Source: Spirochaetota bacterium (GTDB lineage Bacteria > Spirochaetota > UBA4802 > UB4802). Taken from it: a stretch of DNA of 64,000 bases. Of this stretch, positions 1 to 64,000 are shown piece by piece. Within the stretch, counting starts at the first letter, position 1. Every line of letters begins with the position of its first letter. The stretch covers positions 1-64,000 of the forward strand of contig JBFLZD010000004.1 of assembly GCA_040756435.1 (NCBI GenBank), read 5' to 3'. Under the pieces are notes generated by a model. That model saw only the letters and a list, made by a program, of their open reading frames with translations. It searched no databases and had not been told where the DNA came from. The position numbers and the translations under genes are program-made.

Positions 1-94
1 ATGGTATCCCTTAAATACTGGTATTGTTGGTTTTCGTTGTTTTTTCATGCGACAATTTTATGTCGCATTAATTGCTTGTAAATTAATTTTTTTA

Positions 95-170
95 AAAAAA
101 AGAGGTGTCTTTTGGGACACCCCCTATTATATATTTTATTCAAATTTTCACATTTAGGAATAATTAGTGC
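95..170. repeat. Solo hairpin repeat with conserved A/T-rich tail
   Basis: A 6-bp stem (GGTGTC at 104-109, GACACC at 116-121) with loop TTTTGG is followed by a T-rich stretch. The hairpin matches the ends of the larger repeats at 33005, 35326, 44511 and 53454. The ~45 nt after it (125-170) are, in reverse complement, nearly identical to 24880-24923 and similar to 53397-53450. Read on the + strand, the hairpin plus T-rich tail could terminate a gene lying before the window. The remainder of 1-270 shows no convincing gene. Confidence 0.6.
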
Positions 171-227
171 AACTTTTTTTAAAGTTGAATAATTTTGTGT
201 TGAAATTATATTGAATATATAGCATAG

Positions 228-245
228 TATATACAATTGTATATA
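228..245. promoter_or_regulatory. 18-bp perfect palindrome upstream of cheW
   Basis: TATATACAATTGTATATA is a perfect palindrome 25 bp before the cheW start. It could be an operator or part of an AT-rich promoter for the chemotaxis operon. No regulator is identifiable from this window, and A/T-rich palindromes can arise by chance. Confidence 0.3.
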
Positions 246-270
246 ATTAGGTATATTATAAGGGTGGATT

Positions 271-768
271 ATGAATAATGAATTATTGAACATTGCAGCA
301 AAAACCGCAGAATCTGTAATAGATGAGGCTGATTCCCTTGATATACTTCAACTGGTAAGTTTTAAGCTTGATGAAATTGAATACGGTATTGATATATTAT
401 CAGTGCATGAAATACTGCGTATACCGGAAATTACGCGTCTTCCCAATACACCTGAATATATTAAAGGCGTTATTAATCTGCGTGGTAATGTTATTCCTGT
501 GGTTGATATACGCTTACGGTTTGGTATGCAACAGGTTACATTAACTGAACTAAGCAGGATTATTGTTGTGGAGATTGGCGAAAAATTAGTAGGTCTTTTA
601 GTAGATAACGTACATCAGGTAATACGATTGTCACGCTCAAGAATTGATGAGCCTCATGATCTGATTGAAGGCATTTCAACAGAATTTATAAGTGGTATTG
701 GCCGATTGCAGGATAGGCTTATTGTGATCCTTCGACTTGATAATATTCTTTTCAGCGATGAGCAATGA
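271..768 (+). CDS. cheW: Chemotaxis adaptor protein CheW
   Basis: CheW couples the histidine kinase CheA to chemoreceptors at the inner face of the membrane. The 165-residue product is a single CheW domain over about residues 25-160, with the characteristic 'KGVINLRGNVIPVVDIR' stretch near residues 64-80, where the second SH3-like subdomain begins. The length is normal for the family. The ATG follows a GGGTGG ribosome-binding site. It is the first gene of a chemotaxis operon, 24 bp before cheA. No chemoreceptor gene is present, so receptors must be encoded elsewhere. The family call is secure. Confidence 0.95.
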   Translation: MNNELLNIAAKTAESVIDEADSLDILQLVSFKLDEIEYGIDILSVHEILRIPEITRLPNTPEYIKGVINLRGNVIPVVDIRLRFGMQQVTLTELSRIIVVEIGEKLVGLLVDNVHQVIRLSRSRIDEPHDLIEGISTEFISGIGRLQDRLIVILRLDNILFSDEQ

Positions 769-792
769 TTTTTTTATATTTGAGGTGATAAA

Positions 793-3700
793 ATGGGCTT
801 TTCCTTAGGTGAATATCAGGATATGTTTCTGGAAGAAGCTGATGAACTTTTACAGGAACTCAATCAGAATTTACTCAAACTTGAAAAAAATCCTTCTGAT
901 GATGAGATTATAAATAATATTTTCAGGGCCGCACATTCACTAAAAAGCTCTGCAGCCTTTGTGGGCTTAACTGATCTGGGGGATTTAGCTCATAAGATGG
1001 AAAATCTCCTTCAGGGCATTCGTGACAAGGTTATGAAAGTAACACCTGCTATTGTGGATGTATTGTTCCAGTGTTTTGATGTTATTAATGATGTGATACG
1101 GGAAGTGTCCTCAGGGAATCCACCTTCAAAAGATTTTTCATCTTTAGTAAAAAAAATTGAATCAGTTGGCCAGCAGGGAAACATAAAGGAAGAAAAGAAA
1201 GAAACACCAGCTCCCAAAAAGATACAATTATCAACTAACATTATTAAAGATATACGAAACGGGATTAACAATGGTTTGTCGTGTTGCGAAATTGCCATAA
1301 CCATTGATCCCAATGCTGCCATGAAATCACTAAAAGTACAGCTGGTATTAACCAATCTGGAAAAGATTGCTGATATCCTGGTTACTATCCCCACAATTGA
1401 AGAAGTTTCCATGCCGGAATTTGATAACAGGGTGCAGATTATTTTATTAACAAGTGCTACCGTTGAGGAATTAAAGAAAGCATGTGAGGTTGATCAGGTT
1501 ACAAGAATAGACTTAAGGAAAATTGAACTGGTAAAAAAGGATAATAAGGTTGCTCTTAAATATCATGAGCAGGAAACGCTTTTTGAGGAAAAACCTGAGG
1601 AAGAAATAAAGGTAAGGGATGTTGAGGAAGATGTAATACCTGATGAAGAAGAAAAAGATGAAATAGTAATCAGGTCAAAAGATGATAAGAAGACGTTGCA
1701 ACTGAGGACGGTAAAGGTTTCGGTAGAAAAGCTTGATCAGCTATTAAACAATGTTGGAGAACTTGTTATAGCTAATTCAGGCTTTTATAAATTATACGAG
1801 GAAATGCGGCGTTTGAACATTGAAAAGAGTATAATAAATGAATTTAAAAACCGCATGGAGCAGATGTCACGTATTGCCAAGGATTTACAGAGTGGCATAA
1901 TGAAAACCAGGATGGTCCCTATTGGACAGGTTTTTTCAAGGTTTAACCGACTGGTTCGTGATCTGGCAAAAGAATTTGATAAAAAAGTTGTTCTGGAAAT
2001 TAAGGGTGAAGAAACAGAACTGGATAAGAAGGTAATTGATGTTATTGGTGAACCGCTGATGCATTTAATCAGGAATGCCGTTGACCATGGGGTTGAATCT
2101 ATTGAAGAACGGCGGCAGCAAAAGAAGCCTGAAATTGCAACTATAACACTGAATGCCTATCAGGGTGGCAATCAAATATTCGTTGAAGTAAGTGATGATG
2201 GAAGAGGGTTGGATCTAAAGAAAATTAAGACAAAAGCCATAGAAAGAGGATTGGCATCACCTGAGATGATAGCTAATATGGATAAAGACGAAATATATAA
2301 TTTTATATTTACTCCCGGATTTTCTACTTCTGATGTTGTTACTGATATCTCCGGGAGAGGTGTTGGGATGAATGTTGTTCAGGAAACTGTTAATGAGCTC
2401 AATGGCAGCGTATCTATTGAAAGTGAACCTGGTATGGGTACAAGGTTTATTTTGAGTTTTCCATTAACGTTGGCAATCATACCCGCCATAATGGTCAGAG
2501 TGCAAAGGGAATTATATGCTATACCACTTTCAGATGTTATAGAAACAATCAAAATTTTACCTGAAGAGATTACAACTATTGAAGGCCATGAAGTAATTAA
2601 TCTTAGAGGTGAAATCTTGTCACTTATACGCTTGAGCAATTTTGTTGGCATTGAAAGCGGTTTGAAAGACAATGAACGTATGCCAGTGGTTGTTGTTGGT
2701 TATGGGAACAGGAAAATTGGAATAGTTGTCGATCTATTAGAAGGGAAGCAGGAAATAGTTATTAAATCATTGGAACAAAATTATCGGACAGTTGCAGGGT
2801 TAGCTGGTGCTTCAATATTGGGTGATGGAAGTATATGCTTGATACTTGATATTTCTTCAATGATTAATAAAGTTATCATGCAACAGGATACTTTTTCATT
2901 CAAAGAAAAACAGCGTGTATTGGGAGCAAAACAGGCATCAGTGGAAGTTGTAAAAACTGAAGTTGCCACAAAGGAACAGCCTGCAAAAGAAACTATCGAT
3001 ACACAATCAAAAAAGGAAATAAAAGAAACGCTTCTTGAAAAAGAAATGCCTATCAAAGAAGATATTGTATTTAAAAAAGAATCTGAAGAGTTAGTTGAAG
3101 TTGAAGAATATAAAGATTTAGAAAAAAACGCCTTATCGAAAAGTGGGAAAGATATTGTAATTGAAGAAAAAGTACATAGTGTTCTAGAAGAATTCAAAAC
3201 AGAATTAAAGGAAAAAATTAAGACTACACTGGATAAGAAAGATGAAATATATCAGAAATTGGGCATATCAGATGATGATCTGGCAAAAGTCCAGGTCCTT
3301 GCAAATGTGGGAATTACAGATGCTGCCGAATCGCTATCAAAAATAATTAACAGAAGAGTGGATTTGTCAATACCTGATGTTTCGGTTCTTCCTATTGAGT
3401 CTATACCACAATCATTTGGTGATGTTGACAGTGTGTATTTAGGGGTATATATGCCCATAGTAGGGCAGATCAATGGAACAATTTTATTCAGTTTACGGGA
3501 AGACTCGGGGTATGAACTGGTGGATATGCTTTTGGGTTTATCTCAGGGCAGTACACAATCCTTAACCGAAGATGGTGAATCTGTATTAAAGGAAGTAACC
3601 AACATTGTAGGATCAGCAGTGGTCAATGCCTTTGCAGATAAGATTGAAATGGCTATAAAACCCACCGTGCCGTCAGTGGTGCACGATTATATGCAATCAA

Positions 3701-3858
3701 TTTTAGATTCTATACTGGCTTTCCATACGGCAGAAAATGAATATGCACTGGTGATGGATACTGAATTTTTCCATCAGGATGACAGGGTAATAGGGAAGCT
3801 ATTGATTATGCCAACGACGTCTTCGTTAGCTACCATAGTGGAAAGGTTGCGAAATTAA
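793..3858 (+). CDS. cheA: Chemotaxis histidine kinase CheA with C-terminal CheC/CheX-like phosphatase domain
   Basis: CheA autophosphorylates and passes phosphate to CheY and CheB. Visible parts of this 1021-residue protein are: an Hpt domain with phospho-acceptor His48 ('FRAAHSLKSSAAF'); a P2-like region around 150-245; the dimerisation helices from ~300; the HATPase domain with N box 'HLIRNAVDHG' (424-433), G1 'DDGRGL' (468-473) and G2 'GRGVGM' (521-526); and a CheW-like domain (~560-700). A Lys/Glu-rich linker (~700-815) leads to a CheC-like domain (~820-1021). That family's active-site motif [DS]x3Ex2Nx22P is intact once (S930, E934, N937, P960). The first copy, near 830-862, has lost the Glu. 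Ordinary CheA proteins are about 650-750 residues, so the extra domain is a real fusion in one open frame. CheC proteins dephosphorylate CheY-P, so kinase and phosphatase may share one polypeptide; that activity is inferred. Confidence 0.93.
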   Translation: MGFSLGEYQDMFLEEADELLQELNQNLLKLEKNPSDDEIINNIFRAAHSLKSSAAFVGLTDLGDLAHKMENLLQGIRDKVMKVTPAIVDVLFQCFDVINDVIREVSSGNPPSKDFSSLVKKIESVGQQGNIKEEKKETPAPKKIQLSTNIIKDIRNGINNGLSCCEIAITIDPNAAMKSLKVQLVLTNLEKIADILVTIPTIEEVSMPEFDNRVQIILLTSATVEELKKACEVDQVTRIDLRKIELVKKDNKVALKYHEQETLFEEKPEEEIKVRDVEEDVIPDEEEKDEIVIRSKDDKKTLQLRTVKVSVEKLDQLLNNVGELVIANSGFYKLYEEMRRLNIEKSIINEFKNRMEQMSRIAKDLQSGIMKTRMVPIGQVFSRFNRLVRDLAKEFDKKVVLEIKGEETELDKKVIDVIGEPLMHLIRNAVDHGVESIEERRQQKKPEIATITLNAYQGGNQIFVEVSDDGRGLDLKKIKTKAIERGLASPEMIANMDKDEIYNFIFTPGFSTSDVVTDISGRGVGMNVVQETVNELNGSVSIESEPGMGTRFILSFPLTLAIIPAIMVRVQRELYAIPLSDVIETIKILPEEITTIEGHEVINLRGEILSLIRLSNFVGIESGLKDNERMPVVVVGYGNRKIGIVVDLLEGKQEIVIKSLEQNYRTVAGLAGASILGDGSICLILDISSMINKVIMQQDTFSFKEKQRVLGAKQASVEVVKTEVATKEQPAKETIDTQSKKEIKETLLEKEMPIKEDIVFKKESEELVEVEEYKDLEKNALSKSGKDIVIEEKVHSVLEEFKTELKEKIKTTLDKKDEIYQKLGISDDDLAKVQVLANVGITDAAESLSKIINRRVDLSIPDVSVLPIESIPQSFGDVDSVYLGVYMPIVGQINGTILFSLREDSGYELVDMLLGLSQGSTQSLTEDGESVLKEVTNIVGSAVVNAFADKIEMAIKPTVPSVVHDYMQSILDSILAFHTAENEYALVMDTEFFHQDDRVIGKLLIMPTTSSLATIVERLRN

Positions 3859-3863
3859 ATTGT

Positions 3864-4910
3864 ATGTCAGAAAAAATAAAGGTTCTGGTTGTTGATGATT
3901 CTGCTCTGGTCAGAAAAGTAATTTCTGATATTCTTGAAAGTGATAAAGAAATAGAAGTCATTGGCACTGCAAATAACGGCAAATCAGCGGTATTTAAAAA
4001 TCTTACTTTAAATCCTGATGTCATAACTATGGATATTGAAATGCCCATAATGAACGGGCTGGAGGCTTTACAGGAAATTATCAAAACAAATCCCAAGCCT
4101 GTTATCATGATGAGTGTATTGACACAATACGGTGCTGAAGCAACATTCAAGGCATTAGAATATGGCGCAGTTGATTTTATCCCTAAACCTTCAACTGTTC
4201 TGGCTATGAGCATGGATGACATAGCAGAACTTCTTATTACTAAAGTTAAAGCAGTAGCAAAAGCTTCGCTTAATTTACATGTAAGAAAGAGTGAAGATGT
4301 TTCAGAAACTAATAAAGTATCTATAGTTGCAAAGCATGAAGACAAAAAAAAGATTGTTGGTATTGGTACCTCAACCGGTGGTCCTTCAGCCTTGCAGAGA
4401 GTATTACAAAAGTTGCCTAAAAATTTCCCCTCACCAATACTGGTGGTACAGCATATGCCCCCGGGTTTTACCAAAGCGTTTGCCGAACGATTAGATAGTT
4501 TATGCAATGTATCTGTAAAAGAAGCGGAGGATGGCGAAAAAATATTGAATGGTTGTGTGTATATAGCCCCGGGCGATTCTCATATCGTGGTTGAGAAGAC
4601 AGGTGATATCCGTGTTATTCGTCTGTCACAGGCCGAGAAGGTTTCCGGGCATAGACCTTCAGCAGATGTGCTGTTTCATTCTCTTGCAAAAGAAGATACA
4701 GATAATGTTATTGGTGTCATCATGACAGGTATGGGACGTGATGGTGCCAATGGTATAAAAGAAATCCATGATAGGGGAGGTTATACCATTGCTCAGGATG
4801 AATCTACATCTGTTGTGTATGGGATGAACCGTGTTGCAGTTGAGATGGGGGCAGTGGATGCTGTTGTGGCTGTAGATTCAATACCCCAGGAAATAATTTC
4901 TCATATTTAG
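3864..4910 (+). CDS. cheB: Chemotaxis response regulator / protein-glutamate methylesterase CheB
   Basis: CheB removes methyl groups from (and deamidates) chemoreceptor glutamates when phosphorylated by CheA, giving adaptation. The 348-residue protein has an N-terminal receiver domain (acidic pair D11-D12, phospho-acceptor D57 in 'TMDIEMP', Lys108) and a C-terminal methylesterase domain with the full catalytic triad S170 ('GTSTGGPS'), H197 ('VQHMPPGF') and D293 ('GMGRDGA'). It starts 5 bp after the cheA stop, so the two are probably translationally coupled; the Shine-Dalgarno signal is weak. No cheR or cheD gene is seen nearby. Confidence 0.96.
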   Translation: MSEKIKVLVVDDSALVRKVISDILESDKEIEVIGTANNGKSAVFKNLTLNPDVITMDIEMPIMNGLEALQEIIKTNPKPVIMMSVLTQYGAEATFKALEYGAVDFIPKPSTVLAMSMDDIAELLITKVKAVAKASLNLHVRKSEDVSETNKVSIVAKHEDKKKIVGIGTSTGGPSALQRVLQKLPKNFPSPILVVQHMPPGFTKAFAERLDSLCNVSVKEAEDGEKILNGCVYIAPGDSHIVVEKTGDIRVIRLSQAEKVSGHRPSADVLFHSLAKEDTDNVIGVIMTGMGRDGANGIKEIHDRGGYTIAQDESTSVVYGMNRVAVEMGAVDAVVAVDSIPQEIISHI

Positions 4911-5144
4911 TGTATAAAAATTGAATAATGTATACCTCCGCAAATAATGTGGGGTATATACAATGAAGTATTCATACAATGATAAAGGTGTTCATAAAGT
5001 GAATAATTATCTATTGAATTAATTTGCAAAATTTTGTAATTTATAAAAATTTTTTCTTGAATGATAAAGGGATATCGGTATTATGTATTTAAGATTATGT
5101 ACTGGATTATGGAATAGGGATATTTTAAACAGCGGGGTAATTCT

Positions 5145-5504
5145 ATGGCTAAAATACTGATAGTTGATGATGCTAAGTTTATGCGGACCCTTGTGAAGGA
5201 TGCACTGGTACCCAAAGGCCATGAGATAATAGGAGAAGCTGAAAATGGAGTGGAAGCAGTACAGCTTTATAAAAAATTGCGGCCTGACCTTGTGACAATG
5301 GATATTACCATGCGCGAGAAAGATGGCATTGAAGCAGCAGAAGAAATTTTACAGTTTGATCCCAATGCAAGAATCATTATGGTAACTGCATTAGGTCAGG
5401 AAAATTTGCTGACTCGAGCTATAAAAATTGGTGTGAAGGATTTTGTCGTTAAACCATTCCCTCCGGAAAGACTTCAGAAAGCTGCTGAAAAAGCATTAGC
5501 ATAA
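5145..5504 (+). CDS. cheY: Chemotaxis response regulator CheY
   Basis: A stand-alone 119-residue receiver domain. The acidic pocket ('IVDDA', D8-D9), phospho-acceptor D53 ('TMDITM'), the Thr of 'MVTALGQ' (~81) and the conserved Lys of 'VVKPF' (~103) are all present. Phosphorylated CheY binds the flagellar switch and changes rotation. It lies 234 bp downstream of cheB, so it may have its own promoter, but its place in the cluster and the lack of an output domain support CheY. Its likely phosphatase partner here is the CheC-like tail of CheA. Confidence 0.9.
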   Translation: MAKILIVDDAKFMRTLVKDALVPKGHEIIGEAENGVEAVQLYKKLRPDLVTMDITMREKDGIEAAEEILQFDPNARIIMVTALGQENLLTRAIKIGVKDFVVKPFPPERLQKAAEKALA

Positions 5505-5660
5505 AATAACCATTATGTTTTAATTTTAATATTTTTTTGCTTTATTACTAATACAAAAATATTAATTATCGTTGCATAAATATACCAATTATCATTAATT
5601 GTCTGTTTTTATACATTTATAGAGCGAAGTATAACAATAATCGGTAACACTATTTGAATT

Positions 5661-6410
5661 ATGATAACACCCGACAACAATAATGTTCAGTGTATTTTAC
5701 ACATTGAAAATTTTGATGGACCGCTTGATTTATTGTGGGATCTTATAAAGAAGTCAAAGATAGAAATAACTCAGGTTTCTATAGCTGATATTACAGAGCA
5801 GTACCTGGAGTATTTAAAGCTCATGGAAAGCATTAACATTCCTGTTGCCATGGAATTTATCGTAATGGCCAGTGAATTATTATATTATAAATCAAAAGCA
5901 TTATTGCCAGGTGCTGATATAGGAGATGAATTTTTTGTTCCACCACTTCCCCCGGAACTTATACAGAAGCTTCTGGAATATAAAAAATACCAGATAGCAT
6001 CTAAAAACTTATTGAAATTGCATGAAATGCAATCGGATGTGTTTACCAGGCAGATTTCACCTTTATCTGTTGACGAAGAAGTATATATTGAAGTTAATCT
6101 TTTTGACCTTTTGAATGCGTTTGTTGATGTGCTTGAAGCAGATAAGGAAATTGAGCAGCAACGAATAGTATTTGATGAAATTCTTGTGAGTGACCGTATA
6201 ATGTTACTGGTTAGTATGTTACAAAATAAAGATAAAATAGAATTTCATGAGATGTTTACCCGGGATCCGGGAAGAATGGAGGTCGTTGTGACATTACTGG
6301 CTTTGCTTGAAATGACCCGTATAGGAGCTATTACTGTATTGCAACATGCGCAGTTTGGGAACATTTATATATTTAAAAAGGATTTAGAAAAAGTGGATAC
6401 ATTGCATTAA
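5661..6410 (+). CDS. scpA: Segregation and condensation protein A
   Basis: ScpA is the kleisin subunit that bridges the SMC heads of the chromosome-condensing SMC-ScpAB complex. The 249-residue product has the family N-terminus 'ENFDGPLDLLWDLIKKSKIEI' (split here as a recognisable 'FDGPLDLL' motif near residue 19) and a C-terminal winged-helix segment ('FHEMFTRDPGRMEVVVTLLALLEM'-type ending, recognised by 'VTLLALLEMTRIG'). Length is typical. It is followed after 24 bp by scpB, the usual partner. smc itself is not in the window. Confidence 0.93.
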   Translation: MITPDNNNVQCILHIENFDGPLDLLWDLIKKSKIEITQVSIADITEQYLEYLKLMESINIPVAMEFIVMASELLYYKSKALLPGADIGDEFFVPPLPPELIQKLLEYKKYQIASKNLLKLHEMQSDVFTRQISPLSVDEEVYIEVNLFDLLNAFVDVLEADKEIEQQRIVFDEILVSDRIMLLVSMLQNKDKIEFHEMFTRDPGRMEVVVTLLALLEMTRIGAITVLQHAQFGNIYIFKKDLEKVDTLH

Positions 6411-6434
6411 AATATCCGCAATCAGGGAAAACGT

Positions 6435-7067
6435 ATGAGCGACGACATTATAAACGAAGATATTGAATTGGAATCTAATCGCAAGGACAGCCTTGATGAT
6501 GAAGCGGGCAATGAAGAGCTATTTGAAATGGGCGATAGTGACGATCTCTTTGGTATAGTAGAGGCTATACTTTTCGTATCAGCTGAACCTGTCCCATTGC
6601 AGTTTTTTACCAAACAGTTAGGTATAGATGCTACCCAGGCAAAAATTATCATTGATTCTCTTATAGATGAATATGAAGACCGTGATAAAGGAATAAAAAT
6701 TATTGAGATATCTGGCGGGTATCAGTTTGTTACCAATCCAAAATTTGCAAACCAGTTGCGTCAGGCAATGGGATATAAGAAAAAAGAAACATTGTCTAAA
6801 GGGATGCTGGAAACATTAGCTATCATTGCCTACAAACAGCCAATAATGCTTGCAGAGATTGAAGAACTTAGGGGTGTATCATCACGAATGATGGTTGCAG
6901 CACTTATGCGTAAAAATCTTATAAAGCCTGTTGGCAGAAAAGATGTTCCCGGAAGGCCATTATTATATGGTACAACCGATGAGTTTTTACGCTATTTTGG
7001 ATTAAACAAACTATCTGACCTGCCCAAGCTATCAGAAATAAAAGAATTTAACTTTGAAGAGGAATAA
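6435..7067 (+). CDS. scpB: Segregation and condensation protein B
   Basis: ScpB forms paired winged-helix domains that bind ScpA in the SMC complex. The 210-residue product has a short acidic N-terminal extension (~35 residues) and then the two winged helices, with family-typical 'AILFVSAEPVPL', 'LAIIAYKQPIMLAEIEELRGV' and 'GRPLLYGTTDEFLRYFGL'. It lies between scpA and pheA; the pheA start follows its stop by one base. An ACTATCGC-family octamer (6532-6539) lies inside the gene. Confidence 0.93.
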   Translation: MSDDIINEDIELESNRKDSLDDEAGNEELFEMGDSDDLFGIVEAILFVSAEPVPLQFFTKQLGIDATQAKIIIDSLIDEYEDRDKGIKIIEISGGYQFVTNPKFANQLRQAMGYKKKETLSKGMLETLAIIAYKQPIMLAEIEELRGVSSRMMVAALMRKNLIKPVGRKDVPGRPLLYGTTDEFLRYFGLNKLSDLPKLSEIKEFNFEEE

Positions 7068-7068
7068 T

Positions 7069-8115
7069 ATGGATACTGCCAATTTTGAAAAAAACATAAT
7101 TGAATCGTTATCTCAGTTAACGGAACTATACAGCAAAGAGTTACAGAACATTATAAAAGAAGGTGAGCAGGGAATTTTTCCAGTTAAAGCAAAAATAATA
7201 TCGCATCTGCAGCAATATGCTCGACCACCACTTACCCCTGAGTTAATAGAAAAAATTGCAACAGAAATATTTTCTGTGGCTCTTTCAGCGGCGCGCCCTC
7301 TTAAGGTTGCATATTTAGGTCCGGTGGGGACGTTTACCCATATTGCTCTGCTGGAAATTTTTGGTGATGTTATAGAGGCTCTACCGCATAGGACTATTTC
7401 GGATGTATTTGATGAAGTTGAGACAGGGAGAGCAACATTTGGTGTAGTCCCAATTGAAAACAGTACCGAAGGTGCGGTAACCTATACTATGGATGAATTT
7501 CTTGATACTGATTTAAAAATTGTATCTGAAAAGTCGCTCAGGATTACCTATAGCCTGCTATCAGTATGTGACAGTATTGAAAAGATTAAAAAAATATATT
7601 CACATCCGCAATCGCTTGCTCAATGTAAAAACTGGCTTAAAGCAAATTTACCCAATGTTGAAATAAATCAGGTTAATTCAACTGCTAAAGCTGCTGAAAC
7701 TGCATCATGGGATAAATACTCAGCCGCTATCGCTTCAAATATTTCAGCTAAAATATATAATCTTAACATCATTGCTGATGGTATTGAAGATTCACGTCAA
7801 AATTATACACGGTTTTTAGTTTTAGGGAAGCATGATAATCCTCCCACAGGTAATGACAAAACATCAATAGTGTGTGCTGTGAAAGATCAGCCTGGTGCGC
7901 TGTACAAGCTTTTAAAACCGTTTAGTGAACATGGTATTAATATGACCATGATTGAGTCACGCCCCGATAAGAAGAAGATGTGGGCATATAACTTTTTTAT
8001 TGATTTTAATGGGCATAGAACTGACCCTGTTGTCCAGAAGGCGCTGGAGGCCATGAAACAGGAAACCATATTCTTAAAGGTTCTGGGATCATATCAGGCT
8101 GAAAAACATGATTAA
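7069..8115 (+). CDS. pheA: Prephenate dehydratase with N-terminal chorismate-mutase-like region and ACT domain
   Basis: Converts prephenate to phenylpyruvate in phenylalanine synthesis. After an ~80-residue helical N-terminus in the position of a chorismate mutase domain (weakly conserved), the dehydratase domain is clear: 'YLGPVGTFTH', 'VPIENSTEGAV' and the 'NYTRF' motif with its catalytic Thr-Arg-Phe. A C-terminal ACT domain carries 'GALYKLLKPF' and 'ESRP', the phenylalanine-binding motifs that normally give feedback inhibition. The ATG at 7069 is chosen because GAGGAA precedes it; an in-frame ATG at 7054 would lie inside scpB and lacks such a site. The product is 348 residues. Confidence 0.92.
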   Translation: MDTANFEKNIIESLSQLTELYSKELQNIIKEGEQGIFPVKAKIISHLQQYARPPLTPELIEKIATEIFSVALSAARPLKVAYLGPVGTFTHIALLEIFGDVIEALPHRTISDVFDEVETGRATFGVVPIENSTEGAVTYTMDEFLDTDLKIVSEKSLRITYSLLSVCDSIEKIKKIYSHPQSLAQCKNWLKANLPNVEINQVNSTAKAAETASWDKYSAAIASNISAKIYNLNIIADGIEDSRQNYTRFLVLGKHDNPPTGNDKTSIVCAVKDQPGALYKLLKPFSEHGINMTMIESRPDKKKMWAYNFFIDFNGHRTDPVVQKALEAMKQETIFLKVLGSYQAEKHD

Positions 8116-8146
8116 AGATTTAACATAAAAAAGGAGCACAGTAAGT

Positions 8147-9163
8147 ATGATTATAGTACTAAAACCCAATGTTACACAGGATGAAATTGATCATATAGTT
8201 GGTAAAATAAAGTCACTTAATTTGCAGCCACATGTCTCAAAGGGACAGTACAGGACAATTATCACCGTTATAGGCGATGAGGATATCATCCGCGAACAGC
8301 CGCTTGAGGCAATATCAGGCGTTGAATCGGTCAAACCAATATTAAAACCGTACAAGTTAGCAAGTAAAGAAACTCATCCTGATAGGACTATAGTGCAAGT
8401 GGGTGATATTGAGATTGGCGGCGATAAGATTGTACTGGTGGCTGGCCCATGTGCCGTAGAGGGCGAAAAGGAAATAATTGAGCATGCAAAAATGGTTAAA
8501 CAGGCTGGCGCATCCATGCTTCGGGCAGGAGCATATAAGCCCCGCTCATCGCCGTACACGTTTCAGGGGTATGGTGCATTGGGATTAAAATATTTAGCAA
8601 AGGCAAAAGAGGAAACAGGGTTACCGATAATTACTGAGGTAATGGACCCCCGTGATGTAGAACTTGTTGCCCAGTATGCTGATGTATTGCAGGTAGGTAC
8701 TCGCAATATGCAAAATTTTAATTTGTTAAAAGAGTTAGGGAAGATAGACAAACCGGTGTTATTGAAGCGAGGAATGAGTGCAACCATCAATGAATTCCTG
8801 ATGTCAGCAGAGTATATCCTTTCACAGGGCAATAAACAGGTGATACTATGCCCGCGTGGTATACGCACGTTTGAGGATGTAACCCGTAATACCCTTGATG
8901 TTGGTGCCGTACCGGTGCTAAAGGATTTTTCACACTTGCCAGTAGTGTGTGACCCAAGCCACGCAATGGGATTGAAAGATTATGTGGTTTCTGCAGCACT
9001 TGCCTATGTGGCAGCAGGAGCTGATGGTATTATGGTTGAAGCACATCCAAATCCCGAAGAAGCAATGTCTGATGGGCAGCAGACAATAAATTTTGAGCAG
9101 TTAGTTGAACTTAAAAAGAAACTTGCCAGCGTGGCACTGGCACTGGGTAGGGGAATTTATTAA
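8147..9163 (+). CDS. aroF: 3-deoxy-7-phosphoheptulonate (DAHP) synthase, type I beta with ferredoxin-like N-terminal domain
   Basis: Catalyses the first step of the shikimate pathway, joining phosphoenolpyruvate and erythrose 4-phosphate. Residues 1-70 form the small regulatory ferredoxin-like domain found in Thermotoga/Bacillus-type enzymes; the barrel follows with 'GPCAVEG' (100-106, metal ligand Cys102), 'RAGAYKPRSSPY' (126-137), 'KRGM' and 'CDPSHAMG'. The 338-residue length is typical. A good Shine-Dalgarno (AAGGAG) precedes the start. The stop overlaps the tyrA start in a TAATG, so the two are translationally coupled. Confidence 0.95.
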   Translation: MIIVLKPNVTQDEIDHIVGKIKSLNLQPHVSKGQYRTIITVIGDEDIIREQPLEAISGVESVKPILKPYKLASKETHPDRTIVQVGDIEIGGDKIVLVAGPCAVEGEKEIIEHAKMVKQAGASMLRAGAYKPRSSPYTFQGYGALGLKYLAKAKEETGLPIITEVMDPRDVELVAQYADVLQVGTRNMQNFNLLKELGKIDKPVLLKRGMSATINEFLMSAEYILSQGNKQVILCPRGIRTFEDVTRNTLDVGAVPVLKDFSHLPVVCDPSHAMGLKDYVVSAALAYVAAGADGIMVEAHPNPEEAMSDGQQTINFEQLVELKKKLASVALALGRGIY

Positions 9164-10041
9164 TGTTCAATAAGGTTGCTATCATAGGTTTGGGGCTCAT
9201 TGGTGGATCAATTGCCCGCATGCTTAAAAAAAAGCATCAATCTGTGCATATTACCGCTTACGGCCGTAAACCAGAAAACCTCCACAATGCTATTGAAGAA
9301 GGATTTATTGATGATGTTGCCTCTATTGATGCAATTGATTGCAATGATGTTGATCTTTTCATAGTAGCAACGCCGGTGCTATCATCCATCACTATTATTA
9401 CATCCTTGTTAGATGATCCGCACCTTAAATCCACTGCATTAGTTATAGATGCTGGTAGTGTAAAGCAGATGGTCATTGATTCAATAGTTGATCATGAAAA
9501 GGCGCATCAGTTTGTTGGATGCCATCCAATGGCAGGTTCTGAAAAATCCGGATATACATTCAGTACCCACTCCATCCTTCCTGGTGCATGGGTAATTATT
9601 ACACCGCATAAGAAAAATAACAATGATAATATTATAGCAATAAAAAAATTCTGGGAATTGCTGGAATGCAAAATTCATATTACCGATGCTGCAACGCATG
9701 ACCGTATGGTTGCCAGTACCAGCCACCTTCCCCATATAGTATCATCGGTGTTAATGGATAGCTTTTTTGCTATTAATAAAGGAAATAACCCATCAGATAT
9801 GCAGCCTTTCATAGGAAAAGGGTTTAAAGATATGACGCGGCTTGCTGGTGGCAGTCCTGATATGTGGGCTGATATTGTGCTGTTAAACAATACCAATATT
9901 ATTGCAGTGCTTGAAAACTATATACAATCATTGACTAAGGTTAAACATAGTATACAGCAGGCATCACTACATAATGACCGGGATGTGCTGTGCCGGTATT
10001 TTGAAGAAGTTCAGAATAAATGGAATAAGTACCATGCGTAA
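9163..10041 (+). CDS. tyrA: Prephenate dehydrogenase
   Basis: NAD(P)-dependent oxidative decarboxylation of prephenate to 4-hydroxyphenylpyruvate, for tyrosine. The 292-residue product has the dinucleotide fold 'IIGLGLIGGSIA' (GxGxxG at 9-14) and the catalytic-region 'HPMAGSEKSG' (His121), plus 'ASTSHLPHIVSS'. There is no ACT domain. It overlaps aroF by one base and the cmk start by eight, so pheA-aroF-tyrA-cmk reads as one operon. Confidence 0.93.
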   Translation: MFNKVAIIGLGLIGGSIARMLKKKHQSVHITAYGRKPENLHNAIEEGFIDDVASIDAIDCNDVDLFIVATPVLSSITIITSLLDDPHLKSTALVIDAGSVKQMVIDSIVDHEKAHQFVGCHPMAGSEKSGYTFSTHSILPGAWVIITPHKKNNNDNIIAIKKFWELLECKIHITDAATHDRMVASTSHLPHIVSSVLMDSFFAINKGNNPSDMQPFIGKGFKDMTRLAGGSPDMWADIVLLNNTNIIAVLENYIQSLTKVKHSIQQASLHNDRDVLCRYFEEVQNKWNKYHA

Positions 10042-10711
10042 GAATATTGTTGTGGCTATTGATGGACCTGCAGGTTCAGGGAAAAGTTCTGTATCAAAAG
10101 AGGTGGCTAAACGGGCAGGTTTGCAATATATTGATTCAGGGGCATTGTACCGGGCAATTACACTGTATGTACTGGAACATTGTGGTGAACATTTTACACA
10201 GGATGATGTGTGCAGGCTCCTTGAAGATATCCAGCTTAAACAAATCTTTAATGAAGATGGAAGCTGCAGCACATATTGTAATGGTGTCGATGTCAGTGAA
10301 AAAATACGCAATGAAACAGTAGCCACACATATTGGCAAAATTTCGGATATTGTTGCAGTTAGGGAATATGTCAATTCGCTTATGCACAACTGGGCCAAAG
10401 ACCATTCAATCATTGTAGATGGGAGGGATATTGGTACCGTTGTGTTTCCTGATGCAGATATAAAGATATATTTAGATGCAACGGTTGAAGAACGGGCATT
10501 GCGGCGTGCTAAAGAATATGCGCAAAAAGGAAAAAATATTGACGTAAATGAGTTAAAGGTGCACATTGCTCGACGTGACAGTGAGGATATGAATCGTCCC
10601 TTTGGTGCGCTGAAAAAAGCGCATGATGCTATCTATGTCGATACCAGCGCAATGACACAGCAGGAAGTGATTGATTACATCTATTTGCTGGTTTGTAAGG
10701 CAATGGGGTGA
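10034..10711 (+). CDS. cmk: Cytidylate kinase
   Basis: Phosphorylates CMP/dCMP. The 225-residue protein begins with the P-loop 'AIDGPAGSGKSS' and keeps 'YIDSGALYRAIT' and 'IVDGRDIGTVVFPDADIKIYLDA'. The ATG at 10034 overlaps the tyrA stop; an upstream in-frame ATG at 9974 would add 20 residues before the P-loop and is unlikely. The order cmk-rpsA is common in bacteria, as seen here. Confidence 0.93.
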   Translation: MRKNIVVAIDGPAGSGKSSVSKEVAKRAGLQYIDSGALYRAITLYVLEHCGEHFTQDDVCRLLEDIQLKQIFNEDGSCSTYCNGVDVSEKIRNETVATHIGKISDIVAVREYVNSLMHNWAKDHSIIVDGRDIGTVVFPDADIKIYLDATVEERALRRAKEYAQKGKNIDVNELKVHIARRDSEDMNRPFGALKKAHDAIYVDTSAMTQQEVIDYIYLLVCKAMG

Positions 10712-10781
10712 ATACATAGTAACTATCGCATATAAAAATTTTTATTTTTAGATATACCTGTGAATAATTGCTAAAATAAAA

Positions 10782-10810
10782 TTGACTTATACACGGTTTT
10801 TCTTTTTATT
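10782..10810 (+). promoter_or_regulatory. Possible sigma-70 promoter for rpsA
   Basis: TTGACT (10782-10787) and a weak TTTATT (10805-10810), 17 bp apart, lie 33 bp before the rpsA start. An ACTATCGC octamer (10722-10729) lies further upstream in the same gap. The -35 is good and the -10 poor, so this is tentative. Confidence 0.35.
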
Positions 10811-10842
10811 GTATTAACGTTATGACAACAAGGTGAAGTGGT

Positions 10843-12510
10843 ATGGAAGTAGATAGAAATGATAGCCAGCTATATATGGATCATGTTTCAAACCTTTCAA
10901 ATGATTCCATTCAGCCCAAAACTATCTATACCGGTGAGATAGTTACTGTTGATAATGATTTTGCCTATGTTAATATTGGCACAAAAACTGATGGCAGGGT
11001 CAGCCTGGAAGAGTTTGAAACTGCTCCCAAAGTGGGCGATGTGGTTGAAGTAATGCTTATGAATAAACGCCTTCTTGATGGGATGTATGTATTTTCCATT
11101 AAAGCAGCAAAGAAAGAAAAAAGCTGGCAGAAATTCTTAAAAGCTATTGAAGGGTCAAGTATCATACAGGGGACTGTAAAGCAGAAATCAAAGAATGGGT
11201 TTGTTGTTGATTGTCATGGTGTGCAGGCTTTCCTGCCTCTGACGCTGGCTGCCGATGTTAAAGGAAAATCTCAGAATGGGCATTCTACTGTTTATTTTAA
11301 GATTAAAAATATTGATAGAAAGAAGCGTTCAGTGCTTTTGTCGCGGAAAGATTTTCTTGATGAAGAACAGAAAAAGATATGGGATAATTTAGAAGCAAAT
11401 TACAAGCCAGGGGATGTAATCCGCGGTAAGGTAACAAAATTTGTGGACTTTGGAGCTTTTGTTGATATTGGCGGTATTGAAGCTCTTCTTCACCGTAACG
11501 ATATTTCATGGCGTAAAGTATTTAAGAAAAAGAAAATATTAAAGATTGGCGAAGAACGTGATTTTGTACTTCTTGCTATTAACAGAGCAGAAGGAAAAAT
11601 TGCTTTGGGTTTAAAGCAGCTTGTTCCTGATCCGTGGTTGTCGGTTCCTGAAAGATATATAGTTGGCAATACAGTTGAAGGGAAAATAGTAACACTTACT
11701 AATTTTGGAATGTTTGTGGAAGTTGAGCCTGGTGTTGAAGGGTATTGCTCAGCATCGGACATTTCATGGGCAAAGCGAACAGTAAATCCAAAGGAACTGT
11801 ATAAAAAAGGCGATAGGATACAATCAGTTGTTTTAAATGTAGATTCTGAGAACAGAAAGTTGTTACTGGGTATAAAGCAGTTACAGCAAAATCCCTGGGA
11901 TACTATTGAAGAGCGTTTCCCTGTAAAAAGTATTCATACGCGTCCAATCAAAAAGATTGTTAACTTTGGCATGTTTGTGGAACTTGAGCCTGATATCGAC
12001 GGTTTGATCCATATATCGGATATATCATGGGATGAAAATTTTAAAGATATTCAATCACAGTATAATGAAGGCCAGGAAGTTCAATTTGTTATACTTGATA
12101 TTAATAAAGATGAGCAAAAGATTGCCTGTGGTATCAAGCAACTCACCAAATCACCATGGGAAGTAATTGCCGAAAAATATCCCCCCAGGACAATTGTTAG
12201 TGGGATTGTAACCGGGATTGTTCCTTTTGGTATGTTTGTAAAGATTGATGGCGATACCGTTGAAGGGCTTGTTCATATATCAGAGGTATCAAGAAAAAAG
12301 ATTGAATCAGTTGATACTATCTACAAGATAGGTGATAAGGTTAATGCTGTTGTATTGGGTGTTGATGTTGATAAGAAACGCCTGTCACTCAGTATAAAGC
12401 ATTATGAAATTATGACCGAAAAGGAAGAAATCAAAAAGATTTTAAACACATCAACGTCTGGTACAGTTACATTGGGTGAACTTTTAAAAAATAAGCTGGA
12501 TAAGGAATAG
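10843..12510 (+). CDS. rpsA: 30S ribosomal protein S1
   Basis: S1 binds mRNA and helps load it on the 30S subunit. Six S1 (OB-fold) repeats can be read in the 555 residues, opening with 'IYTGEIVTVDNDFAYVNIG', 'IIQGTVKQKSKNGFVVD', 'VIRGKVTKFVDFGAFVDIGG', 'TVEGKIVTLTNFGMFVEVE', 'RPIKKIVNFGMFVELEPDI' and 'IVSGIVTGIVPFGMFVKI'. Repeats 3-6 are closest to consensus, as usual for S1, while the first two dock to the ribosome. Length and repeat number match full-size S1. The ATG follows AAGGTGAAGTGG. Confidence 0.95.
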   Translation: MEVDRNDSQLYMDHVSNLSNDSIQPKTIYTGEIVTVDNDFAYVNIGTKTDGRVSLEEFETAPKVGDVVEVMLMNKRLLDGMYVFSIKAAKKEKSWQKFLKAIEGSSIIQGTVKQKSKNGFVVDCHGVQAFLPLTLAADVKGKSQNGHSTVYFKIKNIDRKKRSVLLSRKDFLDEEQKKIWDNLEANYKPGDVIRGKVTKFVDFGAFVDIGGIEALLHRNDISWRKVFKKKKILKIGEERDFVLLAINRAEGKIALGLKQLVPDPWLSVPERYIVGNTVEGKIVTLTNFGMFVEVEPGVEGYCSASDISWAKRTVNPKELYKKGDRIQSVVLNVDSENRKLLLGIKQLQQNPWDTIEERFPVKSIHTRPIKKIVNFGMFVELEPDIDGLIHISDISWDENFKDIQSQYNEGQEVQFVILDINKDEQKIACGIKQLTKSPWEVIAEKYPPRTIVSGIVTGIVPFGMFVKIDGDTVEGLVHISEVSRKKIESVDTIYKIGDKVNAVVLGVDVDKKRLSLSIKHYEIMTEKEEIKKILNTSTSGTVTLGELLKNKLDKE

Positions 12511-12513
12511 CAC

Positions 12514-13218
12514 ATGATAGATAGGGAAGTTACTGTTCACCGAAACATTGTTGAGCAAACGCTGATGAATGTGCGCGATTATATTCGTGCTCATCGTTCT
12601 GTGGCAATTAAAGTGGCTATTGGTGTATCAGTGATTGTGGTTCTTGGGATTATTGCCATTGTGTATGCTGATTATAAAATAAAAAAAGATACAGCTGATT
12701 TTGAAGCAATTCTTGATGAATATAGAACAACATACACAACCGATATACAAGAACATAATGAAAAGTTTTTGCGTACTGTTAAAAGATTACAGACAATTGC
12801 TGATAGCTCTTATTTTGGGTATGTGCATCGCAATGGGTATTATATTATTGCAAGCCTTTATTTCAATGAAAAAGATTATGCTAATGCTGCAAAATATTAT
12901 GAAAAAGCTTCACAGTATGCATCACCGTTATTTGCTGCACTGGCATTACAGCAGGCAGGCATGGCATCAGAATACCTCAATAATGTTGATGAAGCTTTAC
13001 GGTATTATCTCCTATGTGAATCAAAGTATAAAGATGGCTATAATATTGACCAGATATTATACAGTATTGGAAGGATGTATGCTCTTAAAGGTGAATATTA
13101 TAAAGCTCAGGAATATTTTAACAGGGTATCTACTGAGTTCCCGCAATCATTTTTTGCAAAAAAGGCAGCCCAGCACAGTATTTTTTTAGGGGCTATTGAA
13201 AGCGAAAAGAAAAATTAA
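12514..13218 (+). CDS. Membrane-anchored TPR protein, YfgM-like
   Basis: The 234-residue product has one transmembrane segment (about 30-52, 'VAIKVAIGVSVIVVLGIIAIVYA') after a charged N-terminus, and a periplasmic TPR-like region with paired helices ('YYIIASLYFNEKDYANAAKYYEKASQ', 'ALRYYLLCESKY', 'IGRMYALKGEYYKAQEYFNRVS', each repeat about 34 residues). This layout matches the YfgM family, which works near the Sec translocon and periplasmic chaperones in other bacteria. The function here is inferred from layout only. It starts 3 bp after rpsA. Confidence 0.7.
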   Translation: MIDREVTVHRNIVEQTLMNVRDYIRAHRSVAIKVAIGVSVIVVLGIIAIVYADYKIKKDTADFEAILDEYRTTYTTDIQEHNEKFLRTVKRLQTIADSSYFGYVHRNGYYIIASLYFNEKDYANAAKYYEKASQYASPLFAALALQQAGMASEYLNNVDEALRYYLLCESKYKDGYNIDQILYSIGRMYALKGEYYKAQEYFNRVSTEFPQSFFAKKAAQHSIFLGAIESEKKN

Positions 13219-13310
13219 TATACTACACATTAAAAAAGCATTGACACAGCAACGTGCTATTTTTGAAGTTATAATGAAATTTTTGATAATAGTAAATAAG
13301 GAGAAAAAAA

Positions 13311-13505
13311 GTGGCAGTACCAAAAAGGCGAAAATCAAAAGCAAAATCAAGGATGCGCCGTTCGCATGATGCGATTGGGGCACCAAACTTAAGACCATGC
13401 CCAACCTGTGGTGCGTACGTTTTGCCTCATAGAGTATGCCCTGAATGTGGCCATTATAAGGGAAAACTTATAGTGGAACCGGTTGTAAAAGTTAACAAAG
13501 GTTAA
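13311..13505 (+). CDS. rpmF: 50S ribosomal protein L32
   Basis: A 64-residue ribosomal protein with the basic N-terminus '[19 protein letters not shown]' and a zinc-ribbon with two CxxC pairs ('CPTCG', 'CPECG'). It starts at GTG after a strong AAGGAG. A TATAAT (13270-13275) and an upstream TTGACA (13241-13246) suggest a promoter, although their 23-bp spacing is too wide for a standard one. A terminator follows, so it may be transcribed alone. Confidence 0.95.
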
Positions 13506-13521
13506 TGATTGTGTATGAATA

Positions 13522-13546
13522 GGGAGCGCTTCAGACGCTCCTTTTA
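13522..13546 (+). terminator. Intrinsic terminator after rpmF
   Basis: GGAGCG (13523-13528) pairs with CGCTCC (13536-13541) across the loop CTTCAGA and is followed by TTTT. It separates rpmF from the acpP promoter. Confidence 0.8.
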
Positions 13547-13554
13547 TATTAATC

Positions 13555-13584
13555 TTGACAAAATATCAATATTTTTACTACTAT
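13555..13584 (+). promoter_or_regulatory. Promoter of acpP
   Basis: A consensus TTGACA (13555-13560) is followed after 18 bp by TACTAT (13579-13584), just past the rpmF terminator and 67 bp before the acpP start. Confidence 0.6.
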
Positions 13585-13651
13585 CATATATATGTTTTTG
13601 TAGTCCGGGGTTTAATTTGCAAGGCAAGTTAGGTAAGGAGGGCCAGAAGTA

Positions 13652-13888
13652 ATGACAGTTGATTTTGAAAAAATAAAAAAAATAATTGTGGATCAGTTAG
13701 GGGTCGATGAATCGGAAGTTACACTACAGGCATCATTTGTTGATGACTTAGGAGCTGATTCGCTTGATACTGTAGAACTGGTTATGGCGTTAGAAGAAGA
13801 GTTTGGAATAGAGATACCTGATGAAGATGCCGAAAAATTATTAACCGTTGAAGATGTTGTTAAATATATTGAAGCAAAATTACAGTGA
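13652..13888 (+). CDS. acpP: Acyl carrier protein
   Basis: Carries growing acyl chains on a phosphopantetheine arm during fatty-acid synthesis. The 78-residue acidic protein has the attachment motif '[18 protein letters not shown]' with Ser37. A very strong AAGGAGG precedes the start. The rpmF-acpP-rnc order occurs widely, although the usual fab genes are missing between rpmF and acpP here. Confidence 0.97.
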
Positions 13889-13916
13889 TTGAATTTTGTT
13901 TTTTTTGTGATGAGCA

Positions 13917-14660
13917 ATGGATGATGAAAATAAGAAGGGCATAGATAAAAAAAGGCAAAACCGTAAATTGCAACAGCTTGAAAAACGTTTACACTTTACT
14001 TTTTCAAATAAATCATTATTGAAACGTGCTTTAACCCACCGTTCCTATGTTAATGAATCCTCAATTCCTGTAAAAGATAATGAGCGGTTAGAGTATTTGG
14101 GTGATTCGGTATTGGGTTTAGTGGTCAATGAATATCTGTTTAAATCGTTTGAAAATTACCCTGAAGGCGATCTGGCAAAAATAAAATCTGCTGTAGTTTC
14201 AGAAGAAACCCTGGCAAAAGTTGCCAATCAGATGAACTTAGGTGATTATTTAATTATGGGAAGGGGTGAAGAGCTTACTGGTGGCAGATATCGTCAATCA
14301 ATACTGGCAGATGCACTGGAAGCAATTATTGGCGCAGTATACCTTGATGCAGGATTAACAAAATCAAAAAAGTTGGTGCTGAGGTTATTAAAAAAAGATA
14401 TTCAGCGTATTGATAAACTTTCATATTTACGCGATCCAAAAACAACATTACAGGAGATAGTTCAGAAGAAATATAAAAGCAGGCCCTTATATACAGTGAT
14501 CCATGAATCTGGCCCCGATCACAGTAAAATGTATACCATTAAGTTAACAATAAACGATCGTGATATAACAATTGGAACAGGAAGCAGTAAGCAAAAAGCA
14601 GAGTCTGATGCTGCAAAAAAAGCACTTGAACTTATTTACTCCAACAGGATAAGTATATGA
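13917..14660 (+). CDS. rnc: Ribonuclease III
   Basis: Cleaves double-stranded RNA in rRNA processing and mRNA decay. The 247-residue protein has the signature 'NERLEYLGDSVLGLVV' (55-70) with catalytic acidic residues (E59, D63), the second acidic site in 'DALEAIIGAVYLDAG' (~130), and a C-terminal double-stranded-RNA-binding domain ending in 'GSSKQKAESDAAKKAL'. The stop overlaps the next start (ATGA). Confidence 0.96.
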   Translation: MDDENKKGIDKKRQNRKLQQLEKRLHFTFSNKSLLKRALTHRSYVNESSIPVKDNERLEYLGDSVLGLVVNEYLFKSFENYPEGDLAKIKSAVVSEETLAKVANQMNLGDYLIMGRGEELTGGRYRQSILADALEAIIGAVYLDAGLTKSKKLVLRLLKKDIQRIDKLSYLRDPKTTLQEIVQKKYKSRPLYTVIHESGPDHSKMYTIKLTINDRDITIGTGSSKQKAESDAAKKALELIYSNRISI

Positions 14661-15112
14661 GATTTGAGCTATCACATAAAAAGATCAGGATCCGTGTAGC
14701 TGGCCTGGTTGTTGAAGATAACAAAATATTGATGATAGCTCATAAAAAAGGAAGTGAAGTCTACTGGTTGTTGCCTGGCGGAGGTGTTGAGTATCAGGAA
14801 TCACTTGATGAGGCACTCAAAAGGGAGTTTCTTGAAGAATTGGGACTTACAGTAGAAGTTGGTGATATTGCATTGATAGCAGATTCAATAGAACCTAACG
14901 GGAAACGTCATATTATTAATATTGTATTCTGGTGTTATCTGATGAATAAGTCAATACGTTTGGGTGATGAAAAAATTTTATATGATTTCAGTTTCAAGCC
15001 TGTCAGTGAATTAACTGATGTAGTTATGTACCCGCCACTTAATGAGTATATTATTCAATTGTTAAAGAATAAAAACGAACGAATATATAAAGGTTCACTG
15101 TGGATCCCATAA
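14657..15112 (+). CDS. Nudix hydrolase
   Basis: A 151-residue Nudix protein with a complete Nudix box: 'GGGVEYQESLDEALKREFLE' continuing into 'ELGL', matching Gx5Ex7REUxEExGU. These enzymes hydrolyse nucleoside diphosphates linked to other groups; the substrate cannot be read from the sequence. It overlaps rnc by 4 bp and aroB by 13 bp, so all three are co-translated. Confidence 0.85.
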   Translation: MRFELSHKKIRIRVAGLVVEDNKILMIAHKKGSEVYWLLPGGGVEYQESLDEALKREFLEELGLTVEVGDIALIADSIEPNGKRHIINIVFWCYLMNKSIRLGDEKILYDFSFKPVSELTDVVMYPPLNEYIIQLLKNKNERIYKGSLWIP

Positions 15113-16194
15113 CAAATAGTAATGCTATCGTTTTACAGTTAGAATCAAAGAAATCCACAATAATAATTGGCCGGGGAATACTGGCTTCATTATCTTTGCT
15201 GATACCCTATAAAAAGTGGGATGTCATTGTTGCAATCATAAGTGATACGGTATATACATTACATAAAGATGTTATGGATAACAGCCTGGCATTAATTGAT
15301 GCTATTTCAATACAGTATAATGACAGCGAACAAAATAAATCATACGCATACGCCGAAAGATATTTCAACCAATTGCTTGAGAACCAGTGCACTCGAAATT
15401 CTATGCTTCTAGGAATAGGTGGTGGTGTTACTACTGATTTCACAGGTTACCTTGCGTCGGCATATATGCGCGGTATAGATGTAGTGTATATTCCCACAAC
15501 ACTTCTGGCGATGGTAGATGCTAGTATTGGCGGCAAAGTGGCAGTGAATATTAGAGCAGGCAAAAACATCGTTGGTCATTTCCATCAGCCTGATTATATT
15601 CTTATTGATATAAATTTTTTACATACTTTGCCCAAAAATGAATGGCGTTGTGGTATGTCAGAGGTTGTAAAGCATGCATTAATTGGCGATAGTTCATCAT
15701 TACCATTATTGCTGAATAAAGAAATACAATATGGTCATATTGACGATTCATTATATACCTGTATTTATAGTTCAGTGCGATTCAAAGCTTCTATAGTTGA
15801 GAAGGATGAATTTGAAAAAAACATAAGAGCAATTTTAAATTTTGGACATACCGTTGGGCATGCTATAGAATCTCTGCTTGAATATACAGTAAGCCATGGT
15901 GATGCCGTTGCTGCTGGTATGTTGATTGAATCGTATATATCCATGAAAGAGGGCATGCCAAAAGCTGATTTTGATTGTATCAGAGATATTATATCTGCAT
16001 ATAACCTGTTGCCCAATTTTTCATTTGACCCTTCCAAGATAGTTAATCACATGATGTATGACAAAAAAAATGTAAAAGGCAAAACACGCTTTGTTCTTCT
16101 GGAATCAATTGGGAAACCGCGGATTGGTTGTGAAGTAAATGATGCACTGGTTATGGAAGCATTAAACTTTTATTTAAAAATGGTTAGTAAATAA
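15100..16194 (+). CDS. aroB: 3-dehydroquinate synthase
   Basis: Second step of the shikimate pathway, an NAD- and metal-dependent cyclisation of DAHP. The 364-residue protein has 'GIGGGVTTDFTGYLASAYMRG', 'IPTTLLAMVDASIGGKVAVN', and the metal-ligand region 'EVVKHALI' with 'LNFGHTVGHAIE'. The start is GTG (15100) inside the end of the Nudix gene, 6 bp after AAAGG. aroB is separated from aroF/tyrA/pheA by about 5 kb in the same direction. Confidence 0.93.
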   Translation: MDPITNSNAIVLQLESKKSTIIIGRGILASLSLLIPYKKWDVIVAIISDTVYTLHKDVMDNSLALIDAISIQYNDSEQNKSYAYAERYFNQLLENQCTRNSMLLGIGGGVTTDFTGYLASAYMRGIDVVYIPTTLLAMVDASIGGKVAVNIRAGKNIVGHFHQPDYILIDINFLHTLPKNEWRCGMSEVVKHALIGDSSSLPLLLNKEIQYGHIDDSLYTCIYSSVRFKASIVEKDEFEKNIRAILNFGHTVGHAIESLLEYTVSHGDAVAAGMLIESYISMKEGMPKADFDCIRDIISAYNLLPNFSFDPSKIVNHMMYDKKNVKGKTRFVLLESIGKPRIGCEVNDALVMEALNFYLKMVSK

Positions 16195-16541
16195 TGGCAG
16201 CTGAAATAAATTATTCAATAGAGGAACGTGAAGGGGCAAAAATAGTTAACTTAGCTGGTGTTCTGTGTTCAGCCACCGAAAGAGAATTTATTAGTTTGAT
16301 AGAAAGTTTAGTTGCTACAAATAATGTTATTATTAATATTTCAGGTGTATCGATGGTAACTTCATCAGGGCTAAAGGCATTAATTGATCTGTCACAATTA
16401 GCAAGACAAAAAAAACGCAGGGTTATGATTTTGGGAGCCTCAGATAACCTGCAAAGTTTAATTAATGCAACTGAATCGTATGATCTGCTCTTAATCAATA
16501 GCGTAGAGGAAGGAATAAGAAAATTAGAATATTACATTTAA
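16194..16541 (+). CDS. STAS-domain protein (anti-sigma factor antagonist-like)
   Basis: A 115-residue single STAS domain, with the family pattern 'VIINISGVSMVTSSGLKALIDL' around residues 45-66, in which the Ser-Ser of 'TSSG' is the usual phosphorylation region. Such proteins work in partner-switching with anti-sigma kinases; no kinase or sigma factor is adjacent. It overlaps aroB by one base (TAATG). It converges on the ABC gene at 16587 with no clear terminator between. Confidence 0.85.
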   Translation: MAAEINYSIEEREGAKIVNLAGVLCSATEREFISLIESLVATNNVIINISGVSMVTSSGLKALIDLSQLARQKKRRVMILGASDNLQSLINATESYDLLLINSVEEGIRKLEYYI

Positions 16542-16586
16542 TATTCCTTTACCATATCTATTTTAGTCTGGAACCTTTGTAATTTG

Positions 16587-17360
16587 TTAATATTCAAAAT
16601 ATAGATGGACATTTGGTTTGCCATTATAAATGTTTCGTGTGATAAAAACATCCACTCCAAATATTTTTTTTATTGAATCTTCAGTTAAATCAGCAGGCAC
16701 ACAGGAATCTACTATTGAACCATTATCCATTATGTAAAATTTATCTACTGTTTGAGCAAGGAAATTAATATCATGGGAAGCTATTATACAGCAGTTTTTT
16801 CCAGTTGAACAATACCGTATAATTGCATCATGAAGCTGATTATATGATGGTAAAGAAAGATTTTGTGTTGGATTATCCAGCATCACTATCTGCGCATCTC
16901 GTATAAAATGAAATGCTAAAAGGGCACGTGCTTGAACATCAGATGAAAGTAGCATCAATGGTTTTGATGTAAATTGTTTTAATTCAAAATGGTCTATGTA
17001 TTTATTGACTATCTCATAATCAAAAGATTGGAATGGTGAAAGAAAAGTTTTGTAAGGTATTCTGCTTGATAAAAGGTAATCATGAAGGGTGATGTAATGG
17101 TTATAACAATAACCTGCCGGTTGAAATGCAATATTTTGAGCTAAATCCCTTTTTTTGATGGAATGTATTGGTTTTGTATTAAAAAAAATTTCACCATTGT
17201 AGTGAGTGTAGTACTGAGCTATTGTTTGCAGCAGTATGGATTTTCCACTTGCCGGTTTGCCAATTATACCAATGATTTCACCTTCAAAAAATTCTACGGA
17301 AATGTTTTTAAGAATATGATTATCGCTAATGGTTAACGAAAGATTGTTTAACGTGAGCAT
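16587..17360 (-). CDS. ABC transporter ATP-binding protein, FepC/BtuD-like, with degenerate motifs
   Basis: A 257-residue ATPase of the iron-siderophore/B12 importer type. Walker A 'GKPASGKS' (34-41) and the H-loop 'IIASHD' are intact. The signature reads 'LLSSDVQARA' instead of LSGGQ, and Walker B ends 'VMLDNPTQ', with Asn where the catalytic Glu normally lies. Either the enzyme is slow or impaired, or it works with a different arrangement. It overlaps the upstream permease gene by 13 bp. No substrate-binding protein is encoded in the cluster. Confidence 0.8.
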   Translation of the reverse strand: MLTLNNLSLTISDNHILKNISVEFFEGEIIGIIGKPASGKSILLQTIAQYYTHYNGEIFFNTKPIHSIKKRDLAQNIAFQPAGYCYNHYITLHDYLLSSRIPYKTFLSPFQSFDYEIVNKYIDHFELKQFTSKPLMLLSSDVQARALLAFHFIRDAQIVMLDNPTQNLSLPSYNQLHDAIIRYCSTGKNCCIIASHDINFLAQTVDKFYIMDNGSIVDSCVPADLTEDSIKKIFGVDVFITRNIYNGKPNVHLYFEY

Positions 17361-18193
17361 GGTAACCTCTTGCCAAGAAAAAAAACATACACAAAGTCAA
17401 TTATTACAACAGGAATGATGATATAAAATGGGTGTATGAAATGTAAGGCATATAACAGTAATGACAACATTACTGTAAAAGTCATAATAGACAAAAGTTG
17501 ACTGGATTTTCGTATAAGTGCTATAGTTGTTAGCAAAGAACCCATCCACCCTATTAGTATGAATATTATAGTAGAGATAAGAGCCTTTGCTATGCTTGAA
17601 ATACAGTGAATAATGTTTTCGTTAATTCCCAGTAGATTAATATAGTTTTGTCCTAAACTTATAATTCTAAATTCGTGAATTAATTTTGTAATATACAGGT
17701 ATAGTATACTTATAAAAATAGAAATGATAACTATCCATGAAGTATTGCTGTAGAGACCTGTGAAAATTTTGATAGTATAATCATTAAAAATCTGGATTGT
17801 ATTAAGATATATGATGATAAAAGTTAGGATTATAGAGAAAAGTAATGCAGTAAAATATATGTCGTGGTATAATTCGTATGATGAAAAAAAATAGTGATAT
17901 ATAAAAAGAACGAAGAAAGTAACAACAATTGATACAGGTAGTGAATGTGAAAGTAGCATAGTAATGAGTAAAGCTATTGAAGCAAGAGGTGCTTCGGCAC
18001 TGGTAATATAATCAGCATAGCAGGGATTGAGCTGGCACCACGATTGTAATCCAAGTGATGCAATGAATGCAATAATAATGATTTTAGGGAAATTAAATAC
18101 ATGCAATAGCACAATTACACTGGCAGCAATAAGCAACGCCTGTACTATAGTAATACTATTATTGCGGATATATTGGTTCTGTAGTATTTTCAT
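17348..18193 (-). CDS. Divergent FecCD-like ABC permease
   Basis: A 281-residue, very hydrophobic protein with about eight membrane segments. 'SLGLQSWCQLNPCYADYITSAEAPLASIALL' (quoted by its parts 'LGLQSWCQLNPCYADY' and 'SAEAPLASI') resembles the FecCD pattern ending in rNPLAdPyllG.ssGA, and the C-terminal 'IGWMGSLLTTIALIR' resembles G.i.FvGLi.PhiaR. It is about 40 residues shorter than usual FecCD proteins. It overlaps its neighbours by 13 and 35 bp, so the TPR protein, permease and ATPase are translated as a unit. The assignment is by pattern and is moderately sure. Confidence 0.6.
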   Translation of the reverse strand: MKILQNQYIRNNSITIVQALLIAASVIVLLHVFNFPKIIIIAFIASLGLQSWCQLNPCYADYITSAEAPLASIALLITMLLSHSLPVSIVVTFFVLFIYHYFFSSYELYHDIYFTALLFSIILTFIIIYLNTIQIFNDYTIKIFTGLYSNTSWIVIISIFISILYLYITKLIHEFRIISLGQNYINLLGINENIIHCISSIAKALISTIIFILIGWMGSLLTTIALIRKSSQLLSIMTFTVMLSLLLYALHFIHPFYIIIPVVIIDFVYVFFLGKRLPCSR

Positions 18194-19697
18194 GGGTTGC
18201 TGGTACGTCCTTTTGTTCTTCCTTGGGTTGTGGTTGAACGGTTACAGGAGTTTCGCGTTGCTTTTGAACTTCTATGTAGATGGGTTTTAGCAATTTGTCT
18301 TCCTTAACTTTATTAATGAAATTTGTATTGTAATAGTTGCTGGACACTATCTCTTTAACTTTTGAGGTATCATTGATAAAAGCGTAGCATTTGCAAAGAA
18401 TAAGCAAATCACTATCTTGTAGCCTGAATTTATTAAAATGAACTATCGCCTCATTGTATTGAGCAAGCATATAGAGGGAGCGTGCATAATTTAACGATAA
18501 AGATTCATCGCGGAGGTTTTCAGGAACAATGGTGGTAAGTTCTACTACCTTGGAATATTGCTTTGTTGAGTAATAATGCTGAGCTGTTATAATGAAGGCT
18601 TTAATATATTTGGCGGGGATTTCCTTCTGCTTTTGTCGGTATTGCATGTATACTTTTTCAAAATATTCATATGCTTTGTTGTCATTTTTGTTGTAAAAGA
18701 CAAGACCTAACTGATACAGTATTTCCGGGTTGTTGGAATCAATTTTATATGCTGACTGCAACGTTTGCAGGGCACCATCATAATCATTCTTTTGCATCTG
18801 AATGGCTGATAGCAATAAATACGGTGAAAGGTTGCCTTTTTTTGTAGATATAGCCTGCTGTAAAAAAGTTTCAGCTTTAGTATACTGGCCAATATTATAA
18901 TATGCAGTAGCAACTTTAAGCTGGCTGGAATATTTTATATCCTTATCAATAAACGCATATTCCAATGCCGCCTCAAATGCTGTTGCAGCTTCACTATAGC
19001 GTTTTTCCTGAAAATATATGTCACCAACAAGCAACTGGAGTTCACCGTAAAAAGGTATGCGGTATAAAATCTGATTAAAATTAGACAGGGCATCACGGTA
19101 CTGGTTTTGCGTGTAATAATACATGCCTATTTCAAATACCGGGGAAAGAAAGGAGCTATCAAGTATAATTGCCTGTCTGAAATGCTGTAATGCTAACGAA
19201 TAATCCTTTGATTTGCTATTAAGCCCTTCCTCATATTCTTTTTTTGCTTCTTCATTTTCGGTCCACATGAGTTTGTTAATCAAATTTTCCGCTTTGGTTT
19301 TTGCTGATGCTTCCCCCAACACCTCATAAAAATATTTGCAGGTTTTAATGGTTTTTGGAAAATCGGATCTGGATTCATAGATGACAATAAGGTTCCAGTA
19401 TGCTAAATTTCGGTATTTTGGCGTCATCTTGCGTTCAACTGCCTTTTCAAAATATTCAAGAGCAGTTGTAAGATTTCCATTGTTTTTCTCAATTTCACCA
19501 ACAAAGTAATAGGAATCGCCTCGGTCAGTTGCTTCAATATCCTTTAAAAAATTTTCTTTTGCTTTTTCCCAATTTTTATGGACATAATAGCGACATCCAG
19601 CTTCATAGTAGCTGTTAGCGTATGCAGGTGTAGCAAATGCAATCATTACGGGTAACAAAATGCAGAAAAATATGGCATATACAAAAGGATGTTTCAT
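18159..19697 (-). CDS. Secreted TPR-repeat protein, first gene of an ABC operon
   Basis: A 512-residue protein with a signal peptide (about 1-27, ending 'ATPAYA') and roughly ten tetratricopeptide units, for example 'AYYNIGQYTKAETFLQQAIS', 'SAIQMQKNDYDGALQTLQSA' and 'ILYQLGLVFYNKNDNKAYEY'. The C-terminus is a Pro/Gln/Glu-rich tail. It should lie in the periplasm or on the outer membrane. TPR proteins scaffold protein complexes; here its 3' end overlaps the permease gene by 35 bp, so it may stand in for, or recruit, a substrate-binding component. That role is speculation. An ACTATCGC octamer lies at 18442-18449. Confidence 0.75.
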   Translation of the reverse strand: MKHPFVYAIFFCILLPVMIAFATPAYANSYYEAGCRYYVHKNWEKAKENFLKDIEATDRGDSYYFVGEIEKNNGNLTTALEYFEKAVERKMTPKYRNLAYWNLIVIYESRSDFPKTIKTCKYFYEVLGEASAKTKAENLINKLMWTENEEAKKEYEEGLNSKSKDYSLALQHFRQAIILDSSFLSPVFEIGMYYYTQNQYRDALSNFNQILYRIPFYGELQLLVGDIYFQEKRYSEAATAFEAALEYAFIDKDIKYSSQLKVATAYYNIGQYTKAETFLQQAISTKKGNLSPYLLLSAIQMQKNDYDGALQTLQSAYKIDSNNPEILYQLGLVFYNKNDNKAYEYFEKVYMQYRQKQKEIPAKYIKAFIITAQHYYSTKQYSKVVELTTIVPENLRDESLSLNYARSLYMLAQYNEAIVHFNKFRLQDSDLLILCKCYAFINDTSKVKEIVSSNYYNTNFINKVKEDKLLKPIYIEVQKQRETPVTVQPQPKEEQKDVPATHENTTEPIYPQ

Positions 19698-19864
19698 AGT
19701 AAGTATCCTTGAAATAGCTTGTATACTAGCAATAATGTAAACTATATACTGTGTTTACTTTTGTGCATCTGGTTGCAACAAATAAGACGTTTATTCATTT
19801 CTTGAATGGTTTATACGTATAATTACTGCTGATAGTTATAAAATATGTCAATACATTAATTTAT

Positions 19865-21373
19865 ATGAACTCAGTCAGATCAACCACACATATTGCAATA
19901 GCAACGGCGTTAAGCAGAATATTAGGCTTTGTACGGGATATGGTTATCGCATGGATGTTTGGTGCGTCCTGGCAGATTGATGCATTCTTTGTTGCATTCA
20001 GGATTCCTAATCTGGTACGAAGACTGGTTGCTGAAGGGACATTATCATTGCCCCTGGTGTCCGTTATTATGAACTATCGCCACAAAGAAGAAAGAAAAAA
20101 AATAGCTAAGGAACTATCTTCATTATACATTGTGGCAGGGTTTCTTGTATCTGTTACAGGTATTGTTGCAGCGCCTGCCATTGCAAAAATTCTTGGTTTT
20201 GGATTTACTGCAAAAGTGTATAGTCTTTCTGTAGTGCTGCTACGCATCATGTTCATCTATTGCCTGTGTGCAAGCTTTGTTGCATATGCCATGGGTGTGC
20301 TAAACACTGAAGGGGTTTTCTTCATGCCTGCATTATCGCCACTATTGCTTAATGTGGGTATTATTCTTTTTTGTTTTATTGCATATCAGTATTCCAGTGT
20401 CATGTGGCTGGCAGCAGGTGTTGTGGCAGGTGGCATTATGCAATGCATGGTTGTTCTTATTCCATTATATAAAACTGGTGTGCGCCTGACTTTTGGTCAT
20501 ATACAGACAGTACACGCAAAAGTGCTGCGTATGATTGTAACCTCAGTGATGGGCGTTGCTGTATATCATATTAATGTGCTGGTTAACACCATGATGGCAT
20601 CAACGCTCAAGCAGGGTAGTGTTAGCTACCTGTATTATGCTGACAGGTTCATTGAGATAGTGAGTGGTGTGTTTATCATTTCAATGAGCAATGCGTTTCA
20701 TCCTGAGGTTTCACGGTTGTGGGCTATCAGGGATGCTGCACGCCTGCAGGCAACAATTACATCAATGCTACAGGCATCACTGTTTATTGCACTTCCTGCC
20801 AGTGTTGGTCTTATTGCAACGGGGAAGGTTATACTGGCAACATTCTTTGAGCATGGAAATTTCTATAGTTTTGAAACAGTCATGACGAATCAGGCGCTTG
20901 CATGTGCGGCTGTTGGTATCCCTGCGTTTGCGGTGGTTCGTATTCTTATGCCACTTTTTATTAGTATGAGGGCATCTGCATTTATTAATGCAATTTCAAC
21001 AGTTGCAATTGTTCTGAATGGGGTGCTTGGCTTTGTACTTATGCACACACGCCTTTTGCATGGAGGACTGGCACTTGCTAACAGCATTTCATTATATGGT
21101 GTGGCGATAGCTCTTGTGATAAGACTTTTGCATTCAATGAAGGTAAAAGTGGATAAAAAGCTTACTGTTACTTTGCTGCAGTATTGCATTGCTTCTGGAA
21201 TAATGGGGTTTTTACTGTATGTACTACAATCATTTTTCCCGTATGAGAAAGGTGTTGTATATACATTTGTGCTTGTTACACTGGGGATTGTGCTGTATGC
21301 TCTACTATGTAAAATTTTAAATCCTGATATGACATTACGTACAGTGATAGATGCTATTCGGAAAGATAGGTAA
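19865..21373 (+). CDS. murJ: Lipid II flippase MurJ
   Basis: Moves the lipid-linked peptidoglycan precursor across the inner membrane. The 502-residue protein has the MurJ/MviN N-terminal signature: 'LSRILGFVRDMVIAWMFG' followed by 'DAFFVAFRIPNLVRRLVAEG'. It has about 13-14 membrane segments. It is transcribed divergently from the TPR/ABC operon and converges with the transglutaminase gene, overlapping its 3' end by 20 bp. No Shine-Dalgarno is obvious before the ATG. Confidence 0.93.
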   Translation: MNSVRSTTHIAIATALSRILGFVRDMVIAWMFGASWQIDAFFVAFRIPNLVRRLVAEGTLSLPLVSVIMNYRHKEERKKIAKELSSLYIVAGFLVSVTGIVAAPAIAKILGFGFTAKVYSLSVVLLRIMFIYCLCASFVAYAMGVLNTEGVFFMPALSPLLLNVGIILFCFIAYQYSSVMWLAAGVVAGGIMQCMVVLIPLYKTGVRLTFGHIQTVHAKVLRMIVTSVMGVAVYHINVLVNTMMASTLKQGSVSYLYYADRFIEIVSGVFIISMSNAFHPEVSRLWAIRDAARLQATITSMLQASLFIALPASVGLIATGKVILATFFEHGNFYSFETVMTNQALACAAVGIPAFAVVRILMPLFISMRASAFINAISTVAIVLNGVLGFVLMHTRLLHGGLALANSISLYGVAIALVIRLLHSMKVKVDKKLTVTLLQYCIASGIMGFLLYVLQSFFPYEKGVVYTFVLVTLGIVLYALLCKILNPDMTLRTVIDAIRKDR

Positions 21374-22133
21374 CTTTTAGATTCTGGATGTTAGCCATGG
21401 CTTCTAAAAATTCAAGAGGCATTTCCGTTTCAAGCGAATGATATGCCAGAGCTATATAGATGTTTGTTTTCTTATTCCCCGGACGGGTGGCATCCACAAG
21501 AAACCATGTGTTGTTATAAAAGGCTTCAGCCCACATGTGAAATACACATACATCTTTTTTGCCTGCATATTCTTTTACTGCTATCATGCCAACCACTGCC
21601 CGTGCTGGAATGTGTAGTGCTCTTAGTAGTGCAATTGTAGCAATTGCATGTTCGGTGCAATCGCCTTTTTTTAATTCAAAGATTGCAGGAGCAGGTATAA
21701 TAGGGATCCCTTCAGTTTTGGTTTCTATTGCATTATAAACTAGCTCTTCAGCTTCTGTTATGGGATTGTGGCTTGTGGCAATTGCTTTTGCATGCTGTAC
21801 AACGACAGGGTTACTTAGTTGCAATAATCGCGTGTCTTTTAAATCATTTTCTATAGGCTTTTGCTTAAAATCTTTATTTCTGCCAGATGCAATGATGTAT
21901 GCATATGAGGTATTCTTATTTCTTGAAGAAAGAATTTTTTGAAATGGTGTCTGGGTTATGGTAAAGGCTTCATCGGATGACACCATGAAAAGGGATATGT
22001 TCTCCTCCCATAATTTACTGGTTATATTGGTAATGGGAACTGTTGAAAGGCTAGCGGGCATTGGTTGCGAATACAGGTATAGTAAGTATCCACATACAAT
22101 ACCAGCAATACCAATGGCATATATTTTTTTCAT
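21354..22133 (-). CDS. Transglutaminase-like protein with N-terminal membrane anchor
   Basis: A 259-residue protein with an N-terminal hydrophobic segment (about 4-21) and a transglutaminase-like cysteine-protease fold. The triad is visible as Cys in 'KKGDCTEHA', His in 'VFHMWAEAF' and Asp in 'FLVDATRP'. Such domains act as proteases or amide-forming enzymes outside the cytoplasm; the substrate is unknown. It starts 2 bp after the gene at 22136, so the two are one operon. Confidence 0.8.
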   Translation of the reverse strand: MKKIYAIGIAGIVCGYLLYLYSQPMPASLSTVPITNITSKLWEENISLFMVSSDEAFTITQTPFQKILSSRNKNTSYAYIIASGRNKDFKQKPIENDLKDTRLLQLSNPVVVQHAKAIATSHNPITEAEELVYNAIETKTEGIPIIPAPAIFELKKGDCTEHAIATIALLRALHIPARAVVGMIAVKEYAGKKDVCVFHMWAEAFYNNTWFLVDATRPGNKKTNIYIALAYHSLETEMPLEFLEAMANIQNLKVTYLSE

Positions 22134-22135
22134 GA

Positions 22136-22825
22136 TCAGTCCTTACGAATAATTTCAAGCTGCATATTTAACATTTTTATAGAACTTTTTAACACAACAC
22201 CGTTTTCATCAAGATACACAATAATATTTTTAATTTTGCCAATGCTCTGCTCAATTTTCCATGCTTTATACAGTACACTGTTAACTGAAATTGTTTCAGT
22301 GCCTGTAAGTTTTATGGTTACCGGAATCACAGCTTCTCGTTCTATTGAAGGATCATAAACGTTATGGGTGATCTGTAAACCTTTTTTGAATTTATTCTGT
22401 ATCAGCATATACAGAAAATAATTTCCATCAAGAACATAGTCCTGGTCCAGTGTTATGATACTTTTCATGGTATTTTCAGTTAAGGTAATGGTGCGGCCAT
22501 TGCACTGTGCAATGATATCCAATTTTTGTTCGGTGTTTGTTTGTTTTATATAGGTGTGTTTTTCAAGTTTTACTGGTTTACAGTCTAAGGTTTCAACAAT
22601 GGTATCCTGTGACTGGGTGGTGCCATTTCCCATTGTCAAATCAAAGCGATATATATACTGGTTGTCTTCAATGGTGTTCTGGATAGTGGCTTTCCCCATT
22701 TCAACACCGTTGACAAGAAGATCATACTGCCATGTGCCTACTGGAATTGTACCGGGTGCATGTGCAGAACACGCACAAACTGAAATAAACATGGTAATGA
22801 GTATTGCTGGTGTTAACTTTTTCAT
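22136..22825 (-). CDS. Secreted protein of unknown function
   Basis: A 229-residue protein with a signal sequence ('MKKLTPAILITMFISVCACSAHA'-type start, shown by its 'ISVCACSAHA' end). This could be cleaved by signal peptidase I or lipidated at one of the cysteines near position 18-20. The rest is beta-rich ('GTWQYDLLVNGVEMGKATIQ', 'VVLKSSIKMLNMQLEIIRK') and resembles the general form of DUF3108-type periplasmic proteins. I do not recognise the family with certainty. It is followed by the transglutaminase-like gene. Confidence 0.6.
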   Translation of the reverse strand: MKKLTPAILITMFISVCACSAHAPGTIPVGTWQYDLLVNGVEMGKATIQNTIEDNQYIYRFDLTMGNGTTQSQDTIVETLDCKPVKLEKHTYIKQTNTEQKLDIIAQCNGRTITLTENTMKSIITLDQDYVLDGNYFLYMLIQNKFKKGLQITHNVYDPSIEREAVIPVTIKLTGTETISVNSVLYKAWKIEQSIGKIKNIIVYLDENGVVLKSSIKMLNMQLEIIRKD

Positions 22826-23001
22826 AACCTTACTGTACTCCTGCGAAAATAGAAGTTAGAAACCATAAACCATCCTCAAAAATCCTAACCAGTGTGGATA
22901 ACGAAGGATCTTGTAGCTTTAATAATGACAATACTACATCATTTTCATACATTATGGCAATGATAATGTTATTAGCAGCAACTCCTATACTTAAAAATAT
23001 A

Positions 23002-24438
23002 CTATCTCACAAAGTGTTGATAACAATATTCAATACGCTTTATAAAACGCTGGTAGCCCAGCAATGGAAGTATTTTATCAAGCTCAGGGCCATGTAATCT
23101 GCCGGTTACCATGGCTCTGAACGGCATAAAAAGCATCTTTCCTTTTAGTCCTGTTTTCTGCTTTATTGTGTTGAGTGTTTCCGTACTGTAATTGTGTTCA
23201 TTGATAGTTGAGTGAATAAGTTCATATGCAGTCTGGATAACTGTCTTAGCTTCCGGTGTTGCTAACATATTTTCAGCATCTTCCTCAAATTCAGCTTTAT
23301 CACCAAAGAAGATTGAAATCTCCTTAACAATATCTGAAGCTATCTCACAATTGCCTCTAACCGTATCAACAACATGAGTAAGCCATTCGTTTTTGCTTAC
23401 AGCAGGATATGCTTTTTCAATATAAGGATAAAACAGCTCAAATGCTGTATCAAAAGGAAGATTACGCAAATATACCGAATTCATCCATTTCAGTTTCTGA
23501 AAATCAAAGATAGCAGAACTCTTTCCAATTTTAGAAAGCTCAAATTCGGCAATAAGCTTTTCTACAGGTACTATCTCATCACCTGATTCTAACGTCCAGC
23601 CCAGTAAAGCTAAGTAATTGAATAAGGCCTGGGGTAAATAACCCTGTTCACGGTACACTGCAACGGACGTAATACCATGGCGCTTTGATAGTTTAGTGCG
23701 ATCTGGCCCCAGTAGCAGTGGCATGTGTGCATAGATAGGTACCGGTAGTCCTAACGCCATGGCAATGAGCATCTGCTTTGGTGTATTGGGTAGGTGGTCT
23801 TCGCCGCGAATAACATGGGTCACATTCATTAAGGTATCATCAATTATGACGATATAATTGTACACAGGAACACCATCTGAACGAACTATGATAAAATCAC
23901 CGCCAATATTTTCACTGTTGAAAATAACATTGCCTTTTATCTGGTCATCTATTGAAAGAGTAATTCCCTCCTTAACCTTGAAACGCACAGTGGGTTTTCT
24001 TCCCTGATTTTCAAAAGCCTTTTTTTGTTCAAGGGTCAGGTTTCTACATGTTCCAGGATATACAAATGGTTTATTTTCTTGTGCAGCTTTCTGGCGCTGT
24101 GCGTCCAGTTCTTCCTGGGTACAATAGCAATGATATGCATGGCCACCTTTCAGTAGCTTCTCAGTATATTCGCGGTAAATATCAAAACGTTCGGATTGCC
24201 TATAAGGGCCATACTTCCCTCCACAATCAGGACCTTCGTCCCACTGCATGCCAAGCCACGTAAGGTCATTGAGAATAGACTCTTCAGATTCCCTGGTGCT
24301 GCGTTCCATATCAGTATCTTCAATTCTAAGAATATAGGTGGCATTATATTTTTTCTTGAATAGAAAGTTTAGTACTGCAGTTCTGGCATTGCCTACATGT
24401 AAAAATCCTGTTGGGCTGGGTGCAAATCGTACGCGCAT
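23002..24438 (-). CDS. gltX: Glutamyl-tRNA synthetase
   Basis: Charges tRNA with glutamate. The 478-residue class I synthetase has the HIGH-type motif 'FAPSPTGFLHVGNART' at its N-terminus and the KMSKS-type 'KLSKRHG' about residue 245, with a normal anticodon-binding domain after it. The ATG at 24438 is chosen because AGGAGA lies 8 bp upstream and the protein then begins 'MRVRFAPSPTG'; an upstream in-frame ATG at 24528 would add 30 unrelated residues. No gatB or gatC lies next to it. Confidence 0.95.
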   Translation of the reverse strand: MRVRFAPSPTGFLHVGNARTAVLNFLFKKKYNATYILRIEDTDMERSTRESEESILNDLTWLGMQWDEGPDCGGKYGPYRQSERFDIYREYTEKLLKGGHAYHCYCTQEELDAQRQKAAQENKPFVYPGTCRNLTLEQKKAFENQGRKPTVRFKVKEGITLSIDDQIKGNVIFNSENIGGDFIIVRSDGVPVYNYIVIIDDTLMNVTHVIRGEDHLPNTPKQMLIAMALGLPVPIYAHMPLLLGPDRTKLSKRHGITSVAVYREQGYLPQALFNYLALLGWTLESGDEIVPVEKLIAEFELSKIGKSSAIFDFQKLKWMNSVYLRNLPFDTAFELFYPYIEKAYPAVSKNEWLTHVVDTVRGNCEIASDIVKEISIFFGDKAEFEEDAENMLATPEAKTVIQTAYELIHSTINEHNYSTETLNTIKQKTGLKGKMLFMPFRAMVTGRLHGPELDKILPLLGYQRFIKRIEYCYQHFVR

Positions 24439-24466
24439 GATTATGTTCTCCTGTATGGGTAAAAAA

Positions 24467-24700
24467 TTAATAGTCGTATGTATGTACCGAAGGTGTTCCG
24501 GTAACAATTTCTTTTGTGTCCCGTTCAACCCGTTTCAGTAATGCTTTTATTTTATCCACAACATCATCTTCAAACAATATTTTACCGCACCGGTTGCATT
24601 TATAGGCCGGGATATCTTCTATGACTAAATAAAAATGCTGTCCACTGACACTATACGAGCTTCGTCCTTCTGTTAATATACCACCGCATGAGCATTCCAT
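24467..24700 (-). CDS. YgiT-type zinc-finger protein
   Basis: A 77-residue protein with two Cys pairs ('CSCGG' and 'CNRCG') and the 'YxxxIEDIPAYKCNRCGK' pattern of YgiT/MqsA-type zinc-finger domains. In other genomes these are often antitoxins paired with a DUF4258 toxin. No such partner is adjacent here, and the DNA-binding helix-turn-helix of full MqsA is absent. It lies 28 bp upstream of gltX in the same direction. Confidence 0.7.
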   Translation of the reverse strand: MECSCGGILTEGRSSYSVSGQHFYLVIEDIPAYKCNRCGKILFEDDVVDKIKALLKRVERDTKEIVTGTPSVHTYDY

Positions 24701-24879
24701 AGGTACCTCACAGTAATATACATCAATGTAACACTCTATTTGTCAAGATTCTAATGGAAATTATAAAAAAGCAAAGAAAATATTAATTGGGGCGATAGTT
24801 ACTGTTAAGGATAGTGTTGATACTACAATGACTTAATCCCTTCAGGAATTAAACAACAATTGGTTTTATATTAATTTTT

Positions 24880-24964
24880 CACTAATTATTCCTAAATGAG
24901 GAAATTTGAATAAAATATAAAGTAGTGTACACCCCCGCCGCCGAAGGCTGCGGGGGTGTACACT
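24880..24964. terminator. GC-rich hairpin with conserved A/T-rich flank; likely terminator of the kamA operon
   Basis: AGTGTACACCCCCGC (24924-24938) is perfectly inverted at 24950-24964. An inner GCC/GGC pair leaves a GAA loop, so the whole 41 nt fold into one hairpin. Read on the minus strand it follows the GNAT stop (24984) and is followed by a T-rich run, as a terminator should be. The flank 24880-24923 is shared with the repeat at 95-170. The rest of 24701-24983 holds an octamer at 24792-24799 and no gene. Confidence 0.75.
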
Positions 24965-24983
24965 ATATTCATTATGAAATTTT

Positions 24984-25496
24984 TTAAGGAATTATTGTTG
25001 TTAATTTTTTATAAAACACAAGTTTATCATCACCATCAGCATAAAAATCCTTAAATACTGCGCTAATAGTGTATCCAGCTTTCAGATAGAATGAATGTGT
25101 GGGTTCATACTGTTTTCTGCCAGAGGTTTCTATATAAAAATGTTTACCATCATGCCTTACTGTTTTTTCTTCTGCTTTTGACAGCAATGAATATCCAATA
25201 CCGTTACCCTGGAAATCAGGATGCACCGCAATCCAGTACACATCCCATGAGGCTTTGGTCAATGGTATTTTACCGTAGCATATATATCCAACGACAGTAG
25301 TTTGGTATTCAGCAAAAATAAATTCATAACTTGAGCTATCAGGATAGTTTATTTTTTCGTTAATGAGTTCTAGCGCAATATCCACCTCTTCGGGATAAAA
25401 AAAACCGGTTGCGTCAAGAATTGATACTATTGCCTCACAATCGGTATGAATTGGGTAATCCCTGTACTGAATTTGGTTTTTAATTAAATGCTTCAT
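24984..25496 (-). CDS. GNAT-family N-acetyltransferase
   Basis: The 170-residue protein has the acetyl-CoA-binding motif A 'IAVHPDFQGNGIGYSLL' and a typical GNAT C-terminus ('SFYLKAGYTISAVFKDFY'). The start at 25496 overlaps the upstream ATP-grasp gene by 17 bp; a longer frame to 25550 would add an unrelated hydrophobic leader. As the last gene behind a lysine 2,3-aminomutase homologue it could acetylate beta-lysine or a beta-lysyl conjugate, comparable to AblB, which is larger. That substrate is inferred from context. Confidence 0.8.
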   Translation of the reverse strand: MKHLIKNQIQYRDYPIHTDCEAIVSILDATGFFYPEEVDIALELINEKINYPDSSSYEFIFAEYQTTVVGYICYGKIPLTKASWDVYWIAVHPDFQGNGIGYSLLSKAEEKTVRHDGKHFYIETSGRKQYEPTHSFYLKAGYTISAVFKDFYADGDDKLVFYKKLTTIIP

Positions 25497-26487
25497 CTGC
25501 TTCACATATATATTTTTTTGAAATAACAGGATGTTTAATAATAATATCAAGTGCCTGAGAAAAGCTTAAACCGTATTCCCTGACTGCGGCCATAAATCCG
25601 CTGTAAATTGATATGCAGGGGTTAGCGTTAACTTCAAGCACAAAGACTTCATTGTTTTTGACCCTGAAATCAATGCGTGCATAGCCATTTAATTTGAAGA
25701 TATCCCATAATTGTAATGATATTCTGTCAATTTCATCCAGTATTGGCCTGTCTTCCTGGGTAAATGAAAAGCTTCGGTTTGTATTTTCGTAGGCAAATGA
25801 GTCATGAACCCATTTTGCTTCATAATCTACAATTTTATACTTATCAGGGGGATAATTATCAAAATGAATTTCGGCATGAGGAAGTATCTGCACTCCATCA
25901 TCGGTTAAAAGAAGTGAAATATTAAACTCCCTTCCATCAATATATTCCTCGGCAAATAGATTGGGTGAAGAAACAAGCTTTTCTTTTAGAGTATTGAAAT
26001 CACTGCGGGATTGTACCTGAACAATTGAATCCTGGGTAATATTAATGGATGCATGCGTATTATATGGTTTGATAATATAAATGCCATTCAGGGTTTCATG
26101 ATACTCACTGTCACCGGTAATATATGAAGGGGTTGGAATACCATGTTGCATCATGAGTTTTTTACTTTCAAGCTTGTGGCAACTTAGTGCAATGGCATGT
26201 GAACCTGAACCGGTAAACGGAATGCCATACTGCTCAAGCATAAAAGGGGCTAAAAACATCAGGTCGTCACGCCCAAACAAACTTTCACACAGATTAAATA
26301 CAATGCACCTGCTTTGTAAAAGCTCCTGCAATGACAAAAGGTCTAAATGTGATTGTATTGCACGGGAACCTACTGTGTAACCCATCTGGATAAAAATTTC
26401 AGCAAGTTCATCTCGCTGCTCCAGTACATCCTTTTCATCCAACGGAGCATTATCAGGTACATACTGGTGAATAAAGATTATCTCCAT
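25480..26487 (-). CDS. ATP-grasp ligase, D-Ala-D-Ala ligase-like (second of two)
   Basis: A 335-residue ATP-grasp protein. Visible are an N-terminal domain with 'FNLCESLFGRDDLMFLAPFMLEQYGIPFTGS'-type features (short pieces 'FNLCESLFG', 'YGIPFTGSGS'), the ATP-grasp 'FAEEYIDGREFNIS', and the Mg-binding 'ARIDFRVKN' and 'VLEVNANPCIS'. The family joins a carboxylate to an amine at the cost of ATP. The start at 26487 gives 'MEIIFIHQYVP'; a start at 26526 is possible. It lies 108 bp after its paralogue, with an inverted repeat (ACACACC/GGTGTGT) in the gap. Confidence 0.8.
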   Translation of the reverse strand: MEIIFIHQYVPDNAPLDEKDVLEQRDELAEIFIQMGYTVGSRAIQSHLDLLSLQELLQSRCIVFNLCESLFGRDDLMFLAPFMLEQYGIPFTGSGSHAIALSCHKLESKKLMMQHGIPTPSYITGDSEYHETLNGIYIIKPYNTHASINITQDSIVQVQSRSDFNTLKEKLVSSPNLFAEEYIDGREFNISLLLTDDGVQILPHAEIHFDNYPPDKYKIVDYEAKWVHDSFAYENTNRSFSFTQEDRPILDEIDRISLQLWDIFKLNGYARIDFRVKNNEVFVLEVNANPCISIYSGFMAAVREYGLSFSQALDIIIKHPVISKKYICEADEAFN

Positions 26488-26595
26488 GATGCCAACTTTA
26501 TTAAAGTTTAATGTATAATTACACACCAGTGACTCAGGGTGGGTGTGTTACACTGTCTGATACAAATTTTTTATGTTATTGTATTTGTGCAACTA

Positions 26596-27630
26596 TTATT
26601 TTATGATAAATGAAGATAATTTTTTGGGAGCATTACCTATCAGATAGTAGCGTGTTAATGCATTATGCATGATGGTTGCAATTAACTGCTGATATGATAT
26701 GTTAACTTTAGAGCATATTATTGGGAGGTCGGAGTGTGTGGGGTGAAGCCCAGCAAGGGGGTTTACTTCAAGAAAATGTGGATTGCCGGAACTATCGCAC
26801 TTAATGTCCACCCGCCCTGCATCACGGCAGCCTAATGCTTTCCATGCCTCAAGTGCAACATGGGCTGACTTTTGTGCTGCGGTATCATCTACAAGCCTGT
26901 ATTCCACACGTTCTTCACATCGTTCCTTATTGATGAAGGAATACACATCCTTTTCGGCATTATCCAGTAAAATGATTTCTATAGTTCCGATAGCTTTAGC
27001 AGTATTGCCGCTACCAACTATCCCCACAGTAAATTCTCTTCCGGGGAGGTATTCTTCTACCAGAACTGGCTGTTTATACTTTTCAAGCAATAGTATACAG
27101 GTTGATTCAAGCTCACCGGCATCACGGATAACTGAAGCAGCAGTAATGCCTTTTCCGGTTCCCTCAGCGTATGGTTTTGCAAATAATGGGTAGGTAAGGG
27201 AACAGCGTTTTATGTCTTCAATACCGGTAACAAGCACAAATGGGGGTGTGGGGATATTACTGTCGCGTACTATCTGTTTTGTCATGGCTTTGTTCAAGGT
27301 AAGTGCCAGCACCAGTGGATCGGAAAAGGTGTAGGGTATGGCGTATGCATCCAGCAGTGCGGGGATCTGGGCTTCACGGCCAATACCGTGCATTCCTTCA
27401 GCTATATTGAATACTATATCCCAGCGTTGACCACTGGCAAGGCGTGAAACAAGATGTTTGATGTGGCCAATTCTTTCAGTGGTAAAACCTAATTGCTGCA
27501 GCGTGGTATCAATAGCATTAATAGTTTCTATACTATCAAATTCCGCAATAGTTTCATCATCATAACCCATTGCCCGGTAATCGTCGCGTAAGTCATAGGT
27601 AATGCCAACACGCATGGCTTTGCTGATCAT
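26596..27630 (-). CDS. ATP-grasp ligase, D-Ala-D-Ala ligase-like (first of two)
   Basis: A 344-residue ATP-grasp protein with 'FNIAEGMHGIGREAQIPALLDAYAIPYTFSD' character (short pieces 'FNIAEGMHGIGREAQ', 'PYTFSDPLVLALTLNK'), the grasp segment 'VEEYLPGREFTVGIVG', and the metal-binding 'GRVDIKCD' and 'LEVNPLAGLHPTHSDLP'. A genuine Ddl is encoded elsewhere in the window (50231), so this protein and its paralogue probably serve another pathway. Its start overlaps the kamA stop in an ATGA, so the two are translationally coupled. Confidence 0.82.
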   Translation of the reverse strand: MISKAMRVGITYDLRDDYRAMGYDDETIAEFDSIETINAIDTTLQQLGFTTERIGHIKHLVSRLASGQRWDIVFNIAEGMHGIGREAQIPALLDAYAIPYTFSDPLVLALTLNKAMTKQIVRDSNIPTPPFVLVTGIEDIKRCSLTYPLFAKPYAEGTGKGITAASVIRDAGELESTCILLLEKYKQPVLVEEYLPGREFTVGIVGSGNTAKAIGTIEIILLDNAEKDVYSFINKERCEERVEYRLVDDTAAQKSAHVALEAWKALGCRDAGRVDIKCDSSGNPHFLEVNPLAGLHPTHSDLPIICSKVNISYQQLIATIMHNALTRYYLIGNAPKKLSSFIIK

Positions 27631-28895
27631 GTTGTTTCAGGATAGTAGAAATATTTATGTTCGTAGTTTTTAAGAATAACACTATTCCCGTCCATACCCT
27701 GATAGTAGGTGGGTAACAATGGTACCTTGCCTCCGCCTCCCGGTGCATCTATGACATAGTGAGGAACTGCAAGCCCTGTTGTATGACCACGCAGCCCTTC
27801 AATCATTTCAAGACCTTTAGCAACTGAAGTGCGAAAATGCTGCGAACCTACTATGGGGTCACATTGATACAGATAATAGGGGCGTACCCTGCATTGCAAA
27901 AGCAGATGGTAAAGTTTTTTCAGTGTTTCAACATTATCATTAATGCCTTTAAGGAGCACTGTCTGGCTGCCCAGTGGTATACCTGCATTTGCAAGCCTGT
28001 TACATGCTTTCATGGTTTCAGGTGTTATCTCATCGGGATGGGTGAAATGGATGTTTATCCATAATGGATGATATTTTCGTAACATGCTTACCAGTGAATG
28101 GGTGATGCGCTGTGGCAATACCGCTGGAACTTTAGTGCCAATACGGATAATCTCAACATGTGGGATTGCTCTAAGACGGCTAAGAAGGTACTCTACCATG
28201 GATTCATTCATTGTCAGTGGGTCACCGCCAGAAATAAGAACATCCCTGATTTGGGTATGTTCAGCAATATAGCGTAATGCTGTATCCCAGTTTTTACCTG
28301 GTAGTGTACAATTTGATCGTCCAACGATGCGTGAGCGTGTGCAGTACCGACAATACGTTGAGCAAAAATCGGTTGCTAAAAACAAAACTCTATCGGGATA
28401 GCGATGCACCAATCCCGGGACCGGACTGTCGTCATCTTCTGAAAGGGGGTCTTCAGATTCGCCATGATTATGTTCCAGTTCATGTATTGTTGGAACTACA
28501 CAGCGGCGAATTGGGTCATTGGGGTTATTGCGGTCAATGAGGCTGGCATAATATGGTGTTATTGACATGGGCAACTGCGTATGACTGATTAATGCATTCT
28601 TTTCACTTTCAGTAAGTTCAAGAATTGCAGATAATTCTTCATAGGTACGTATTCTGTGAGCAATCTGCCACCGCCAGTCATTCCATTGCGAATCAATAAT
28701 ATCGGGATAAAAAAGTTTTCTGAAAATCTTTGTTTTATTGCTGGTGGTAGGTTTATGAACAACATGCCGTGAAGGCAGGATTGTTATCACATTTGATTGT
28801 GCATTACACGCCGAGGGAGGCTCATCAGTATTTGAGGTGGAAAAATCCGGAGGCTCCTGTGTTTCTGTATTTTGCAGTGATTCAATTGCTTCCAT
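27627..28895 (-). CDS. kamA: Lysine 2,3-aminomutase (radical SAM, PLP)
   Basis: Interconverts L-alpha-lysine and L-beta-lysine. The 422-residue protein has the radical-SAM cluster motif C178-x3-C182-x2-C185 ('CSTYCRYC'). Its C-terminus has 'YQCDPIVG' (D346) and 'IDAPGGGGK' (D383, K390). These positions match the two substrate-binding aspartates and the PLP lysine of clostridial KamA, including the 7-residue Asp-to-Lys spacing, which favours lysine over glutamate or EF-P lysine substrates. An N-terminal Ser/Thr/Pro-rich stretch of ~50 residues is unusual. It leads an operon with two ATP-grasp ligases and a GNAT enzyme. Confidence 0.85.
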   Translation of the reverse strand: MEAIESLQNTETQEPPDFSTSNTDEPPSACNAQSNVITILPSRHVVHKPTTSNKTKIFRKLFYPDIIDSQWNDWRWQIAHRIRTYEELSAILELTESEKNALISHTQLPMSITPYYASLIDRNNPNDPIRRCVVPTIHELEHNHGESEDPLSEDDDSPVPGLVHRYPDRVLFLATDFCSTYCRYCTRSRIVGRSNCTLPGKNWDTALRYIAEHTQIRDVLISGGDPLTMNESMVEYLLSRLRAIPHVEIIRIGTKVPAVLPQRITHSLVSMLRKYHPLWINIHFTHPDEITPETMKACNRLANAGIPLGSQTVLLKGINDNVETLKKLYHLLLQCRVRPYYLYQCDPIVGSQHFRTSVAKGLEMIEGLRGHTTGLAVPHYVIDAPGGGGKVPLLPTYYQGMDGNSVILKNYEHKYFYYPETT

Positions 28896-29124
28896 TTATT
28901 TGTGTACCTCACTTTATAATAAAAGTTTTTTAATCACAATTAATAATCTATTTCTTCCAAATATAAAAAATATATTTTGTCAAGAAAAATACCGTATTAT
29001 GTCGCAAAAAAATTAGATTTTTCTACTATAAAATTTATAGTATTTGAATCGGCACATATACTAAAAATTAAAATGCAATTAAAAACAAATATATAGCATG
29101 TAAAGAAAAAAAATAAAAAAAATA

Positions 29125-29333
29125 CAAAAAAAAGCATCCCTGCTTTTGACAGGGATGAGTGTCCAAGAGGTCTCCCATTTTGGGGACGTGAGTCTGGGAT
29201 CCATAAAAAATGGAGGATCGGCAATTATGGAAGTATTACATTCCAAATAACGCCGCTATACACCTGCTTTAAACATTGCAGGTAATAGCGCAGAAGTTAC
29301 AGTACCATATATATCACAAGTATTTTAATGCAA
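29125..29333 (-). ncRNA. Candidate structured RNA (or leader) upstream of kamA
   Basis: In the 676-bp gap between kamA and the fliK-like gene, the minus strand carries a series of hairpins. CGCTAT..ACCTGC pairs with GCAGGT..ATAGCG (29254-29290). GGAA/TTCC, a CTCCATTTTT-type arm and GTCCCC/GGGAGAC follow. It ends in CATCCCTG/CAGGGATG (29135-29157) and then eight or more Ts, a good intrinsic terminator. A possible promoter TTGCAT-16 bp-TATATG lies at 29306-29333. The transcript would be about 175 nt, ending 230 bp before kamA. I do not recognise an RNA family. The remaining gap DNA is A/T-rich without a gene. Confidence 0.45.
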
Positions 29334-29571
29334 CAAAAAATTTTATATTTTTATATTAAAATTTTTATATTTTTATTTAGGCCAATTTTGGGGATTTGGT
29401 ATCCATATCTTTTATTAAGGGCAAAAATGCAAACTAATATGACATAATGGAGAAGTGCTGCTCTTTACCATTATGGAATATTTTTTTTGAATAATTGCTG
29501 AATTAATTCATTAAAAAAAACAGGTCATTCGATATTAATGGTAAGACTTTATCTTATTACAGGATATTGAT

Positions 29572-30891
29572 ATGATAAAACCTGTTGTGCTGGATTTTGA
29601 GTATAAAGTACAAAATACGCACCATATGAAAAATAATGAGCCAGAGCTATCATTTAGTTCTCTATTGAAGGACACAATGCAAAAAGGGAGTGAGGCTGCG
29701 GATATTACATACAACCAGACAGTTGATTCAATGCACTATGTTACCGATGGTGCAACCATGCAGGTAAAAGAAAATAAAGAAAAGAAATATGATAGAGCAC
29801 AGGATGAATCAAAACATATAGAAAGAACACCTGCTCACAGGCGGAATGAACAAAATAATGACGTGTATGTGGAAAAAGATGTAATGCAATCATTAGCAGG
29901 TTCTTCATTCCATTCAAATAATAAGGCGATAGTTACTGATAAAAATGCCCTTACTGTAAAACAAAGAATTTACAAAAAAGACGCATTCTATGCTTTTAAA
30001 CTCCCTACAGTAAACAATAATAAAGATCAAAAACTTTTTGCAAACGCAATTATTGCGAAGAAGTCAGAGAAAGAGACGCTTCATGATACCATTAATCAAT
30101 TACAAAAGATTGTCGATGGGCAAAATCATGCACGGGATGTGCGAAAGAGTGACCTCAAACAGCTGATAGCTCAGCTTACTACAATGCAACAAATGGATAA
30201 GAAAGATTTACACAAACTGGTACTGAATCCAGTGATTCACTATAATGAACTATCGGACAATAAAAATAAAAAAATGGTACGTAAAAGCGGTAATGATATG
30301 CAGCTGCACTATGCTGACCACAAAACTACAAAAACAGTAAAAAATAGTGAAACCGCTCTTCTTGATGCAGTGAAGCAGAAAGGGAAGATAGAAGATAGCC
30401 CAAAACTTGACAAAAAAGGACAGGCAACTGAGCGCCATGACTCATTTATTCAGGTAAATGCAAAGCACAATTCCAATACCGCTACTTTTGCCAAACCTGT
30501 GGTGCAGGAACAGCTGATGCAGCTTTTAAACAAAGCTAAAGTAATGCAGGAAGGTGATAAAACTAGTCTTTCATTAAAATTGTATCCTGAAAGTTTAGGT
30601 AAACTTTCTGTAAACTTAGGGCTTGAACATGGTATTTTAAGTGGCCGCTTTGTTGTTGAAAGCCATGAGGCAAAAGAGCTGCTATTACAGCAACTGGAAT
30701 CAATTCGCTGGGAGCTAGAACACAATGGTGTGCAGGTAGGTGAGTTTGAAGTAAATGTTAAAGAGCATCGTCAGCGTGAATTTACTGAAATGCAAGGATT
30801 ATCACATAAACAAACTATTGAAAATGCTGAATATGAAGTGACAAGCAACCGATATATATACCATGATGGATTACTGGACGTTATAATATAA
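29572..30891 (+). CDS. fliK: Flagellar hook-length control protein, FliK-like
   Basis: FliK measures hook length and switches export from hook to filament substrates. The 439-residue protein has a long, charged, poorly conserved N-terminal part and a C-terminal Flg_hook domain: 'LSLKLYPESLGKLSVNLGLE' then 'HNGVQVGEFEVNVKE'. This architecture and the position directly before flgD and flgE support the assignment. The octamer lies at 29926-29933. It ends 10 bp before flgD. Confidence 0.82.
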   Translation: MIKPVVLDFEYKVQNTHHMKNNEPELSFSSLLKDTMQKGSEAADITYNQTVDSMHYVTDGATMQVKENKEKKYDRAQDESKHIERTPAHRRNEQNNDVYVEKDVMQSLAGSSFHSNNKAIVTDKNALTVKQRIYKKDAFYAFKLPTVNNNKDQKLFANAIIAKKSEKETLHDTINQLQKIVDGQNHARDVRKSDLKQLIAQLTTMQQMDKKDLHKLVLNPVIHYNELSDNKNKKMVRKSGNDMQLHYADHKTTKTVKNSETALLDAVKQKGKIEDSPKLDKKGQATERHDSFIQVNAKHNSNTATFAKPVVQEQLMQLLNKAKVMQEGDKTSLSLKLYPESLGKLSVNLGLEHGILSGRFVVESHEAKELLLQQLESIRWELEHNGVQVGEFEVNVKEHRQREFTEMQGLSHKQTIENAEYEVTSNRYIYHDGLLDVII

Positions 30892-30901
30892 GGAGAAAAC
30901 A

Positions 30902-31516
30902 ATGCCCGATGCATTACGAATGTCAGGCGAAGATGTAGCAAAAGCACAGTTTCAAGCAAATGAAGTTAATGCAAAGCTTAAAGCCAAGAAGGGTAAATTG
31001 CCATCAGAGCTTGATAAGGACTCATTTCTTAAATTGCTGGTGGCTGAACTGCGGCATCAGGACCCCACACAGCCCATGAATGACCGCGAATTCATAAGCC
31101 AGATGGCACAATTCTCTTCCCTTGAACAGATGAGTAATATGAATCAATCAATTGAAAAGCTGGTGTTACGTTCCCAATCCAGTGATGCATTTTCACTTAT
31201 TGGCAAAGAGGTTGAAGCGGTTGATTTTGCAAGCCAGCAGATTGTACGAGGATTGGTAAGTGGTGTTGTGTACAGGCAGGATGGTGTTAAGGTGATTATT
31301 GGTTCTGCTGAGGTTTCACTCAATGATATACATGCGGTCTATTTACCCAGTAACTATCGCCCAGAAAAAAATACCGCTGCCACAAACACTGATGTTACAG
31401 TAAAACAGGAAATAAAGGAAAACGTGGTACCGGAAAAACAAAACGCTGTAGAAGCATATTCAATGAACGCCTTCAGTAAAGGCAGTTCATCACACATAGA
31501 ACCAGTGAGAAATTAG
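30902..31516 (+). CDS. flgD: Flagellar hook assembly (capping) protein FlgD
   Basis: FlgD caps the growing hook so that FlgE subunits are inserted. The 204-residue protein carries the family core 'DSFLKLLVAELRHQDPTQPM' and 'QMAQFSSLEQMSNM', then a small beta domain and a variable, Asn/Ser-rich tail. The start follows AAGGAG. It lies between the fliK-like gene and flgE as in many flagellar operons. Confidence 0.93.
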   Translation: MPDALRMSGEDVAKAQFQANEVNAKLKAKKGKLPSELDKDSFLKLLVAELRHQDPTQPMNDREFISQMAQFSSLEQMSNMNQSIEKLVLRSQSSDAFSLIGKEVEAVDFASQQIVRGLVSGVVYRQDGVKVIIGSAEVSLNDIHAVYLPSNYRPEKNTAATNTDVTVKQEIKENVVPEKQNAVEAYSMNAFSKGSSSHIEPVRN

Positions 31517-31536
31517 ATTAACAGGAGTTTTGCGAT

Positions 31537-32907
31537 ATGATGCGATCACTTTTTGCAGGTGTTTCAGGACTTAAAAACCATCAGACACGGATGGATGTCA
31601 TTGGCAACAATATTTCAAATGTCAATACCTATGGATTTAAGTACAGCAGAGTTACCTTCCAGGATATGCTCTCGCAAACTATTTCAGGCGCTGCAAAGCC
31701 TGAGGAAAACCGTGGTGGTATTAATCCGCGACAGGTTGGCCTGGGTATGAATATTGCAGCCATTGACAAGATATTTACTCAGGGTAGCTTACAGACAACC
31801 GGTGTTAATACTGATATGGCAATATCCGGCGATGGATTCTTTATTGTTGCTGATGGGCAAAAGCACCTGTATACACGTGCCGGCACATTTGCACTTGATA
31901 AGGATGGGACGCTGGTAAATCCTGCAAATGGGCTTAAAGTGCAGGGATGGATGGCTACAACAAATGCTGCCGGGGAAAAGGTTATCAATACATCCGGTAC
32001 TGTTGAGGATATTATTGTTCCTATTTATGGAAAGGTGCCTGCTAAAGAAACCAACTATGTAAAATATAAATGTAATTTAGACTCAAAGCTGCCTATAGTT
32101 CCCAATGATGCCAACGCAATTATGAGAACATCTGCTGGAGTGACTACCAACATTGATATATATGATAAGTTGGGTAACCCCCATAGATTGACTCTCAATT
32201 TCTGGAAAAGTGGGGTAAATGAATGGACTGCTTCTGCCGCCATAACCGATACTGAGCTTGTGACTCTTGACGTGCCCAATGGTGGCAATCAGCCAAACCA
32301 GATAAATGGGTCAACCAGGGTTGTACTAAAATTTTCCCCTGAAGGGCGTATTGTGTCGGTTGCTGATGCAAACAGCCCCGATGAGATAAATCAGGGTAAG
32401 CTTGAAGTCAATTTAAGCTATCGTGTGGCTGGTGATCCCACACTGCGCAATATACGGCTTGATTTTGGTAGTTCAGGGCTTGTTGAAGGTATCACGCAAT
32501 TTTCTTCGCCATCTACCACCAAGGCTGTTGAACAGGATGGCTATGCAATGGGGTATATGGAATCTTTTACAGTGGATAACTCAGGCATCATCACTGCTGT
32601 ATATTCTAATGGCACCAAGCAGATGATAGGGCAGGTGGCCACTGCAGTGTTTACCAATCCGCAGGGGTTAATTGCAACGGGCGATAATATGTTTGAGGTA
32701 TCCAATAACTCTGGACTCCCGTTAATAGGGCCAGCAGGTGAGGCAGGCAGAGGAAAGATTGTGGCCGGTACGCTTGAGATGTCAAATGTTGACCTGTCCG
32801 AGCAGTTTACCGATATGATTATAACTCAGAGAGGATTTCAGGCAAATTCACGAACCATCACCACATCGGACCAGATGCTTCAGGAATTGATAAACCTGAA
32901 GCGGTAA
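31537..32907 (+). CDS. flgE: Flagellar hook protein FlgE
   Basis: Subunit of the flagellar hook. The 456-residue protein has the rod/hook N-terminal signature 'AGVSGLKNHQTRMDVIGNNI' with 'SNVNTYGFK', and the matching C-terminal coiled-coil 'RGFQANSRTITTSDQMLQEL'. Length is normal. An AGGAG lies 9 bp before the start. It is the last gene of the visible hook operon and is followed by a terminator. The final 11 codons recur twice more downstream. Confidence 0.95.
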   Translation: MMRSLFAGVSGLKNHQTRMDVIGNNISNVNTYGFKYSRVTFQDMLSQTISGAAKPEENRGGINPRQVGLGMNIAAIDKIFTQGSLQTTGVNTDMAISGDGFFIVADGQKHLYTRAGTFALDKDGTLVNPANGLKVQGWMATTNAAGEKVINTSGTVEDIIVPIYGKVPAKETNYVKYKCNLDSKLPIVPNDANAIMRTSAGVTTNIDIYDKLGNPHRLTLNFWKSGVNEWTASAAITDTELVTLDVPNGGNQPNQINGSTRVVLKFSPEGRIVSVADANSPDEINQGKLEVNLSYRVAGDPTLRNIRLDFGSSGLVEGITQFSSPSTTKAVEQDGYAMGYMESFTVDNSGIITAVYSNGTKQMIGQVATAVFTNPQGLIATGDNMFEVSNNSGLPLIGPAGEAGRGKIVAGTLEMSNVDLSEQFTDMIITQRGFQANSRTITTSDQMLQELINLKR

Positions 32908-32921
32908 TATAGATTAAAATA

Positions 32922-32946
32922 AATGGGGTTTTTATAAACCCCATTG
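32922..32946 (+). terminator. Terminator after flgE
   Basis: ATGGGGTTT (32923-32931) pairs with AAACCCCAT (32936-32944), followed by a short T-rich stretch. It forms the end of the first of three similar tail units. Confidence 0.7.
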
Positions 32947-33004
32947 TTATGTTCAGATGCTTCAGGAGTTAATTAATCTGAAGCGGTAATATAAATTGAA
33001 ATAC

Positions 33005-33350
33005 GAGGGTATCCCTAAACAAACAGTGGGGATCTTAATGACGCGGTTGCAAAGTCATTGCGAGCGTAGCAAATCAATTCCATACCTTCCTGATGTCATT
33101 GCGAACGAAGTGCTTGCACTGAGTGCTTCGACGAGCTCAGCAACCACTTGTCGAAGTGAAGCAATCCCTAATAATGAAAGACGTGATTGCTTCGTTGCCC
33201 AAGGAGGATCCTGGCAATGACAAAAAGTGATGCTGCCACGTGCATATTGCACGCGCAGTCAGGTTGTATTGGATTGCTTCGTCACTTCGTTCCTCACAAT
33301 GACAGGAGGGCAAAAGTCATTGCAAAGAGATGTCTTTTGAGGACACAACC
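33005..33350. repeat. Interspersed MITE/REP-like element, copy 1
   Basis: Bounded by 'gggtatccctaaac' on the left and 'gatgtcttttgaggacacaacc' on the right, which form imperfect terminal inverted repeats. The middle carries several copies of 'cattgcgaacgaagtg' and its inverse 'cacttcgttcctcacaatg'. No protein is encoded. It lies inside the hairpin of the second flgE-tail unit. Positions 33070-33220 are nearly identical to the inverse of 44540-44700. Confidence 0.8.
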
Positions 33351-33452
33351 TTCTTGTTATAAGATGCTTCAGGAGTTAGACAATCTAAAATGGTAATATA
33401 AATAGCAAGGGAAGGGGCTTTTTTAACAATGCCCCTTCTTGTTATCAAATAC

Positions 33453-35147
33453 TTAAAAATCATTATGTTTATACACTATCCTTCCCCCGGTTACTGTCAT
33501 TAATACTTTAATATCTTTGATAGTGTGTACTGGAACATTCAAAAGATTATCCGAAAGAACCACAAAATCAGCCAGTTTCCCTTTTGTAATGGAGCCTTTC
33601 TCGTTTTCCATAAATTCTGCATACGCCGAACCCATTGTGTAACAATACAGCGCTTCATATGGAGAAAAACATTCATTTTTGTTGAGAGGCCCCATAGTGC
33701 CGTCTTTACTTTTACGTGTTACAGCGTAATAGATGCCCAAAAGAGGCTGATAATCCACTTCGGCGGGTATATCTGAGCCAAATGAAACAGGGACTCCCGC
33801 TTTATATATTGAATAAAACATGTATGCTTTTTTTGCTCGTGCTTTCCCTAATAGCGTTTCATCTTTTTTGGGATTGCATAGTGTAAATGGTTGAACACTG
33901 GCAACAATACCTAAGTTTTTCATTCGCTTAATGTCGTTGGGATTGATAATTTGAATATGTTCAATTCTAAATCGCAATGTTTTTGTCCATGGGTATACAG
34001 CCTGTGCTTTTTCAACGGCATTGAGCACTTCAGTTACCGCTCTGTCACCAATGGCGTGAAAGGTGATCTGTTGTTTTTCTTTAGCAGCTTCCATAACAAT
34101 TGTTTCTAATTCCTGGGTTGTATACCGTGGTGAGCCAAAGTTCCCCGGTTCGTCAGCATATTCCTGTGAAAGCCATGCAGTCCGTGTTGAAAATGCACCA
34201 TCTGCAAAGTATTTAACCAATCCTTTCCTAACCCAGTGATCGTTTTTGTCAAATGATGTAAACCAGTTGAAGGCATAGTACAATGGTGAGTTGCCCATGG
34301 GCCAGCACGTGAATCTGGTCGATAGTTCCTGTGAATTACGATATTTTTTTAATAGCCTTACCGTGAATGGTTCCCACGTGTTGTCCTGAACTGATGTGAT
34401 GCCAGCCTCTTTGTAAAGGGTCAGAGCCTTAGTAATGAGTTTTTTATGTAAGCTTGGCGATAGTATCTGTTTTATGAATTTGCCGTATTCAGATGTTCCC
34501 ATAGCAGTATCTCGCAGTATCCCTGTTGGTTCTCCCTTTTCATCACGTACAATCTGACCACCTTTAGGGTCAGGTGTATTTTTATCTATTCCCATTTCTT
34601 CAAGCATCCGTGAATTAACCCATGCGGCATGCCCGGAATATTGTGTTAAAAATACCGGATTATTGGGGGCTGCTTTATCAAGTAGTGATTTATGAGGTTT
34701 GGGGCATGTGGTATAGTCCCATGAGTTACCTGAAATAAGTTCCCCGGGTTTTTTTGTTTTAGCTTCTTGTTCTATAATAGCTACTATCTCTTCACAGGTT
34801 TTGTTCCATAATATTGCTTCAGAATAGAATGAACCAGCAGCAAGTGTATGTGTATGATTATCGTTAAAACCAGGAATAAGCGTGCGTCCTTTAAGATTTA
34901 TTTTTATGGTATGGACATCGGTTAGTGTGAGTGCATCCTGTATTGTACCAGTAAAATAGATTCTGCCTCCCTTTATAAAAACCGCTTCAGGTTTGAGTGT
35001 GGTATTGTCAACGGTTATGATATTGCCATTGAAGAACAACATGCTGGTATTATCTTTTTCTTGATACCCATCAGTTAAATACACTATAATGGCAATGCAC
35101 ACTACCATAAGTATAAAAAGTATAATCAGCTTTTTGTGATTTTTCAT
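33453..35147 (-). CDS. Amidohydrolase family protein (YtcJ-like), membrane-anchored or exported
   Basis: A 564-residue metal-dependent hydrolase with an N-terminal hydrophobic segment (about 6-24) that would anchor or export it. The amidohydrolase-3 pattern is clear: 'GNIITVDN' start, metal-ligand 'NDNHTHTLAAG', 'AIGDRAV' and 'FGSDIPAEVDYQPLLGIYYAVTR'-type end (shown by 'VSFGSDIPAEV'). The substrate is unknown for most of this family. It is flanked on both sides by repeat elements. An octamer lies at 34457-34464. Confidence 0.8.
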   Translation of the reverse strand: MKNHKKLIILFILMVVCIAIIVYLTDGYQEKDNTSMLFFNGNIITVDNTTLKPEAVFIKGGRIYFTGTIQDALTLTDVHTIKINLKGRTLIPGFNDNHTHTLAAGSFYSEAILWNKTCEEIVAIIEQEAKTKKPGELISGNSWDYTTCPKPHKSLLDKAAPNNPVFLTQYSGHAAWVNSRMLEEMGIDKNTPDPKGGQIVRDEKGEPTGILRDTAMGTSEYGKFIKQILSPSLHKKLITKALTLYKEAGITSVQDNTWEPFTVRLLKKYRNSQELSTRFTCWPMGNSPLYYAFNWFTSFDKNDHWVRKGLVKYFADGAFSTRTAWLSQEYADEPGNFGSPRYTTQELETIVMEAAKEKQQITFHAIGDRAVTEVLNAVEKAQAVYPWTKTLRFRIEHIQIINPNDIKRMKNLGIVASVQPFTLCNPKKDETLLGKARAKKAYMFYSIYKAGVPVSFGSDIPAEVDYQPLLGIYYAVTRKSKDGTMGPLNKNECFSPYEALYCYTMGSAYAEFMENEKGSITKGKLADFVVLSDNLLNVPVHTIKDIKVLMTVTGGRIVYKHNDF

Positions 35148-35325
35148 AAAGCCCCCAAAAATGGATGATAATACTACTATGGATGTTAATATAATAAAAC
35201 AGGTATTTTGTAAATAAAAATTTAGATAAAACCAGGGATTTTACCTAATAACGTAGGTATTGTCATTTATGATTTATCTGATTGCGTAACCATATTATAT
35301 TACAGAAGGATAAAAAAATAAAAAA

Positions 35326-35518
35326 GGGGTCGTCTTAAAAAGAAACCGTGGGGGGCAATGACCACAGTGTACGTTTCTGTGAGCGTAGCACCTGCCCTGA
35401 GTTTGTCGAAGGGTGGCAGTCTCAATACCACGAAAGAAAGGATTGCTTCGTCACTTCGTTCCTCGTAATGACAGGAAGGCAAAATTCATTCCAAAAGAGG
35501 TGTCTTTTGGGACACCCC
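35326..35518. repeat. Interspersed MITE/REP-like element, copy 2; doubles as terminator of the sigma gene
   Basis: Starts 'ggggtcgtcttaaaaag' and ends 'aagaggtgtcttttgggacacccc', the same ends as the other copies. The core has 'gattgcttcgtcacttcg' and a 'cctgagtttgtcgaagg' motif. The right end alone folds (GGTGTC/GACACC, 35500-35517). It lies 22 bp after the stop of the minus-strand sigma gene, so it can end that transcript. Confidence 0.75.
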
Positions 35519-35539
35519 TTTTGCGATGCAATATATATT

Positions 35540-36376
35540 CTATTCAATGTAATCTGCTAAATATGCAAATCGCTGCTTTATCTTCTGCATTGCACGGGCT
35601 TCTATCTGGCGTACAGTTTCAGCAGAGATGCCAAACTCGTTACCAACGTCTTTCAATGTCACGGGTTCATTGCCATCAAGGCCAAACCGTTTTGTTAATA
35701 TCAGCCGTTCGTTTTCCATCAGCGATTCCATTGCTATCTCTAACTCTTTCTTGAGATCGCGGCGTGAAATGCTGGTATCAGGTGATAAAAACTTTTCATC
35801 GCTTACCACTTCGTAAAGGTTGAACTCTTCGTCATTAAGTGGATACTCTAATGACACTGTTGGTTGGAATACCTCTAATATATCGCTTACGCTACGCTCA
35901 TCAATACCTAACATATCTGCAATATCTTTATACGAAGGTTCTTTACCTAATTCGTTGGTAAGCTCATCCTGAGCCCTTTTAATCTTCTTGAAAAGGTCAC
36001 CTTTCCGTATAGGAACACGAATGGTACGGCTTCGCTTTGCAATAAATCGTGTAATATAGTGTTTAATCCAGTATGAAGCATACGTTGAGAATCGGCAGCC
36101 CATCTTGTAATCAAACTTCTCTGCTGCTCTGATTAATCCCAGATTACCTTCCTGGATAAGGTCAATCAATGAAGATTCCAAATTAGTATAATTTTTTGCA
36201 ATCTTTACCACAAGTCGCAAATTGGCATTAATCAGGGCTTCTTTTGCCTTTTCATCACCTTTGCATTTTTTCTTTGCAAGTTCAATCTCTTCTTCAGGTG
36301 TAAGAAGTTCTACCTGATTGATTGCATTAAAGTACTGATTGATTGACAAATCTTCAAAGTCATTGTATTTTTTCAT
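35540..36376 (-). CDS. RNA polymerase sigma-70 family factor
   Basis: A 278-residue sigma factor with regions 1.2 to 4.2 but no region 1.1: '[18 protein letters not shown]' and '[19 protein letters not shown]' (2.1-2.2), '[20 protein letters not shown]' (2.3-2.4), 'LTPEEE' near the N-terminus, and the 4.2 helix-turn-helix '[20 protein letters not shown]'. The size suits an alternative, RpoS/group 2-type factor better than the housekeeping one, which is usually larger. The regulon is unknown. Two palindromes (36667-36714) lie ~290 bp upstream. Confidence 0.88.
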
Positions 36377-36666
36377 GGCTGCCTCCTCTCCATGAATTTC
36401 GCTTTACCTATAGTAGTTAGCAATATATGTGCCAAAATTTTCATAAAGTTATAATTATGCGAGATAATTCGTTATAAATACTATAAAAACAGCTATTCCT
36501 GAGTAATTTTTTTAAAATATTTATTAAAATAATTTGAAAAATCAGAATGTATGGCTAAAATAGTAAAAAATAAAATAATTAGTTGCTAAAATACTTAGCC
36601 AAATATACAGATATTATCTCAAATCGTCAATATTTTACCCATCAAATTTTTAAAAAAAGTAACAGT

Positions 36667-36714
36667 TGTATAAAATTTATACAGCACAACATATGAGTGT
36701 GTAAATTTTATACA
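36667..36714. promoter_or_regulatory. Two palindromic operator candidates upstream of the sigma gene
   Basis: TGTATAAAATTTATACA (36667-36683) is a perfect 17-bp palindrome about a central A. TGTGTAAATTTTATACA (36698-36714) is the same with one mismatch. Their starts are 31 bp apart, about three helical turns. A related TGTGTAAAATTTACACG lies upstream of rho (38601-38617). A dimeric regulator may bind all three. The rest of 36377-36807 is A/T-rich with no gene. Confidence 0.45.
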
Positions 36715-36807
36715 ATTAAACTTGCTTTTTATGGGTTAGATAAAAAGAATATAATGCATTAAAAGCACGTTAGTATATCGTATTTATGAAGAAATACGGC
36801 AAACTGT

Positions 36808-36842
36808 ATAAAAAACTTCGCCACCTTTTTCAAGGTGACGCA
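36808..36842 (-). terminator. Terminator of the rho-rpmE transcript
   Basis: On the minus strand GCGTCACCTT pairs with AAGGTGGCG across a short A-rich loop and is followed by a run of six Ts. It lies just after the rpmE stop. Confidence 0.8.
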
Positions 36843-36896
36843 TGTTTACGTACTCATACTATATCGTAAATAATCAGTACTAAATGTTACTAAAAA

Positions 36897-37097
36897 TTAT
36901 TTGATATTGTATTTCTTCTTAAATTTTTCTACACGTCCAGTTGTGTCTACAATCTTCTGCTTTTTGGTATAAAACGGATGACAGTTTGAACATATTTCAA
37001 CATGAAGATCTTTTACCGTTGAACGTGTTGGTATTTCATTACCGCATGCGCACTTTATCACAGTATCGTAATATTCAGGATGTATTCCCTTTTTCAT
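36897..37097 (-). CDS. rpmE: 50S ribosomal protein L31
   Basis: A 66-residue zinc-binding L31 with '[12 protein letters not shown]' and '[15 protein letters not shown]', the Cys pattern of the zinc-containing form. The C-terminal '[14 protein letters not shown]' is family-typical. It follows rho by 39 bp on the same strand, an arrangement known in many bacteria, and has its own AAGGAGAT-like ribosome-binding site. Confidence 0.96.
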
Positions 37098-37136
37098 AAC
37101 TATCTCCTTATCCTTATAGAAATAAATATATCACAA

Positions 37137-38498
37137 TTATCCCTGCATTGCTTTGAAAAATGCCCTGTTATTCTTTGTGCCGCGCATTTTTTCAATTAAA
37201 AATTCCATTGCCTCAGTTGAACTCATTGAGGAAAGGACTTTTCGCAAAATCCATATCTTGTTGAGTTCTTCGGCATCAACCAGAAGCTCTTCTTTTCGGG
37301 TGCCGGACTTGTTGATATCAATTGCGGGGAATATTCTTCTATCGGCTAATTTTCTGTCAAGTACGATTTCACAATTTCCAGTGCCTTTGAACTCTTCAAA
37401 GATAACCTCATCCATGCGGCTTCCTGTTTCAATGAGAGCGGTTGCTATAATGGTCAGGCTGCCACCACCTTCAATGTTACGGGCTGCCCCAAAGAAACGT
37501 TTTGGTTTATGCAATGCGTTTGAGTCAACACCACCAGATAAAATCTTACCGCTTGTTGGCACCACCTGGTTATATGCGCGTGCCAGACGGGTGATTGAAT
37601 CAAGAAGTATAACCACATCTTTTTTATGCTCAACAAGCCTTTTTGCTTTTTCAAGTACCATCTCACTTACCTGAACGTGGCGAGAAGCAGGTTCATCAAA
37701 TGTTGATGAAATAACCTCACCCTTAACCGAACGCTCCATGTCGGTTACTTCTTCAGGCCGCTCATCAATGAGCAATACTATCAGTATAATATCAGGATGA
37801 TTTGTGGTGATAGCATTTGCTATCTTCTGTAAGATTATGGTTTTACCGGTACGGGGAGGAGCAACAATCAATGCACGCTGTCCCATACCAATGGGAGCAA
37901 TAATATTAAGAATGCGCATATCTATTTCATCAGGTGATGTTTCTAAGTTTATGCGTGTTTCAGGATACAGTGGTGTGAGGTTATCAAATAATACACGGTT
38001 TTGCAACTTTTCAGGGTTTTCGTAATTGACTGCTTCAATACGGAGCAGAGCAAAAAAGCGTTCATTATCCTTGGGTGGCCTAATTTGACCTGCAACAGTA
38101 TCTCCTGTTCGTAAGCCAAAAAGCCGTATCTGTGAAGGTGATACATAGATATCGTCAGGGCCGGGCAGGTAGCTGTAGTTAGGTGAACGCAGGAAACCGT
38201 ATCCATCGTTAAGTACTTCCAGTACACCGCTTGAGAAGATTAAACCGCTGCGTTCAGTTTGAGCTTTTAATATTTCAAATATAAGGTCTTGTTTTTTTAG
38301 TCCTGAAACTCCCTCAATTCCCATGGAACGGGCAATTTCCATAAGGGAGCTGATAGTTTTTGATTTAAGTTCAGCTAAATCCAAACGGCCTTCCTGAATG
38401 GTCCCGTTGCCTTTTTTTGCATAATCTCCATTTCCGTTCCCGTTTTTTCTGTTATTATTGTTGTTCTTTTCAACGGTTTCATTTGATACTTTTGTCAT
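37137..38498 (-). CDS. rho: Transcription termination factor Rho
   Basis: An RNA-dependent ATPase helicase that ends transcription. The 453-residue protein has an Asn/Gly-rich N-terminal extension (~35 residues), a Rho N-terminal domain, an RNA-binding cold-shock-like domain ('[20 protein letters not shown]'), Walker A 'PPRTGKT', '[13 protein letters not shown]' and the Q-loop/R-loop region '[11 protein letters not shown]'. Length and motifs are complete. Confidence 0.97.
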
Positions 38499-39005
38499 AA
38501 CACACCTTTAGAATATTTAAGTTTGGAATTTATTTTAAAAAAGCTTCTTTAAAAACAAGAATTGTCTTTGCTATACAATAATTGATTAAATCGTATGGAT
38601 TGTGTAAAATTTACACGAAAATGAATATCAATGGTTTAAAATAACAAATAACTTTATGTTAACGATATTGTACAGTTCCTTATTACTTTATTAAGAGGAT
38701 TTTTCCATGATGATTTGTTTTTGCTGTAATTATTTAATACATATATCATAATCTAAAAAATGTTATTTAACAAACTCTTTCAGCAGGAAGGCAACTCGTT
38801 TAACATATGTTCTTTTCATAAAATATACTATAAAAAATCATGTATGTCACAAAAAAATACTATCTTTTCTTTATTTTTTACAAGAGTACATCATACTCAT
38901 ATTTCGTCAAGAAAAAATGTAAAAATAATATAATTCAACATATACTTTCGTGGCGTGACTGCAACACTATTAAAAATGTGTAAATATAAAACAATATACA
39001 ATTAC
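38499..39005. other. Intergenic region upstream of rho with one operator candidate
   Basis: About 500 bp of A/T-rich DNA with no open frame I trust. The only structured item is TGTGTAAAATTTACACG (38601-38617), about 100 bp upstream of the rho start, related to the palindromes at 36667 and 36698. It may regulate rho, which in other bacteria is autoregulated. Confidence 0.4.
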
Positions 39006-39024
39006 ATCATCTTCCAAAGATGAT
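39006..39024 (-). terminator. Hairpin downstream of the aminotransferase operon
   Basis: ATCATCTT (39006-39013) pairs with AAGATGAT (39017-39024). On the minus strand it follows the stop of the second aminotransferase. The following bases are only moderately T-rich, so termination may be weak. Confidence 0.45.
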
Positions 39025-39049
39025 TGCTGTACATTATCAGATTGTACTG

Positions 39050-40204
39050 TTATAGAGTTTTTATAACTTTCACTATCCCTTTTACAATTTGCAACGCTAT
39101 TGATTCGGTTATTGTTAATGCCGGTCGTATAATGATTGTATCGCGGGCTACTTTTCCGGTTGTTGTAAAAATTCCTTCTTTCATAAGTTTTGTAACAGCT
39201 TTCTGTGCCACCTGGCTACTGCGCAATGTAACAGCAATAGCAAGTCCCATTCCGTGAACCGATAGGATTTTTCCCGGATATTGTTTTTGCAAGGCAGTAA
39301 GTTCTACCAGAAGCTTTTGACCAATATTGCCAGCATTTTCCCATGGTTTTGTTTTTTCGTATAACTCAAGTGCTTCATAGGCAACCCTGCATCCTAAATC
39401 ATGTCCGCCAAACGTTGAAAGATGGATAAGTGGATGCTGATTCATAAACTTCTGAACTTTCTTTGTAAATGCTGTTGCTGCAATGGGGAATATGCCAGCA
39501 CCCAGTGCTTCACCAATAACCAGAATATCAGGTTCAACACCATAATGTTCAAAGGCAAATTTTTTACCGGTGCGGCCCATACCGGTTTGTGTTTCATCAA
39601 GTATCATGAGTGCGCCTGTTTTGTTGCACACGGTACGCATAATCTTAAAAAAGCCTTCACTGGCACTGCGGCATGCATTTTCTACCTGTATTGTCTCGGT
39701 GATAACGGCGGCGGTTTTTGTTGTTATTCTTTCTTCCAGTGCCTGTATGTTGCCAAACGGGATAGTGGCAATATCAGGTATCTGTCCAAAGGTTTTCTTT
39801 TTATCGCCATCCGACAGTGAAACAGAAAAACCAGTTTCACCGTAATAGGCACCATCCACAGTTACAAGCTGTGTACGTCCAGTAAACCCACGAGCCAGTT
39901 TACAGGCAAAATCCATGGCCTCACCACGGCCTGCTGAAAAGAATACACCGTTGAGTTTGGCTGGAATAAATGAAATAAGCTTTGCAGCTAAAAGCGCCTT
40001 TTCCTGTGATATTAACACAAAATTGCCCTGATCGCTTTTATCTGCCTGCTCCTGTAATGTGTTCGATAGTTCCCGAACATGTCGACCCAGGTTGAACATA
40101 CCCGCACCACAGTAGCAGTCAATATAACGCTTGCCTTTTATATCATAGAAAAAGTCATTATTGCGTTTTCCTTCAACAATTGTATATAATGATTGCAAAT
40201 CCAT
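39050..40204 (-). CDS. Class III aminotransferase paralogue lacking the PLP lysine
   Basis: A 384-residue member of the class III aminotransferase fold. The 'LMILDETQTGMGRTGKKFAF' segment keeps the PLP-ring aspartate (D203). Where active enzymes have 'tlaKalggG' this protein reads 'VIGEALGAG', with Glu232 in place of the Schiff-base lysine; the codon is GAA in the genomic DNA. The protein is therefore unlikely to be a normal transaminase on its own. It starts 1 bp after the stop of the intact paralogue upstream, so the pair may form a heteromer. The reading frame is complete with no sign of decay. Confidence 0.8.
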   Translation of the reverse strand: MDLQSLYTIVEGKRNNDFFYDIKGKRYIDCYCGAGMFNLGRHVRELSNTLQEQADKSDQGNFVLISQEKALLAAKLISFIPAKLNGVFFSAGRGEAMDFACKLARGFTGRTQLVTVDGAYYGETGFSVSLSDGDKKKTFGQIPDIATIPFGNIQALEERITTKTAAVITETIQVENACRSASEGFFKIMRTVCNKTGALMILDETQTGMGRTGKKFAFEHYGVEPDILVIGEALGAGIFPIAATAFTKKVQKFMNQHPLIHLSTFGGHDLGCRVAYEALELYEKTKPWENAGNIGQKLLVELTALQKQYPGKILSVHGMGLAIAVTLRSSQVAQKAVTKLMKEGIFTTTGKVARDTIIIRPALTITESIALQIVKGIVKVIKTL

Positions 40205-40205
40205 G

Positions 40206-41618
40206 TTATGCCTCCTTACTGTAATTTCTTTTTGTTATACCTAAGATATCCTCAAAGTAGCGTATACTATCAAACACAGCTATCTGCACATGGATATCAT
40301 CTAACAGTTTTTTAAGCAAAGGAATCTTTGATAATGGTTTGGTAAGTGGCATGTACATTCTCATGGTAACTATCGCTTTGCGTATAATATGTAACATCTT
40401 TTTTACTTCCTCTTCATTTATGGTGATGGGAACCATGAAGCGCATTACCTGCGGTTGATTGCCTGAGTATACGGCAAAGATGCCATGCCGTGCCAGTGAA
40501 TCGGCCATAAGTGCCCCCATGTATTCATGAGTATATTCAACGCCAATCATAAGGCCCCTGCCACGAATTTCTTTTATGATGTCAGGATTTTCATGCTGAA
40601 TGGAAAGCAGTCCTTCCATAATAATTTTACCCATTGATGCTGCGTTTTCCCACAGGCGGTTTTTAACAACATAGTCAATCACTGCAATACCAACAGCACA
40701 CCCAATATCACTTCCGCCGGTTATTGACTGGTGAAATTCCGGATTGCTTTTGACATACTGTGTAAGAAGCGGAATGTTGCGATACATTACCACAGCATTA
40801 GGAAAAAGCCCGCCGCTAATTGATTTGGCAAGCGTCATGATATCGGGTACCACGCCACTATGCTGGCTTGCAAACATCCTGCCGGTACGCCCAAAACCTG
40901 TTTGAATTTCATCAAAGATGAGCATGATGCCAAAATGGTTGCATATAGTTCGTAAGCCTTTCAAATAATAATCATCACCCACAAAGATACCACCTTCACC
41001 CTGAACGGGTTCAAGGATAATAGCAGCAGTATCAATACCAGCAACCTGTTTGACCTGCTCTAAGTCACCAAACTGGACAAAGACAAAATTGGGCTCTAAT
41101 GGTTCAAAAAGGTGGCGATAGTAATCTTTACCATTGGCTGACAGTGAATATCCGGTATGGCCATGATATGCTTTTTTCATTGCAATGATTTTCTTTCTTC
41201 CCGTTGCACCACGAGCTAACTTTATTGCACAATCGATTGCATCACCTCCACCAGAAGCAAAAATAACCTGATTGCAATCGCCTGGAGCAATTGAAGCTAA
41301 TTTTTTTATAAATTCTTTTTTAACGTTTGATGGTAAAAGGTTTGTGCCAATATCATATATTTGGAGTGCTTCCCGTAATGCTTTGATAATCTCAGGATTT
41401 CCTCTTCCCACATTGAAGCAGCCGGCTGATGTGAAGCAGTCAATGATCTTTCGCCCAAATAGTCCGTCAGTAAAACCAATACCTTTACGGCGAGTTTCAA
41501 TAAAATCTAAATGTGCCGCACGCATTGTTTTGGTTTGCCCTTTAGAAATGTGCCGTGAAAATAGGGAAAAGATGAGTTTTTTATCATTATCGGTGAGAGT
41601 ATCTTTCCATAAAGCCAT
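40206..41618 (-). CDS. Class III PLP-dependent aminotransferase
   Basis: A 470-residue aminotransferase with the full set of class III features: 'FASGGGDAIDCAIKLARG', 'YHGHTGYS', 'LEPVQGEGGIF', 'IFDEIQTGFGRTG' (D236) and the Schiff-base lysine K265 in 'TLAKSISGG'. Relatives use omega-amino acids, ornithine, acetylornithine or 4-aminobutyrate; the substrate cannot be fixed here. It is divergent from a TetR regulator, with a TetR-type operator (41641-41657) just before its start. Confidence 0.88.
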   Translation of the reverse strand: MALWKDTLTDNDKKLIFSLFSRHISKGQTKTMRAAHLDFIETRRKGIGFTDGLFGRKIIDCFTSAGCFNVGRGNPEIIKALREALQIYDIGTNLLPSNVKKEFIKKLASIAPGDCNQVIFASGGGDAIDCAIKLARGATGRKKIIAMKKAYHGHTGYSLSANGKDYYRHLFEPLEPNFVFVQFGDLEQVKQVAGIDTAAIILEPVQGEGGIFVGDDYYLKGLRTICNHFGIMLIFDEIQTGFGRTGRMFASQHSGVVPDIMTLAKSISGGLFPNAVVMYRNIPLLTQYVKSNPEFHQSITGGSDIGCAVGIAVIDYVVKNRLWENAASMGKIIMEGLLSIQHENPDIIKEIRGRGLMIGVEYTHEYMGALMADSLARHGIFAVYSGNQPQVMRFMVPITINEEEVKKMLHIIRKAIVTMRMYMPLTKPLSKIPLLKKLLDDIHVQIAVFDSIRYFEDILGITKRNYSKEA

Positions 41619-41640
41619 ACGAACCTCCTTGTAATATATA

Positions 41641-41657
41641 TTAGTTGGTTGACTAAC
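41641..41657. promoter_or_regulatory. TetR-type operator candidate
   Basis: TTAGTTGGTTGACTAAC contains the inverted half-sites TTAGT and ACTAA around a 6-bp centre, 23 bp upstream of the aminotransferase start and 130 bp from the tetR start. Position and symmetry fit repression of the aminotransferase operon by the adjacent regulator. Confidence 0.5.
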
Positions 41658-41785
41658 ATAAAATATTTATTTTGTCAATAAATTAATATTGACTCACTGA
41701 AAATTTCTAAAACAATAGTATACTGATAAAAACGTGTACACTCTATGATAGTAACTAAAAAATATGACATGGGAATCATGGTATA

Positions 41786-42388
41786 ATGGGCAGACGCATT
41801 TTAAAAGACACACGCAGAGAAGAGATAGCACAGGCGTTATATCGCTGCCTGCTTAAAAAGCCGTTTGCACGAACAACAATAAAGGATATAGCACACGAAG
41901 CCAAACTTAACCACGGGATGCTGCATTACTATTTTAAAAATAAAGAAGAGATATTGCTGTATTTTTTAGATTGGATTGTTGCCTTGCATTTAGATGATTT
42001 CAAAAAATGGGCACAAAAGCAAAAACTTGGAGCACGAAATTTCAATGAAGCGCTGTCACTGGCGCTTGATTATGCAAAGAATAAAATTACATTGAATGAA
42101 GAATTGGCAAAAATATTCATTGAAGTGTGGGAAATAGCCCTGTATCATAAAAAAGTGCGTATCAAACTACAGTATGTATATAAAGAGTGGATTGAGCAAC
42201 TTGTTGCTATCATAGGGAAAGAAACAACTAAAAAAAATGCAACAACGCTCTCAGTTGCAACCATAGCTTTTCTTGAAGGCATTTCTTTGTTTCATATAAT
42301 GCTGTCCGATATATATCCCGTTAAGGATATACTGAACTCATTTGAAAAGAAGATTGAAGGGGTAATAAACAACAGAAACATACAGTAG
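41786..42388 (+). CDS. TetR family transcriptional regulator
   Basis: A 200-residue regulator with an N-terminal helix-turn-helix ('TTIKDIAHEAKLNHGMLHYYF', residues ~29-50) typical of TetR proteins and a helical ligand-binding domain. It is divergent from the two aminotransferases and probably controls them; the inducer is unknown. The stop is followed by a hairpin. The start ATG has only a weak upstream GGGAAT. Confidence 0.88.
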   Translation: MGRRILKDTRREEIAQALYRCLLKKPFARTTIKDIAHEAKLNHGMLHYYFKNKEEILLYFLDWIVALHLDDFKKWAQKQKLGARNFNEALSLALDYAKNKITLNEELAKIFIEVWEIALYHKKVRIKLQYVYKEWIEQLVAIIGKETTKKNATTLSVATIAFLEGISLFHIMLSDIYPVKDILNSFEKKIEGVINNRNIQ

Positions 42389-42390
42389 TG

Positions 42391-42416
42391 GTGGCAAATG
42401 TTTCTTGCCACAAAGT
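42391..42416 (+). terminator. Terminator between tetR and the deacetylase gene
   Basis: GTGGCAA (42391-42397) pairs with TTGCCAC (42405-42411), followed by AAAGTTTTG. The two flanking genes converge on it. Confidence 0.55.
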
Positions 42417-42425
42417 TTTGTAGTG

Positions 42426-43430
42426 TTAAAGCTTAACCTGTTTTTTGTGTACCGAAGCTGTTTGCAAGCTATTTGCATATGCAGCCGTCAATGATACAAT
42501 ATTCGTTATATTGATTGCCCCTCTTCGGGCAAGTTGTAATAAAATTTGAGTACCTTTCTTTTCATTGCCATTGAGATGTACTAACATAATACTGCCAGCC
42601 ACAGGCTTTTTGCCCTTTGCAAGCCATGCATCTGAACCTAACGGAATAAGCCCGTATCCCATTACCTTTTCATATATTGTTTGGTTGGAGATAAGTCCCG
42701 GAAATCTAAAAAATACAGAAGGGATAATATCGTGTTCCAGCATGCAGATCTCGTTCTGGAAAACTTCGCGTGCCACACTGGTATCTTCTTTCAGCATAAA
42801 GTTTTTCCGCAGCGGAAGTTTTCGCGAATAAAAATGAGTAAAGCTGTGATTTGCCCAGGTGATGTCAAGCTTATGATCTGAAGCTAAACTTTGTAACCAC
42901 CTAAGATCTTCTGGATGGGTGAGTATCCATTTTCCGCTGATACATATTGTAACGGGTAAAGGGGAAATTTTGTTCAGAGCAATCAGCTGTTCAATGAACT
43001 CAGCATCAATGGAGCGTTTTGATGGACACAGGTCAAAGCTTAAAATCATCCCCTGTGTATCAACATGGGTTATGCCTGCGTTAAACATACGTTTAGATTT
43101 TTGCAATGCTTTTTGATACAATTGTGCATATGGTGTATCAGCACATTGTTGAATAATAGTGTGAAAAGAATTTTGCTGTATGATGCCTTTAGGGTTTTTA
43201 AGTATGCCCGTGCGCAATGTATATGGATGTATATACAGGTAAGCCTGTATGGAATTATATTTAAATCTTCGTATAATTATATAACGGGTAGTTTTGTTTT
43301 GCAATTCAGTATAGAGAGCATAATACGGCATATATGCACTAATTTTGGGATATGATTGTTCGATAGTTACCGGAAAGATAATTATTGCCAGCATACAATA
43401 CATGCTATGTTTATAAAGCCATTGTTTCAT
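42426..43430 (-). CDS. Polysaccharide deacetylase-like protein, exported
   Basis: A 334-residue NodB-homology protein with an N-terminal hydrophobic signal/anchor (about 8-24). The catalytic motifs are altered but recognisable: motif 1 is 'LSFDLCPS' (normally tFDDGP), motif 2 'HSFTHFYS' keeps the HxxxH metal ligands, and motif 3 is 'FFRFPG'. The second Asp of motif 1 is Leu, so metal binding may differ. It probably acts on a cell-envelope or secreted polysaccharide. Confidence 0.7.
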   Translation of the reverse strand: MKQWLYKHSMYCMLAIIIFPVTIEQSYPKISAYMPYYALYTELQNKTTRYIIIRRFKYNSIQAYLYIHPYTLRTGILKNPKGIIQQNSFHTIIQQCADTPYAQLYQKALQKSKRMFNAGITHVDTQGMILSFDLCPSKRSIDAEFIEQLIALNKISPLPVTICISGKWILTHPEDLRWLQSLASDHKLDITWANHSFTHFYSRKLPLRKNFMLKEDTSVAREVFQNEICMLEHDIIPSVFFRFPGLISNQTIYEKVMGYGLIPLGSDAWLAKGKKPVAGSIMLVHLNGNEKKGTQILLQLARRGAINITNIVSLTAAYANSLQTASVHKKQVKL

Positions 43431-43616
43431 TGCAAAACCTTACAGTATGTGCGATAGTTACCAAAATCAAACTTCTTTCTATGAAAGGAAGTGAATGGCC
43501 AAAACCTGTGTAAAAGTCAATTAAATAATTTTTTAAAACTCTTTTCACAGGTGCTCACTTTTTGCTCCTAAAAAAATCTCAATATTTTTTCATTCATAGT
43601 CAGATTTTTTAAAAAT

Positions 43617-44492
43617 TCAATTGAATATTTTTGCATAGCCGTTTGATAAAACGCGCCCCTGGTTGCCGTGGACCTCAAAAAAGAGGTTAGCACCACTTCC
43701 ATAATCTTCCCGGTGTAAAAGCAGTACACGGATGTCTGCTGGTGGAATCACCATGCCAGTAAATCTACAGGAAAGTTCCTTCAAGAGTTGTGGATTGCCC
43801 GCAGCTTCATTATTGGTAAGTTCACGTGCAGCAAATGCAAGCGTAGCTGTGCCCTGGAGGATGATATCTGGCAGCCCAACCATTCGAGCAAAGCCAACAG
43901 ACGTGTGGATTGGGAAGTGGATGTTGGTGCACCCATCATAGATGAATGGTTGCATACGGTCAATGTGTATAACTTTCTCCCATTGTGCACTTGCTACACC
44001 ACTAAATGGTGGCACCAGGGGTAAATCTTCTTTTCCACGGGAATTGCCTATACACTCCACACCGCGCATCATGCCACCAATATGCTCGGTGAAGACAGCC
44101 TTACCATCCTGATCTATGGCATCAAAGCGGATAACCACTACAGTACCCGCTCGATGCGGCATTATGGCTGCAATGCGCCCCTTTATGGTAAGTCTATCAC
44201 CGGCACGTATTGGCCTGTGGAAGATAAGGTGCTCGGTATAATGAACCTGGGTCTTGATGATATCAACAGGAAAGTTTTTGTCTTCAATGTACTCCCATAT
44301 ACGCTCGGAGATTGGCCATGTTAGCGCTACTGCAAACATGGGCGGCGCAATAACAGTTTTCCCCCCATCATCATCAAAATATACAGGATTGGCATCATTG
44401 ACTGCTGCAGCATAATTCATTGTTGCACGCCAGGTAACGGTTGTGGTGTAATCCTTAAGCGGTGTTCCCACAAACGATGAATCAATTTTCAT
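43617..44492 (-). CDS. MaoC-like double hot-dog dehydratase/hydratase
   Basis: A 291-residue protein made of two hot-dog domains. The N-terminal half starts 'KIDSSFVGTPLKDYTTTVTW' and resembles the FAS1-type/MaoC N domain ('YAAAVNDANPVYFDDD'); the C-terminal half has 'HFPIHTSVGFARMVGLPDII'-like hydratase features. Such proteins hydrate enoyl thioesters. The start at 44492 is chosen because AGGGAG lies 7 bp upstream. A longer open frame to 44726 runs through a repeat element and is not believable coding sequence. There is no obvious promoter between gene and repeat. Confidence 0.75.
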   Translation of the reverse strand: MKIDSSFVGTPLKDYTTTVTWRATMNYAAAVNDANPVYFDDDGGKTVIAPPMFAVALTWPISERIWEYIEDKNFPVDIIKTQVHYTEHLIFHRPIRAGDRLTIKGRIAAIMPHRAGTVVVIRFDAIDQDGKAVFTEHIGGMMRGVECIGNSRGKEDLPLVPPFSGVASAQWEKVIHIDRMQPFIYDGCTNIHFPIHTSVGFARMVGLPDIILQGTATLAFAARELTNNEAAGNPQLLKELSCRFTGMVIPPADIRVLLLHREDYGSGANLFFEVHGNQGRVLSNGYAKIFN

Positions 44493-44510
44493 ATTCATTC
44501 TCCCTTGTGT

Positions 44511-44700
44511 GAGGTGTCTTAAAAGGTATCTCTTTGCAATGATTTTTTCCCTCCTGTCATTGCGAGGAGCCTCTTTGGCTACGAAGCAATCGCGTCTTTC
44601 ATTATTTGGGATTGCTTCACTTCGACAAGTGGTTGCTGAGCTCGTCGAAGCACTCAGTGCAAGCACTTCGTTCGCAATGACATCAGGGAGGTATGGAATA
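44511..44700. repeat. Interspersed MITE/REP-like element, copy 3 (inverse, one end truncated)
   Basis: The reverse complement of this stretch matches copy 1 closely ('ccatacctccctgatgtcattgcg', then 'gtgcttgcactgagtgcttcg', quoted in part) and ends 'aagacacctcac'. Its other end lacks the GGGTGTCCC terminus, so it is truncated. It lies 7 bp upstream of the MaoC-like gene's ribosome-binding site. From 44701 to 44992 I see no gene or clear signal. Confidence 0.75.
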
Positions 44701-44992
44701 TGCTGCCATCCATACTCCTGAAGCAACCGAAATTTTTTGTATAACCGTTGCTCACGTTCCTCAATGCAGGCAAATAGTGCTTATAGTAAATCCAATACTG
44801 CACCAGAAATCTCTTAGTGGAGTTTTCATAATTCATCGAGTTTTATGGGACATACTATATACCATGTCTATAAAAATTAATACCATTTTTTTTGTTTTTA
44901 AAAAATGCTGACTGGTTACAAAAAGGTTATTGACGTTTTTAATGCTTTCTTTATAAATAATATAATTCAATAAGATAATGAATTGAGAACTA

Positions 44993-45331
44993 ATGTACCA
45001 AATCAGTATTACAAAGGCCAATTTGAACGAGATTAGTGTTTCTTTTCATTATAATTCAACACATGTAGAAAGTGGAATAGATCTGAGATACATACAAAAG
45101 TTGTTGGGTCATAAAAGTACTAAGACAGCAGAGATATATACTCTTGTTAGCAATAGTGTTTTAGGTAAAATAAAAAATCCGTTGGATACGATATTAAATC
45201 CAGACGTAAAGATAAATGAGGTTCAGGCAAAAGAAGGTATAGACGACGTAAATGTAAGATATAATGACAAAATGGTAGGATACACGACAGTAATGTCGTA
45301 TATGAACACGTTATATGCAATTGCAGGCTAA
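44993..45331 (+). pseudogene. Remnant of a tyrosine recombinase/integrase C-terminus
   Basis: The frame contains 'ESGIDLRYIQKLLGHKSTKT' followed by 'AEIYTLVS' and 'GKIKNPLD', the end of the catalytic domain of tyrosine recombinases, with the last His and the nucleophilic Tyr. Just before it, the expected HxLRHSFATHLLE box reads 'FHYNSTHV', so the HxxR arginine is gone, and everything N-terminal is missing. It precedes four cassettes and points the same way. It may be a dead integron integrase, but the fragment is too short to tell IntI from XerC/D-type enzymes. Confidence 0.7.
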
Positions 45332-45353
45332 ATTGATATAAGGAACATCCATT

Positions 45354-45944
45354 ATGACAACAAAAATAACAAAGCTTAAAAACAATGAGTGGTATCAACT
45401 AAAAATTAGTCTTAATGATATTAAACCTTTAATATGGAGGAGATTCATTGTTGATTCACAAATTAAACTTCCTGATTTACATAAAGTGATTCAAACTGTA
45501 ATGGGTTGGACGAATTCTCATTTACATCAATTTATTAAAGATGGTAAATTTTATTCTGAACCCGACGAAGAATCATTCATTGAATGTATTGATTATAGAA
45601 AAATAAAATTAAATCAAATACTACAAAAAGAAAAACAATCATTTATATACGAATATGATTTTGGAGATGGTTGGGAACATAAAATTGTTTTAGAAAAAAT
45701 TATTAAGGGTAACATTTATAAGCATCCATTATGCATAGATGGTCAAAGGAGTTGTCCACCTGAAGATTGTGGTGGTCCGTATGGCTACCAAGATTTACTT
45801 AAAATTATTTCTAATCCAAATAATGACGAATATGATGAAATGATGGAATGGCTTGGTAACGATTTTGATCCTGAACACTTTGACATAGAGCTAATAAATG
45901 AGCGGTTGAAAAGAAAAAATTATGGTTTAATCACCTTTGACTGA
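45354..45944 (+). CDS. Plasmid pRiA4b ORF-3 family protein (cassette 1)
   Basis: A 196-residue protein with the family pattern 'LKISLNDIKPLIWRRF', 'DLHKVIQTVMGWTNSHLHQF', 'YEYDFGDGWEHKIVLE' and 'CPPEDCGGPYGYQDLL'. The family is widespread in mobile DNA and of unknown function. It is the first cassette: one gene on the + strand followed by an attC-like site. It is more A/T-rich than neighbouring housekeeping genes, consistent with transfer. Confidence 0.82.
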   Translation: MTTKITKLKNNEWYQLKISLNDIKPLIWRRFIVDSQIKLPDLHKVIQTVMGWTNSHLHQFIKDGKFYSEPDEESFIECIDYRKIKLNQILQKEKQSFIYEYDFGDGWEHKIVLEKIIKGNIYKHPLCIDGQRSCPPEDCGGPYGYQDLLKIISNPNNDEYDEMMEWLGNDFDPEHFDIELINERLKRKNYGLITFD

Positions 45945-45958
45945 GACCGCCTGCAACA

Positions 45959-46066
45959 GCCGATAACACGGGGTAAGCGATCGTTGCTATGCTCCTCGGG
46001 CTACGCCACATTTTCACCTCCGCTGCGCTACGGTAAAATGTCGCATACGCCGGGAACGTTAGCGGA
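45959..46066 (+). other. attC-like recombination site A
   Basis: Begins with CCGATAAC and ends with GTTAGCGG (46058-46065), complementary at 7 of 8 positions as expected for R'' and R'. Between them is an imperfect inverted repeat ('gccacattttcacc' against 'ggtaaaatgtcgc'), the stem that attC sites form as single strands. It lies directly after cassette gene 1. Confidence 0.65.
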
Positions 46067-46106
46067 AAGGTTTGAGCGAATAGGGAAAATTGTAGTGGTG
46101 ATTTAA

Positions 46107-46820
46107 GTGTTCAACCAAGAAGAACTTGATGAACTATACAAGGATATTCAGAACTGCCATATATGTCCCCAAATGGACAAAGAGAAATCATTACGTCTGG
46201 TGTGTGGTGTAAATTCTGAAGCCGATGTTTTTATTATTTCCCAGACGTTGGCGGCAAACCAGCTCAGGAAAAGCGGAGTGAATTTCTTTCAGGCAGATGG
46301 ACGTCTGGGCAAAACTGGTACTATTCTAGAACCGTTCCTCAACAAATTCCACCGGACTGTTTATCCCCAACAAAAAGTGACAATTACTGGTAATGTAACA
46401 ATTCCAAATTGTAACCCTAAGTATAAAGTAGTATACAACACAGAAATTGCGCAATGCTTTCCCGGCAAGAATAAAGGAGGCAAAGGCGATAGAAAACCAA
46501 CCAGCATTGAAATACGTAACTGTATTGATAAAGGATTTCTAATTAAAGAAATCACGATGATTAAACCGAAATTACTGTTGCTTATGGGAAAAGCAAGCCG
46601 TGATAGCTTCTTCGATTATGTCTTGAAGGCTAAGTATCCTCCTTCGCTCTCAGAACACATTTCAGAGATTATTCTGGCTGGGGAGATTCCTGTATTTTCT
46701 GTAGGCAATTTGAATCTACGTGTGTTACCTATTCAGCATGCGTCTGGGGTTAATCCACGTTTCCGCAGTATGATGGAGGACGATGGGCTAATAAAACTCA
46801 TCAAAGAGGTATTGGAATGA
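46107..46820 (+). CDS. Uracil-DNA glycosylase superfamily protein (cassette 2, gene 1)
   Basis: A 237-residue protein, GTG start. It has an N-terminal Cys pair ('NCHICPQM'), 'TGTILEPFL', 'YNTEIAQCFPGK', 'KPKLLLLMGKAS'-like central strand and 'PIQHASGVNPRF', which follow the layout of family 4/5-type uracil-DNA glycosylases (iron-sulfur cysteines, central motif, final His-Pro/Ser motif). The substitution pattern is divergent, so the actual substrate is uncertain. It overlaps the next gene by 4 bp. Confidence 0.65.
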   Translation: MFNQEELDELYKDIQNCHICPQMDKEKSLRLVCGVNSEADVFIISQTLAANQLRKSGVNFFQADGRLGKTGTILEPFLNKFHRTVYPQQKVTITGNVTIPNCNPKYKVVYNTEIAQCFPGKNKGGKGDRKPTSIEIRNCIDKGFLIKEITMIKPKLLLLMGKASRDSFFDYVLKAKYPPSLSEHISEIILAGEIPVFSVGNLNLRVLPIQHASGVNPRFRSMMEDDGLIKLIKEVLE

Positions 46821-47188
46821 CTGATTTGATTGATAGACAAAAACTGAATGATGCTTTACGTCAGATGGGTAGAAAATACCTGAAGCCCCAGTTCAGAGAC
46901 AAATGGACACAGGAGCGACCTACTACAGGCTACTGCTATGTAGTGGCTGAAGTAGTTTATCACTATATGGCACCAAAAGGAAGCCGCCCATATGTCATGA
47001 AAACTGGCGAAAATGAAACACATTGGTTCATTAAGGATCCCGAGGGTAGAATCATCGATCTGACCGCAGACCAATTTGACGAGCCAATAGATTACGCTAT
47101 AGGAAAACCACGGAACTTCTTAACAAAGAAAATTTCTAAACGCGGGAAAATGCTGGCCAATTTATTGGGGTTGAAGAAAAATGAATAA
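46817..47188 (+). CDS. Small protein of unknown function (cassette 2, gene 2)
   Basis: A 123-residue protein translationally coupled (ATGA) to the glycosylase-like gene. 'GYCYVVAEVVYHYMAP' followed by 'THWFIKDPEGRIIDLTADQF' gives a Cys-His-Asp arrangement like a small papain/transglutaminase-type fold, as seen in YunG-like proteins. I cannot assign a function. Two coupled genes in one cassette suggest they act together. Confidence 0.6.
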   Translation: MTDLIDRQKLNDALRQMGRKYLKPQFRDKWTQERPTTGYCYVVAEVVYHYMAPKGSRPYVMKTGENETHWFIKDPEGRIIDLTADQFDEPIDYAIGKPRNFLTKKISKRGKMLANLLGLKKNE

Positions 47189-47212
47189 TACGAGAATTAA
47201 TTCAAACCCTTC

Positions 47213-47296
47213 GCCTAACAGCAGACATACGGCAACGTTTAGCTCCGCCCAAATGCTCAACTGCGCCTTGCGCTTCGCATGTCCAAGTTGTTAGGC
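47213..47296 (+). other. attC site B
   Basis: The clearest attC of the array. GCCTAAC (47213-47219) and GTTAGGC (47290-47296) are perfectly complementary R'' and R' boxes. GACAT and ATGTC supply the inner L''/L' pairing, and the middle is an imperfect GC-rich inverted repeat. Total 84 nt, within the usual attC range. Confidence 0.85.
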
Positions 47297-47349
47297 AAAA
47301 GCCGGGAAAAATTTATTTTAAAGAAAATTGTTCTATTCATGAGGAGACA

Positions 47350-47556
47350 ATGAAAGATAATGTGGATGAACTAATATTAAAAATTGAAAAATTAATTGAT
47401 TTGCTTGATAAATTTCACATAGATTTTTGGTCCGCTTGTTTCAAAGAATCATTACGAATGATCAATAATCGTGATTTTCATGGAATAGAATTAATTCTAA
47501 GCTACTTTGGAGGAATGGGTTATACTGGCCCCGATTCTAACCGAGCACAGAATTAG
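47350..47556 (+). CDS. Small protein, probably truncated (cassette 3)
   Basis: A 68-residue product with a good GAGGAGA ribosome-binding site. 'FWSACFKESLRMINNRDFHG' and 'FGGMG' recall a family of small hypothetical proteins that normally continue past GGMG. Here the frame runs into the attC site and stops there, so the end may have been cut by cassette formation. Function unknown. Confidence 0.5.
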   Translation: MKDNVDELILKIEKLIDLLDKFHIDFWSACFKESLRMINNRDFHGIELILSYFGGMGYTGPDSNRAQN

Positions 47557-47632
47557 CATAAAAGGTTCGCCCTTCGGGCTCACCCAAATTTTTGCTTCGA
47601 AAAAACTTCTTTTATGCTGGAAACGTTATGTG
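47534..47632 (+). other. attC-like recombination site C
   Basis: AGCATAAAAG (47555-47564) has an inverse CTTTTATGCT (about 47609-47618), a 10-bp stem, and the right boundary is GTTATGTG (47625-47632). The left boundary is likely TTCTAAC (47535-47541), which is an imperfect match. It overlaps the end of the cassette 3 gene. Confidence 0.55.
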
Positions 47633-47688
47633 AAATTTTCGAACTTGACTTGTTTGCATGAAGTCTATTCCAAAAAAAGGAGATTTAT

Positions 47689-48498
47689 GTGAATAATACT
47701 GATTATGTACATGGATATACAGAAAGAGAATCAAATCGCCTGGAAGATCAAGCAAATTGTTTAAAGGAAATCATTCACCATGATACAATTTTTCCAAAAA
47801 ACTCAATAATCCTTGAAGCTGGTTGTGGTGTGGGAGCTCAAACGCAAATTGTTGCACCGATGAATCCGGATTCAAAATTTATTTCAATAGATATATCTGA
47901 AGATTCTATAAGAAAAGCCAAAGAGCTTATGAAACAACGAAAAATAAATAATGTAGAATTTCAAATGGGAAATATATTTAATCTACATTTTCCGGATGAA
48001 TATTTTGATCATATTTTCGTATGCTTTGTTCTTGAACATCTTCCAAATCCTATTGAGGCATTAAAATCTTTAAAAAGAGTTTTGAAAAAGGGTGGTACCA
48101 TTACATTAATCGAAGGTGATCACGGTTCTGCATATTTCTATCCAAATAGTTCTTTCGCTCAAAAAGTAATAAATATACAGGTTGAATTACAATCAAGAAG
48201 TGGAGGCAATGCTTTAATAGGAAGACAACTCTATCCTCTTCTGATTGAATTGAATTTTAAAAATTGCATTGTATCACCAAGAATGGTTTATGTCGACTCA
48301 AGTAAACCTGTTTTAGTAGAAGGTTTCATAAGAAATACTTTTATATCAATGATTGAAGGTATTAAGGAAAAAGCAATAAATAGTTTTTTAATTGATGAAG
48401 TATCTTTTGACCAAGGAATTAAAGATTTATATAGAACATCTCAAGCAGATGGCGTTTTTTGTTATACTTTTTTTAAAGGAATTGGATATAAAATTTAA
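47689..48498 (+). CDS. SAM-dependent methyltransferase (cassette 4)
   Basis: A 269-residue class I methyltransferase: 'ILEAGCGVGAQTQIVA' (SAM-binding motif I), 'FISIDIS' (acidic post-I), 'FDHIFVCFVLEHLPNPIEAL' and 'LKKGGTITLIEGDHG'. The substrate is unknown. The GTG start is preceded by AAAGGAGA at 6 bp. It is A/T-rich like the other cassettes. Confidence 0.8.
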   Translation: MNNTDYVHGYTERESNRLEDQANCLKEIIHHDTIFPKNSIILEAGCGVGAQTQIVAPMNPDSKFISIDISEDSIRKAKELMKQRKINNVEFQMGNIFNLHFPDEYFDHIFVCFVLEHLPNPIEALKSLKRVLKKGGTITLIEGDHGSAYFYPNSSFAQKVINIQVELQSRSGGNALIGRQLYPLLIELNFKNCIVSPRMVYVDSSKPVLVEGFIRNTFISMIEGIKEKAINSFLIDEVSFDQGIKDLYRTSQADGVFCYTFFKGIGYKI

Positions 48499-48520
48499 TT
48501 TTTAAAGATCGAAAACTTCG

Positions 48521-48654
48521 TACAACAGCGCATATATACTCCGCTCCCGATGGTCGCTTCGGGCTACGCCACATTTTCACCTCCGCTACCTTTCGACAAG
48601 CTCAAGGAACAGCTACGGCAAAAACGTTGCCTACCCCGGGAACGTTATGTGTAA
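48521..48654 (+). other. attC-like recombination site D
   Basis: Begins TACAACAGC and ends GTTATGTGTA; the interior repeats the 'gggctacgccacattttcacctc' unit of site A (quoted in part) and pairs with 'ggcaaaaacgttgcc'. A 'tttcgacaagctcaagg' segment makes it longer than site A. It closes the array. Confidence 0.6.
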
Positions 48655-49014
48655 CAGCCACAATCGAGGGCGGGCATCGGTGCCAGCTTTTTTTTAGAAA
48701 TATTTATTGCAATTTAATATTGAAGAATATTTCTCATCATTAGGGGCACCTCTAAAAGGGCTTCCATCATTATAAATGCAATAAAGAAAACAGTTTATCC
48801 TACTATAGTGTGCTCACAAAGGAAGGTTGGGAAAGGTAGTTTTTAAGAAGTTCCCTTGTTTTTAGTAATAAGGGTACAATTCAATTTTTCCTGGTAACTA
48901 TCGCCCATAAAAATTTTACATTATTTTTAAATAATTGATATAATTTTAGTTGCAATTGTACTGGCACTCTTTATATAGCGCACTGAGTATGTAAATCCTT
49001 GATAGAAAGGTTAA
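48655..49014 (+). promoter_or_regulatory. Cassette-free intergenic region with lysC promoter
   Basis: No gene is visible in the first 240 bp, which could be an ORF-less cassette remnant. An octamer (48897-48904) is followed by TTTACA (48915-48920), an 18-bp spacer and TATAAT (48939-48944), a good promoter 70 bp before lysC. Confidence 0.55.
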
Positions 49015-50238
49015 ATGCCCATGAAACTCATTGTTCAGAAATATGGCGGAACATCGGTTGGTACTGTTGAACGTATTAAGGCCGTAGCTGCACGTATAAA
49101 ACGGTATGTTGAAAATGGTTATTCTGTTGTTGTGGTTGTTTCGGCTATGGGAAAAACCACTGACCAGCTTATTGATCTGGCTAAACAGATTACCAAAAAT
49201 CCCGACAAGCGTGAAATGGATATGCTCCTTTCCACCGGTGAACAGGTTTCCATTGCCCTGCTTGCCATGGCACTGCATGAAATTGGTATCAATGCCATTT
49301 CATACACAGGTTCACAGGTCAAAGTAATTACTGATGGCAACTTTTCAAATGCCCGTATTCAGAGCATAGCTACTGACAGGATACAGAAGTCCTTAGAAGA
49401 AAACAAAGTGGTAATTGTTGCTGGATTTCAAGGTATTGATGAGGATGAGAATATTACCACACTGGGAAGAGGTGGTTCGGATACTTCCGCAGTTGCACTT
49501 GCAACGGTGTTAGGTACCCGCGATTGTGAAATCTATACTGATGTTGATGGTGTTTTTACTGCAGATCCGCGTATTGTACCTGATACCAAAAAGCTTAAAG
49601 AAATTAGCTATGAAGAAATGTTAGAGCTTGCACGGTTAGGTGCGGGTGTATTGCACTCACGATCGGTTGAGTTTGCTAAAAAGTATACTATCAGATTGCA
49701 TGTTAGGTCAAGTTTTAACGATAATGAAGGAACAATAGTAATGCCACGGGAGGAGATGATGGAAAAATTTGTAATAAGCGGCGTAACATCAAAAGATGAT
49801 GAAGCTAAGATAACCATACGTGATATACCCGACAGGCCGGGTGTTGCTTCGCTGCTGTTTGGTGAGTTGGGGAAGCAGAAAGTCTATGTTAATATGATTG
49901 TTCAGTCAACAGGGAAGGATGGTAAAGCATCCATATCCTTTACGGTGTTAAAGAATGATCTGGATAAAGCATTAAAAATTTGCGAATCACTGAAAGAAAC
50001 GTTAGGTGCATCAGGCATTGATTATAAAGAAAATATTGCCATAGTTTCGGCAGTTGGCGTTGGTATGCTATCTTCATGGGGTGTTGCAGGCCGCATGTTT
50101 GACGTACTGTCTAAGCATAACATAAACATAGAGATGATTTCAACATCTGAAATAGGTATCTCATGTGTTATTGATGCAATGTACACTGAATTAGCAGTTA
50201 AGGCCATTCACAAGGAATTTATTGAAAGCAATGAATAA
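49015..50238 (+). CDS. lysC: Aspartate kinase
   Basis: First step of the aspartate-derived amino-acid pathway (lysine, methionine, threonine). The 407-residue protein begins with '[12 protein letters not shown]' and has '[13 protein letters not shown]' and '[13 protein letters not shown]' in the kinase domain, then two ACT domains for feedback control (from ~residue 265). An ATG at 49021 is an equally plausible start. Its end overlaps the ddl start by 8 bp. Confidence 0.95.
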
Positions 50239-51388
50239 AAAGAGTGGTGGCGATAGTTCCGTAAAAAAAGCCGCACGCAGAAAACTTTGCTTAGGCATTA
50301 TCTATGGTGGCAAAAGCGGCGAGCATGACGTTTCGCGCTGTTCAGCAGCTTCGGTGGCACTGGTTGCATCAAAAAAATACACTGTGGTATGCATTGGTAT
50401 TACGCGCCAGGGTCAGTGGTATGTTCAGGATGGCATTAATATACAAACACATCCAGCATTTGGTCAGGTACTATCGCTCAAAGAAACAGGCACGTGGCTT
50501 ATTAATATGCACAGTGCCACTGATACGTTACAACTCTATAATAAAAAAACCGGAAAAACTGTAAACATTGATGTTGTCTTCCCACTGGTACATGGCACGT
50601 ACGGCGAGGATGGCACCTTGCAGGGGTTGCTTGACATGGTTGATGTGCCATACGTTGGCCCGGGTGTGTTGGGCTCAGCTGTGGGTATGGATAAGGATAT
50701 TGCCAAGCGGGTGGTACAAAATTCAGGTTTGGTGGCGATAGTTCCTTTTGAAACAGTTAGAACCGATGATATAAAATCATCTGATACACTGCTGCAAAAG
50801 ATTGCTGCCATGGCACCTGTGTTTGTAAAACCTGCCAATGCTGGTTCATCTGTTGGTATATCTAAGGTGACAACTGTACCTGGCCTGCAAAAAGCCTTAC
50901 AGAAAGCTTTTGCCTTTGACTCAAAGGTAATAGTGGAAAAAGCTGTTGACTGCCGTGAATTTGAGGTTGCAGTTATGGGTAATGAAAAACCGCTTGCTTC
51001 AGCAGTGGGTGAGGTTATCCCGCAGCATGAGTACTATTCGTATGAGGCCAAATATGTTGACAAAGATGGTGCAAAGCTTGCCATACCAGCAAACATTCCT
51101 GATGCACTGGCACTGAAGTTACGACAGGCAGCATGTTCTGTGTATACAATGCTTGAATGCCAGGGAATGGCGCGCGTGGATTTTTTTGTCGATAAGCATG
51201 ATGGGACAATCTACTTTAATGAAGTCAATACATTGCCCGGGTTTACCAGCATAAGCATGTATCCAAAGCTATGGGAATATTCTGGAGTATCATACCCCAA
51301 ACTTATAGATACACTCATTTCGTATGCACTCAGGCGCCATCGTGAAAAGAAGAAGATGGTGAAGGCCTTCCTTGCATTGAAGAAATAA
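50231..51388 (+). CDS. ddl: D-alanine-D-alanine ligase
   Basis: Makes the D-Ala-D-Ala dipeptide for peptidoglycan. The 385-residue protein has the Ddl signature '[16 protein letters not shown]', '[16 protein letters not shown]', '[15 protein letters not shown]', 'ARVDFFV' and '[19 protein letters not shown]'. The ATG at 50231 overlaps the lysC stop; a TTG at 50222 is possible. Three copies of the octamer lie in this gene (50250, 50470, 50735), the densest in the window. Confidence 0.95.
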
Positions 51389-51407
51389 TTGCCTGTGATT
51401 TAATACC

Positions 51408-52088
51408 ATGAACTATCGCCAGGAAAATACAACAGTAAAAAGCTGTGAGGCAATTCTTTTTGATATGGATGGTGTAGTTGCTGATTCCATGCATGCACAT
51501 GCACAGTGCTGGATTGATGTATTTAAAGAACATGGTGTTCATCTGGATAAAACAGATATTTTTAAGCGTGAAGGCATGACCGGGCTGGAATCAATAGCTG
51601 ATATTTTCCTTGATAAAGGGTTTGTCATGCCACCTGAACATATACTGAAAGATTTACAAAAGAAAAAATTACAATTGTTTTCAAACTATCAGATTGAAGT
51701 GTATCCGCAAATGTTTTCTATTTTTCCCCTGGTAAAGTCAAAAGGGAAAAAGATTGGGATAGTGACCGGGTCATTCCGCTATCTTGTTTTTGAGCTTATT
51801 CCTCAGGAACTAATGCACTATGTTGATGTGGTCATCAGTGTTGATGATGTCAAAAAAGGAAAACCCAACCCTGACCCATATATAGAGGCAGTTAAAAAGT
51901 TACAGGTAAATCCCGAACATGTCATTGTGGTGGAAAATGCACCTATGGGCATAAAAGCTGCAAAAGCTGCGGGCTTGTTCTGTATTGCTATACGTACTAC
52001 ACTGGACGCGGGGTTTCTTACAGAAGCTGATGTCATAATGCAGGATCATAATGAATTAGCTGCATACTTCAAGCATTGTCTGTCATGA
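51408..52088 (+). CDS. HAD-superfamily hydrolase, beta-phosphoglucomutase-like
   Basis: A 226-residue haloacid-dehalogenase-type phosphatase: 'FDMDGVVADS' (motif I with nucleophile Asp), 'IVTGSFRYL' (motif II), 'KGKPNPDPY' (motif III) and 'VVENAPMGIKAAKAAGL' (motif IV). The cap domain suggests a sugar phosphate or similar small substrate. The first codons, ATGAACTATCGC, contain the octamer. Confidence 0.82.
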   Translation: MNYRQENTTVKSCEAILFDMDGVVADSMHAHAQCWIDVFKEHGVHLDKTDIFKREGMTGLESIADIFLDKGFVMPPEHILKDLQKKKLQLFSNYQIEVYPQMFSIFPLVKSKGKKIGIVTGSFRYLVFELIPQELMHYVDVVISVDDVKKGKPNPDPYIEAVKKLQVNPEHVIVVENAPMGIKAAKAAGLFCIAIRTTLDAGFLTEADVIMQDHNELAAYFKHCLS

Positions 52089-52177
52089 AAGCTGTTTTTT
52101 CATTGACAGGCAGGCAAATTACCATATAATAGCAACATTGTCTGGTTTTGAAAACTACTATAATGCACAGGTGTGAT

Positions 52178-52891
52178 ATGAGTGTTGCATGGATTCCAAA
52201 CACATTAACATTAGGTAATCTTACTTTGGGTTTTATTTCAATAATTTTTGCAAGTATGAATATTCCGCATCATCTGACAATAGCTGGCATTTTGATTTTA
52301 GCTGCTGCGCTTCTGGATGGCCTGGATGGTCAGGTTGCGCGTATGCTGGGAGTGGCAAGTGAGCTGGGGAAGGAACTGGATTCACTGGCAGATTGTGTAA
52401 CCTTTGGTGTAGCGCCTGGCTTTTTAGCATATAAGGGTTATTTACAGGGTACATGGGTACAGGCTTTTGGGCAATCAATTGATGCTGGCGTTTTTATTGC
52501 AGCAATATTCCCTGTATGTGCTGCATATCGCCTGGCACGGTTTAATGTTACGCATGTTCCTAATGCATTTGATGGTTTACCGTCGCCAATTGCGGGTATT
52601 ATTGTTGCACTAGTTCCGTTATGCTTTTTGAATATACATATTCCCAAAATAGTATTTATTATTAGCTTTGTAGTTGTTGCGCTACTTATGGTTTCAACAG
52701 TGAGGTATTCCAAACCACAGTCATACCTTCTTGAAAAAATTACTGGCATTAAGTTATTTCTATTCATTATTGTTTTTATTGCCCTCATAGTACTATTTAA
52801 ACAATGGGTTATACTGGCAATTATTGCCCTGTACATACTTTCGGGGATATTGAGTTTTATTATACAGGTAATTCAGGATTACAGGTATTAA
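52178..52891 (+). CDS. pssA: CDP-diacylglycerol-serine O-phosphatidyltransferase
   Basis: Makes phosphatidylserine at the inner membrane, the precursor of phosphatidylethanolamine. The CDP-alcohol phosphotransferase motif is present ('DGLDGQVARMLGVASELGKE' then 'LDSLAD'), with the PssA-type start 'IPNTLTLGNLTLGF' and about seven membrane segments. The start at 52178 (237 residues) follows AGGTG; upstream TTG (52148) and ATG (52163) starts are less likely. Confidence 0.9.
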   Translation: MSVAWIPNTLTLGNLTLGFISIIFASMNIPHHLTIAGILILAAALLDGLDGQVARMLGVASELGKELDSLADCVTFGVAPGFLAYKGYLQGTWVQAFGQSIDAGVFIAAIFPVCAAYRLARFNVTHVPNAFDGLPSPIAGIIVALVPLCFLNIHIPKIVFIISFVVVALLMVSTVRYSKPQSYLLEKITGIKLFLFIIVFIALIVLFKQWVILAIIALYILSGILSFIIQVIQDYRY

Positions 52892-52898
52892 ATACACC

Positions 52899-53369
52899 GT
52901 GTCTGAATTTTCCCACTATACAGATGGAAAACCGGTAATGGTTGATGTTGGGGGCAAGGAGGTTACGACTCGCGTTGCCCGCGCAGCCGGTTGCGTGTTC
53001 ATGCAAAAAGAAACCATTGAAAAAATCCAGAAAAACCTTATTCCCAAAGGCAATCCTTTTGATGTGGCCAGAGTAGCAGGTATACTGGCCGCAAAAAAGA
53101 CCCATGAACTTATCCCCATGTGTCATCCACTTATGATAACCCATGTGGATATTGCCATAGTATGTGATAACAGTAATTCACGGGTCAGTATAGAAGCAAC
53201 GGTACGATGTGATGGCAAAACCGGTGTGGAGATGGAAGCCTTAACTGCAGTCAGTGTTGCGTGCCTCACTATCTATGACATGTGTAAAGCTGTGGATAAA
53301 CAGATGGTTATTGGCGATATACGGCTTGTTGAAAAGCATGGCGGTAAAAGCGATTATGTAGGCAAATAA
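52899..53369 (+). CDS. moaC: Cyclic pyranopterin monophosphate synthase MoaC
   Basis: Acts with MoaA in the first stage of molybdenum cofactor synthesis. The 156-residue protein has 'ARAAGCVFMQKETIE', 'LIPMCHPLMITHVDI' and 'GKTGVEMEALTAVSVACLTI', with the conserved 'DMCKAVDK' and 'KHGGKSD' near the end. GTG start, 7 bp after pssA. moaA begins at 63342, 10 kb away. Confidence 0.96.
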   Translation: MSEFSHYTDGKPVMVDVGGKEVTTRVARAAGCVFMQKETIEKIQKNLIPKGNPFDVARVAGILAAKKTHELIPMCHPLMITHVDIAIVCDNSNSRVSIEATVRCDGKTGVEMEALTAVSVACLTIYDMCKAVDKQMVIGDIRLVEKHGGKSDYVGK

Positions 53370-53396
53370 ATAGTCCGTTTTCAGAAATAGTTACTA

Positions 53397-53625
53397 ATGC
53401 ATTAATTATTGCTAAAATGCGGAAATTTGGACAAAATATAAAATAGTATACACGGGGGTGTCCCAAAAGAAACGGTAGGGCATGCAATGGCGTGAGCGCA
53501 ATGTCATTGCGAACGAAGTGAAGCAATCTCAATGCCCCTCAAAAGCAAGATTGCTTCGTCACTTCGTTCCTCGCAATGACAGGAAGGCAAAAGTCATTGC
53601 AGAAGATGTCTTTTGAGACAACCCC
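53397..53625. repeat. Interspersed MITE/REP-like element, copy 4, with conserved flank
   Basis: GGGGGTGTCCCAAAAG (from 53454) and 'gatgtcttttgagacaacccc' (to 53625) form the terminal inverted repeats. The core is a near-perfect inverted pair 'tcattgcgaacgaagtg' / 'cacttcgttcctcgcaatga'. The A/T-rich flank at 53397-53450 matches the flanks at 24880 and 125-170. It lies between moaC and the groESL promoter. Confidence 0.8.
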
Positions 53626-53755
53626 TGAATACTTTATTTATTATAAAATTTTTTTATTTAAACTAATATTTTTTTGTTTCTGATGGTTTAGTATCATATT
53701 TTTAAATAAAAGTTTATAAAAATCAATAATCCATAATAATTCCTTATAATTAAAA

Positions 53756-53783
53756 TTGTTATAAAAATTTTTTTTGCTATATT
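53756..53783 (+). promoter_or_regulatory. Promoter of groESL
   Basis: TTGTTA (53756-53761), a 16-bp spacer and TATATT (53778-53783) lie immediately before the CIRCE element, so HrcA bound there would cover the transcription start. Confidence 0.5.
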
Positions 53784-53825
53784 AATAATTGTTAGCACTC
53801 ACCAAAAAGAGTGCTAACAATTATT
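53784..53825. promoter_or_regulatory. CIRCE element (HrcA operator), extended
   Basis: TTAGCACTC (53792-53800) and GAGTGCTAA (53809-53817) are exact CIRCE half-sites. The arms extend perfectly to 17 bp each (53784-53800 and 53809-53825). The spacer is 8 nt, one shorter than the usual 9. HrcA binds CIRCE and represses groESL until heat shock; hrcA is not in the window. Confidence 0.93.
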
Positions 53826-53937
53826 ATCAACACTTCTTATTTTCTCAGTACAATTGTCTTAAAAAAGAATCATAATTCAGTTTTTTTTGATTACAATTAT
53901 CATATTAAAATTAAAATCAAGGTTAAGGAGGAGTACC

Positions 53938-54222
53938 GTGGGAATAAAACCATTAGGAGATCGAGTTCTGATTGAAGTGATGGAAGAAGAACTTCCAAAG
54001 CAGGGAAGCCTTTACATCCCCGATACGGCAAAAGAAAAACCTCAGCAAGGTAAGGTACTTGCTGTTGGTAAGGGCCGCTATGAGGATGGCAAATGGATTC
54101 CATTAGATGTTAAGGTTGGTGATACTGTACTGTTTGGCAAATATGCCGGAACAGAAGTTAAGTATGGTGGCAAGGAGTACTTGATTGTTCGCGAAAATGA
54201 TATTCTGGCTATTTTTGAGTAA
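53938..54222 (+). CDS. groS: Co-chaperonin GroES
   Basis: The 94-residue lid of the GroEL chamber, with '[12 protein letters not shown]', the mobile-loop region and '[17 protein letters not shown]' and '[12 protein letters not shown]'. The GTG at 53938 is chosen because AAGGAGGAG precedes it and it gives the normal N-terminus; a longer frame from 53887 is not family-like. Confidence 0.96.
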
Positions 54223-54254
54223 AAATTACATTGTAGAAAAGGAAGGTGAAGAAC

Positions 54255-55883
54255 ATGGCAAAGATTTTACAGTATAATGATGAAGCACGGCGATCAATCT
54301 ATCAGGGTGTGATTAAGTTATCAGATGCAGTGAAGGTAACACTTGGTCCCCGTGGTAGAAATGTTGTTATAGACAAGAAGTTTGGCTCGCCAACTATTAC
54401 TAAAGACGGTGTTACAGTAGCAAAAGAAATTGAGCTTGAAGACCCATTTGAAAATATGGGTGCTCAGCTTGTTAAGGAAGTTGCCACCAAGACCAATGAT
54501 GTTGCCGGTGATGGAACAACCACTGCAACCATTTTAGCTGCTGCTATCTATCATGAATCATTAAAGAATGTAACTGCTGGCGCAAATCCAATGAGCCTCA
54601 AACGTGGCATTGACAAAGCAGTTGAAGCAGCAGTAAAGTTTATTGGTGATACAGCACGTGAAATAAAAGACAAAAAAGAGATAGCTCAGGTAGCAGCTAT
54701 TTCGGCTAACAATGATATGGAAATTGGGGAACTGATTGCTGAGGCAATGGATAAGGTTGGCAAAGACGGTGTTATCACGGTTGAAGAAGCCAAGTCCATT
54801 GAAACTCACCTGGAAGTTGTTGAAGGTATGCAGTTTGACCGCGGTTACATTTCTCCCTACATGGTAACCGATCCAGAAAATATGGAAGCAGTACTTGAGG
54901 ATGCATTTATCCTCATCAACGAAAAGAAAATCTCAACCATGAAAGACCTGCTTCCAATCCTTGAGAAAGTTGCTCAGGCAGGAAGACCATTGCTCATCAT
55001 TGCAGAAGATGTTGAAGGCGAAGCACTGGCTACAATCGTTGTTAACACATTACGGAAGGTTATCCAGTGTGTTGCAGTGAAAGCCCCAGGTTTTGGCGAT
55101 AGAAGAAAAGCAATGCTTGAAGACATTGCCATCTTAACCAAGGGTCAGGTGATCTCAGAAGATCTTGGGCTCAAGCTTGAAAATGCAACACTTGACATGC
55201 TTGGTCGTGCAAAAAAGGTTATTGTTGACAAAGAAAATACCACAATAATTGAAGGTGCTGGCAGCCAGGCTGATGTGCAGGCACGTATCAAAGTTATCAA
55301 GAAGCAAATTGAAGAAACCACATCAGACTATGACCGTGAAAAATTACAGGAGCGATTGGCTAAATTGGCTGGCGGTGTTGCAGTTATCAATGTTGGTGCA
55401 GCAACCGAAGTTGAATTGAAAGAAAAGAAAGCCCGCGTTGAGGATGCATTGTCAGCAACTCGTGCAGCTGTTGAAGAAGGTATAGTGCCTGGTGGTGGTT
55501 TGACATTGCTGTATGCTCAGAAAGCCGTTGCTGAATTAGAAAAGAAACTGGAAGGCGATGAAAAGATAGGTGCACGAATTGTTGCAAAAGCTATGGAAGA
55601 GCCCATGAAGATGATTGCATTCAATGCCGGTGTGGAAGGATCGGTTATTGTTGAAAAGGCAAAACAGGAAAAACAGGGTGTTGGATTCAATGCTGCAACA
55701 ATGGAATGGGAAGACCTTATGAAAGCCGGTATTATTGACCCGGCAAAGGTTGTGCGTTCAGCATTACAGAATGCAGCATCGGTAGCTGGCATGCTGGCAA
55801 CAACTGAAGTGCTTATCACCGAAAAGAAGGAAGAAGAAAAAGCAGCAATGCCAGGTGGCATGCCACCCGGAGGAATGTACTAA
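54255..55883 (+). CDS. groL: Chaperonin GroEL
   Basis: The 60-kDa ATP-driven folding chamber. 542 residues, with '[20 protein letters not shown]', '[11 protein letters not shown]', '[13 protein letters not shown]' and the flexible '[10 protein letters not shown]' tail. It follows groES by 32 bp under the same CIRCE-controlled promoter and ends before a strong terminator. The ATG at 54255 gives the normal '[12 protein letters not shown]' start. Confidence 0.98.
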
Positions 55884-55889
55884 TAGATT

Positions 55890-55922
55890 AAAAAACGGCG
55901 GGTTTAATCCCGCCGTTTTTTT
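55890..55922. terminator. Strong bidirectional terminator after groEL
   Basis: AACGGCGGG pairs perfectly with CCCGCCGTT across a TTTAAT loop, with A-run before and T-run after. It can serve groEL on the + strand and the glycosyltransferase on the minus strand, whose stop is at 55921. Confidence 0.92.
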
Positions 55923-56880
55923 ATAAGTATCGTTTTACCCGGTATGGTGGCAATTTCTGTGATTCATGATAAATTCTAATCATAATTTCTGCTAATATAC
56001 CCAGCAATATAAACATTATTCCCAGTATAATGAGCATAACCGTTAAGAGTAATAAGGGATTGCGTATCATAGAATGATGTAAAAATAATTTCATACCAAT
56101 GACGGTTATCCCGCTTAAGAAACTTATAAAAAGCAGTATCAAACCAATACCACCAAATATATAGTTAGGTTTGGTGGAATATGAACCCATGAACTTAACA
56201 GTGGCCAGGTCTATTAATACCTTAAACGTACGCTTTATGCCATATTTTGATTTTCCAAATTTACGTGGATGGTGATGTACGGGCACCTCAACAATAGTTG
56301 CGCCAATCCATGATGCATGAACCGGAATAAACCGATGCATCTCACCATACAAATTGACCTGCCGTATTATCTCACCACGGTATGCTTTGAGTGAACATCC
56401 TAAATCATGCAGATACACCCCGGTTACTTTTGCTATAAGCCAGTTGGCAATACGTGAAGGGATTTTCCGTGATAAAAGTTTGTCCTGACGGTTTTTGCGC
56501 CAGCCGCTGACCACATCATAGCCTTCTTCAATCTTCTCTACCAGTAAGGGAATGTCACTGGCATCATTCTGCAAATCAGAATCCATAAAGATGATAATAT
56601 CACCTTTTGAATAATCAATACCTGCTGCCATGGCTGCTGTCTGGCCAAAATTTCGCCTGAACTGTACCACATGCACACGTTTGTCTTTTTTGGCAATGGA
56701 TTCAAGAAGCTTGAAGGAATTATCAGTGCTGCCATCATCAACAAAAATTATCTCATAGGTGTATGATGTTTTTTTCATAGCTTCAACAATATGCTGATAC
56801 TGTGGAACAATATTTTCTTCTTCATTGTAAACAGGCAATATAATAGAAAGATATGGATTATTTGAACGGCGCGCTTTCAT
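55921..56880 (-). CDS. Family 2 glycosyltransferase, GtrB/DPM1-like, membrane-bound
   Basis: A 319-residue transferase with a GT-A domain ('LSIILPVYNEEENI', 'EIIFVDDGSTDNS', metal-binding 'FMDSDLQNDASD') and two C-terminal membrane segments (about 235-260 and 270-300). Such enzymes usually transfer a sugar to polyprenyl phosphate for later export; the sugar is unknown. The start is upstream of, and divergent from, the HgdB-like gene. Confidence 0.85.
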   Translation of the reverse strand: MKARRSNNPYLSIILPVYNEEENIVPQYQHIVEAMKKTSYTYEIIFVDDGSTDNSFKLLESIAKKDKRVHVVQFRRNFGQTAAMAAGIDYSKGDIIIFMDSDLQNDASDIPLLVEKIEEGYDVVSGWRKNRQDKLLSRKIPSRIANWLIAKVTGVYLHDLGCSLKAYRGEIIRQVNLYGEMHRFIPVHASWIGATIVEVPVHHHPRKFGKSKYGIKRTFKVLIDLATVKFMGSYSTKPNYIFGGIGLILLFISFLSGITVIGMKLFLHHSMIRNPLLLLTVMLIILGIMFILLGILAEIMIRIYHESQKLPPYRVKRYL

Positions 56881-56935
56881 ATTTGTTTCTCCAAAATGTA
56901 AAGTGTAATTTTTAACCTGAATACCATTATAATGA

Positions 56936-57008
56936 ACTATCGCAACAAAATTATTCTTTTGACAAGAAAATTATTATAAAAATACTGTGGTTTTTAAGGG
57001 GCGATAGT
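56936..57008. repeat. Inverted pair of the ACTATCGC octamer
   Basis: ACTATCGC (56936-56943) and GCGATAGT (57001-57008) face each other with 57 bp between, in the divergent gap between the glycosyltransferase and the HgdB-like gene. The second copy lies between an AAGGGG ribosome-binding site and the ATG at 57013. Confidence 0.7.
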
Positions 57009-57012
57009 AACT

Positions 57013-58080
57013 ATGGATAAGTCAACCGTGATTGAAACAATACAACATGAGCTTGATAACCTTTTTGCCCATATTGTGGAATTAAAGCAAAGTGGCAAAA
57101 AGATTATTTTTACCCAGTGCGACATTGTGCCATATGAAGTGTTTGCTGCACATGGATTTGTCGTGAGTAAATTACCACGATGGGTAATGACAGCATTACG
57201 TGATCCCCAAAGCTTGATGTATAAAAAGGCAGAGGAGTATTGCTGTCTTGCCAATGCGCTCATTGTGCCACAGTATTGTAATATTATACCCCATGAGGTG
57301 TTACAGCAATTGACTGTACATGCCATCTTGCAATATGAAGGCTTTGCTGAAGATGCAGTGATTAACCTTCACACAATACTGTATTCACTGTTGCAGTCTT
57401 TGGGAGTAGAGCAGGAATACCCCAATGATGACAGTCTTCAGCAGGCAGTTTTGATGTATGAGGAAATACGGAAAATAATGCGGGCGCTGACCACTATGTA
57501 TGCAGGTGCATTCACCCTGAGTCAGTTACAGTTACTGTGTGATGCAGCATTTTCCCTTATGCCAACACGGAGCTTAGAGCTATTACAGCAGTTGTACCAC
57601 GCTGTTGAGTCATCAACCCATAGTAACAATGAACAAGCCCCAAAAACCCTTGTGTACAGTGACTTTGGCAATTGGGATATGTGTGATGCATTTGGGGGCT
57701 ATGACATTGTCATTGTGGAGGATGACAGTTGCAATGGAAGGCGGCAGTTTGACATTTCATGCCATTCTTCATCACAGAATTTGTACTATGAACTGTTGTA
57801 TGCTTACTCATTCAAATCGTGGTGCCCTGGTATGCGCACGGTGCATGAACGCTGTGAGCTTATATACAAAGCGCTGCCCAACTATGATATAAAGCTTGTT
57901 ATTTTTATACAGTCTTTTCTGAAGTCACGTAATGAGCACCTGCAATATCTGTATGAGCAGTGTTTACTGCAGGGTACGGATGCAGTAATAATTGAGGCAG
58001 ATGCTATTGTAAAGCAGTTTACACAGTATATTACCGCTTTAAAAGCCAGACATCATTTTGATATAACTGTTGACCTGTGA
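57013..58080 (+). CDS. Divergent homologue of 2-hydroxyacyl-CoA dehydratase D component (HgdB/YjiM-like)
   Basis: A 355-residue protein whose parts follow the HgdB family: 'QCDIVPYEVFAAHGFVVSKL' resembles the N-terminal 'yvPeEliyAaG..Pvr', and 'YDIVIVEDDSCNGRRQFD' resembles 'vv.DD.C.G.R.f'. 'FIQSFLKSRNEHLQYLY' and 'GTDAVIIEADA' match the C-terminal half. Classic members bind a [4Fe-4S] cluster and need an activator ATPase, which is not nearby. The cysteine pattern differs, so activity is uncertain. It is monocistronic, with the octamer in its leader. Confidence 0.55.
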   Translation: MDKSTVIETIQHELDNLFAHIVELKQSGKKIIFTQCDIVPYEVFAAHGFVVSKLPRWVMTALRDPQSLMYKKAEEYCCLANALIVPQYCNIIPHEVLQQLTVHAILQYEGFAEDAVINLHTILYSLLQSLGVEQEYPNDDSLQQAVLMYEEIRKIMRALTTMYAGAFTLSQLQLLCDAAFSLMPTRSLELLQQLYHAVESSTHSNNEQAPKTLVYSDFGNWDMCDAFGGYDIVIVEDDSCNGRRQFDISCHSSSQNLYYELLYAYSFKSWCPGMRTVHERCELIYKALPNYDIKLVIFIQSFLKSRNEHLQYLYEQCLLQGTDAVIIEADAIVKQFTQYITALKARHHFDITVDL

Positions 58081-58083
58081 AAT

Positions 58084-60042
58084 TTAATGCAATGCTTTCA
58101 GGTAATCAGCGGTGATACGAAATGCTTCCTGCAAAAATATATCATTTTCCAGGTCAATAAGCTTATCTTTTTTCCCTTTTTTAATAGAGCTTTCCAGATC
58201 CTTTTTGCGCTGTTCAATGCTACTTTCATCTTTCAGATTGATTTCCTTTGACTGCAGTTTTTGCTTTAAATCTTTGATTTCCAGTAAAAGTTTTGCATAC
58301 TGTGTATCATTCTGCAACCGACTATCAGATTTAGCTTTCAGATGCGCTATCACATCAGCAGTAAGGTAATTTCGATATGGTGTGTAAGCAGCAGGGGGAA
58401 TCTGTTTCCACTGCAATGCATATTTAAGTTTGTTTTCACCAATGTCCCATATTGTTGTGATATCAGGGACGGTGATATCGGGTTTTATCCCATTAAGCTG
58501 ATTTGATGTGCCGGAGGGCTGGTAAAAGATGGCATTGGTAATCTTGATGGCACCTTTTTTTTGGTACAGTTCCTTATATGATTGCACGGTTCCTTTACCA
58601 AAGGTTGCATCCGTGCCAATGATGAGTCCCCGCCGGTAATCACGAATGGCTCCTGCAAATATTTCTGATGCACTGGCACTGAATTTATCAATGAGCACAA
58701 CAAGTGGCCCACTGTAGTATACTCCCGGGATTGGATCATCTAATGGCTGAATATTCCCGGCGCTATCGTACACCTGCATAACCGGACCAGCGTCAATAAA
58801 AATGCCGGCTAATTTTAATGCCTCGCTCAATGCACCGCCAGGATTGCCTCGCAGGTCAACCACTATACATGCAACATTTTTCTTCATCAGGCTGTTAATC
58901 TGCATGAGGGTATCAGCGGTTGAGCTTCTGCCTTCTCCAAATCCTTGCTGCGACATATCTACATAGAATGAAGGTATTTTTATATAGCCAATAGCAGGCC
59001 CATTCTCAGATTGAAACACTTCTGATTTTACAGCGCTGTCTTCTAAGTTAATTTCCTCACGCACAATGGGCACAATCATTCGTTTTTGTTCTTTGCTGTC
59101 AGGATTGATCCGTATAATGGTAAGCTTGACTAGAGTGCCTTTTTTGCCACGAATCATCTTAACCACATCACGCAGTTCCATGTCCACAACATCAACAGGT
59201 TCATCATTGCCCTGTGCAACAGCAACAATGCGGTCATTGGGTTGCAATTGTAGCTCTTTTGGAAGTTTGTCAGCCGCTCCGCCCGGAATAATGCGGTCAA
59301 CAATGGTATAGCCATCTTCTGAGCGCAGTTGAACACCAATGCCTTCAAGTTTTAGATTATTGGAAATCATGAAATCTTCATGTTCTTCCTGTGTCAGATA
59401 GTTGGTGTGAGGGTCAAGTGCCATGGAAAATGCATTAAGGAAAACTGAAAACTGCTTTGCCTTATCAAATTCCTGAATACGCTTGTTGTTAAGGTAAAAC
59501 TTGCGTTTTAATTTTTCTTTTGCCTGGTCTTCGTTTAAGCTCTCTGAAGTTTGATAGTTTAAGAGTTGTAGCTTGATATTTTTGCGCCAGCGTTCTTTGA
59601 GTTCATTTTTGTCCTTTGCATAGGGTATTTTATCGCTATCTAAGTTGATGGTTTCATCTTCGGTGAAAGTGTAGTGCTGCTTGAGTAATCCATCAATAAT
59701 ATGATTTACTTCATCAACACGCTTTTTATAGGTTCCAAAAATATCATCAAGAAACGCAAAATCTTCTTTTTTGGCTAAATCATCAATAAGGGTATCATAC
59801 CGTTTGGTAAATCCATCAACATCGCTTTTGTAAAAGTAATATTTCCCGGGGTCAATGGCTGAAAGAAGGTTATTCAATGTACGCTGTGAGATGGTATCAT
59901 CAAATTCATGGTACAGTACGTGTTCGTTTAAAAAGGTGCTGATAATATAATGAATATCGTTAGGGTTAAGGACAACTGATTTTTTATAGCAGCCAAAAAA
60001 CAGTATAAAAACAAATAAATACAGTACAATGTGTTTTTTCAT
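58084..60042 (-). CDS. prc: Tail-specific protease (Prc/CtpA family), probable lipoprotein
   Basis: A 652-residue periplasmic protease. The N-terminus 'MKKHIVLYLFVFILFFGC' ends in a lipobox Cys, so it is likely lipid-anchored. An Asp/Lys-rich N-terminal domain is followed by a PDZ domain ('LEGIGVQLRSEDGYTIVDRI') and an S41 domain with the Ser of 'DKFSASASEIFAGA' and the Lys of 'TFGKGTVQ', the Ser-Lys dyad. The length and the post-catalytic coiled region match Prc. The ATG at 60042 is preferred to one at 60072 because it gives a clean signal peptide. Confidence 0.9.
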   Translation of the reverse strand: MKKHIVLYLFVFILFFGCYKKSVVLNPNDIHYIISTFLNEHVLYHEFDDTISQRTLNNLLSAIDPGKYYFYKSDVDGFTKRYDTLIDDLAKKEDFAFLDDIFGTYKKRVDEVNHIIDGLLKQHYTFTEDETINLDSDKIPYAKDKNELKERWRKNIKLQLLNYQTSESLNEDQAKEKLKRKFYLNNKRIQEFDKAKQFSVFLNAFSMALDPHTNYLTQEEHEDFMISNNLKLEGIGVQLRSEDGYTIVDRIIPGGAADKLPKELQLQPNDRIVAVAQGNDEPVDVVDMELRDVVKMIRGKKGTLVKLTIIRINPDSKEQKRMIVPIVREEINLEDSAVKSEVFQSENGPAIGYIKIPSFYVDMSQQGFGEGRSSTADTLMQINSLMKKNVACIVVDLRGNPGGALSEALKLAGIFIDAGPVMQVYDSAGNIQPLDDPIPGVYYSGPLVVLIDKFSASASEIFAGAIRDYRRGLIIGTDATFGKGTVQSYKELYQKKGAIKITNAIFYQPSGTSNQLNGIKPDITVPDITTIWDIGENKLKYALQWKQIPPAAYTPYRNYLTADVIAHLKAKSDSRLQNDTQYAKLLLEIKDLKQKLQSKEINLKDESSIEQRKKDLESSIKKGKKDKLIDLENDIFLQEAFRITADYLKALH

Positions 60043-60391
60043 AATAGAACCTGTTCTTATTATAAAGTTCAAAGTTTAAAGTTTTAAGTTCAATTGTATT
60101 GGTTTTACGTTTTACGATAATTATTTAAACTAATATATATCGTGGGGTAATTTTAGTCAAATAATTATCAGTGCCCATATCATATTTACGGACAACGATA
60201 AATCTATTCGTACTATGTAATATTTATTATAATTTATTGACCTGCTATTGAAGTATATGCATGTGTATCAGTATTTTTTTAGTTGTTTGAATATGGCAAT
60301 AGTTACAATTCATATACTATAAATTAATTTGACATTATTGTGAGTATACAATCAATGTATTTGCTAATCCCATTTTAACAGGAGTCACTGT
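60043..60391 (+). promoter_or_regulatory. Intergenic region between prc and gatA
   Basis: About 350 bp of A/T-rich divergent promoter DNA without a gene. TTGACA (60329-60334) is a good -35, but no well-spaced -10 is apparent. A one-mismatch form of the octamer (GCAATAGTTAC, about 60297-60306) lies here. The gatA start follows AACAGGAG. Confidence 0.35.
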
Positions 60392-61819
60392 ATGGCAGTA
60401 AAAACCGTTAGTCAGTTAGCCCAGATGCTTGAACGGGGAGAAACCACATCTTTAGAAATAGTAACACAGTACCTCACGGCAATTGATAAACACAAAGAGG
60501 TAAATGCATATATCACTGTAACACATGACACAGCCTTACAGCAGGCTAAAGAATCAGACAGGCGCCGTAAAGAAGGAAAGCCAAAATCAAAATATGATGG
60601 AATTCCCATTGCAATTAAAGATAATATATGCACAAAAGGGGTACTGACTACTTGCGCTTCAGGAATTTTGCAAAATTTTATACCACCGTATAATGCCACT
60701 GCATATCAAAAGCTGCTTGATGCCGGGTTTATTCTTTTAGGAAAAACCAATTTAGATGAATTTGCCATGGGTTCCACTACTGAAACATCGTTTTTTGGCC
60801 CAACTAAAAATCCTGTTGACACAACAAAGGTCCCAGGTGGTAGCAGCGGTGGTTCGGCTGCAGCGGTGGCGGCTGATATTGCGCCGGTAGCACTTGGTTC
60901 TGACACCGGTGGTTCCATACGCCAGCCGGCTTCTTTCTGTGGTGTGGTGGGGATAAAACCAACCTATGGCCGGGTGTCACGGTATGGGCTGGTGGCATTT
61001 GCATCATCACTTGATCAGATTGGTACCTTTGCTCACACGGTGAAAGATGCAGCCAGTGTACTTGCAGTCATTGCAGGTGTGGATGCGCGTGATGCAACTT
61101 CTATTGATAAACCGGTGGATTTTGGTTCAGAAACTATCGCCGGGAATGTGAAAGGATTGCGCATTGGTGTTCCCCAGGAATATTTTAATGGCGTAGATGC
61201 GGCGATAGTAACCGCAGTCAAAGATGTAGTAAAAAAATTGGAATCACAGGGAGCAGTTATTCGCGAGATTTCTCTGCAATACACGGACTATGCTGTTCCC
61301 ATTTACTATCTCATAGCAACTGCAGAGGCTTCATCAAATTTAGCACGGTATGACGGTGTGCGCTACGGCTATCGCTCAAAAAATATACAGAAGCTCAAAG
61401 ACCTGTATGTGAAGACGCGCCAGGAAGGTTTTGGCAAAGAGGTCAAGCGACGCATCATCTTAGGGACATTTGCCTTAAGTTCGGGCTACTATGATGCCTA
61501 CTATCTCAAAGCATTGAAAGGCAGGCGCCTTATCATAGATGATTTTACCAAAGCATTTAGCCAGTGTGACTGCATTGTTGCTCCGGTAACAACCACAACA
61601 GCTTTTGGTATAGGCGAAAAGATTTCTGATCCGCTGTCACTGTACATGGCCGATATCCTTACCATACAGGCTAACTTAGCAGGCATACCAGCAATGTCGG
61701 TGCCTGTTGCAAAGGATGCACAAGGTCTTCCTATAGGTGTGCAGATTATGGCAAAACATTTCAATGAAAAGGTGATGTGTAATGTGGCACAGGCTATTGA
61801 GGATTGTGTTACACTGTAG
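60392..61819 (+). CDS. gatA: Glutamyl-tRNA(Gln) amidotransferase subunit A
   Basis: The amidase subunit that releases ammonia from glutamine so that GatB can convert Glu-tRNA(Gln) to Gln-tRNA(Gln). 475 residues with the amidase-signature triad K76 ('PIAIKDN'), S151 ('PGGSSGGSAAA') and S175 ('GSDTGGSIRQP'), at the spacings of known GatA. gatB and gatC are not in the window. An inverted pair of octamers lies inside the gene (61133 and 61202). It overlaps the next gene by 38 bp. Confidence 0.95.
   Translation: MAVKTVSQLAQMLERGETTSLEIVTQYLTAIDKHKEVNAYITVTHDTALQQAKESDRRRKEGKPKSKYDGIPIAIKDNICTKGVLTTCASGILQNFIPPYNATAYQKLLDAGFILLGKTNLDEFAMGSTTETSFFGPTKNPVDTTKVPGGSSGGSAAAVAADIAPVALGSDTGGSIRQPASFCGVVGIKPTYGRVSRYGLVAFASSLDQIGTFAHTVKDAASVLAVIAGVDARDATSIDKPVDFGSETIAGNVKGLRIGVPQEYFNGVDAAIVTAVKDVVKKLESQGAVIREISLQYTDYAVPIYYLIATAEASSNLARYDGVRYGYRSKNIQKLKDLYVKTRQEGFGKEVKRRIILGTFALSSGYYDAYYLKALKGRRLIIDDFTKAFSQCDCIVAPVTTTTAFGIGEKISDPLSLYMADILTIQANLAGIPAMSVPVAKDAQGLPIGVQIMAKHFNEKVMCNVAQAIEDCVTL
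61133..61209. repeat. Inverted pair of the ACTATCGC octamer inside gatA
   Basis: ACTATCGC (61133-61140) and GCGATAGT (61202-61209), 61 bp apart, are in the same inverted layout as the pair at 56936/57001, but here within coding sequence and in different reading frames. Confidence 0.7.
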
Positions 61820-62213
61820 TGTAGTTTTTTGTTTCAGCGCCTGTGGTTACCAGTATGAAACAATACGATGTGTCAGGACTGTAACAGTGCCACATAACGA
61901 TAGCCAGGCAATAACCGTACAGGTGAATTTTACTGCCTATGTAGCATACATACACAATACCAGTGACAGTGCGCGTGCCAACAATGATGCTGTTAGACGT
62001 TTATCAAAAGGTGATGTAGAAGGTGCTCTGACGCTGTTACAAACTACGCTTCCTACCAGTGAGCCAGCGGTACTTAATAATTATGGTATTACATTAATTC
62101 TTAAAGGTGACTTTGATAAAGGCTATGAGTATATTTATAAAGCGGTAGTACTACAACCGCACGATCCCTATTTTAGGAAAAATTACCTGTACCTGCATGA
62201 ACTTAAAAAATAA
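61782..62213 (+). CDS. Small TPR lipoprotein
   Basis: A 143-residue protein whose signal peptide ends in a lipobox ('VVFCFSACGY', Cys21). About two TPR units follow ('RRLSKGDVEGALTLLQTTLP', 'GITLILKGDFDKGYEYIYKA'). The start lies inside the end of gatA after AAAGGTGATG. Function unknown; it overlaps the next lipoprotein gene by 17 bp. Confidence 0.7.
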   Translation: MWHRLLRIVLHCSVVFCFSACGYQYETIRCVRTVTVPHNDSQAITVQVNFTAYVAYIHNTSDSARANNDAVRRLSKGDVEGALTLLQTTLPTSEPAVLNNYGITLILKGDFDKGYEYIYKAVVLQPHDPYFRKNYLYLHELKK

Positions 62214-62691
62214 ATGCATATTAATTTTTTGGGCGATAGCACTTGCAACTGGTTGCCTGCAAGAACCGGTAGATGAAGAATACTATAATGACCTTGCAAA
62301 AGTTAAAGGTGGCCAGAAGCCAACACCACCGGTTGATATAACAATGACAATTAATAATCATGTAATTACTCTTTCATTTTATACTGATAAGATGGATAAT
62401 GGACAATTACGCACATTTGATCCAGATACTGGTAGCAATGAAAATTTATATTATTTAGTCTATATATCAGGAACAAATCCGGCACAGTTTGGCGACCCAA
62501 AGTTGTATTACGATATCAAGTATTACGTGGGCTACGTTGCTGAGTCTGACTTTGAACCTGGTCTTGATCCAAAGAGCGTTACTATACAGGTTTCATCGTC
62601 ATATCATGGACCGGTGTATCTGTGGATGACGTCCCATGATGGTGGCAGGGAAAGTGATCATACGGAAGTACTAAATGATATAATCCCGTAA
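62197..62691 (+). CDS. Lipoprotein of unknown function
   Basis: A 164-residue protein with a signal peptide and lipobox 'ALATGC' (Cys20), then a beta-rich, Tyr-rich body ('LYYLVYISGTNPAQFGDPKL', 'VTIQVSSSYHGPVYLWMTSH'). The pattern hints at a fibronectin-III/immunoglobulin-like fold. I do not recognise a family. Confidence 0.65.
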   Translation: MNLKNKCILIFWAIALATGCLQEPVDEEYYNDLAKVKGGQKPTPPVDITMTINNHVITLSFYTDKMDNGQLRTFDPDTGSNENLYYLVYISGTNPAQFGDPKLYYDIKYYVGYVAESDFEPGLDPKSVTIQVSSSYHGPVYLWMTSHDGGRESDHTEVLNDIIP

Positions 62692-62780
62692 CATCGTACT
62701 ATGTGTAGCAGCGTACACTACGGGCAATACCTTGGTACAGTATACCAGCAGTGATTGTTAATGAGCAATGGATTGATACT

Positions 62781-63341
62781 ATGAACTATCGCACAGTATT
62801 ATTAATTATTTTTTTTATTTTTTGTGTACAGGCATCATTTGCACAGCAACCGTTTACTTTTGTAAAAACGGACGAACCGCTCTCTTTATGGAAAGCACTG
62901 GCGTATGATGTAGTGCCGGGTGGTGGTCATATCTATACGGGACACTACGAATATGCTGCGGTTTTTGCCGGGTTAAAAATTTCAGGTGTGTATGCCATGT
63001 ATTACTATTACAATTACTGGCACTATCGTGGCTCACTGTATCGTTCGGCTAAAAGGGCAAATGAAATAATAGATCCCCAACATGATTTGCTTTTTAAGGA
63101 CCCGGAAGGTGGCTATAAAACAGTAAAAGAATTTGGGTATGCATATGATAGGGCAGCCCATTATTTTACCTTGAGTATTATAGCAAATGCTGCTATATAT
63201 ATTACATCCTGGCTTTTTACATGGTACCATGTTCAGGAAATAAATGAAAGCAGGCAGCCAACATACATAGGCTTTAATCAGTTTTCATTCACAACTGATG
63301 AAAATGGAACACTGTGGGCTGCCTGTACCATGAGGTGGTAA
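62781..63341 (+). CDS. Secreted/membrane protein of unknown function (DUF5683-like layout)
   Basis: A 186-residue protein with a clear signal peptide ('MNYRTVLLIIFFIFCVQASF' then A). After it comes 'SLWKALAYDVVPGGGHIYTG', a Gly-rich motif seen in small membrane proteins of the DUF5683 kind ('...PG.GQ.Y.G'), and then two further hydrophobic segments. The ATG at 62781 carries the octamer in its first codons; a GTG at 62751 would spoil the signal peptide. It is directly followed by moaA. Confidence 0.65.
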   Translation: MNYRTVLLIIFFIFCVQASFAQQPFTFVKTDEPLSLWKALAYDVVPGGGHIYTGHYEYAAVFAGLKISGVYAMYYYYNYWHYRGSLYRSAKRANEIIDPQHDLLFKDPEGGYKTVKEFGYAYDRAAHYFTLSIIANAAIYITSWLFTWYHVQEINESRQPTYIGFNQFSFTTDENGTLWAACTMRW

Positions 63342-64000
63342 ATGCTCGTTGATAGCTTTGGCAGAACTATAGATTATGTGCGTATTTCGGTAACGGACCA
63401 TTGCAACTTGCGGTGTATGTATTGTATGCCTTCAGATATCAAATGGTTACCTCACGAAGAGATTTTGCGTAATGAAGAGATAGTGATGTTAGTGGATGTA
63501 TTTGTTTCTCTGGGGATTAAAAAGGTGCGTTTTACCGGCGGTGAACCGCTGCTTAGAAAAGGTTTTTTTGATATTGTAAAACAGGTACGCAGCAACCATA
63601 AAGATTTAGAAATATGTATAACTACTAATGGTATATTACTTGAACAATATGTTAATAAAATTCAAGAACTCAACGTTCAAAAGGTTAATGTGAGTCTTGA
63701 TTCTCTTAATCCTGATACATTCACAAAAATTACTGGTGTAAATGCTATAAACAAAGTTATACAAGGAATACAAAAAATAACAGCGTTAGGAGGAGTTGAA
63801 TGTAAAATCAACTCTGTAATAATGGAATCAACGCTTAATGAACTGGAAGAACTACTTCGTTTTGCAACTAATATTCATGCAATTCGCTTTATTGAACGCA
63901 TGCCGTTAAGTGATAACCCGATACCATTTGTCAGTGCTGATACTTTAATTAAAAAATTGGGATTATTAGGAACATTGCAGCGTATGACAAAAAGTGATAC
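63342..64000 (+). CDS. moaA: GTP 3',8-cyclase MoaA (partial, runs off the window)
   Basis: Radical-SAM enzyme that, with MoaC, converts GTP to cyclic pyranopterin monophosphate. The first ~219 residues are present. They have the cluster motif 'CNLRCMYC' (CxxxCxxC), 'RFTGGEPLLRKG' (GGEP), 'ITTNGILL' and 'KVNVSLDSLNPDTF', as in MoaA. The ATG follows the preceding stop directly. The C-terminal second Fe-S cluster and GG end lie beyond the window. Confidence 0.93.
   Translation, partial: MLVDSFGRTIDYVRISVTDHCNLRCMYCMPSDIKWLPHEEILRNEEIVMLVDVFVSLGIKKVRFTGGEPLLRKGFFDIVKQVRSNHKDLEICITTNGILLEQYVNKIQELNVQKVNVSLDSLNPDTFTKITGVNAINKVIQGIQKITALGGVECKINSVIMESTLNELEELLRFATNIHAIRFIERMPLSDNPIPFVSADTLIKKLGLLGTLQRMTKSD

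Follow-up and report, generated by a model that had tools for sequence, protein, structure and literature searches.

According to a statement from 2025, just two proteobacterial families, Neisseriaceae and Pasteurellaceae, are known to have DNA uptake sequences (DUS) (PMC12616744). Published traits of these DUS and of the related uptake signal sequences (USS) include dialects, an anatomy of core plus flanks, and hundreds to thousands of copies (PMC3630211, PMC12616744). Here we describe an octamer, ACTATCGC, that is present in 23 exact copies (12 plus, 11 minus) in the window, by which we mean the entire 64,000-nt stretch analysed (positions 1 to 64,000 of contig JBFLZD010000004.1, assembly GCA_040756435.1, Spirochaetota bacterium). 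This octamer is the core of a recognition sequence of ~35 bp that is most likely a DNA uptake-type ‘self’ sequence, a reading to which we assign a probability of roughly 0.5. A literature search for the motif words themselves found no mention of them.

Abundance and placement of the octamer

Every coordinate and strand listed for the 23 copies in the original prediction is correct (Table 1). The strand balance that it noted extends from the window (12:11) to the whole genome (3.61 Mb), where 1,327 copies are divided 669:658 at a density of approximately 1 per 2.7 kb. By comparison, dinucleotide shuffles give an expectation of 1.03 +/- 0.92 copies for the window (maximum 3), and the reversed control word occurs 106 times genome-wide (47 + 59). 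Under a third-order Markov model applied to 858 kb of genomic sequence, no 8-mer exceeds ACTATCGC in z-score; it occurs 291 times where 18.3 copies are expected. A fourth-order (5-mer) model applied to 1.26 Mb predicts 59 copies versus the 453 observed, even though this model already includes the motif’s own 5-mers. The 1,680 permutations of its letters average 18.9 copies, and the runner-up, TATCGCCA (117 copies), overlaps the motif. These Markov and shuffled-octamer comparisons, which had been proposed alongside the original prediction and were run in part, leave the excess intact, and chance or composition is rejected as its cause by the shuffles, the reversed control, the permutations and the fourth-order model. 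Like DUS and USS, ACTATCGC is therefore a short, non-palindromic and most over-represented word, with copies on both strands that number in the hundreds to thousands.

Table 1. Exact copies of the core ACTATCGC and selected variants in the window.
Feature	Position	Strand	Context
Core	6532..6539	-	In ORF 6435-7067, opposite strand
Core	10722..10729	+	Between ORFs, GTAA before
Core	15686..15693	-	In ORF 15100-16194, opposite strand, TGAA before
Core	18442..18449	+	In ORF 18159-19697, opposite strand
Core	20073..20080	+	In ORF 19865-21373, same strand
Core	24792..24799	-	Between ORFs
Core	26791..26798	+	In ORF 26596-27630, opposite strand
Core	29926..29933	-	In ORF 29572-30891 (FliK-like), opposite strand
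Core	31353..31360	+	In ORF 30902-31516, same strand
Core	34457..34464	-	In ORF 33453-35147 (amidohydrolase), same strand
Core	40369..40376	+	In ORF 40206-41618, opposite strand
Core	41115..41122	-	In ORF 40206-41618, same strand
Core	43451..43458	-	Between ORFs
Core	48897..48904	+	Between ORFs; T-rich before, A-rich after
Core	50250..50257	-	In ORF 50222-51388, opposite strand
Core	50470..50477	+	In ORF 50222-51388, same strand
Core	50735..50742	-	In ORF 50222-51388, opposite strand
Core	51412..51419	+	Start of ORF 51408-52088
Core	56936..56943	+	Between ORFs
Core	57001..57008	-	Between ORFs; 65 bp from copy at 56936, inverted orientation
Core	61133..61140	+	In ORF 60392-61819 (amidase)
Core	61202..61209	-	In ORF 60392-61819 (amidase), opposite strand
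Core	62785..62792	+	In ORF 62751-63341
Dialect variant GCTATCGC	21104..21111	-	Main form in congener G004
Dialect variant GCTATCGC	62233..62240	-	Main form in congener G004
End-position variant ACTATCGA	34319..34326	-	Class retaining flank signature
End-position variant ACTATCGA	43360..43367	-	Class retaining flank signature
End-position variant ACTATCGG	30249..30256	+	Class retaining flank signature

Copies had been predicted to lie both between genes and within genes in different frames, and 17 of the 23 indeed reside in ORFs, where they use several frames and either orientation, with the remaining six between ORFs. Density is similar in coding and intergenic DNA (322 and 416 per Mb, respectively), and spacing is near-Poisson. 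Coding copies number 380 versus ~37 after synonymous-codon shuffling, and this approximately tenfold excess holds in all five stop-free frames, which supports the earlier proposal that selection acts on DNA rather than on protein. Protein-level causes, such as a common peptide, are rejected by the same shuffling and by the use of all frames. Coding and non-coding presence with action at the DNA level is also a trait of DUS and USS. No bias towards gene termini was found. Terminators are rejected as an explanation because inverted close pairs of ACTATCGC are not enriched. Such pairs are common for DUS and USS.

When orientation relative to replication was assessed by GC skew, no strand bias was found (lead:lag 142:122 in G000, 57:56 in G003 and 34:39 in G004). 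This result bears on the proposal that ACTATCGC serves a DNA translocase as an oriented signal, either as a Chi-like recombination hotspot or as a motif of the KOPS/FtsK type. Chi is likewise an iterated octamer, with a density of similar order and no necessary link to genes, but sequences of this kind are normally strand-biased, and the long duplex flank signature described below is a further point against them. We rejected this explanation on orientation, and consider it improbable.

Regions depleted of the motif were also located. The strongest desert is a prophage region, with 1 site versus 11.2 expected, and a type I RM island has 0 sites versus 6.8 expected, each of these regions having been picked as a desert; the third of the three strongest deserts is metabolic. 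The genome also carries a phage-type tail/head cluster, which could suggest that ACTATCGC is a packaging or transfer signal of some other gene-exchange agent (a gene transfer agent or a conjugation-like system), where biased transfer would give the same accumulation by the same population-genetic logic as for an uptake sequence. Spirochaetes are known to have gene transfer agents, as exemplified by VSH-1 of Brachyspira. However, the tail/head cluster itself lies in a motif desert and no VirB4 homologue was found, and we regard this possibility as very improbable.

An extended signature with dialects

The octamer is embedded in an asymmetric signature of ~35 bp that comprises a purine-rich stretch, a T-tract, C-R-G-K-A, ACTATCGC, C-C-A and an A-rich stretch (roughly R5-N-T5-N2-C-R-G-K-A-ACTATCGC-C-C-A-N-A/W6). 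Its flank logo spans positions -17 to +18, with chi2 values of 100-500 at many positions relative to control octamers. The flank preference first noticed in the window (GTAA, GGAA or TGAA before, C after) is thus correct and reaches further than claimed. Mismatches at core positions 1, 7 and 8 leave the flank signal in place, whereas those in CTATC (positions 2-6) all but eliminate it. There are 49 one-mismatch octamers in the window; six of the seven that were originally listed are correct to within 2 bases, but the one at 40073 (CCGAACAT) is not a one-mismatch copy. An interspersed repeat remnant (REP/MITE) was rejected because the flanks are compositional rather than shared sequence extending well beyond the core, and most copies are found in genes, in all open frames, rather than mainly between them.

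Could such a signature be a by-product of DNA modification? A HIP1-like word would arise and persist through DNA methylation combined with biased mismatch repair, without a benefit of its own. HIP1 also recurs very often, takes alternate forms in certain lineages and shows most of its variation at the ends (PMC4390886); the end positions of ACTATCGC are likewise the most variable. However, HIP words are palindromic and pair with palindromic methyltransferases (PMC4390886), whereas ACTATCGC is not palindromic, and neither a methyltransferase nor a repair enzyme is expected to set composition 17 bases away. Moreover, the number of methyltransferases of the N6/N4 families, to which this count is confined, ranges from 1 to 9 among the congeners, and no gene is evidently constant. 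A methylation-site or HIP1-like role, which the original prediction had offered as an option, consequently fits less well, given flanks far longer than a methyltransferase site, and we assign it a low probability.

The upstream T-tract and downstream A-rich stretch form nearly a dyad around the core, as expected for bent DNA. This feature and the long asymmetric footprint are consistent with a site of ~35 bp for an intracellular chromosome protein (nucleoid-associated, bending or organising) that has spread for structural reasons. Such an explanation is unlikely, as site density within genes comes close to that in intergenic DNA, the sites prevail over codon choice, and a structural role alone does not explain the prophage and RM deserts. 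The genus also has one HU/IHF-family gene and no extra paralogue, whereas most relatives have two, and an HU/IHF paralogue was therefore rejected as the genus-specific reader.

The motif is genus-wide, occurring in all four congeners, and the flank profile of G000 carries over to G001-G004. Congener G004 uses a dialect, AGCTATCGC, with 616 copies versus 10 for its control. At orthologous sites in G003, ACTATCGC is retained in 22 of 33 cases (67%) versus 19% for control octamers, an outcome that answers the earlier suggestion to look for conservation in relatives; in G004, 12 of 16 sites keep [AG]CTATCGC, seven of them via the dialect switch. Lineage-wide occurrence with dialects around an invariant inner core, here CTATC, is another trait of DUS and USS. 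Outside the genus, a search of 93 genomes found no enrichment of ACTATCGC, and small samples from four of these genomes showed no word in its place. The Cpn60 neighbours UBA5368, SKW14 and Seed_metabat.82 have zero copies in 5.6 kb each, and therefore probably are not congeners.

Uptake-type reading and import machinery

Among the roles originally offered for the octamer, a DNA uptake sequence fits best with the ~35-bp asymmetric signature, the dialects, the orthologous conservation, the presence on both strands and the prophage and RM deserts. From these sequence patterns, we infer a putative DNA receptor as the reader and a function in the uptake of related DNA. A genus-specific DNA-binding protein would recognise the signature in duplex form, such that motif-bearing DNA is preferentially taken into the cell, where it would enter via ComEC, pass to DprA and recombine. 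As a result of this preferential import and recombination, an allele gaining a copy would be transferred more often. Copies would then pile up throughout the core genome, randomly placed and on either strand, and newly acquired DNA would be without them.

The main weakness of the uptake reading is the machinery: no canonical uptake apparatus was found, which leaves the reading unproven. DprA and the inner-membrane channel ComEC, both expected of DUS/USS systems, are present in the genome; they also occur in relatives without the motif, and the MAG of G004 yielded no ComEC. The type IV pilus competence machinery that accompanies DUS and USS (PilT, PilQ and a DNA-receptor pilin) was not recognised. 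No PilT-family retraction ATPase scored above cut-off in 29 genomes, and the sole secretin, assembly ATPase and pilins belong to a single cluster for type II secretion, in which GspD and GspE exceed their curated cut-offs, GspG is clearly recognised and GspF and GspI fall slightly short of theirs. This cluster is order-wide, so its distribution does not follow that of the motif, and it is absent from the G002 MAG, though G002 carries the motif. No ComEA-like protein matched above cut-off in G000, and the strong HHH_3 matches in relatives, which are proteins of 710-787 aa and probably Tex, were rejected as ComEA. Conjugation-type or ComB import was rejected as well, since no VirB4/ComB-type system was found. 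A literature search found no description of natural transformation in Spirochaetota, and we know of none for these uncultured organisms.

More tentatively, ACTATCGC may represent a third independent origin of DUS, in Spirochaetota without recognisable type IV pili and with an unrecognised receptor ahead of ComEC/DprA. Such a receptor might be, for example, a type II secretion pseudopilin or an unknown surface protein. If the uptake reading is true, the apparent absence of type IV pili points to a different import route, natural transformation is predicted in Spirochaetota, and a handle for the genetics of this group would become available. Likewise, a dialect-bearing system of this sort in uncultured spirochaetes would mean that self-marking of DNA arises repeatedly. 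Should the reader turn out not to be an uptake receptor, a 35-bp signature that is shared by the whole genus and prevails over codon choice at >1,000 places would still need explaining.

Comparison with known systems

Chi, KOPS and HIP1-type explanations fit worse than an uptake-type sequence. Chi sites are also iterated, non-palindromic words of octamer scale, but Chi is orientation-biased relative to replication and ACTATCGC is not. Cyanobacterial HIP1 (GCGATCGC) is a highly iterated octamer with lineage-specific alternates; unlike ACTATCGC, it is a palindrome tied to orphan methyltransferases, and no extended asymmetric flank signature is described for HIP1 (PMC4390886).

The DUS of Neisseriaceae have another sequence and lack long AT flanks. 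They resemble ACTATCGC in being conserved within species in thousands of copies, in following phylogeny and in having dialects around an invariant core, which is CTG in DUS and CTATC here (PMC3630211). The USS of Pasteurellaceae also differ in sequence (AAGTGCGGT / ACAAGCGGT). Their flanks are downstream only, whereas those of ACTATCGC lie on both sides, and ACTATCGC shows neither gene-terminus bias nor an excess of inverted pairs. Pasteurellaceae have type IV pilus competence genes, and none are recognised in the spirochaete genus. Nevertheless, the USS has a short 9-bp core that recurs hundreds to thousands of times in the genome, less conserved AT-rich flanks that extend it to an element of ~32 bp, and two types that follow phylogeny (PMC12616744), an anatomy much like that of ACTATCGC.

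Excess and placement of the octamer

The octamer ACTATCGC occurs 669 and 658 times on the two strands of the 3.61-Mb assembly (126 contigs, 99.65% complete), versus 47 and 59 times for the same word read backwards. In the window (contig 4, 1-64000), the 23 copies listed in the original prediction each lie exactly where they had been placed, with the claimed 12:11 strand balance and, as also claimed, a low expected count of about one. Six of seven proposed near-copies are real (at most two bases off), whereas 40073 is not a near-copy.

Detailed analysis covered approximately one third of the genome. In 858 kb of it, ACTATCGC tops all 8-mers for over-representation, with 291 copies where a third-order model expects 18.3 and same-letter permutations average 18.9; the runner-up among these permutations shares part of its sequence with the motif. 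A fourth-order model, in which the motif's own 5-mers are already included, expects 59 copies in 1.26 Mb, whereas 453 are present. These comparisons closely approximate the Markov (third and fourth order run) and shuffled-octamer tests that had been proposed, and the excess stands.

Approximately 85% of copies reside within genes (called as simple ORFs), near the coding fraction of the genome. Their density is 322/Mb within coding sequence and 416/Mb between genes, with near-Poisson spacing. Coding copies occur in both orientations and in each frame where the word introduces no stop codon. Synonymous-codon shuffling within each of 1,051 ORFs yields about 37 copies (maximum 46 in 20 trials) versus the 380 observed, and the excess extends to all five usable frames. 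The octamer acts as DNA, and the suggestion that selection operates on DNA rather than protein is thus supported.

Words known to behave in a similar manner include DNA uptake sequences, Chi, KOPS and HIP1. Chi and KOPS are oriented motifs, whereas ours is without orientation bias, and no preference for the G-rich strand was observed in three genomes; we consider a Chi-like signal improbable.

Extended signature and conservation within the genus

Relative to 46,000 same-letter control octamers, base composition around the core differs between about -17 and +18. The upstream flank is purine-rich from -17 to -13 and T-rich from -11 to -7 (T 0.59 at -8), followed by C at -4, A/G at -3, G at -2 (0.60), T/G at -1 and A at 0 (0.70). 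Downstream, C at 9 and 10 and A at 11 precede an A/T-rich stretch with little G that extends to 18. When flanks were scored on all one-mismatch octamers, a strong signature was retained with a mismatch at position 1 (G), 7 (T) or 8 (A, G, T), and was essentially lost with a mismatch inside CTATC. This graded tolerance and long, asymmetric footprint look like recognition by a sizeable DNA-binding protein. That the reader is a chromosome-organising protein is a minority possibility, and a HIP1-like word is unlikely given that the motif is not a palindrome and has long flanks.

The motif is present in all four congeners (651-1,151 copies each), and the flank profile trained on the source genome also fits their copies, including those of the G dialect, AGCTATCGC. 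The latter is the main form in one congener, G004 (616 copies versus 10 for the control word; 150-261 in the other congeners). The G dialect is probably derived, because the most divergent congener, G002 (69-72% DprA protein identity), has the A form, although the tree is compatible with either order. An 88-kb alignment to congener G003, at 80% identity, retains 22 of 33 copies intact, versus 19% of control octamers. In the corresponding 79-kb alignment to G004, [AG]CTATCGC is still read at 12 of 16 copies, seven having switched to the G dialect, versus 14% of controls unchanged. The motif is maintained between species.

Enrichment was not seen in the one family member outside the genus (a 71%-complete genome) or in 92 others of the order or phylum. 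Nearly all genomes compared are draft, fragmented assemblies, and the genus is represented by five members. No comparable word was found in 52-87 kb samples from four genomes outside the genus, whereas 80 kb of the source genome reveals the octamer plainly. The closest matches to the source genome's Cpn60 are Spirochaetota MAGs (85-88% identity).

Motif deserts and neighbouring features

Of three motif deserts, one is a prophage, one a restriction-modification island and the third metabolic. Because these regions were picked for being empty, they offer no clean test and are only supportive of the motif being scarce in foreign DNA; low-GC genes are likewise site-poor, which is partly a composition effect. 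The Mtd-like gene and reverse transcriptase that follow the prophage look like a diversity-generating retroelement.

The TGTCATTGCGAGGAACGAAGTGACGAAGCAATCT repeat is a separate family unrelated to the octamer, and GGGGTCAGAGC-N-T possibly represents the ends of a Y1-transposase (REP-type) element. The CheA protein, judged by its domains, is a kinase-phosphatase fusion. One HU/IHF-family gene is present in the genus and its family neighbour (G000-G005), compared with two in most other families of the order (G006-G011 and G013 examined).

Coordinates of deserts, repeats and genes in the source genome
Feature	Location	Details
Prophage desert	contig 1, 53-78 kb	Strongest in sampled 1.26 Mb; 1 site vs 11.2 expected; head protease, tail sheath, tape-measure, baseplate genes
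Contractile-tail prophage, then Mtd-like variable protein gene and reverse transcriptase	contig 1, about 58-74 kb	Sampled pieces L091:18049-20000, L092:1-14203
Restriction-modification desert	contig 18, 1-16 kb	0 sites vs 6.8; type I island with Fic gene
Third desert	contig 6, 59-74 kb	Ordinary metabolic genes
Interspersed repeat TGTCATTGCGAGGAACGAAGTGACGAAGCAATCT	window 33054, 33095, 33103, 33283, 35452, 44556, 44664, 44672, 53503, 53511, 53560, 53571	Word GTCATTGCGA: 79 occurrences in 1.26 Mb
Hairpin GTACACCCCCGCCGCC-TTA-GGCGGCGGGGGTGTAC	window 24927-24961	Arm word 15 times in 1.26 Mb
Second over-represented word GGGGTCAGAGC-N-T	window 34418	76 copies in 1.26 Mb, one of them in the window; 9-mer CTCTGACCC, 43 vs 1.1 expected in 858 kb
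CheA histidine kinase	window 793-3858	Hpt, P2, dimer, ATPase, CheW, then C-terminal CheC/CheX phosphatase-like domain (residues 887-965)

Candidate uptake machinery and known systems

We estimate a probability of about one half that the motif serves as a DNA uptake sequence; another gene-exchange signal seems a distant alternative. The genus has DprA and, apart from the G004 MAG, in which it did not turn up, ComEC; both also occur in relatives without the motif. No PilT-family protein passed its cut-off in 29 genomes, and searches likewise yielded no ComEA in the source genome and no VirB4. A single type II secretion cluster (by NCBIfam GspD, E and G, with GspF and GspI just short of their cut-offs) accounts for the sole secretin, assembly ATPase and pilins, and it is order-wide. 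An uptake role would therefore require something unrecognised at the outer step. The G002 MAG carries the motif and is without the entire cluster (secretin, GspE, pseudopilins), either because a contig is missing or because the genes were truly lost.

Searches of open-licence full texts turned up neither the octamer nor any account of an uptake-type sequence in spirochaetes. The motif parallels established uptake sequences in being scattered throughout the genome. It shares with the USS of Pasteurellaceae a core plus AT-rich flanks, and with the DUS of Neisseriaceae the occurrence of dialects around an invariant inner core (PMC12616744, PMC3630211).

Follow-up and report, generated by a model that had tools for sequence, protein, structure and literature searches.

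Class III aminotransferases are a group of enzymes widely used in metabolism and biocatalysis. Partners that lack the catalytic lysine are known among the fold type I PLP enzymes; for class III aminotransferases none was found described, and the open-access literature yielded no description of a heterodimeric or lysine-less class III enzyme. The glycine decarboxylase GcvPA/GcvPB is a bacterial fold type I enzyme encoded by two genes, in which one of the homologous subunits is devoid of the lysine. GcvPA and GcvPB are listed as two subunits (PMC6522883). In serine palmitoyltransferase only LCB2 has the lysine, and a LCB1/LCB2 heterodimer with a single active site is the working hypothesis (PMC3794620). 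The nearest solved relatives of the proteins analyzed here are the putrescine aminotransferase PatA/YgjG (4uox) and Thermus LysJ (1vef), which have the same fold and belong to the same Pfam family (PF00202). In PatA, Lys300 is the Schiff-base lysine and PLP is also held by Asp271, and Thr151, Gly150 and the Thr332* of the other subunit bind its phosphate (PMC4244111). In the Tpa-Ald system of Bilophila, a class III aminotransferase is encoded together with an alanine dehydrogenase, by which the amino acceptor is restored (PMC6386719).

In this work we analyze a tandem pair of aminotransferase genes, alpha and beta, located in a 64,000-nucleotide stretch of Spirochaetota DNA (the whole stretch is hereafter the window). 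The initial annotation of this DNA had described two adjacent reading frames with a shared TetR operator, the second of them without the Schiff-base lysine, and had put forward a heteromeric enzyme, a regulatory pseudoenzyme or a new chemistry as possible explanations. Both reading frames were recovered intact on the minus strand (Table 1), with the alpha stop codon (TAA, 40206-40208) and the beta start codon (ATG, 40202-40204) separated by the single base 40205. The predicted products are paralogues with 32% identity across a 380-aa alignment (E 3e-69), and both score well above the PF00202 cut-off of 30.5 bits (alpha 292.1, beta 232.2). Aminotran_3 was the sole Pfam match, and neither product falls in the serine palmitoyltransferase/alpha-oxoamine synthase family. 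Scores with more specific models stayed far below the cut-offs, both for putrescine aminotransferase (NF008570: alpha 302.6, beta 239, cut-off 612) and for ArgD (TIGR00707: alpha 282.2, beta 234, cut-off 410). Since the ribosome-binding site of beta lies within the last codons of alpha, translation of the two genes is probably coupled.

Table 1. Coordinates of the alpha-beta gene pair, its diagnostic codons and its upstream regulatory features in the window
Feature	Position	Strand	Basis or remark
alpha gene, class III aminotransferase, 470 aa, K265 kept	40206..41618	-	ORF + PF00202
beta gene, class III aminotransferase fold, 384 aa, E232 in place of the catalytic Lys	39050..40204	-	ORF + PF00202
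alpha K265 codon (AAA), PatA Lys300 (Schiff base) column	40824..40826	-	alignment
beta E232 codon (GAA), PatA Lys300 column	39509..39511	-	alignment
alpha I299 codon, PatA Thr332* column	40722..40724	-	Thr gone in 15/15 alpha
beta T264 codon, PatA Thr332* column	39413..39415	-	Thr in 15/15 beta
beta R93 codon, PatA Gly150 column (own-subunit PLP-phosphate contact)	39926..39928	-	15/15 beta have Arg; 15/15 alpha have Gly
alpha C-terminal extension, residues 420-470	40209..40361	-	all alpha copies
beta ribosome-binding site AAGGAGG, within the final alpha codons	40211..40217	-	read in sequence
Divergent TetR-family regulator gene	41786..42388	+	homologue beside pair in 9/15 loci
Putative TetR operator TTAGTTGGTTGACTAAC, between tetR and alpha	41641..41657	.	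palindrome
Second palindrome GTCAATAAATTAATATTGAC, sharing bases with a TTGACA-like box 5' of alpha	41674..41693	.	

Profile searches with beta across 46 genomes of the order and 393 genomes of the phylum Spirochaetota identified 15 copies in 14 genomes, which belong to three families of a single order and include five genomes of the genus of the window. An alpha profile gave full matches (at least 797 bits) in the same 14 genomes, with the next best match at 510 bits. Beta lies directly downstream of alpha in every locus (15/15 loci, 14/14 genomes), and no beta without alpha was found among the 393 phylum genomes scanned. In trees computed after removing the tell-tale columns, the alpha sequences and the beta sequences each formed one clade with 100/100 support. 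All loci of named origin come from metagenome assemblies. Outside the phylum, a contig scan with beta that covered close relatives only matched Spirochaetota loci exclusively, and a plasmid search with beta gave no match above 34% identity; since the search beyond the phylum comprised only these two analyses, the true spread of the pair may be larger than the set found here. One genome (G037) carries two divergent alpha-beta pairs (L069 and L066), of which only L069 is adjoined by alanine dehydrogenase and tetR genes.

Alignment to PatA, the characterized class III enzyme, bore out the residue assignments of the initial annotation. In both blastp and phmmer alignments alpha K265 and beta E232 share the column of Lys300, and beta D203 corresponds to PatA D271, the aspartate that contacts the pyridine nitrogen. 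The substitution is fixed: Lys occupies this column in all alpha copies and Glu in all beta copies (15/15 each), the lysine being restored in none, even as beta identity to the window copy falls to about 45-50%. This rules out a lone mutation or a read error. A second lysine taking over the role, which the annotation had named as a possible objection, is likewise excluded, since the only lysines invariant in beta (K69 and K102) align away from the active-site lysine column. Within the genus of the window, dN/dS is 0.04-0.06 for alpha and 0.09-0.14 for beta, figures that are rough because several dS values are near saturation. Beta is thus an intact protein under purifying selection and not a decaying one. 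That beta might be a pseudogene in decay, or the product of misassembly, is a reading to which we assign practically no weight: it found no support, and the roughly twofold faster evolution of beta relative to alpha has to be set against intact frames in 15/15 loci from independent assemblies at about 50% divergence, a dN/dS of about 0.1 and an identical residue in every copy. Orthologues with an intact frame and a fixed Glu refute it.

The remaining active-site columns show a complementary pattern of loss. The Schiff-base lysine, the pyridine aspartate and the glutamine are present in every alpha copy (K265, D236 and Q239; 15/15), but the position of Thr332, the residue donated in PatA by the other subunit, holds no Thr in any of them (0/15; Ile in five, Phe in two, Tyr in four and Ser in four). 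Beta has Thr at this position in 15/15 copies, and in turn carries Arg in place of the phosphate-binding Gly150, which all alpha copies keep. Among 21 single-gene relatives, Lys and Gly150 are universal and Thr332 is found in 19, the other two (L093 and L094) having Ser. Across all class III reading frames in the loci fetched, Lys is absent only in beta and Thr/Ser332 only in alpha. A misaligned Thr column in alpha is excluded by the motif, which every copy shows set gap-free between an invariant His and a Gly, and the Thr332 prediction was recorded from the first six loci, before the remaining loci were fetched. Of 96 columns that do not vary among 12 near relatives, eight are wholly lost in alpha and sixteen are lost in beta; of the eight, Thr332 alone is present in every beta copy (15/15). 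The columns lost in beta and kept in all alpha copies comprise, among others, Lys300, Gly150, His181, Gly192, Ile246, Met390, Gly392 and Asn420. This pattern is what would be expected if only the pocket of alpha itself worked, with beta contributing to it across the interface.

We consider it quite probable that alpha and beta function only together, as a class III aminotransferase heterodimer in which just one of the two active sites works. Under this model, alpha would provide the PLP-binding lysine and its own-subunit pocket, and the Thr equivalent to beta T264 would reach across the dimer interface to hold the PLP phosphate. The corresponding site on the beta side would be dead, having Glu for Lys and Arg for the Gly of the phosphate loop and receiving no Thr from alpha; the Arg and Glu of beta could possibly form an ion pair that fills the vacant cofactor pocket. 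Among the three explanations offered in the initial annotation, the heteromeric enzyme appears the favoured one, given the fixation of the Lys-to-Glu change, the co-occurrence of the two genes and the complementary loss of residues. Counting against an obligate heterodimer, the Ser of four alpha copies and the Ser/Thr/Cys that alpha has one residue before the Thr332 column might bind the phosphate.

This last observation bears on a second reading, in which alpha is an active homodimer and beta is a pseudoenzyme that modulates alpha, or buffers PLP or a ligand, without completing its site. Alpha does have every own-subunit catalytic residue and is the slower evolving of the two, and the two complete relatives noted above tolerate Ser at the Thr332 position. 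The Ile, Phe or Tyr present at this column in 11/15 alpha copies is, however, seen in no other Lys-containing class III protein examined, and beta retains the Thr without exception, making an alpha homodimer, in our estimate, unlikely. A third reading takes beta as a separate homodimer with a Glu/Arg site for a new chemistry or ligand, having only the operon in common with alpha. In its favour, no beta copy departs from the invariant E232, R93, D203 and Q206, which speaks against simple drift of the pocket, and the complete fold is kept. Beta has nonetheless also lost its own-pocket residues at the R426, N420, G392 and H181 columns and never occurs without alpha, and a beta homodimer would leave the loss of Thr332 in alpha unexplained; we regard it as very improbable. 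The same four invariant residues could instead mark an altered pocket that works as a second site within the alpha-beta enzyme, for instance an allosteric site sensing a ligand or PLP and gating alpha. The dead beta site could carry such a second function, and the enzyme would then be both catalyst and sensor, but we see this as a rather doubtful addition to the heterodimer.

Structural predictions are consistent with beta being a complete class III subunit. The beta model (pLDDT 84.7, pTM 0.87) has PatA (4uox) as its best PDB match, with a TM-score of 0.90 at 30% identity, and is weakest at residues 1-7, 60-63 and 122-132. Beta also has an invariant loop, DQGNF (residues 58-62), a conceivable but speculative candidate for a further role in trans. 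The beta copies of the window genus are devoid of about 25-30 N-terminal residues found in other beta copies. For the pair, an AlphaFold2 prediction was obtained on a fused alpha-beta protein from locus L005, in which a single in-frame stop codon, read as Tyr, lies between otherwise continuous frames; with only eight helper rows aligned to the correct halves, it reached a pLDDT of 59 and a pTM of 0.44. As the fused prediction is uninformative, we infer the heterodimer from sequence, and likewise PLP occupancy and the reaction. The C-terminal tail of alpha extends 61-75 residues after PatA position 430 in all copies, versus 17-40 elsewhere, and the extension has no counterpart in beta or in the single-gene relatives. 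This moderately amphipathic stretch is conserved in all 15 alpha copies, and a role as an interaction or membrane-surface tail is possible.

The common TetR operator proposed in the initial annotation corresponds to a conserved palindromic site between tetR and alpha. The 3.6 Mb genome contains the exact TTAGTTGGTTGACTAAC pattern a single time, and related palindromes occupy the equivalent position in other families (TTAGTTAGTCAACTAACTAA in L070, TTAGTTAGTTAACTAACTAA in L069 and TTAGTTAGTTGACTAAC in L071); together, the single exact site and its relatives point to a dedicated local TetR regulator for the pair. The second palindrome, GTCAATAAATTAATATTGAC, is exact in three of the five genus genomes and near-exact in the other two. 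Given the probable translational coupling and a common TetR regulator, the two chains of the proposed heterodimer would be produced together.

Beyond the regulator, a NodB-type polysaccharide deacetylase-like gene with no Pfam match (42426-43430) is found beside tetR in four genus genomes. About 5.5 kb of extra genes (43617-48498) then separate the tetR neighbourhood from an aspartokinase gene, encoding a MaoC/FAS1-DH protein, an integrase scrap, a plasmid-type ORF, a uracil-DNA-glycosylase-like protein and a methyltransferase. In L072 and L073 the tetR neighbourhood directly adjoins aspartokinase, suggesting that the segment was inserted in the window genome. Elsewhere in the window, two adjacent ATP-grasp (D-Ala-D-Ala-ligase-like) genes (25480-28895) immediately follow a lysine 2,3-aminomutase-like radical SAM gene, forming an odd small cluster recognized only by reading the sequence.

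The gene context of the pair in other genomes offers a lead on its reaction. An alanine dehydrogenase is the first gene of the operon in 4/15 loci (L063, L069, L070 and L071), which follow the order tetR (divergent), alanine dehydrogenase, alpha and beta; none of these loci is in the genus of the window, where the window genome encodes an alanine dehydrogenase elsewhere, away from the pair. Of the four dehydrogenases, the three tested exceed the TIGR00518 cut-off. Because an aminotransferase co-encoded with alanine dehydrogenase usually denotes pyruvate as the acceptor, the association suggests, by analogy, amine:pyruvate transamination as the reaction of the pair. In two of these four loci an amidohydrolase gene lies 3' of beta. 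In a separate locus a zinc-binding alcohol dehydrogenase gene (L064:9168-10373) starts eight bases after beta, and would fit an aldehyde product.

Comparison with known systems places the pair apart from each of them. In PatA and LysJ, one gene gives rise to two equal active sites, whereas here the residues are split over two genes and neither set is complete: relative to PatA, alpha retains Lys300, Asp271, Gln274, Glu243 and Arg426, and beta retains Asp271, Gln274, Glu243 and Thr332. The division can be followed one position at a time: the cofactor contact that the partner would have to supply is gone from the catalytic subunit, and the lysine is gone from the partner. The pairing with alanine dehydrogenase in four loci is the same as in Tpa-Ald of Bilophila (PMC6386719), but Tpa is a single gene and the likeness does not imply taurine as a substrate of alpha and beta. 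GcvPA/GcvPB belongs to the glycine cleavage system family and not to class III, and differs in reaction and regulation. By analogy, the best mechanistic parallel is serine palmitoyltransferase, likewise a homologous pair with the PLP lysine in one subunit only, although it is a eukaryotic, membrane-bound fold type I enzyme of the alpha-oxoamine synthase family and the pair described here is encoded in a bacterial class III operon. Unlike serine palmitoyltransferase, the catalytic subunit has here also lost the trans-acting Thr, so that one Lys and one Thr on separate chains would provide a sharp test of the change from homodimer to obligate heterodimer.
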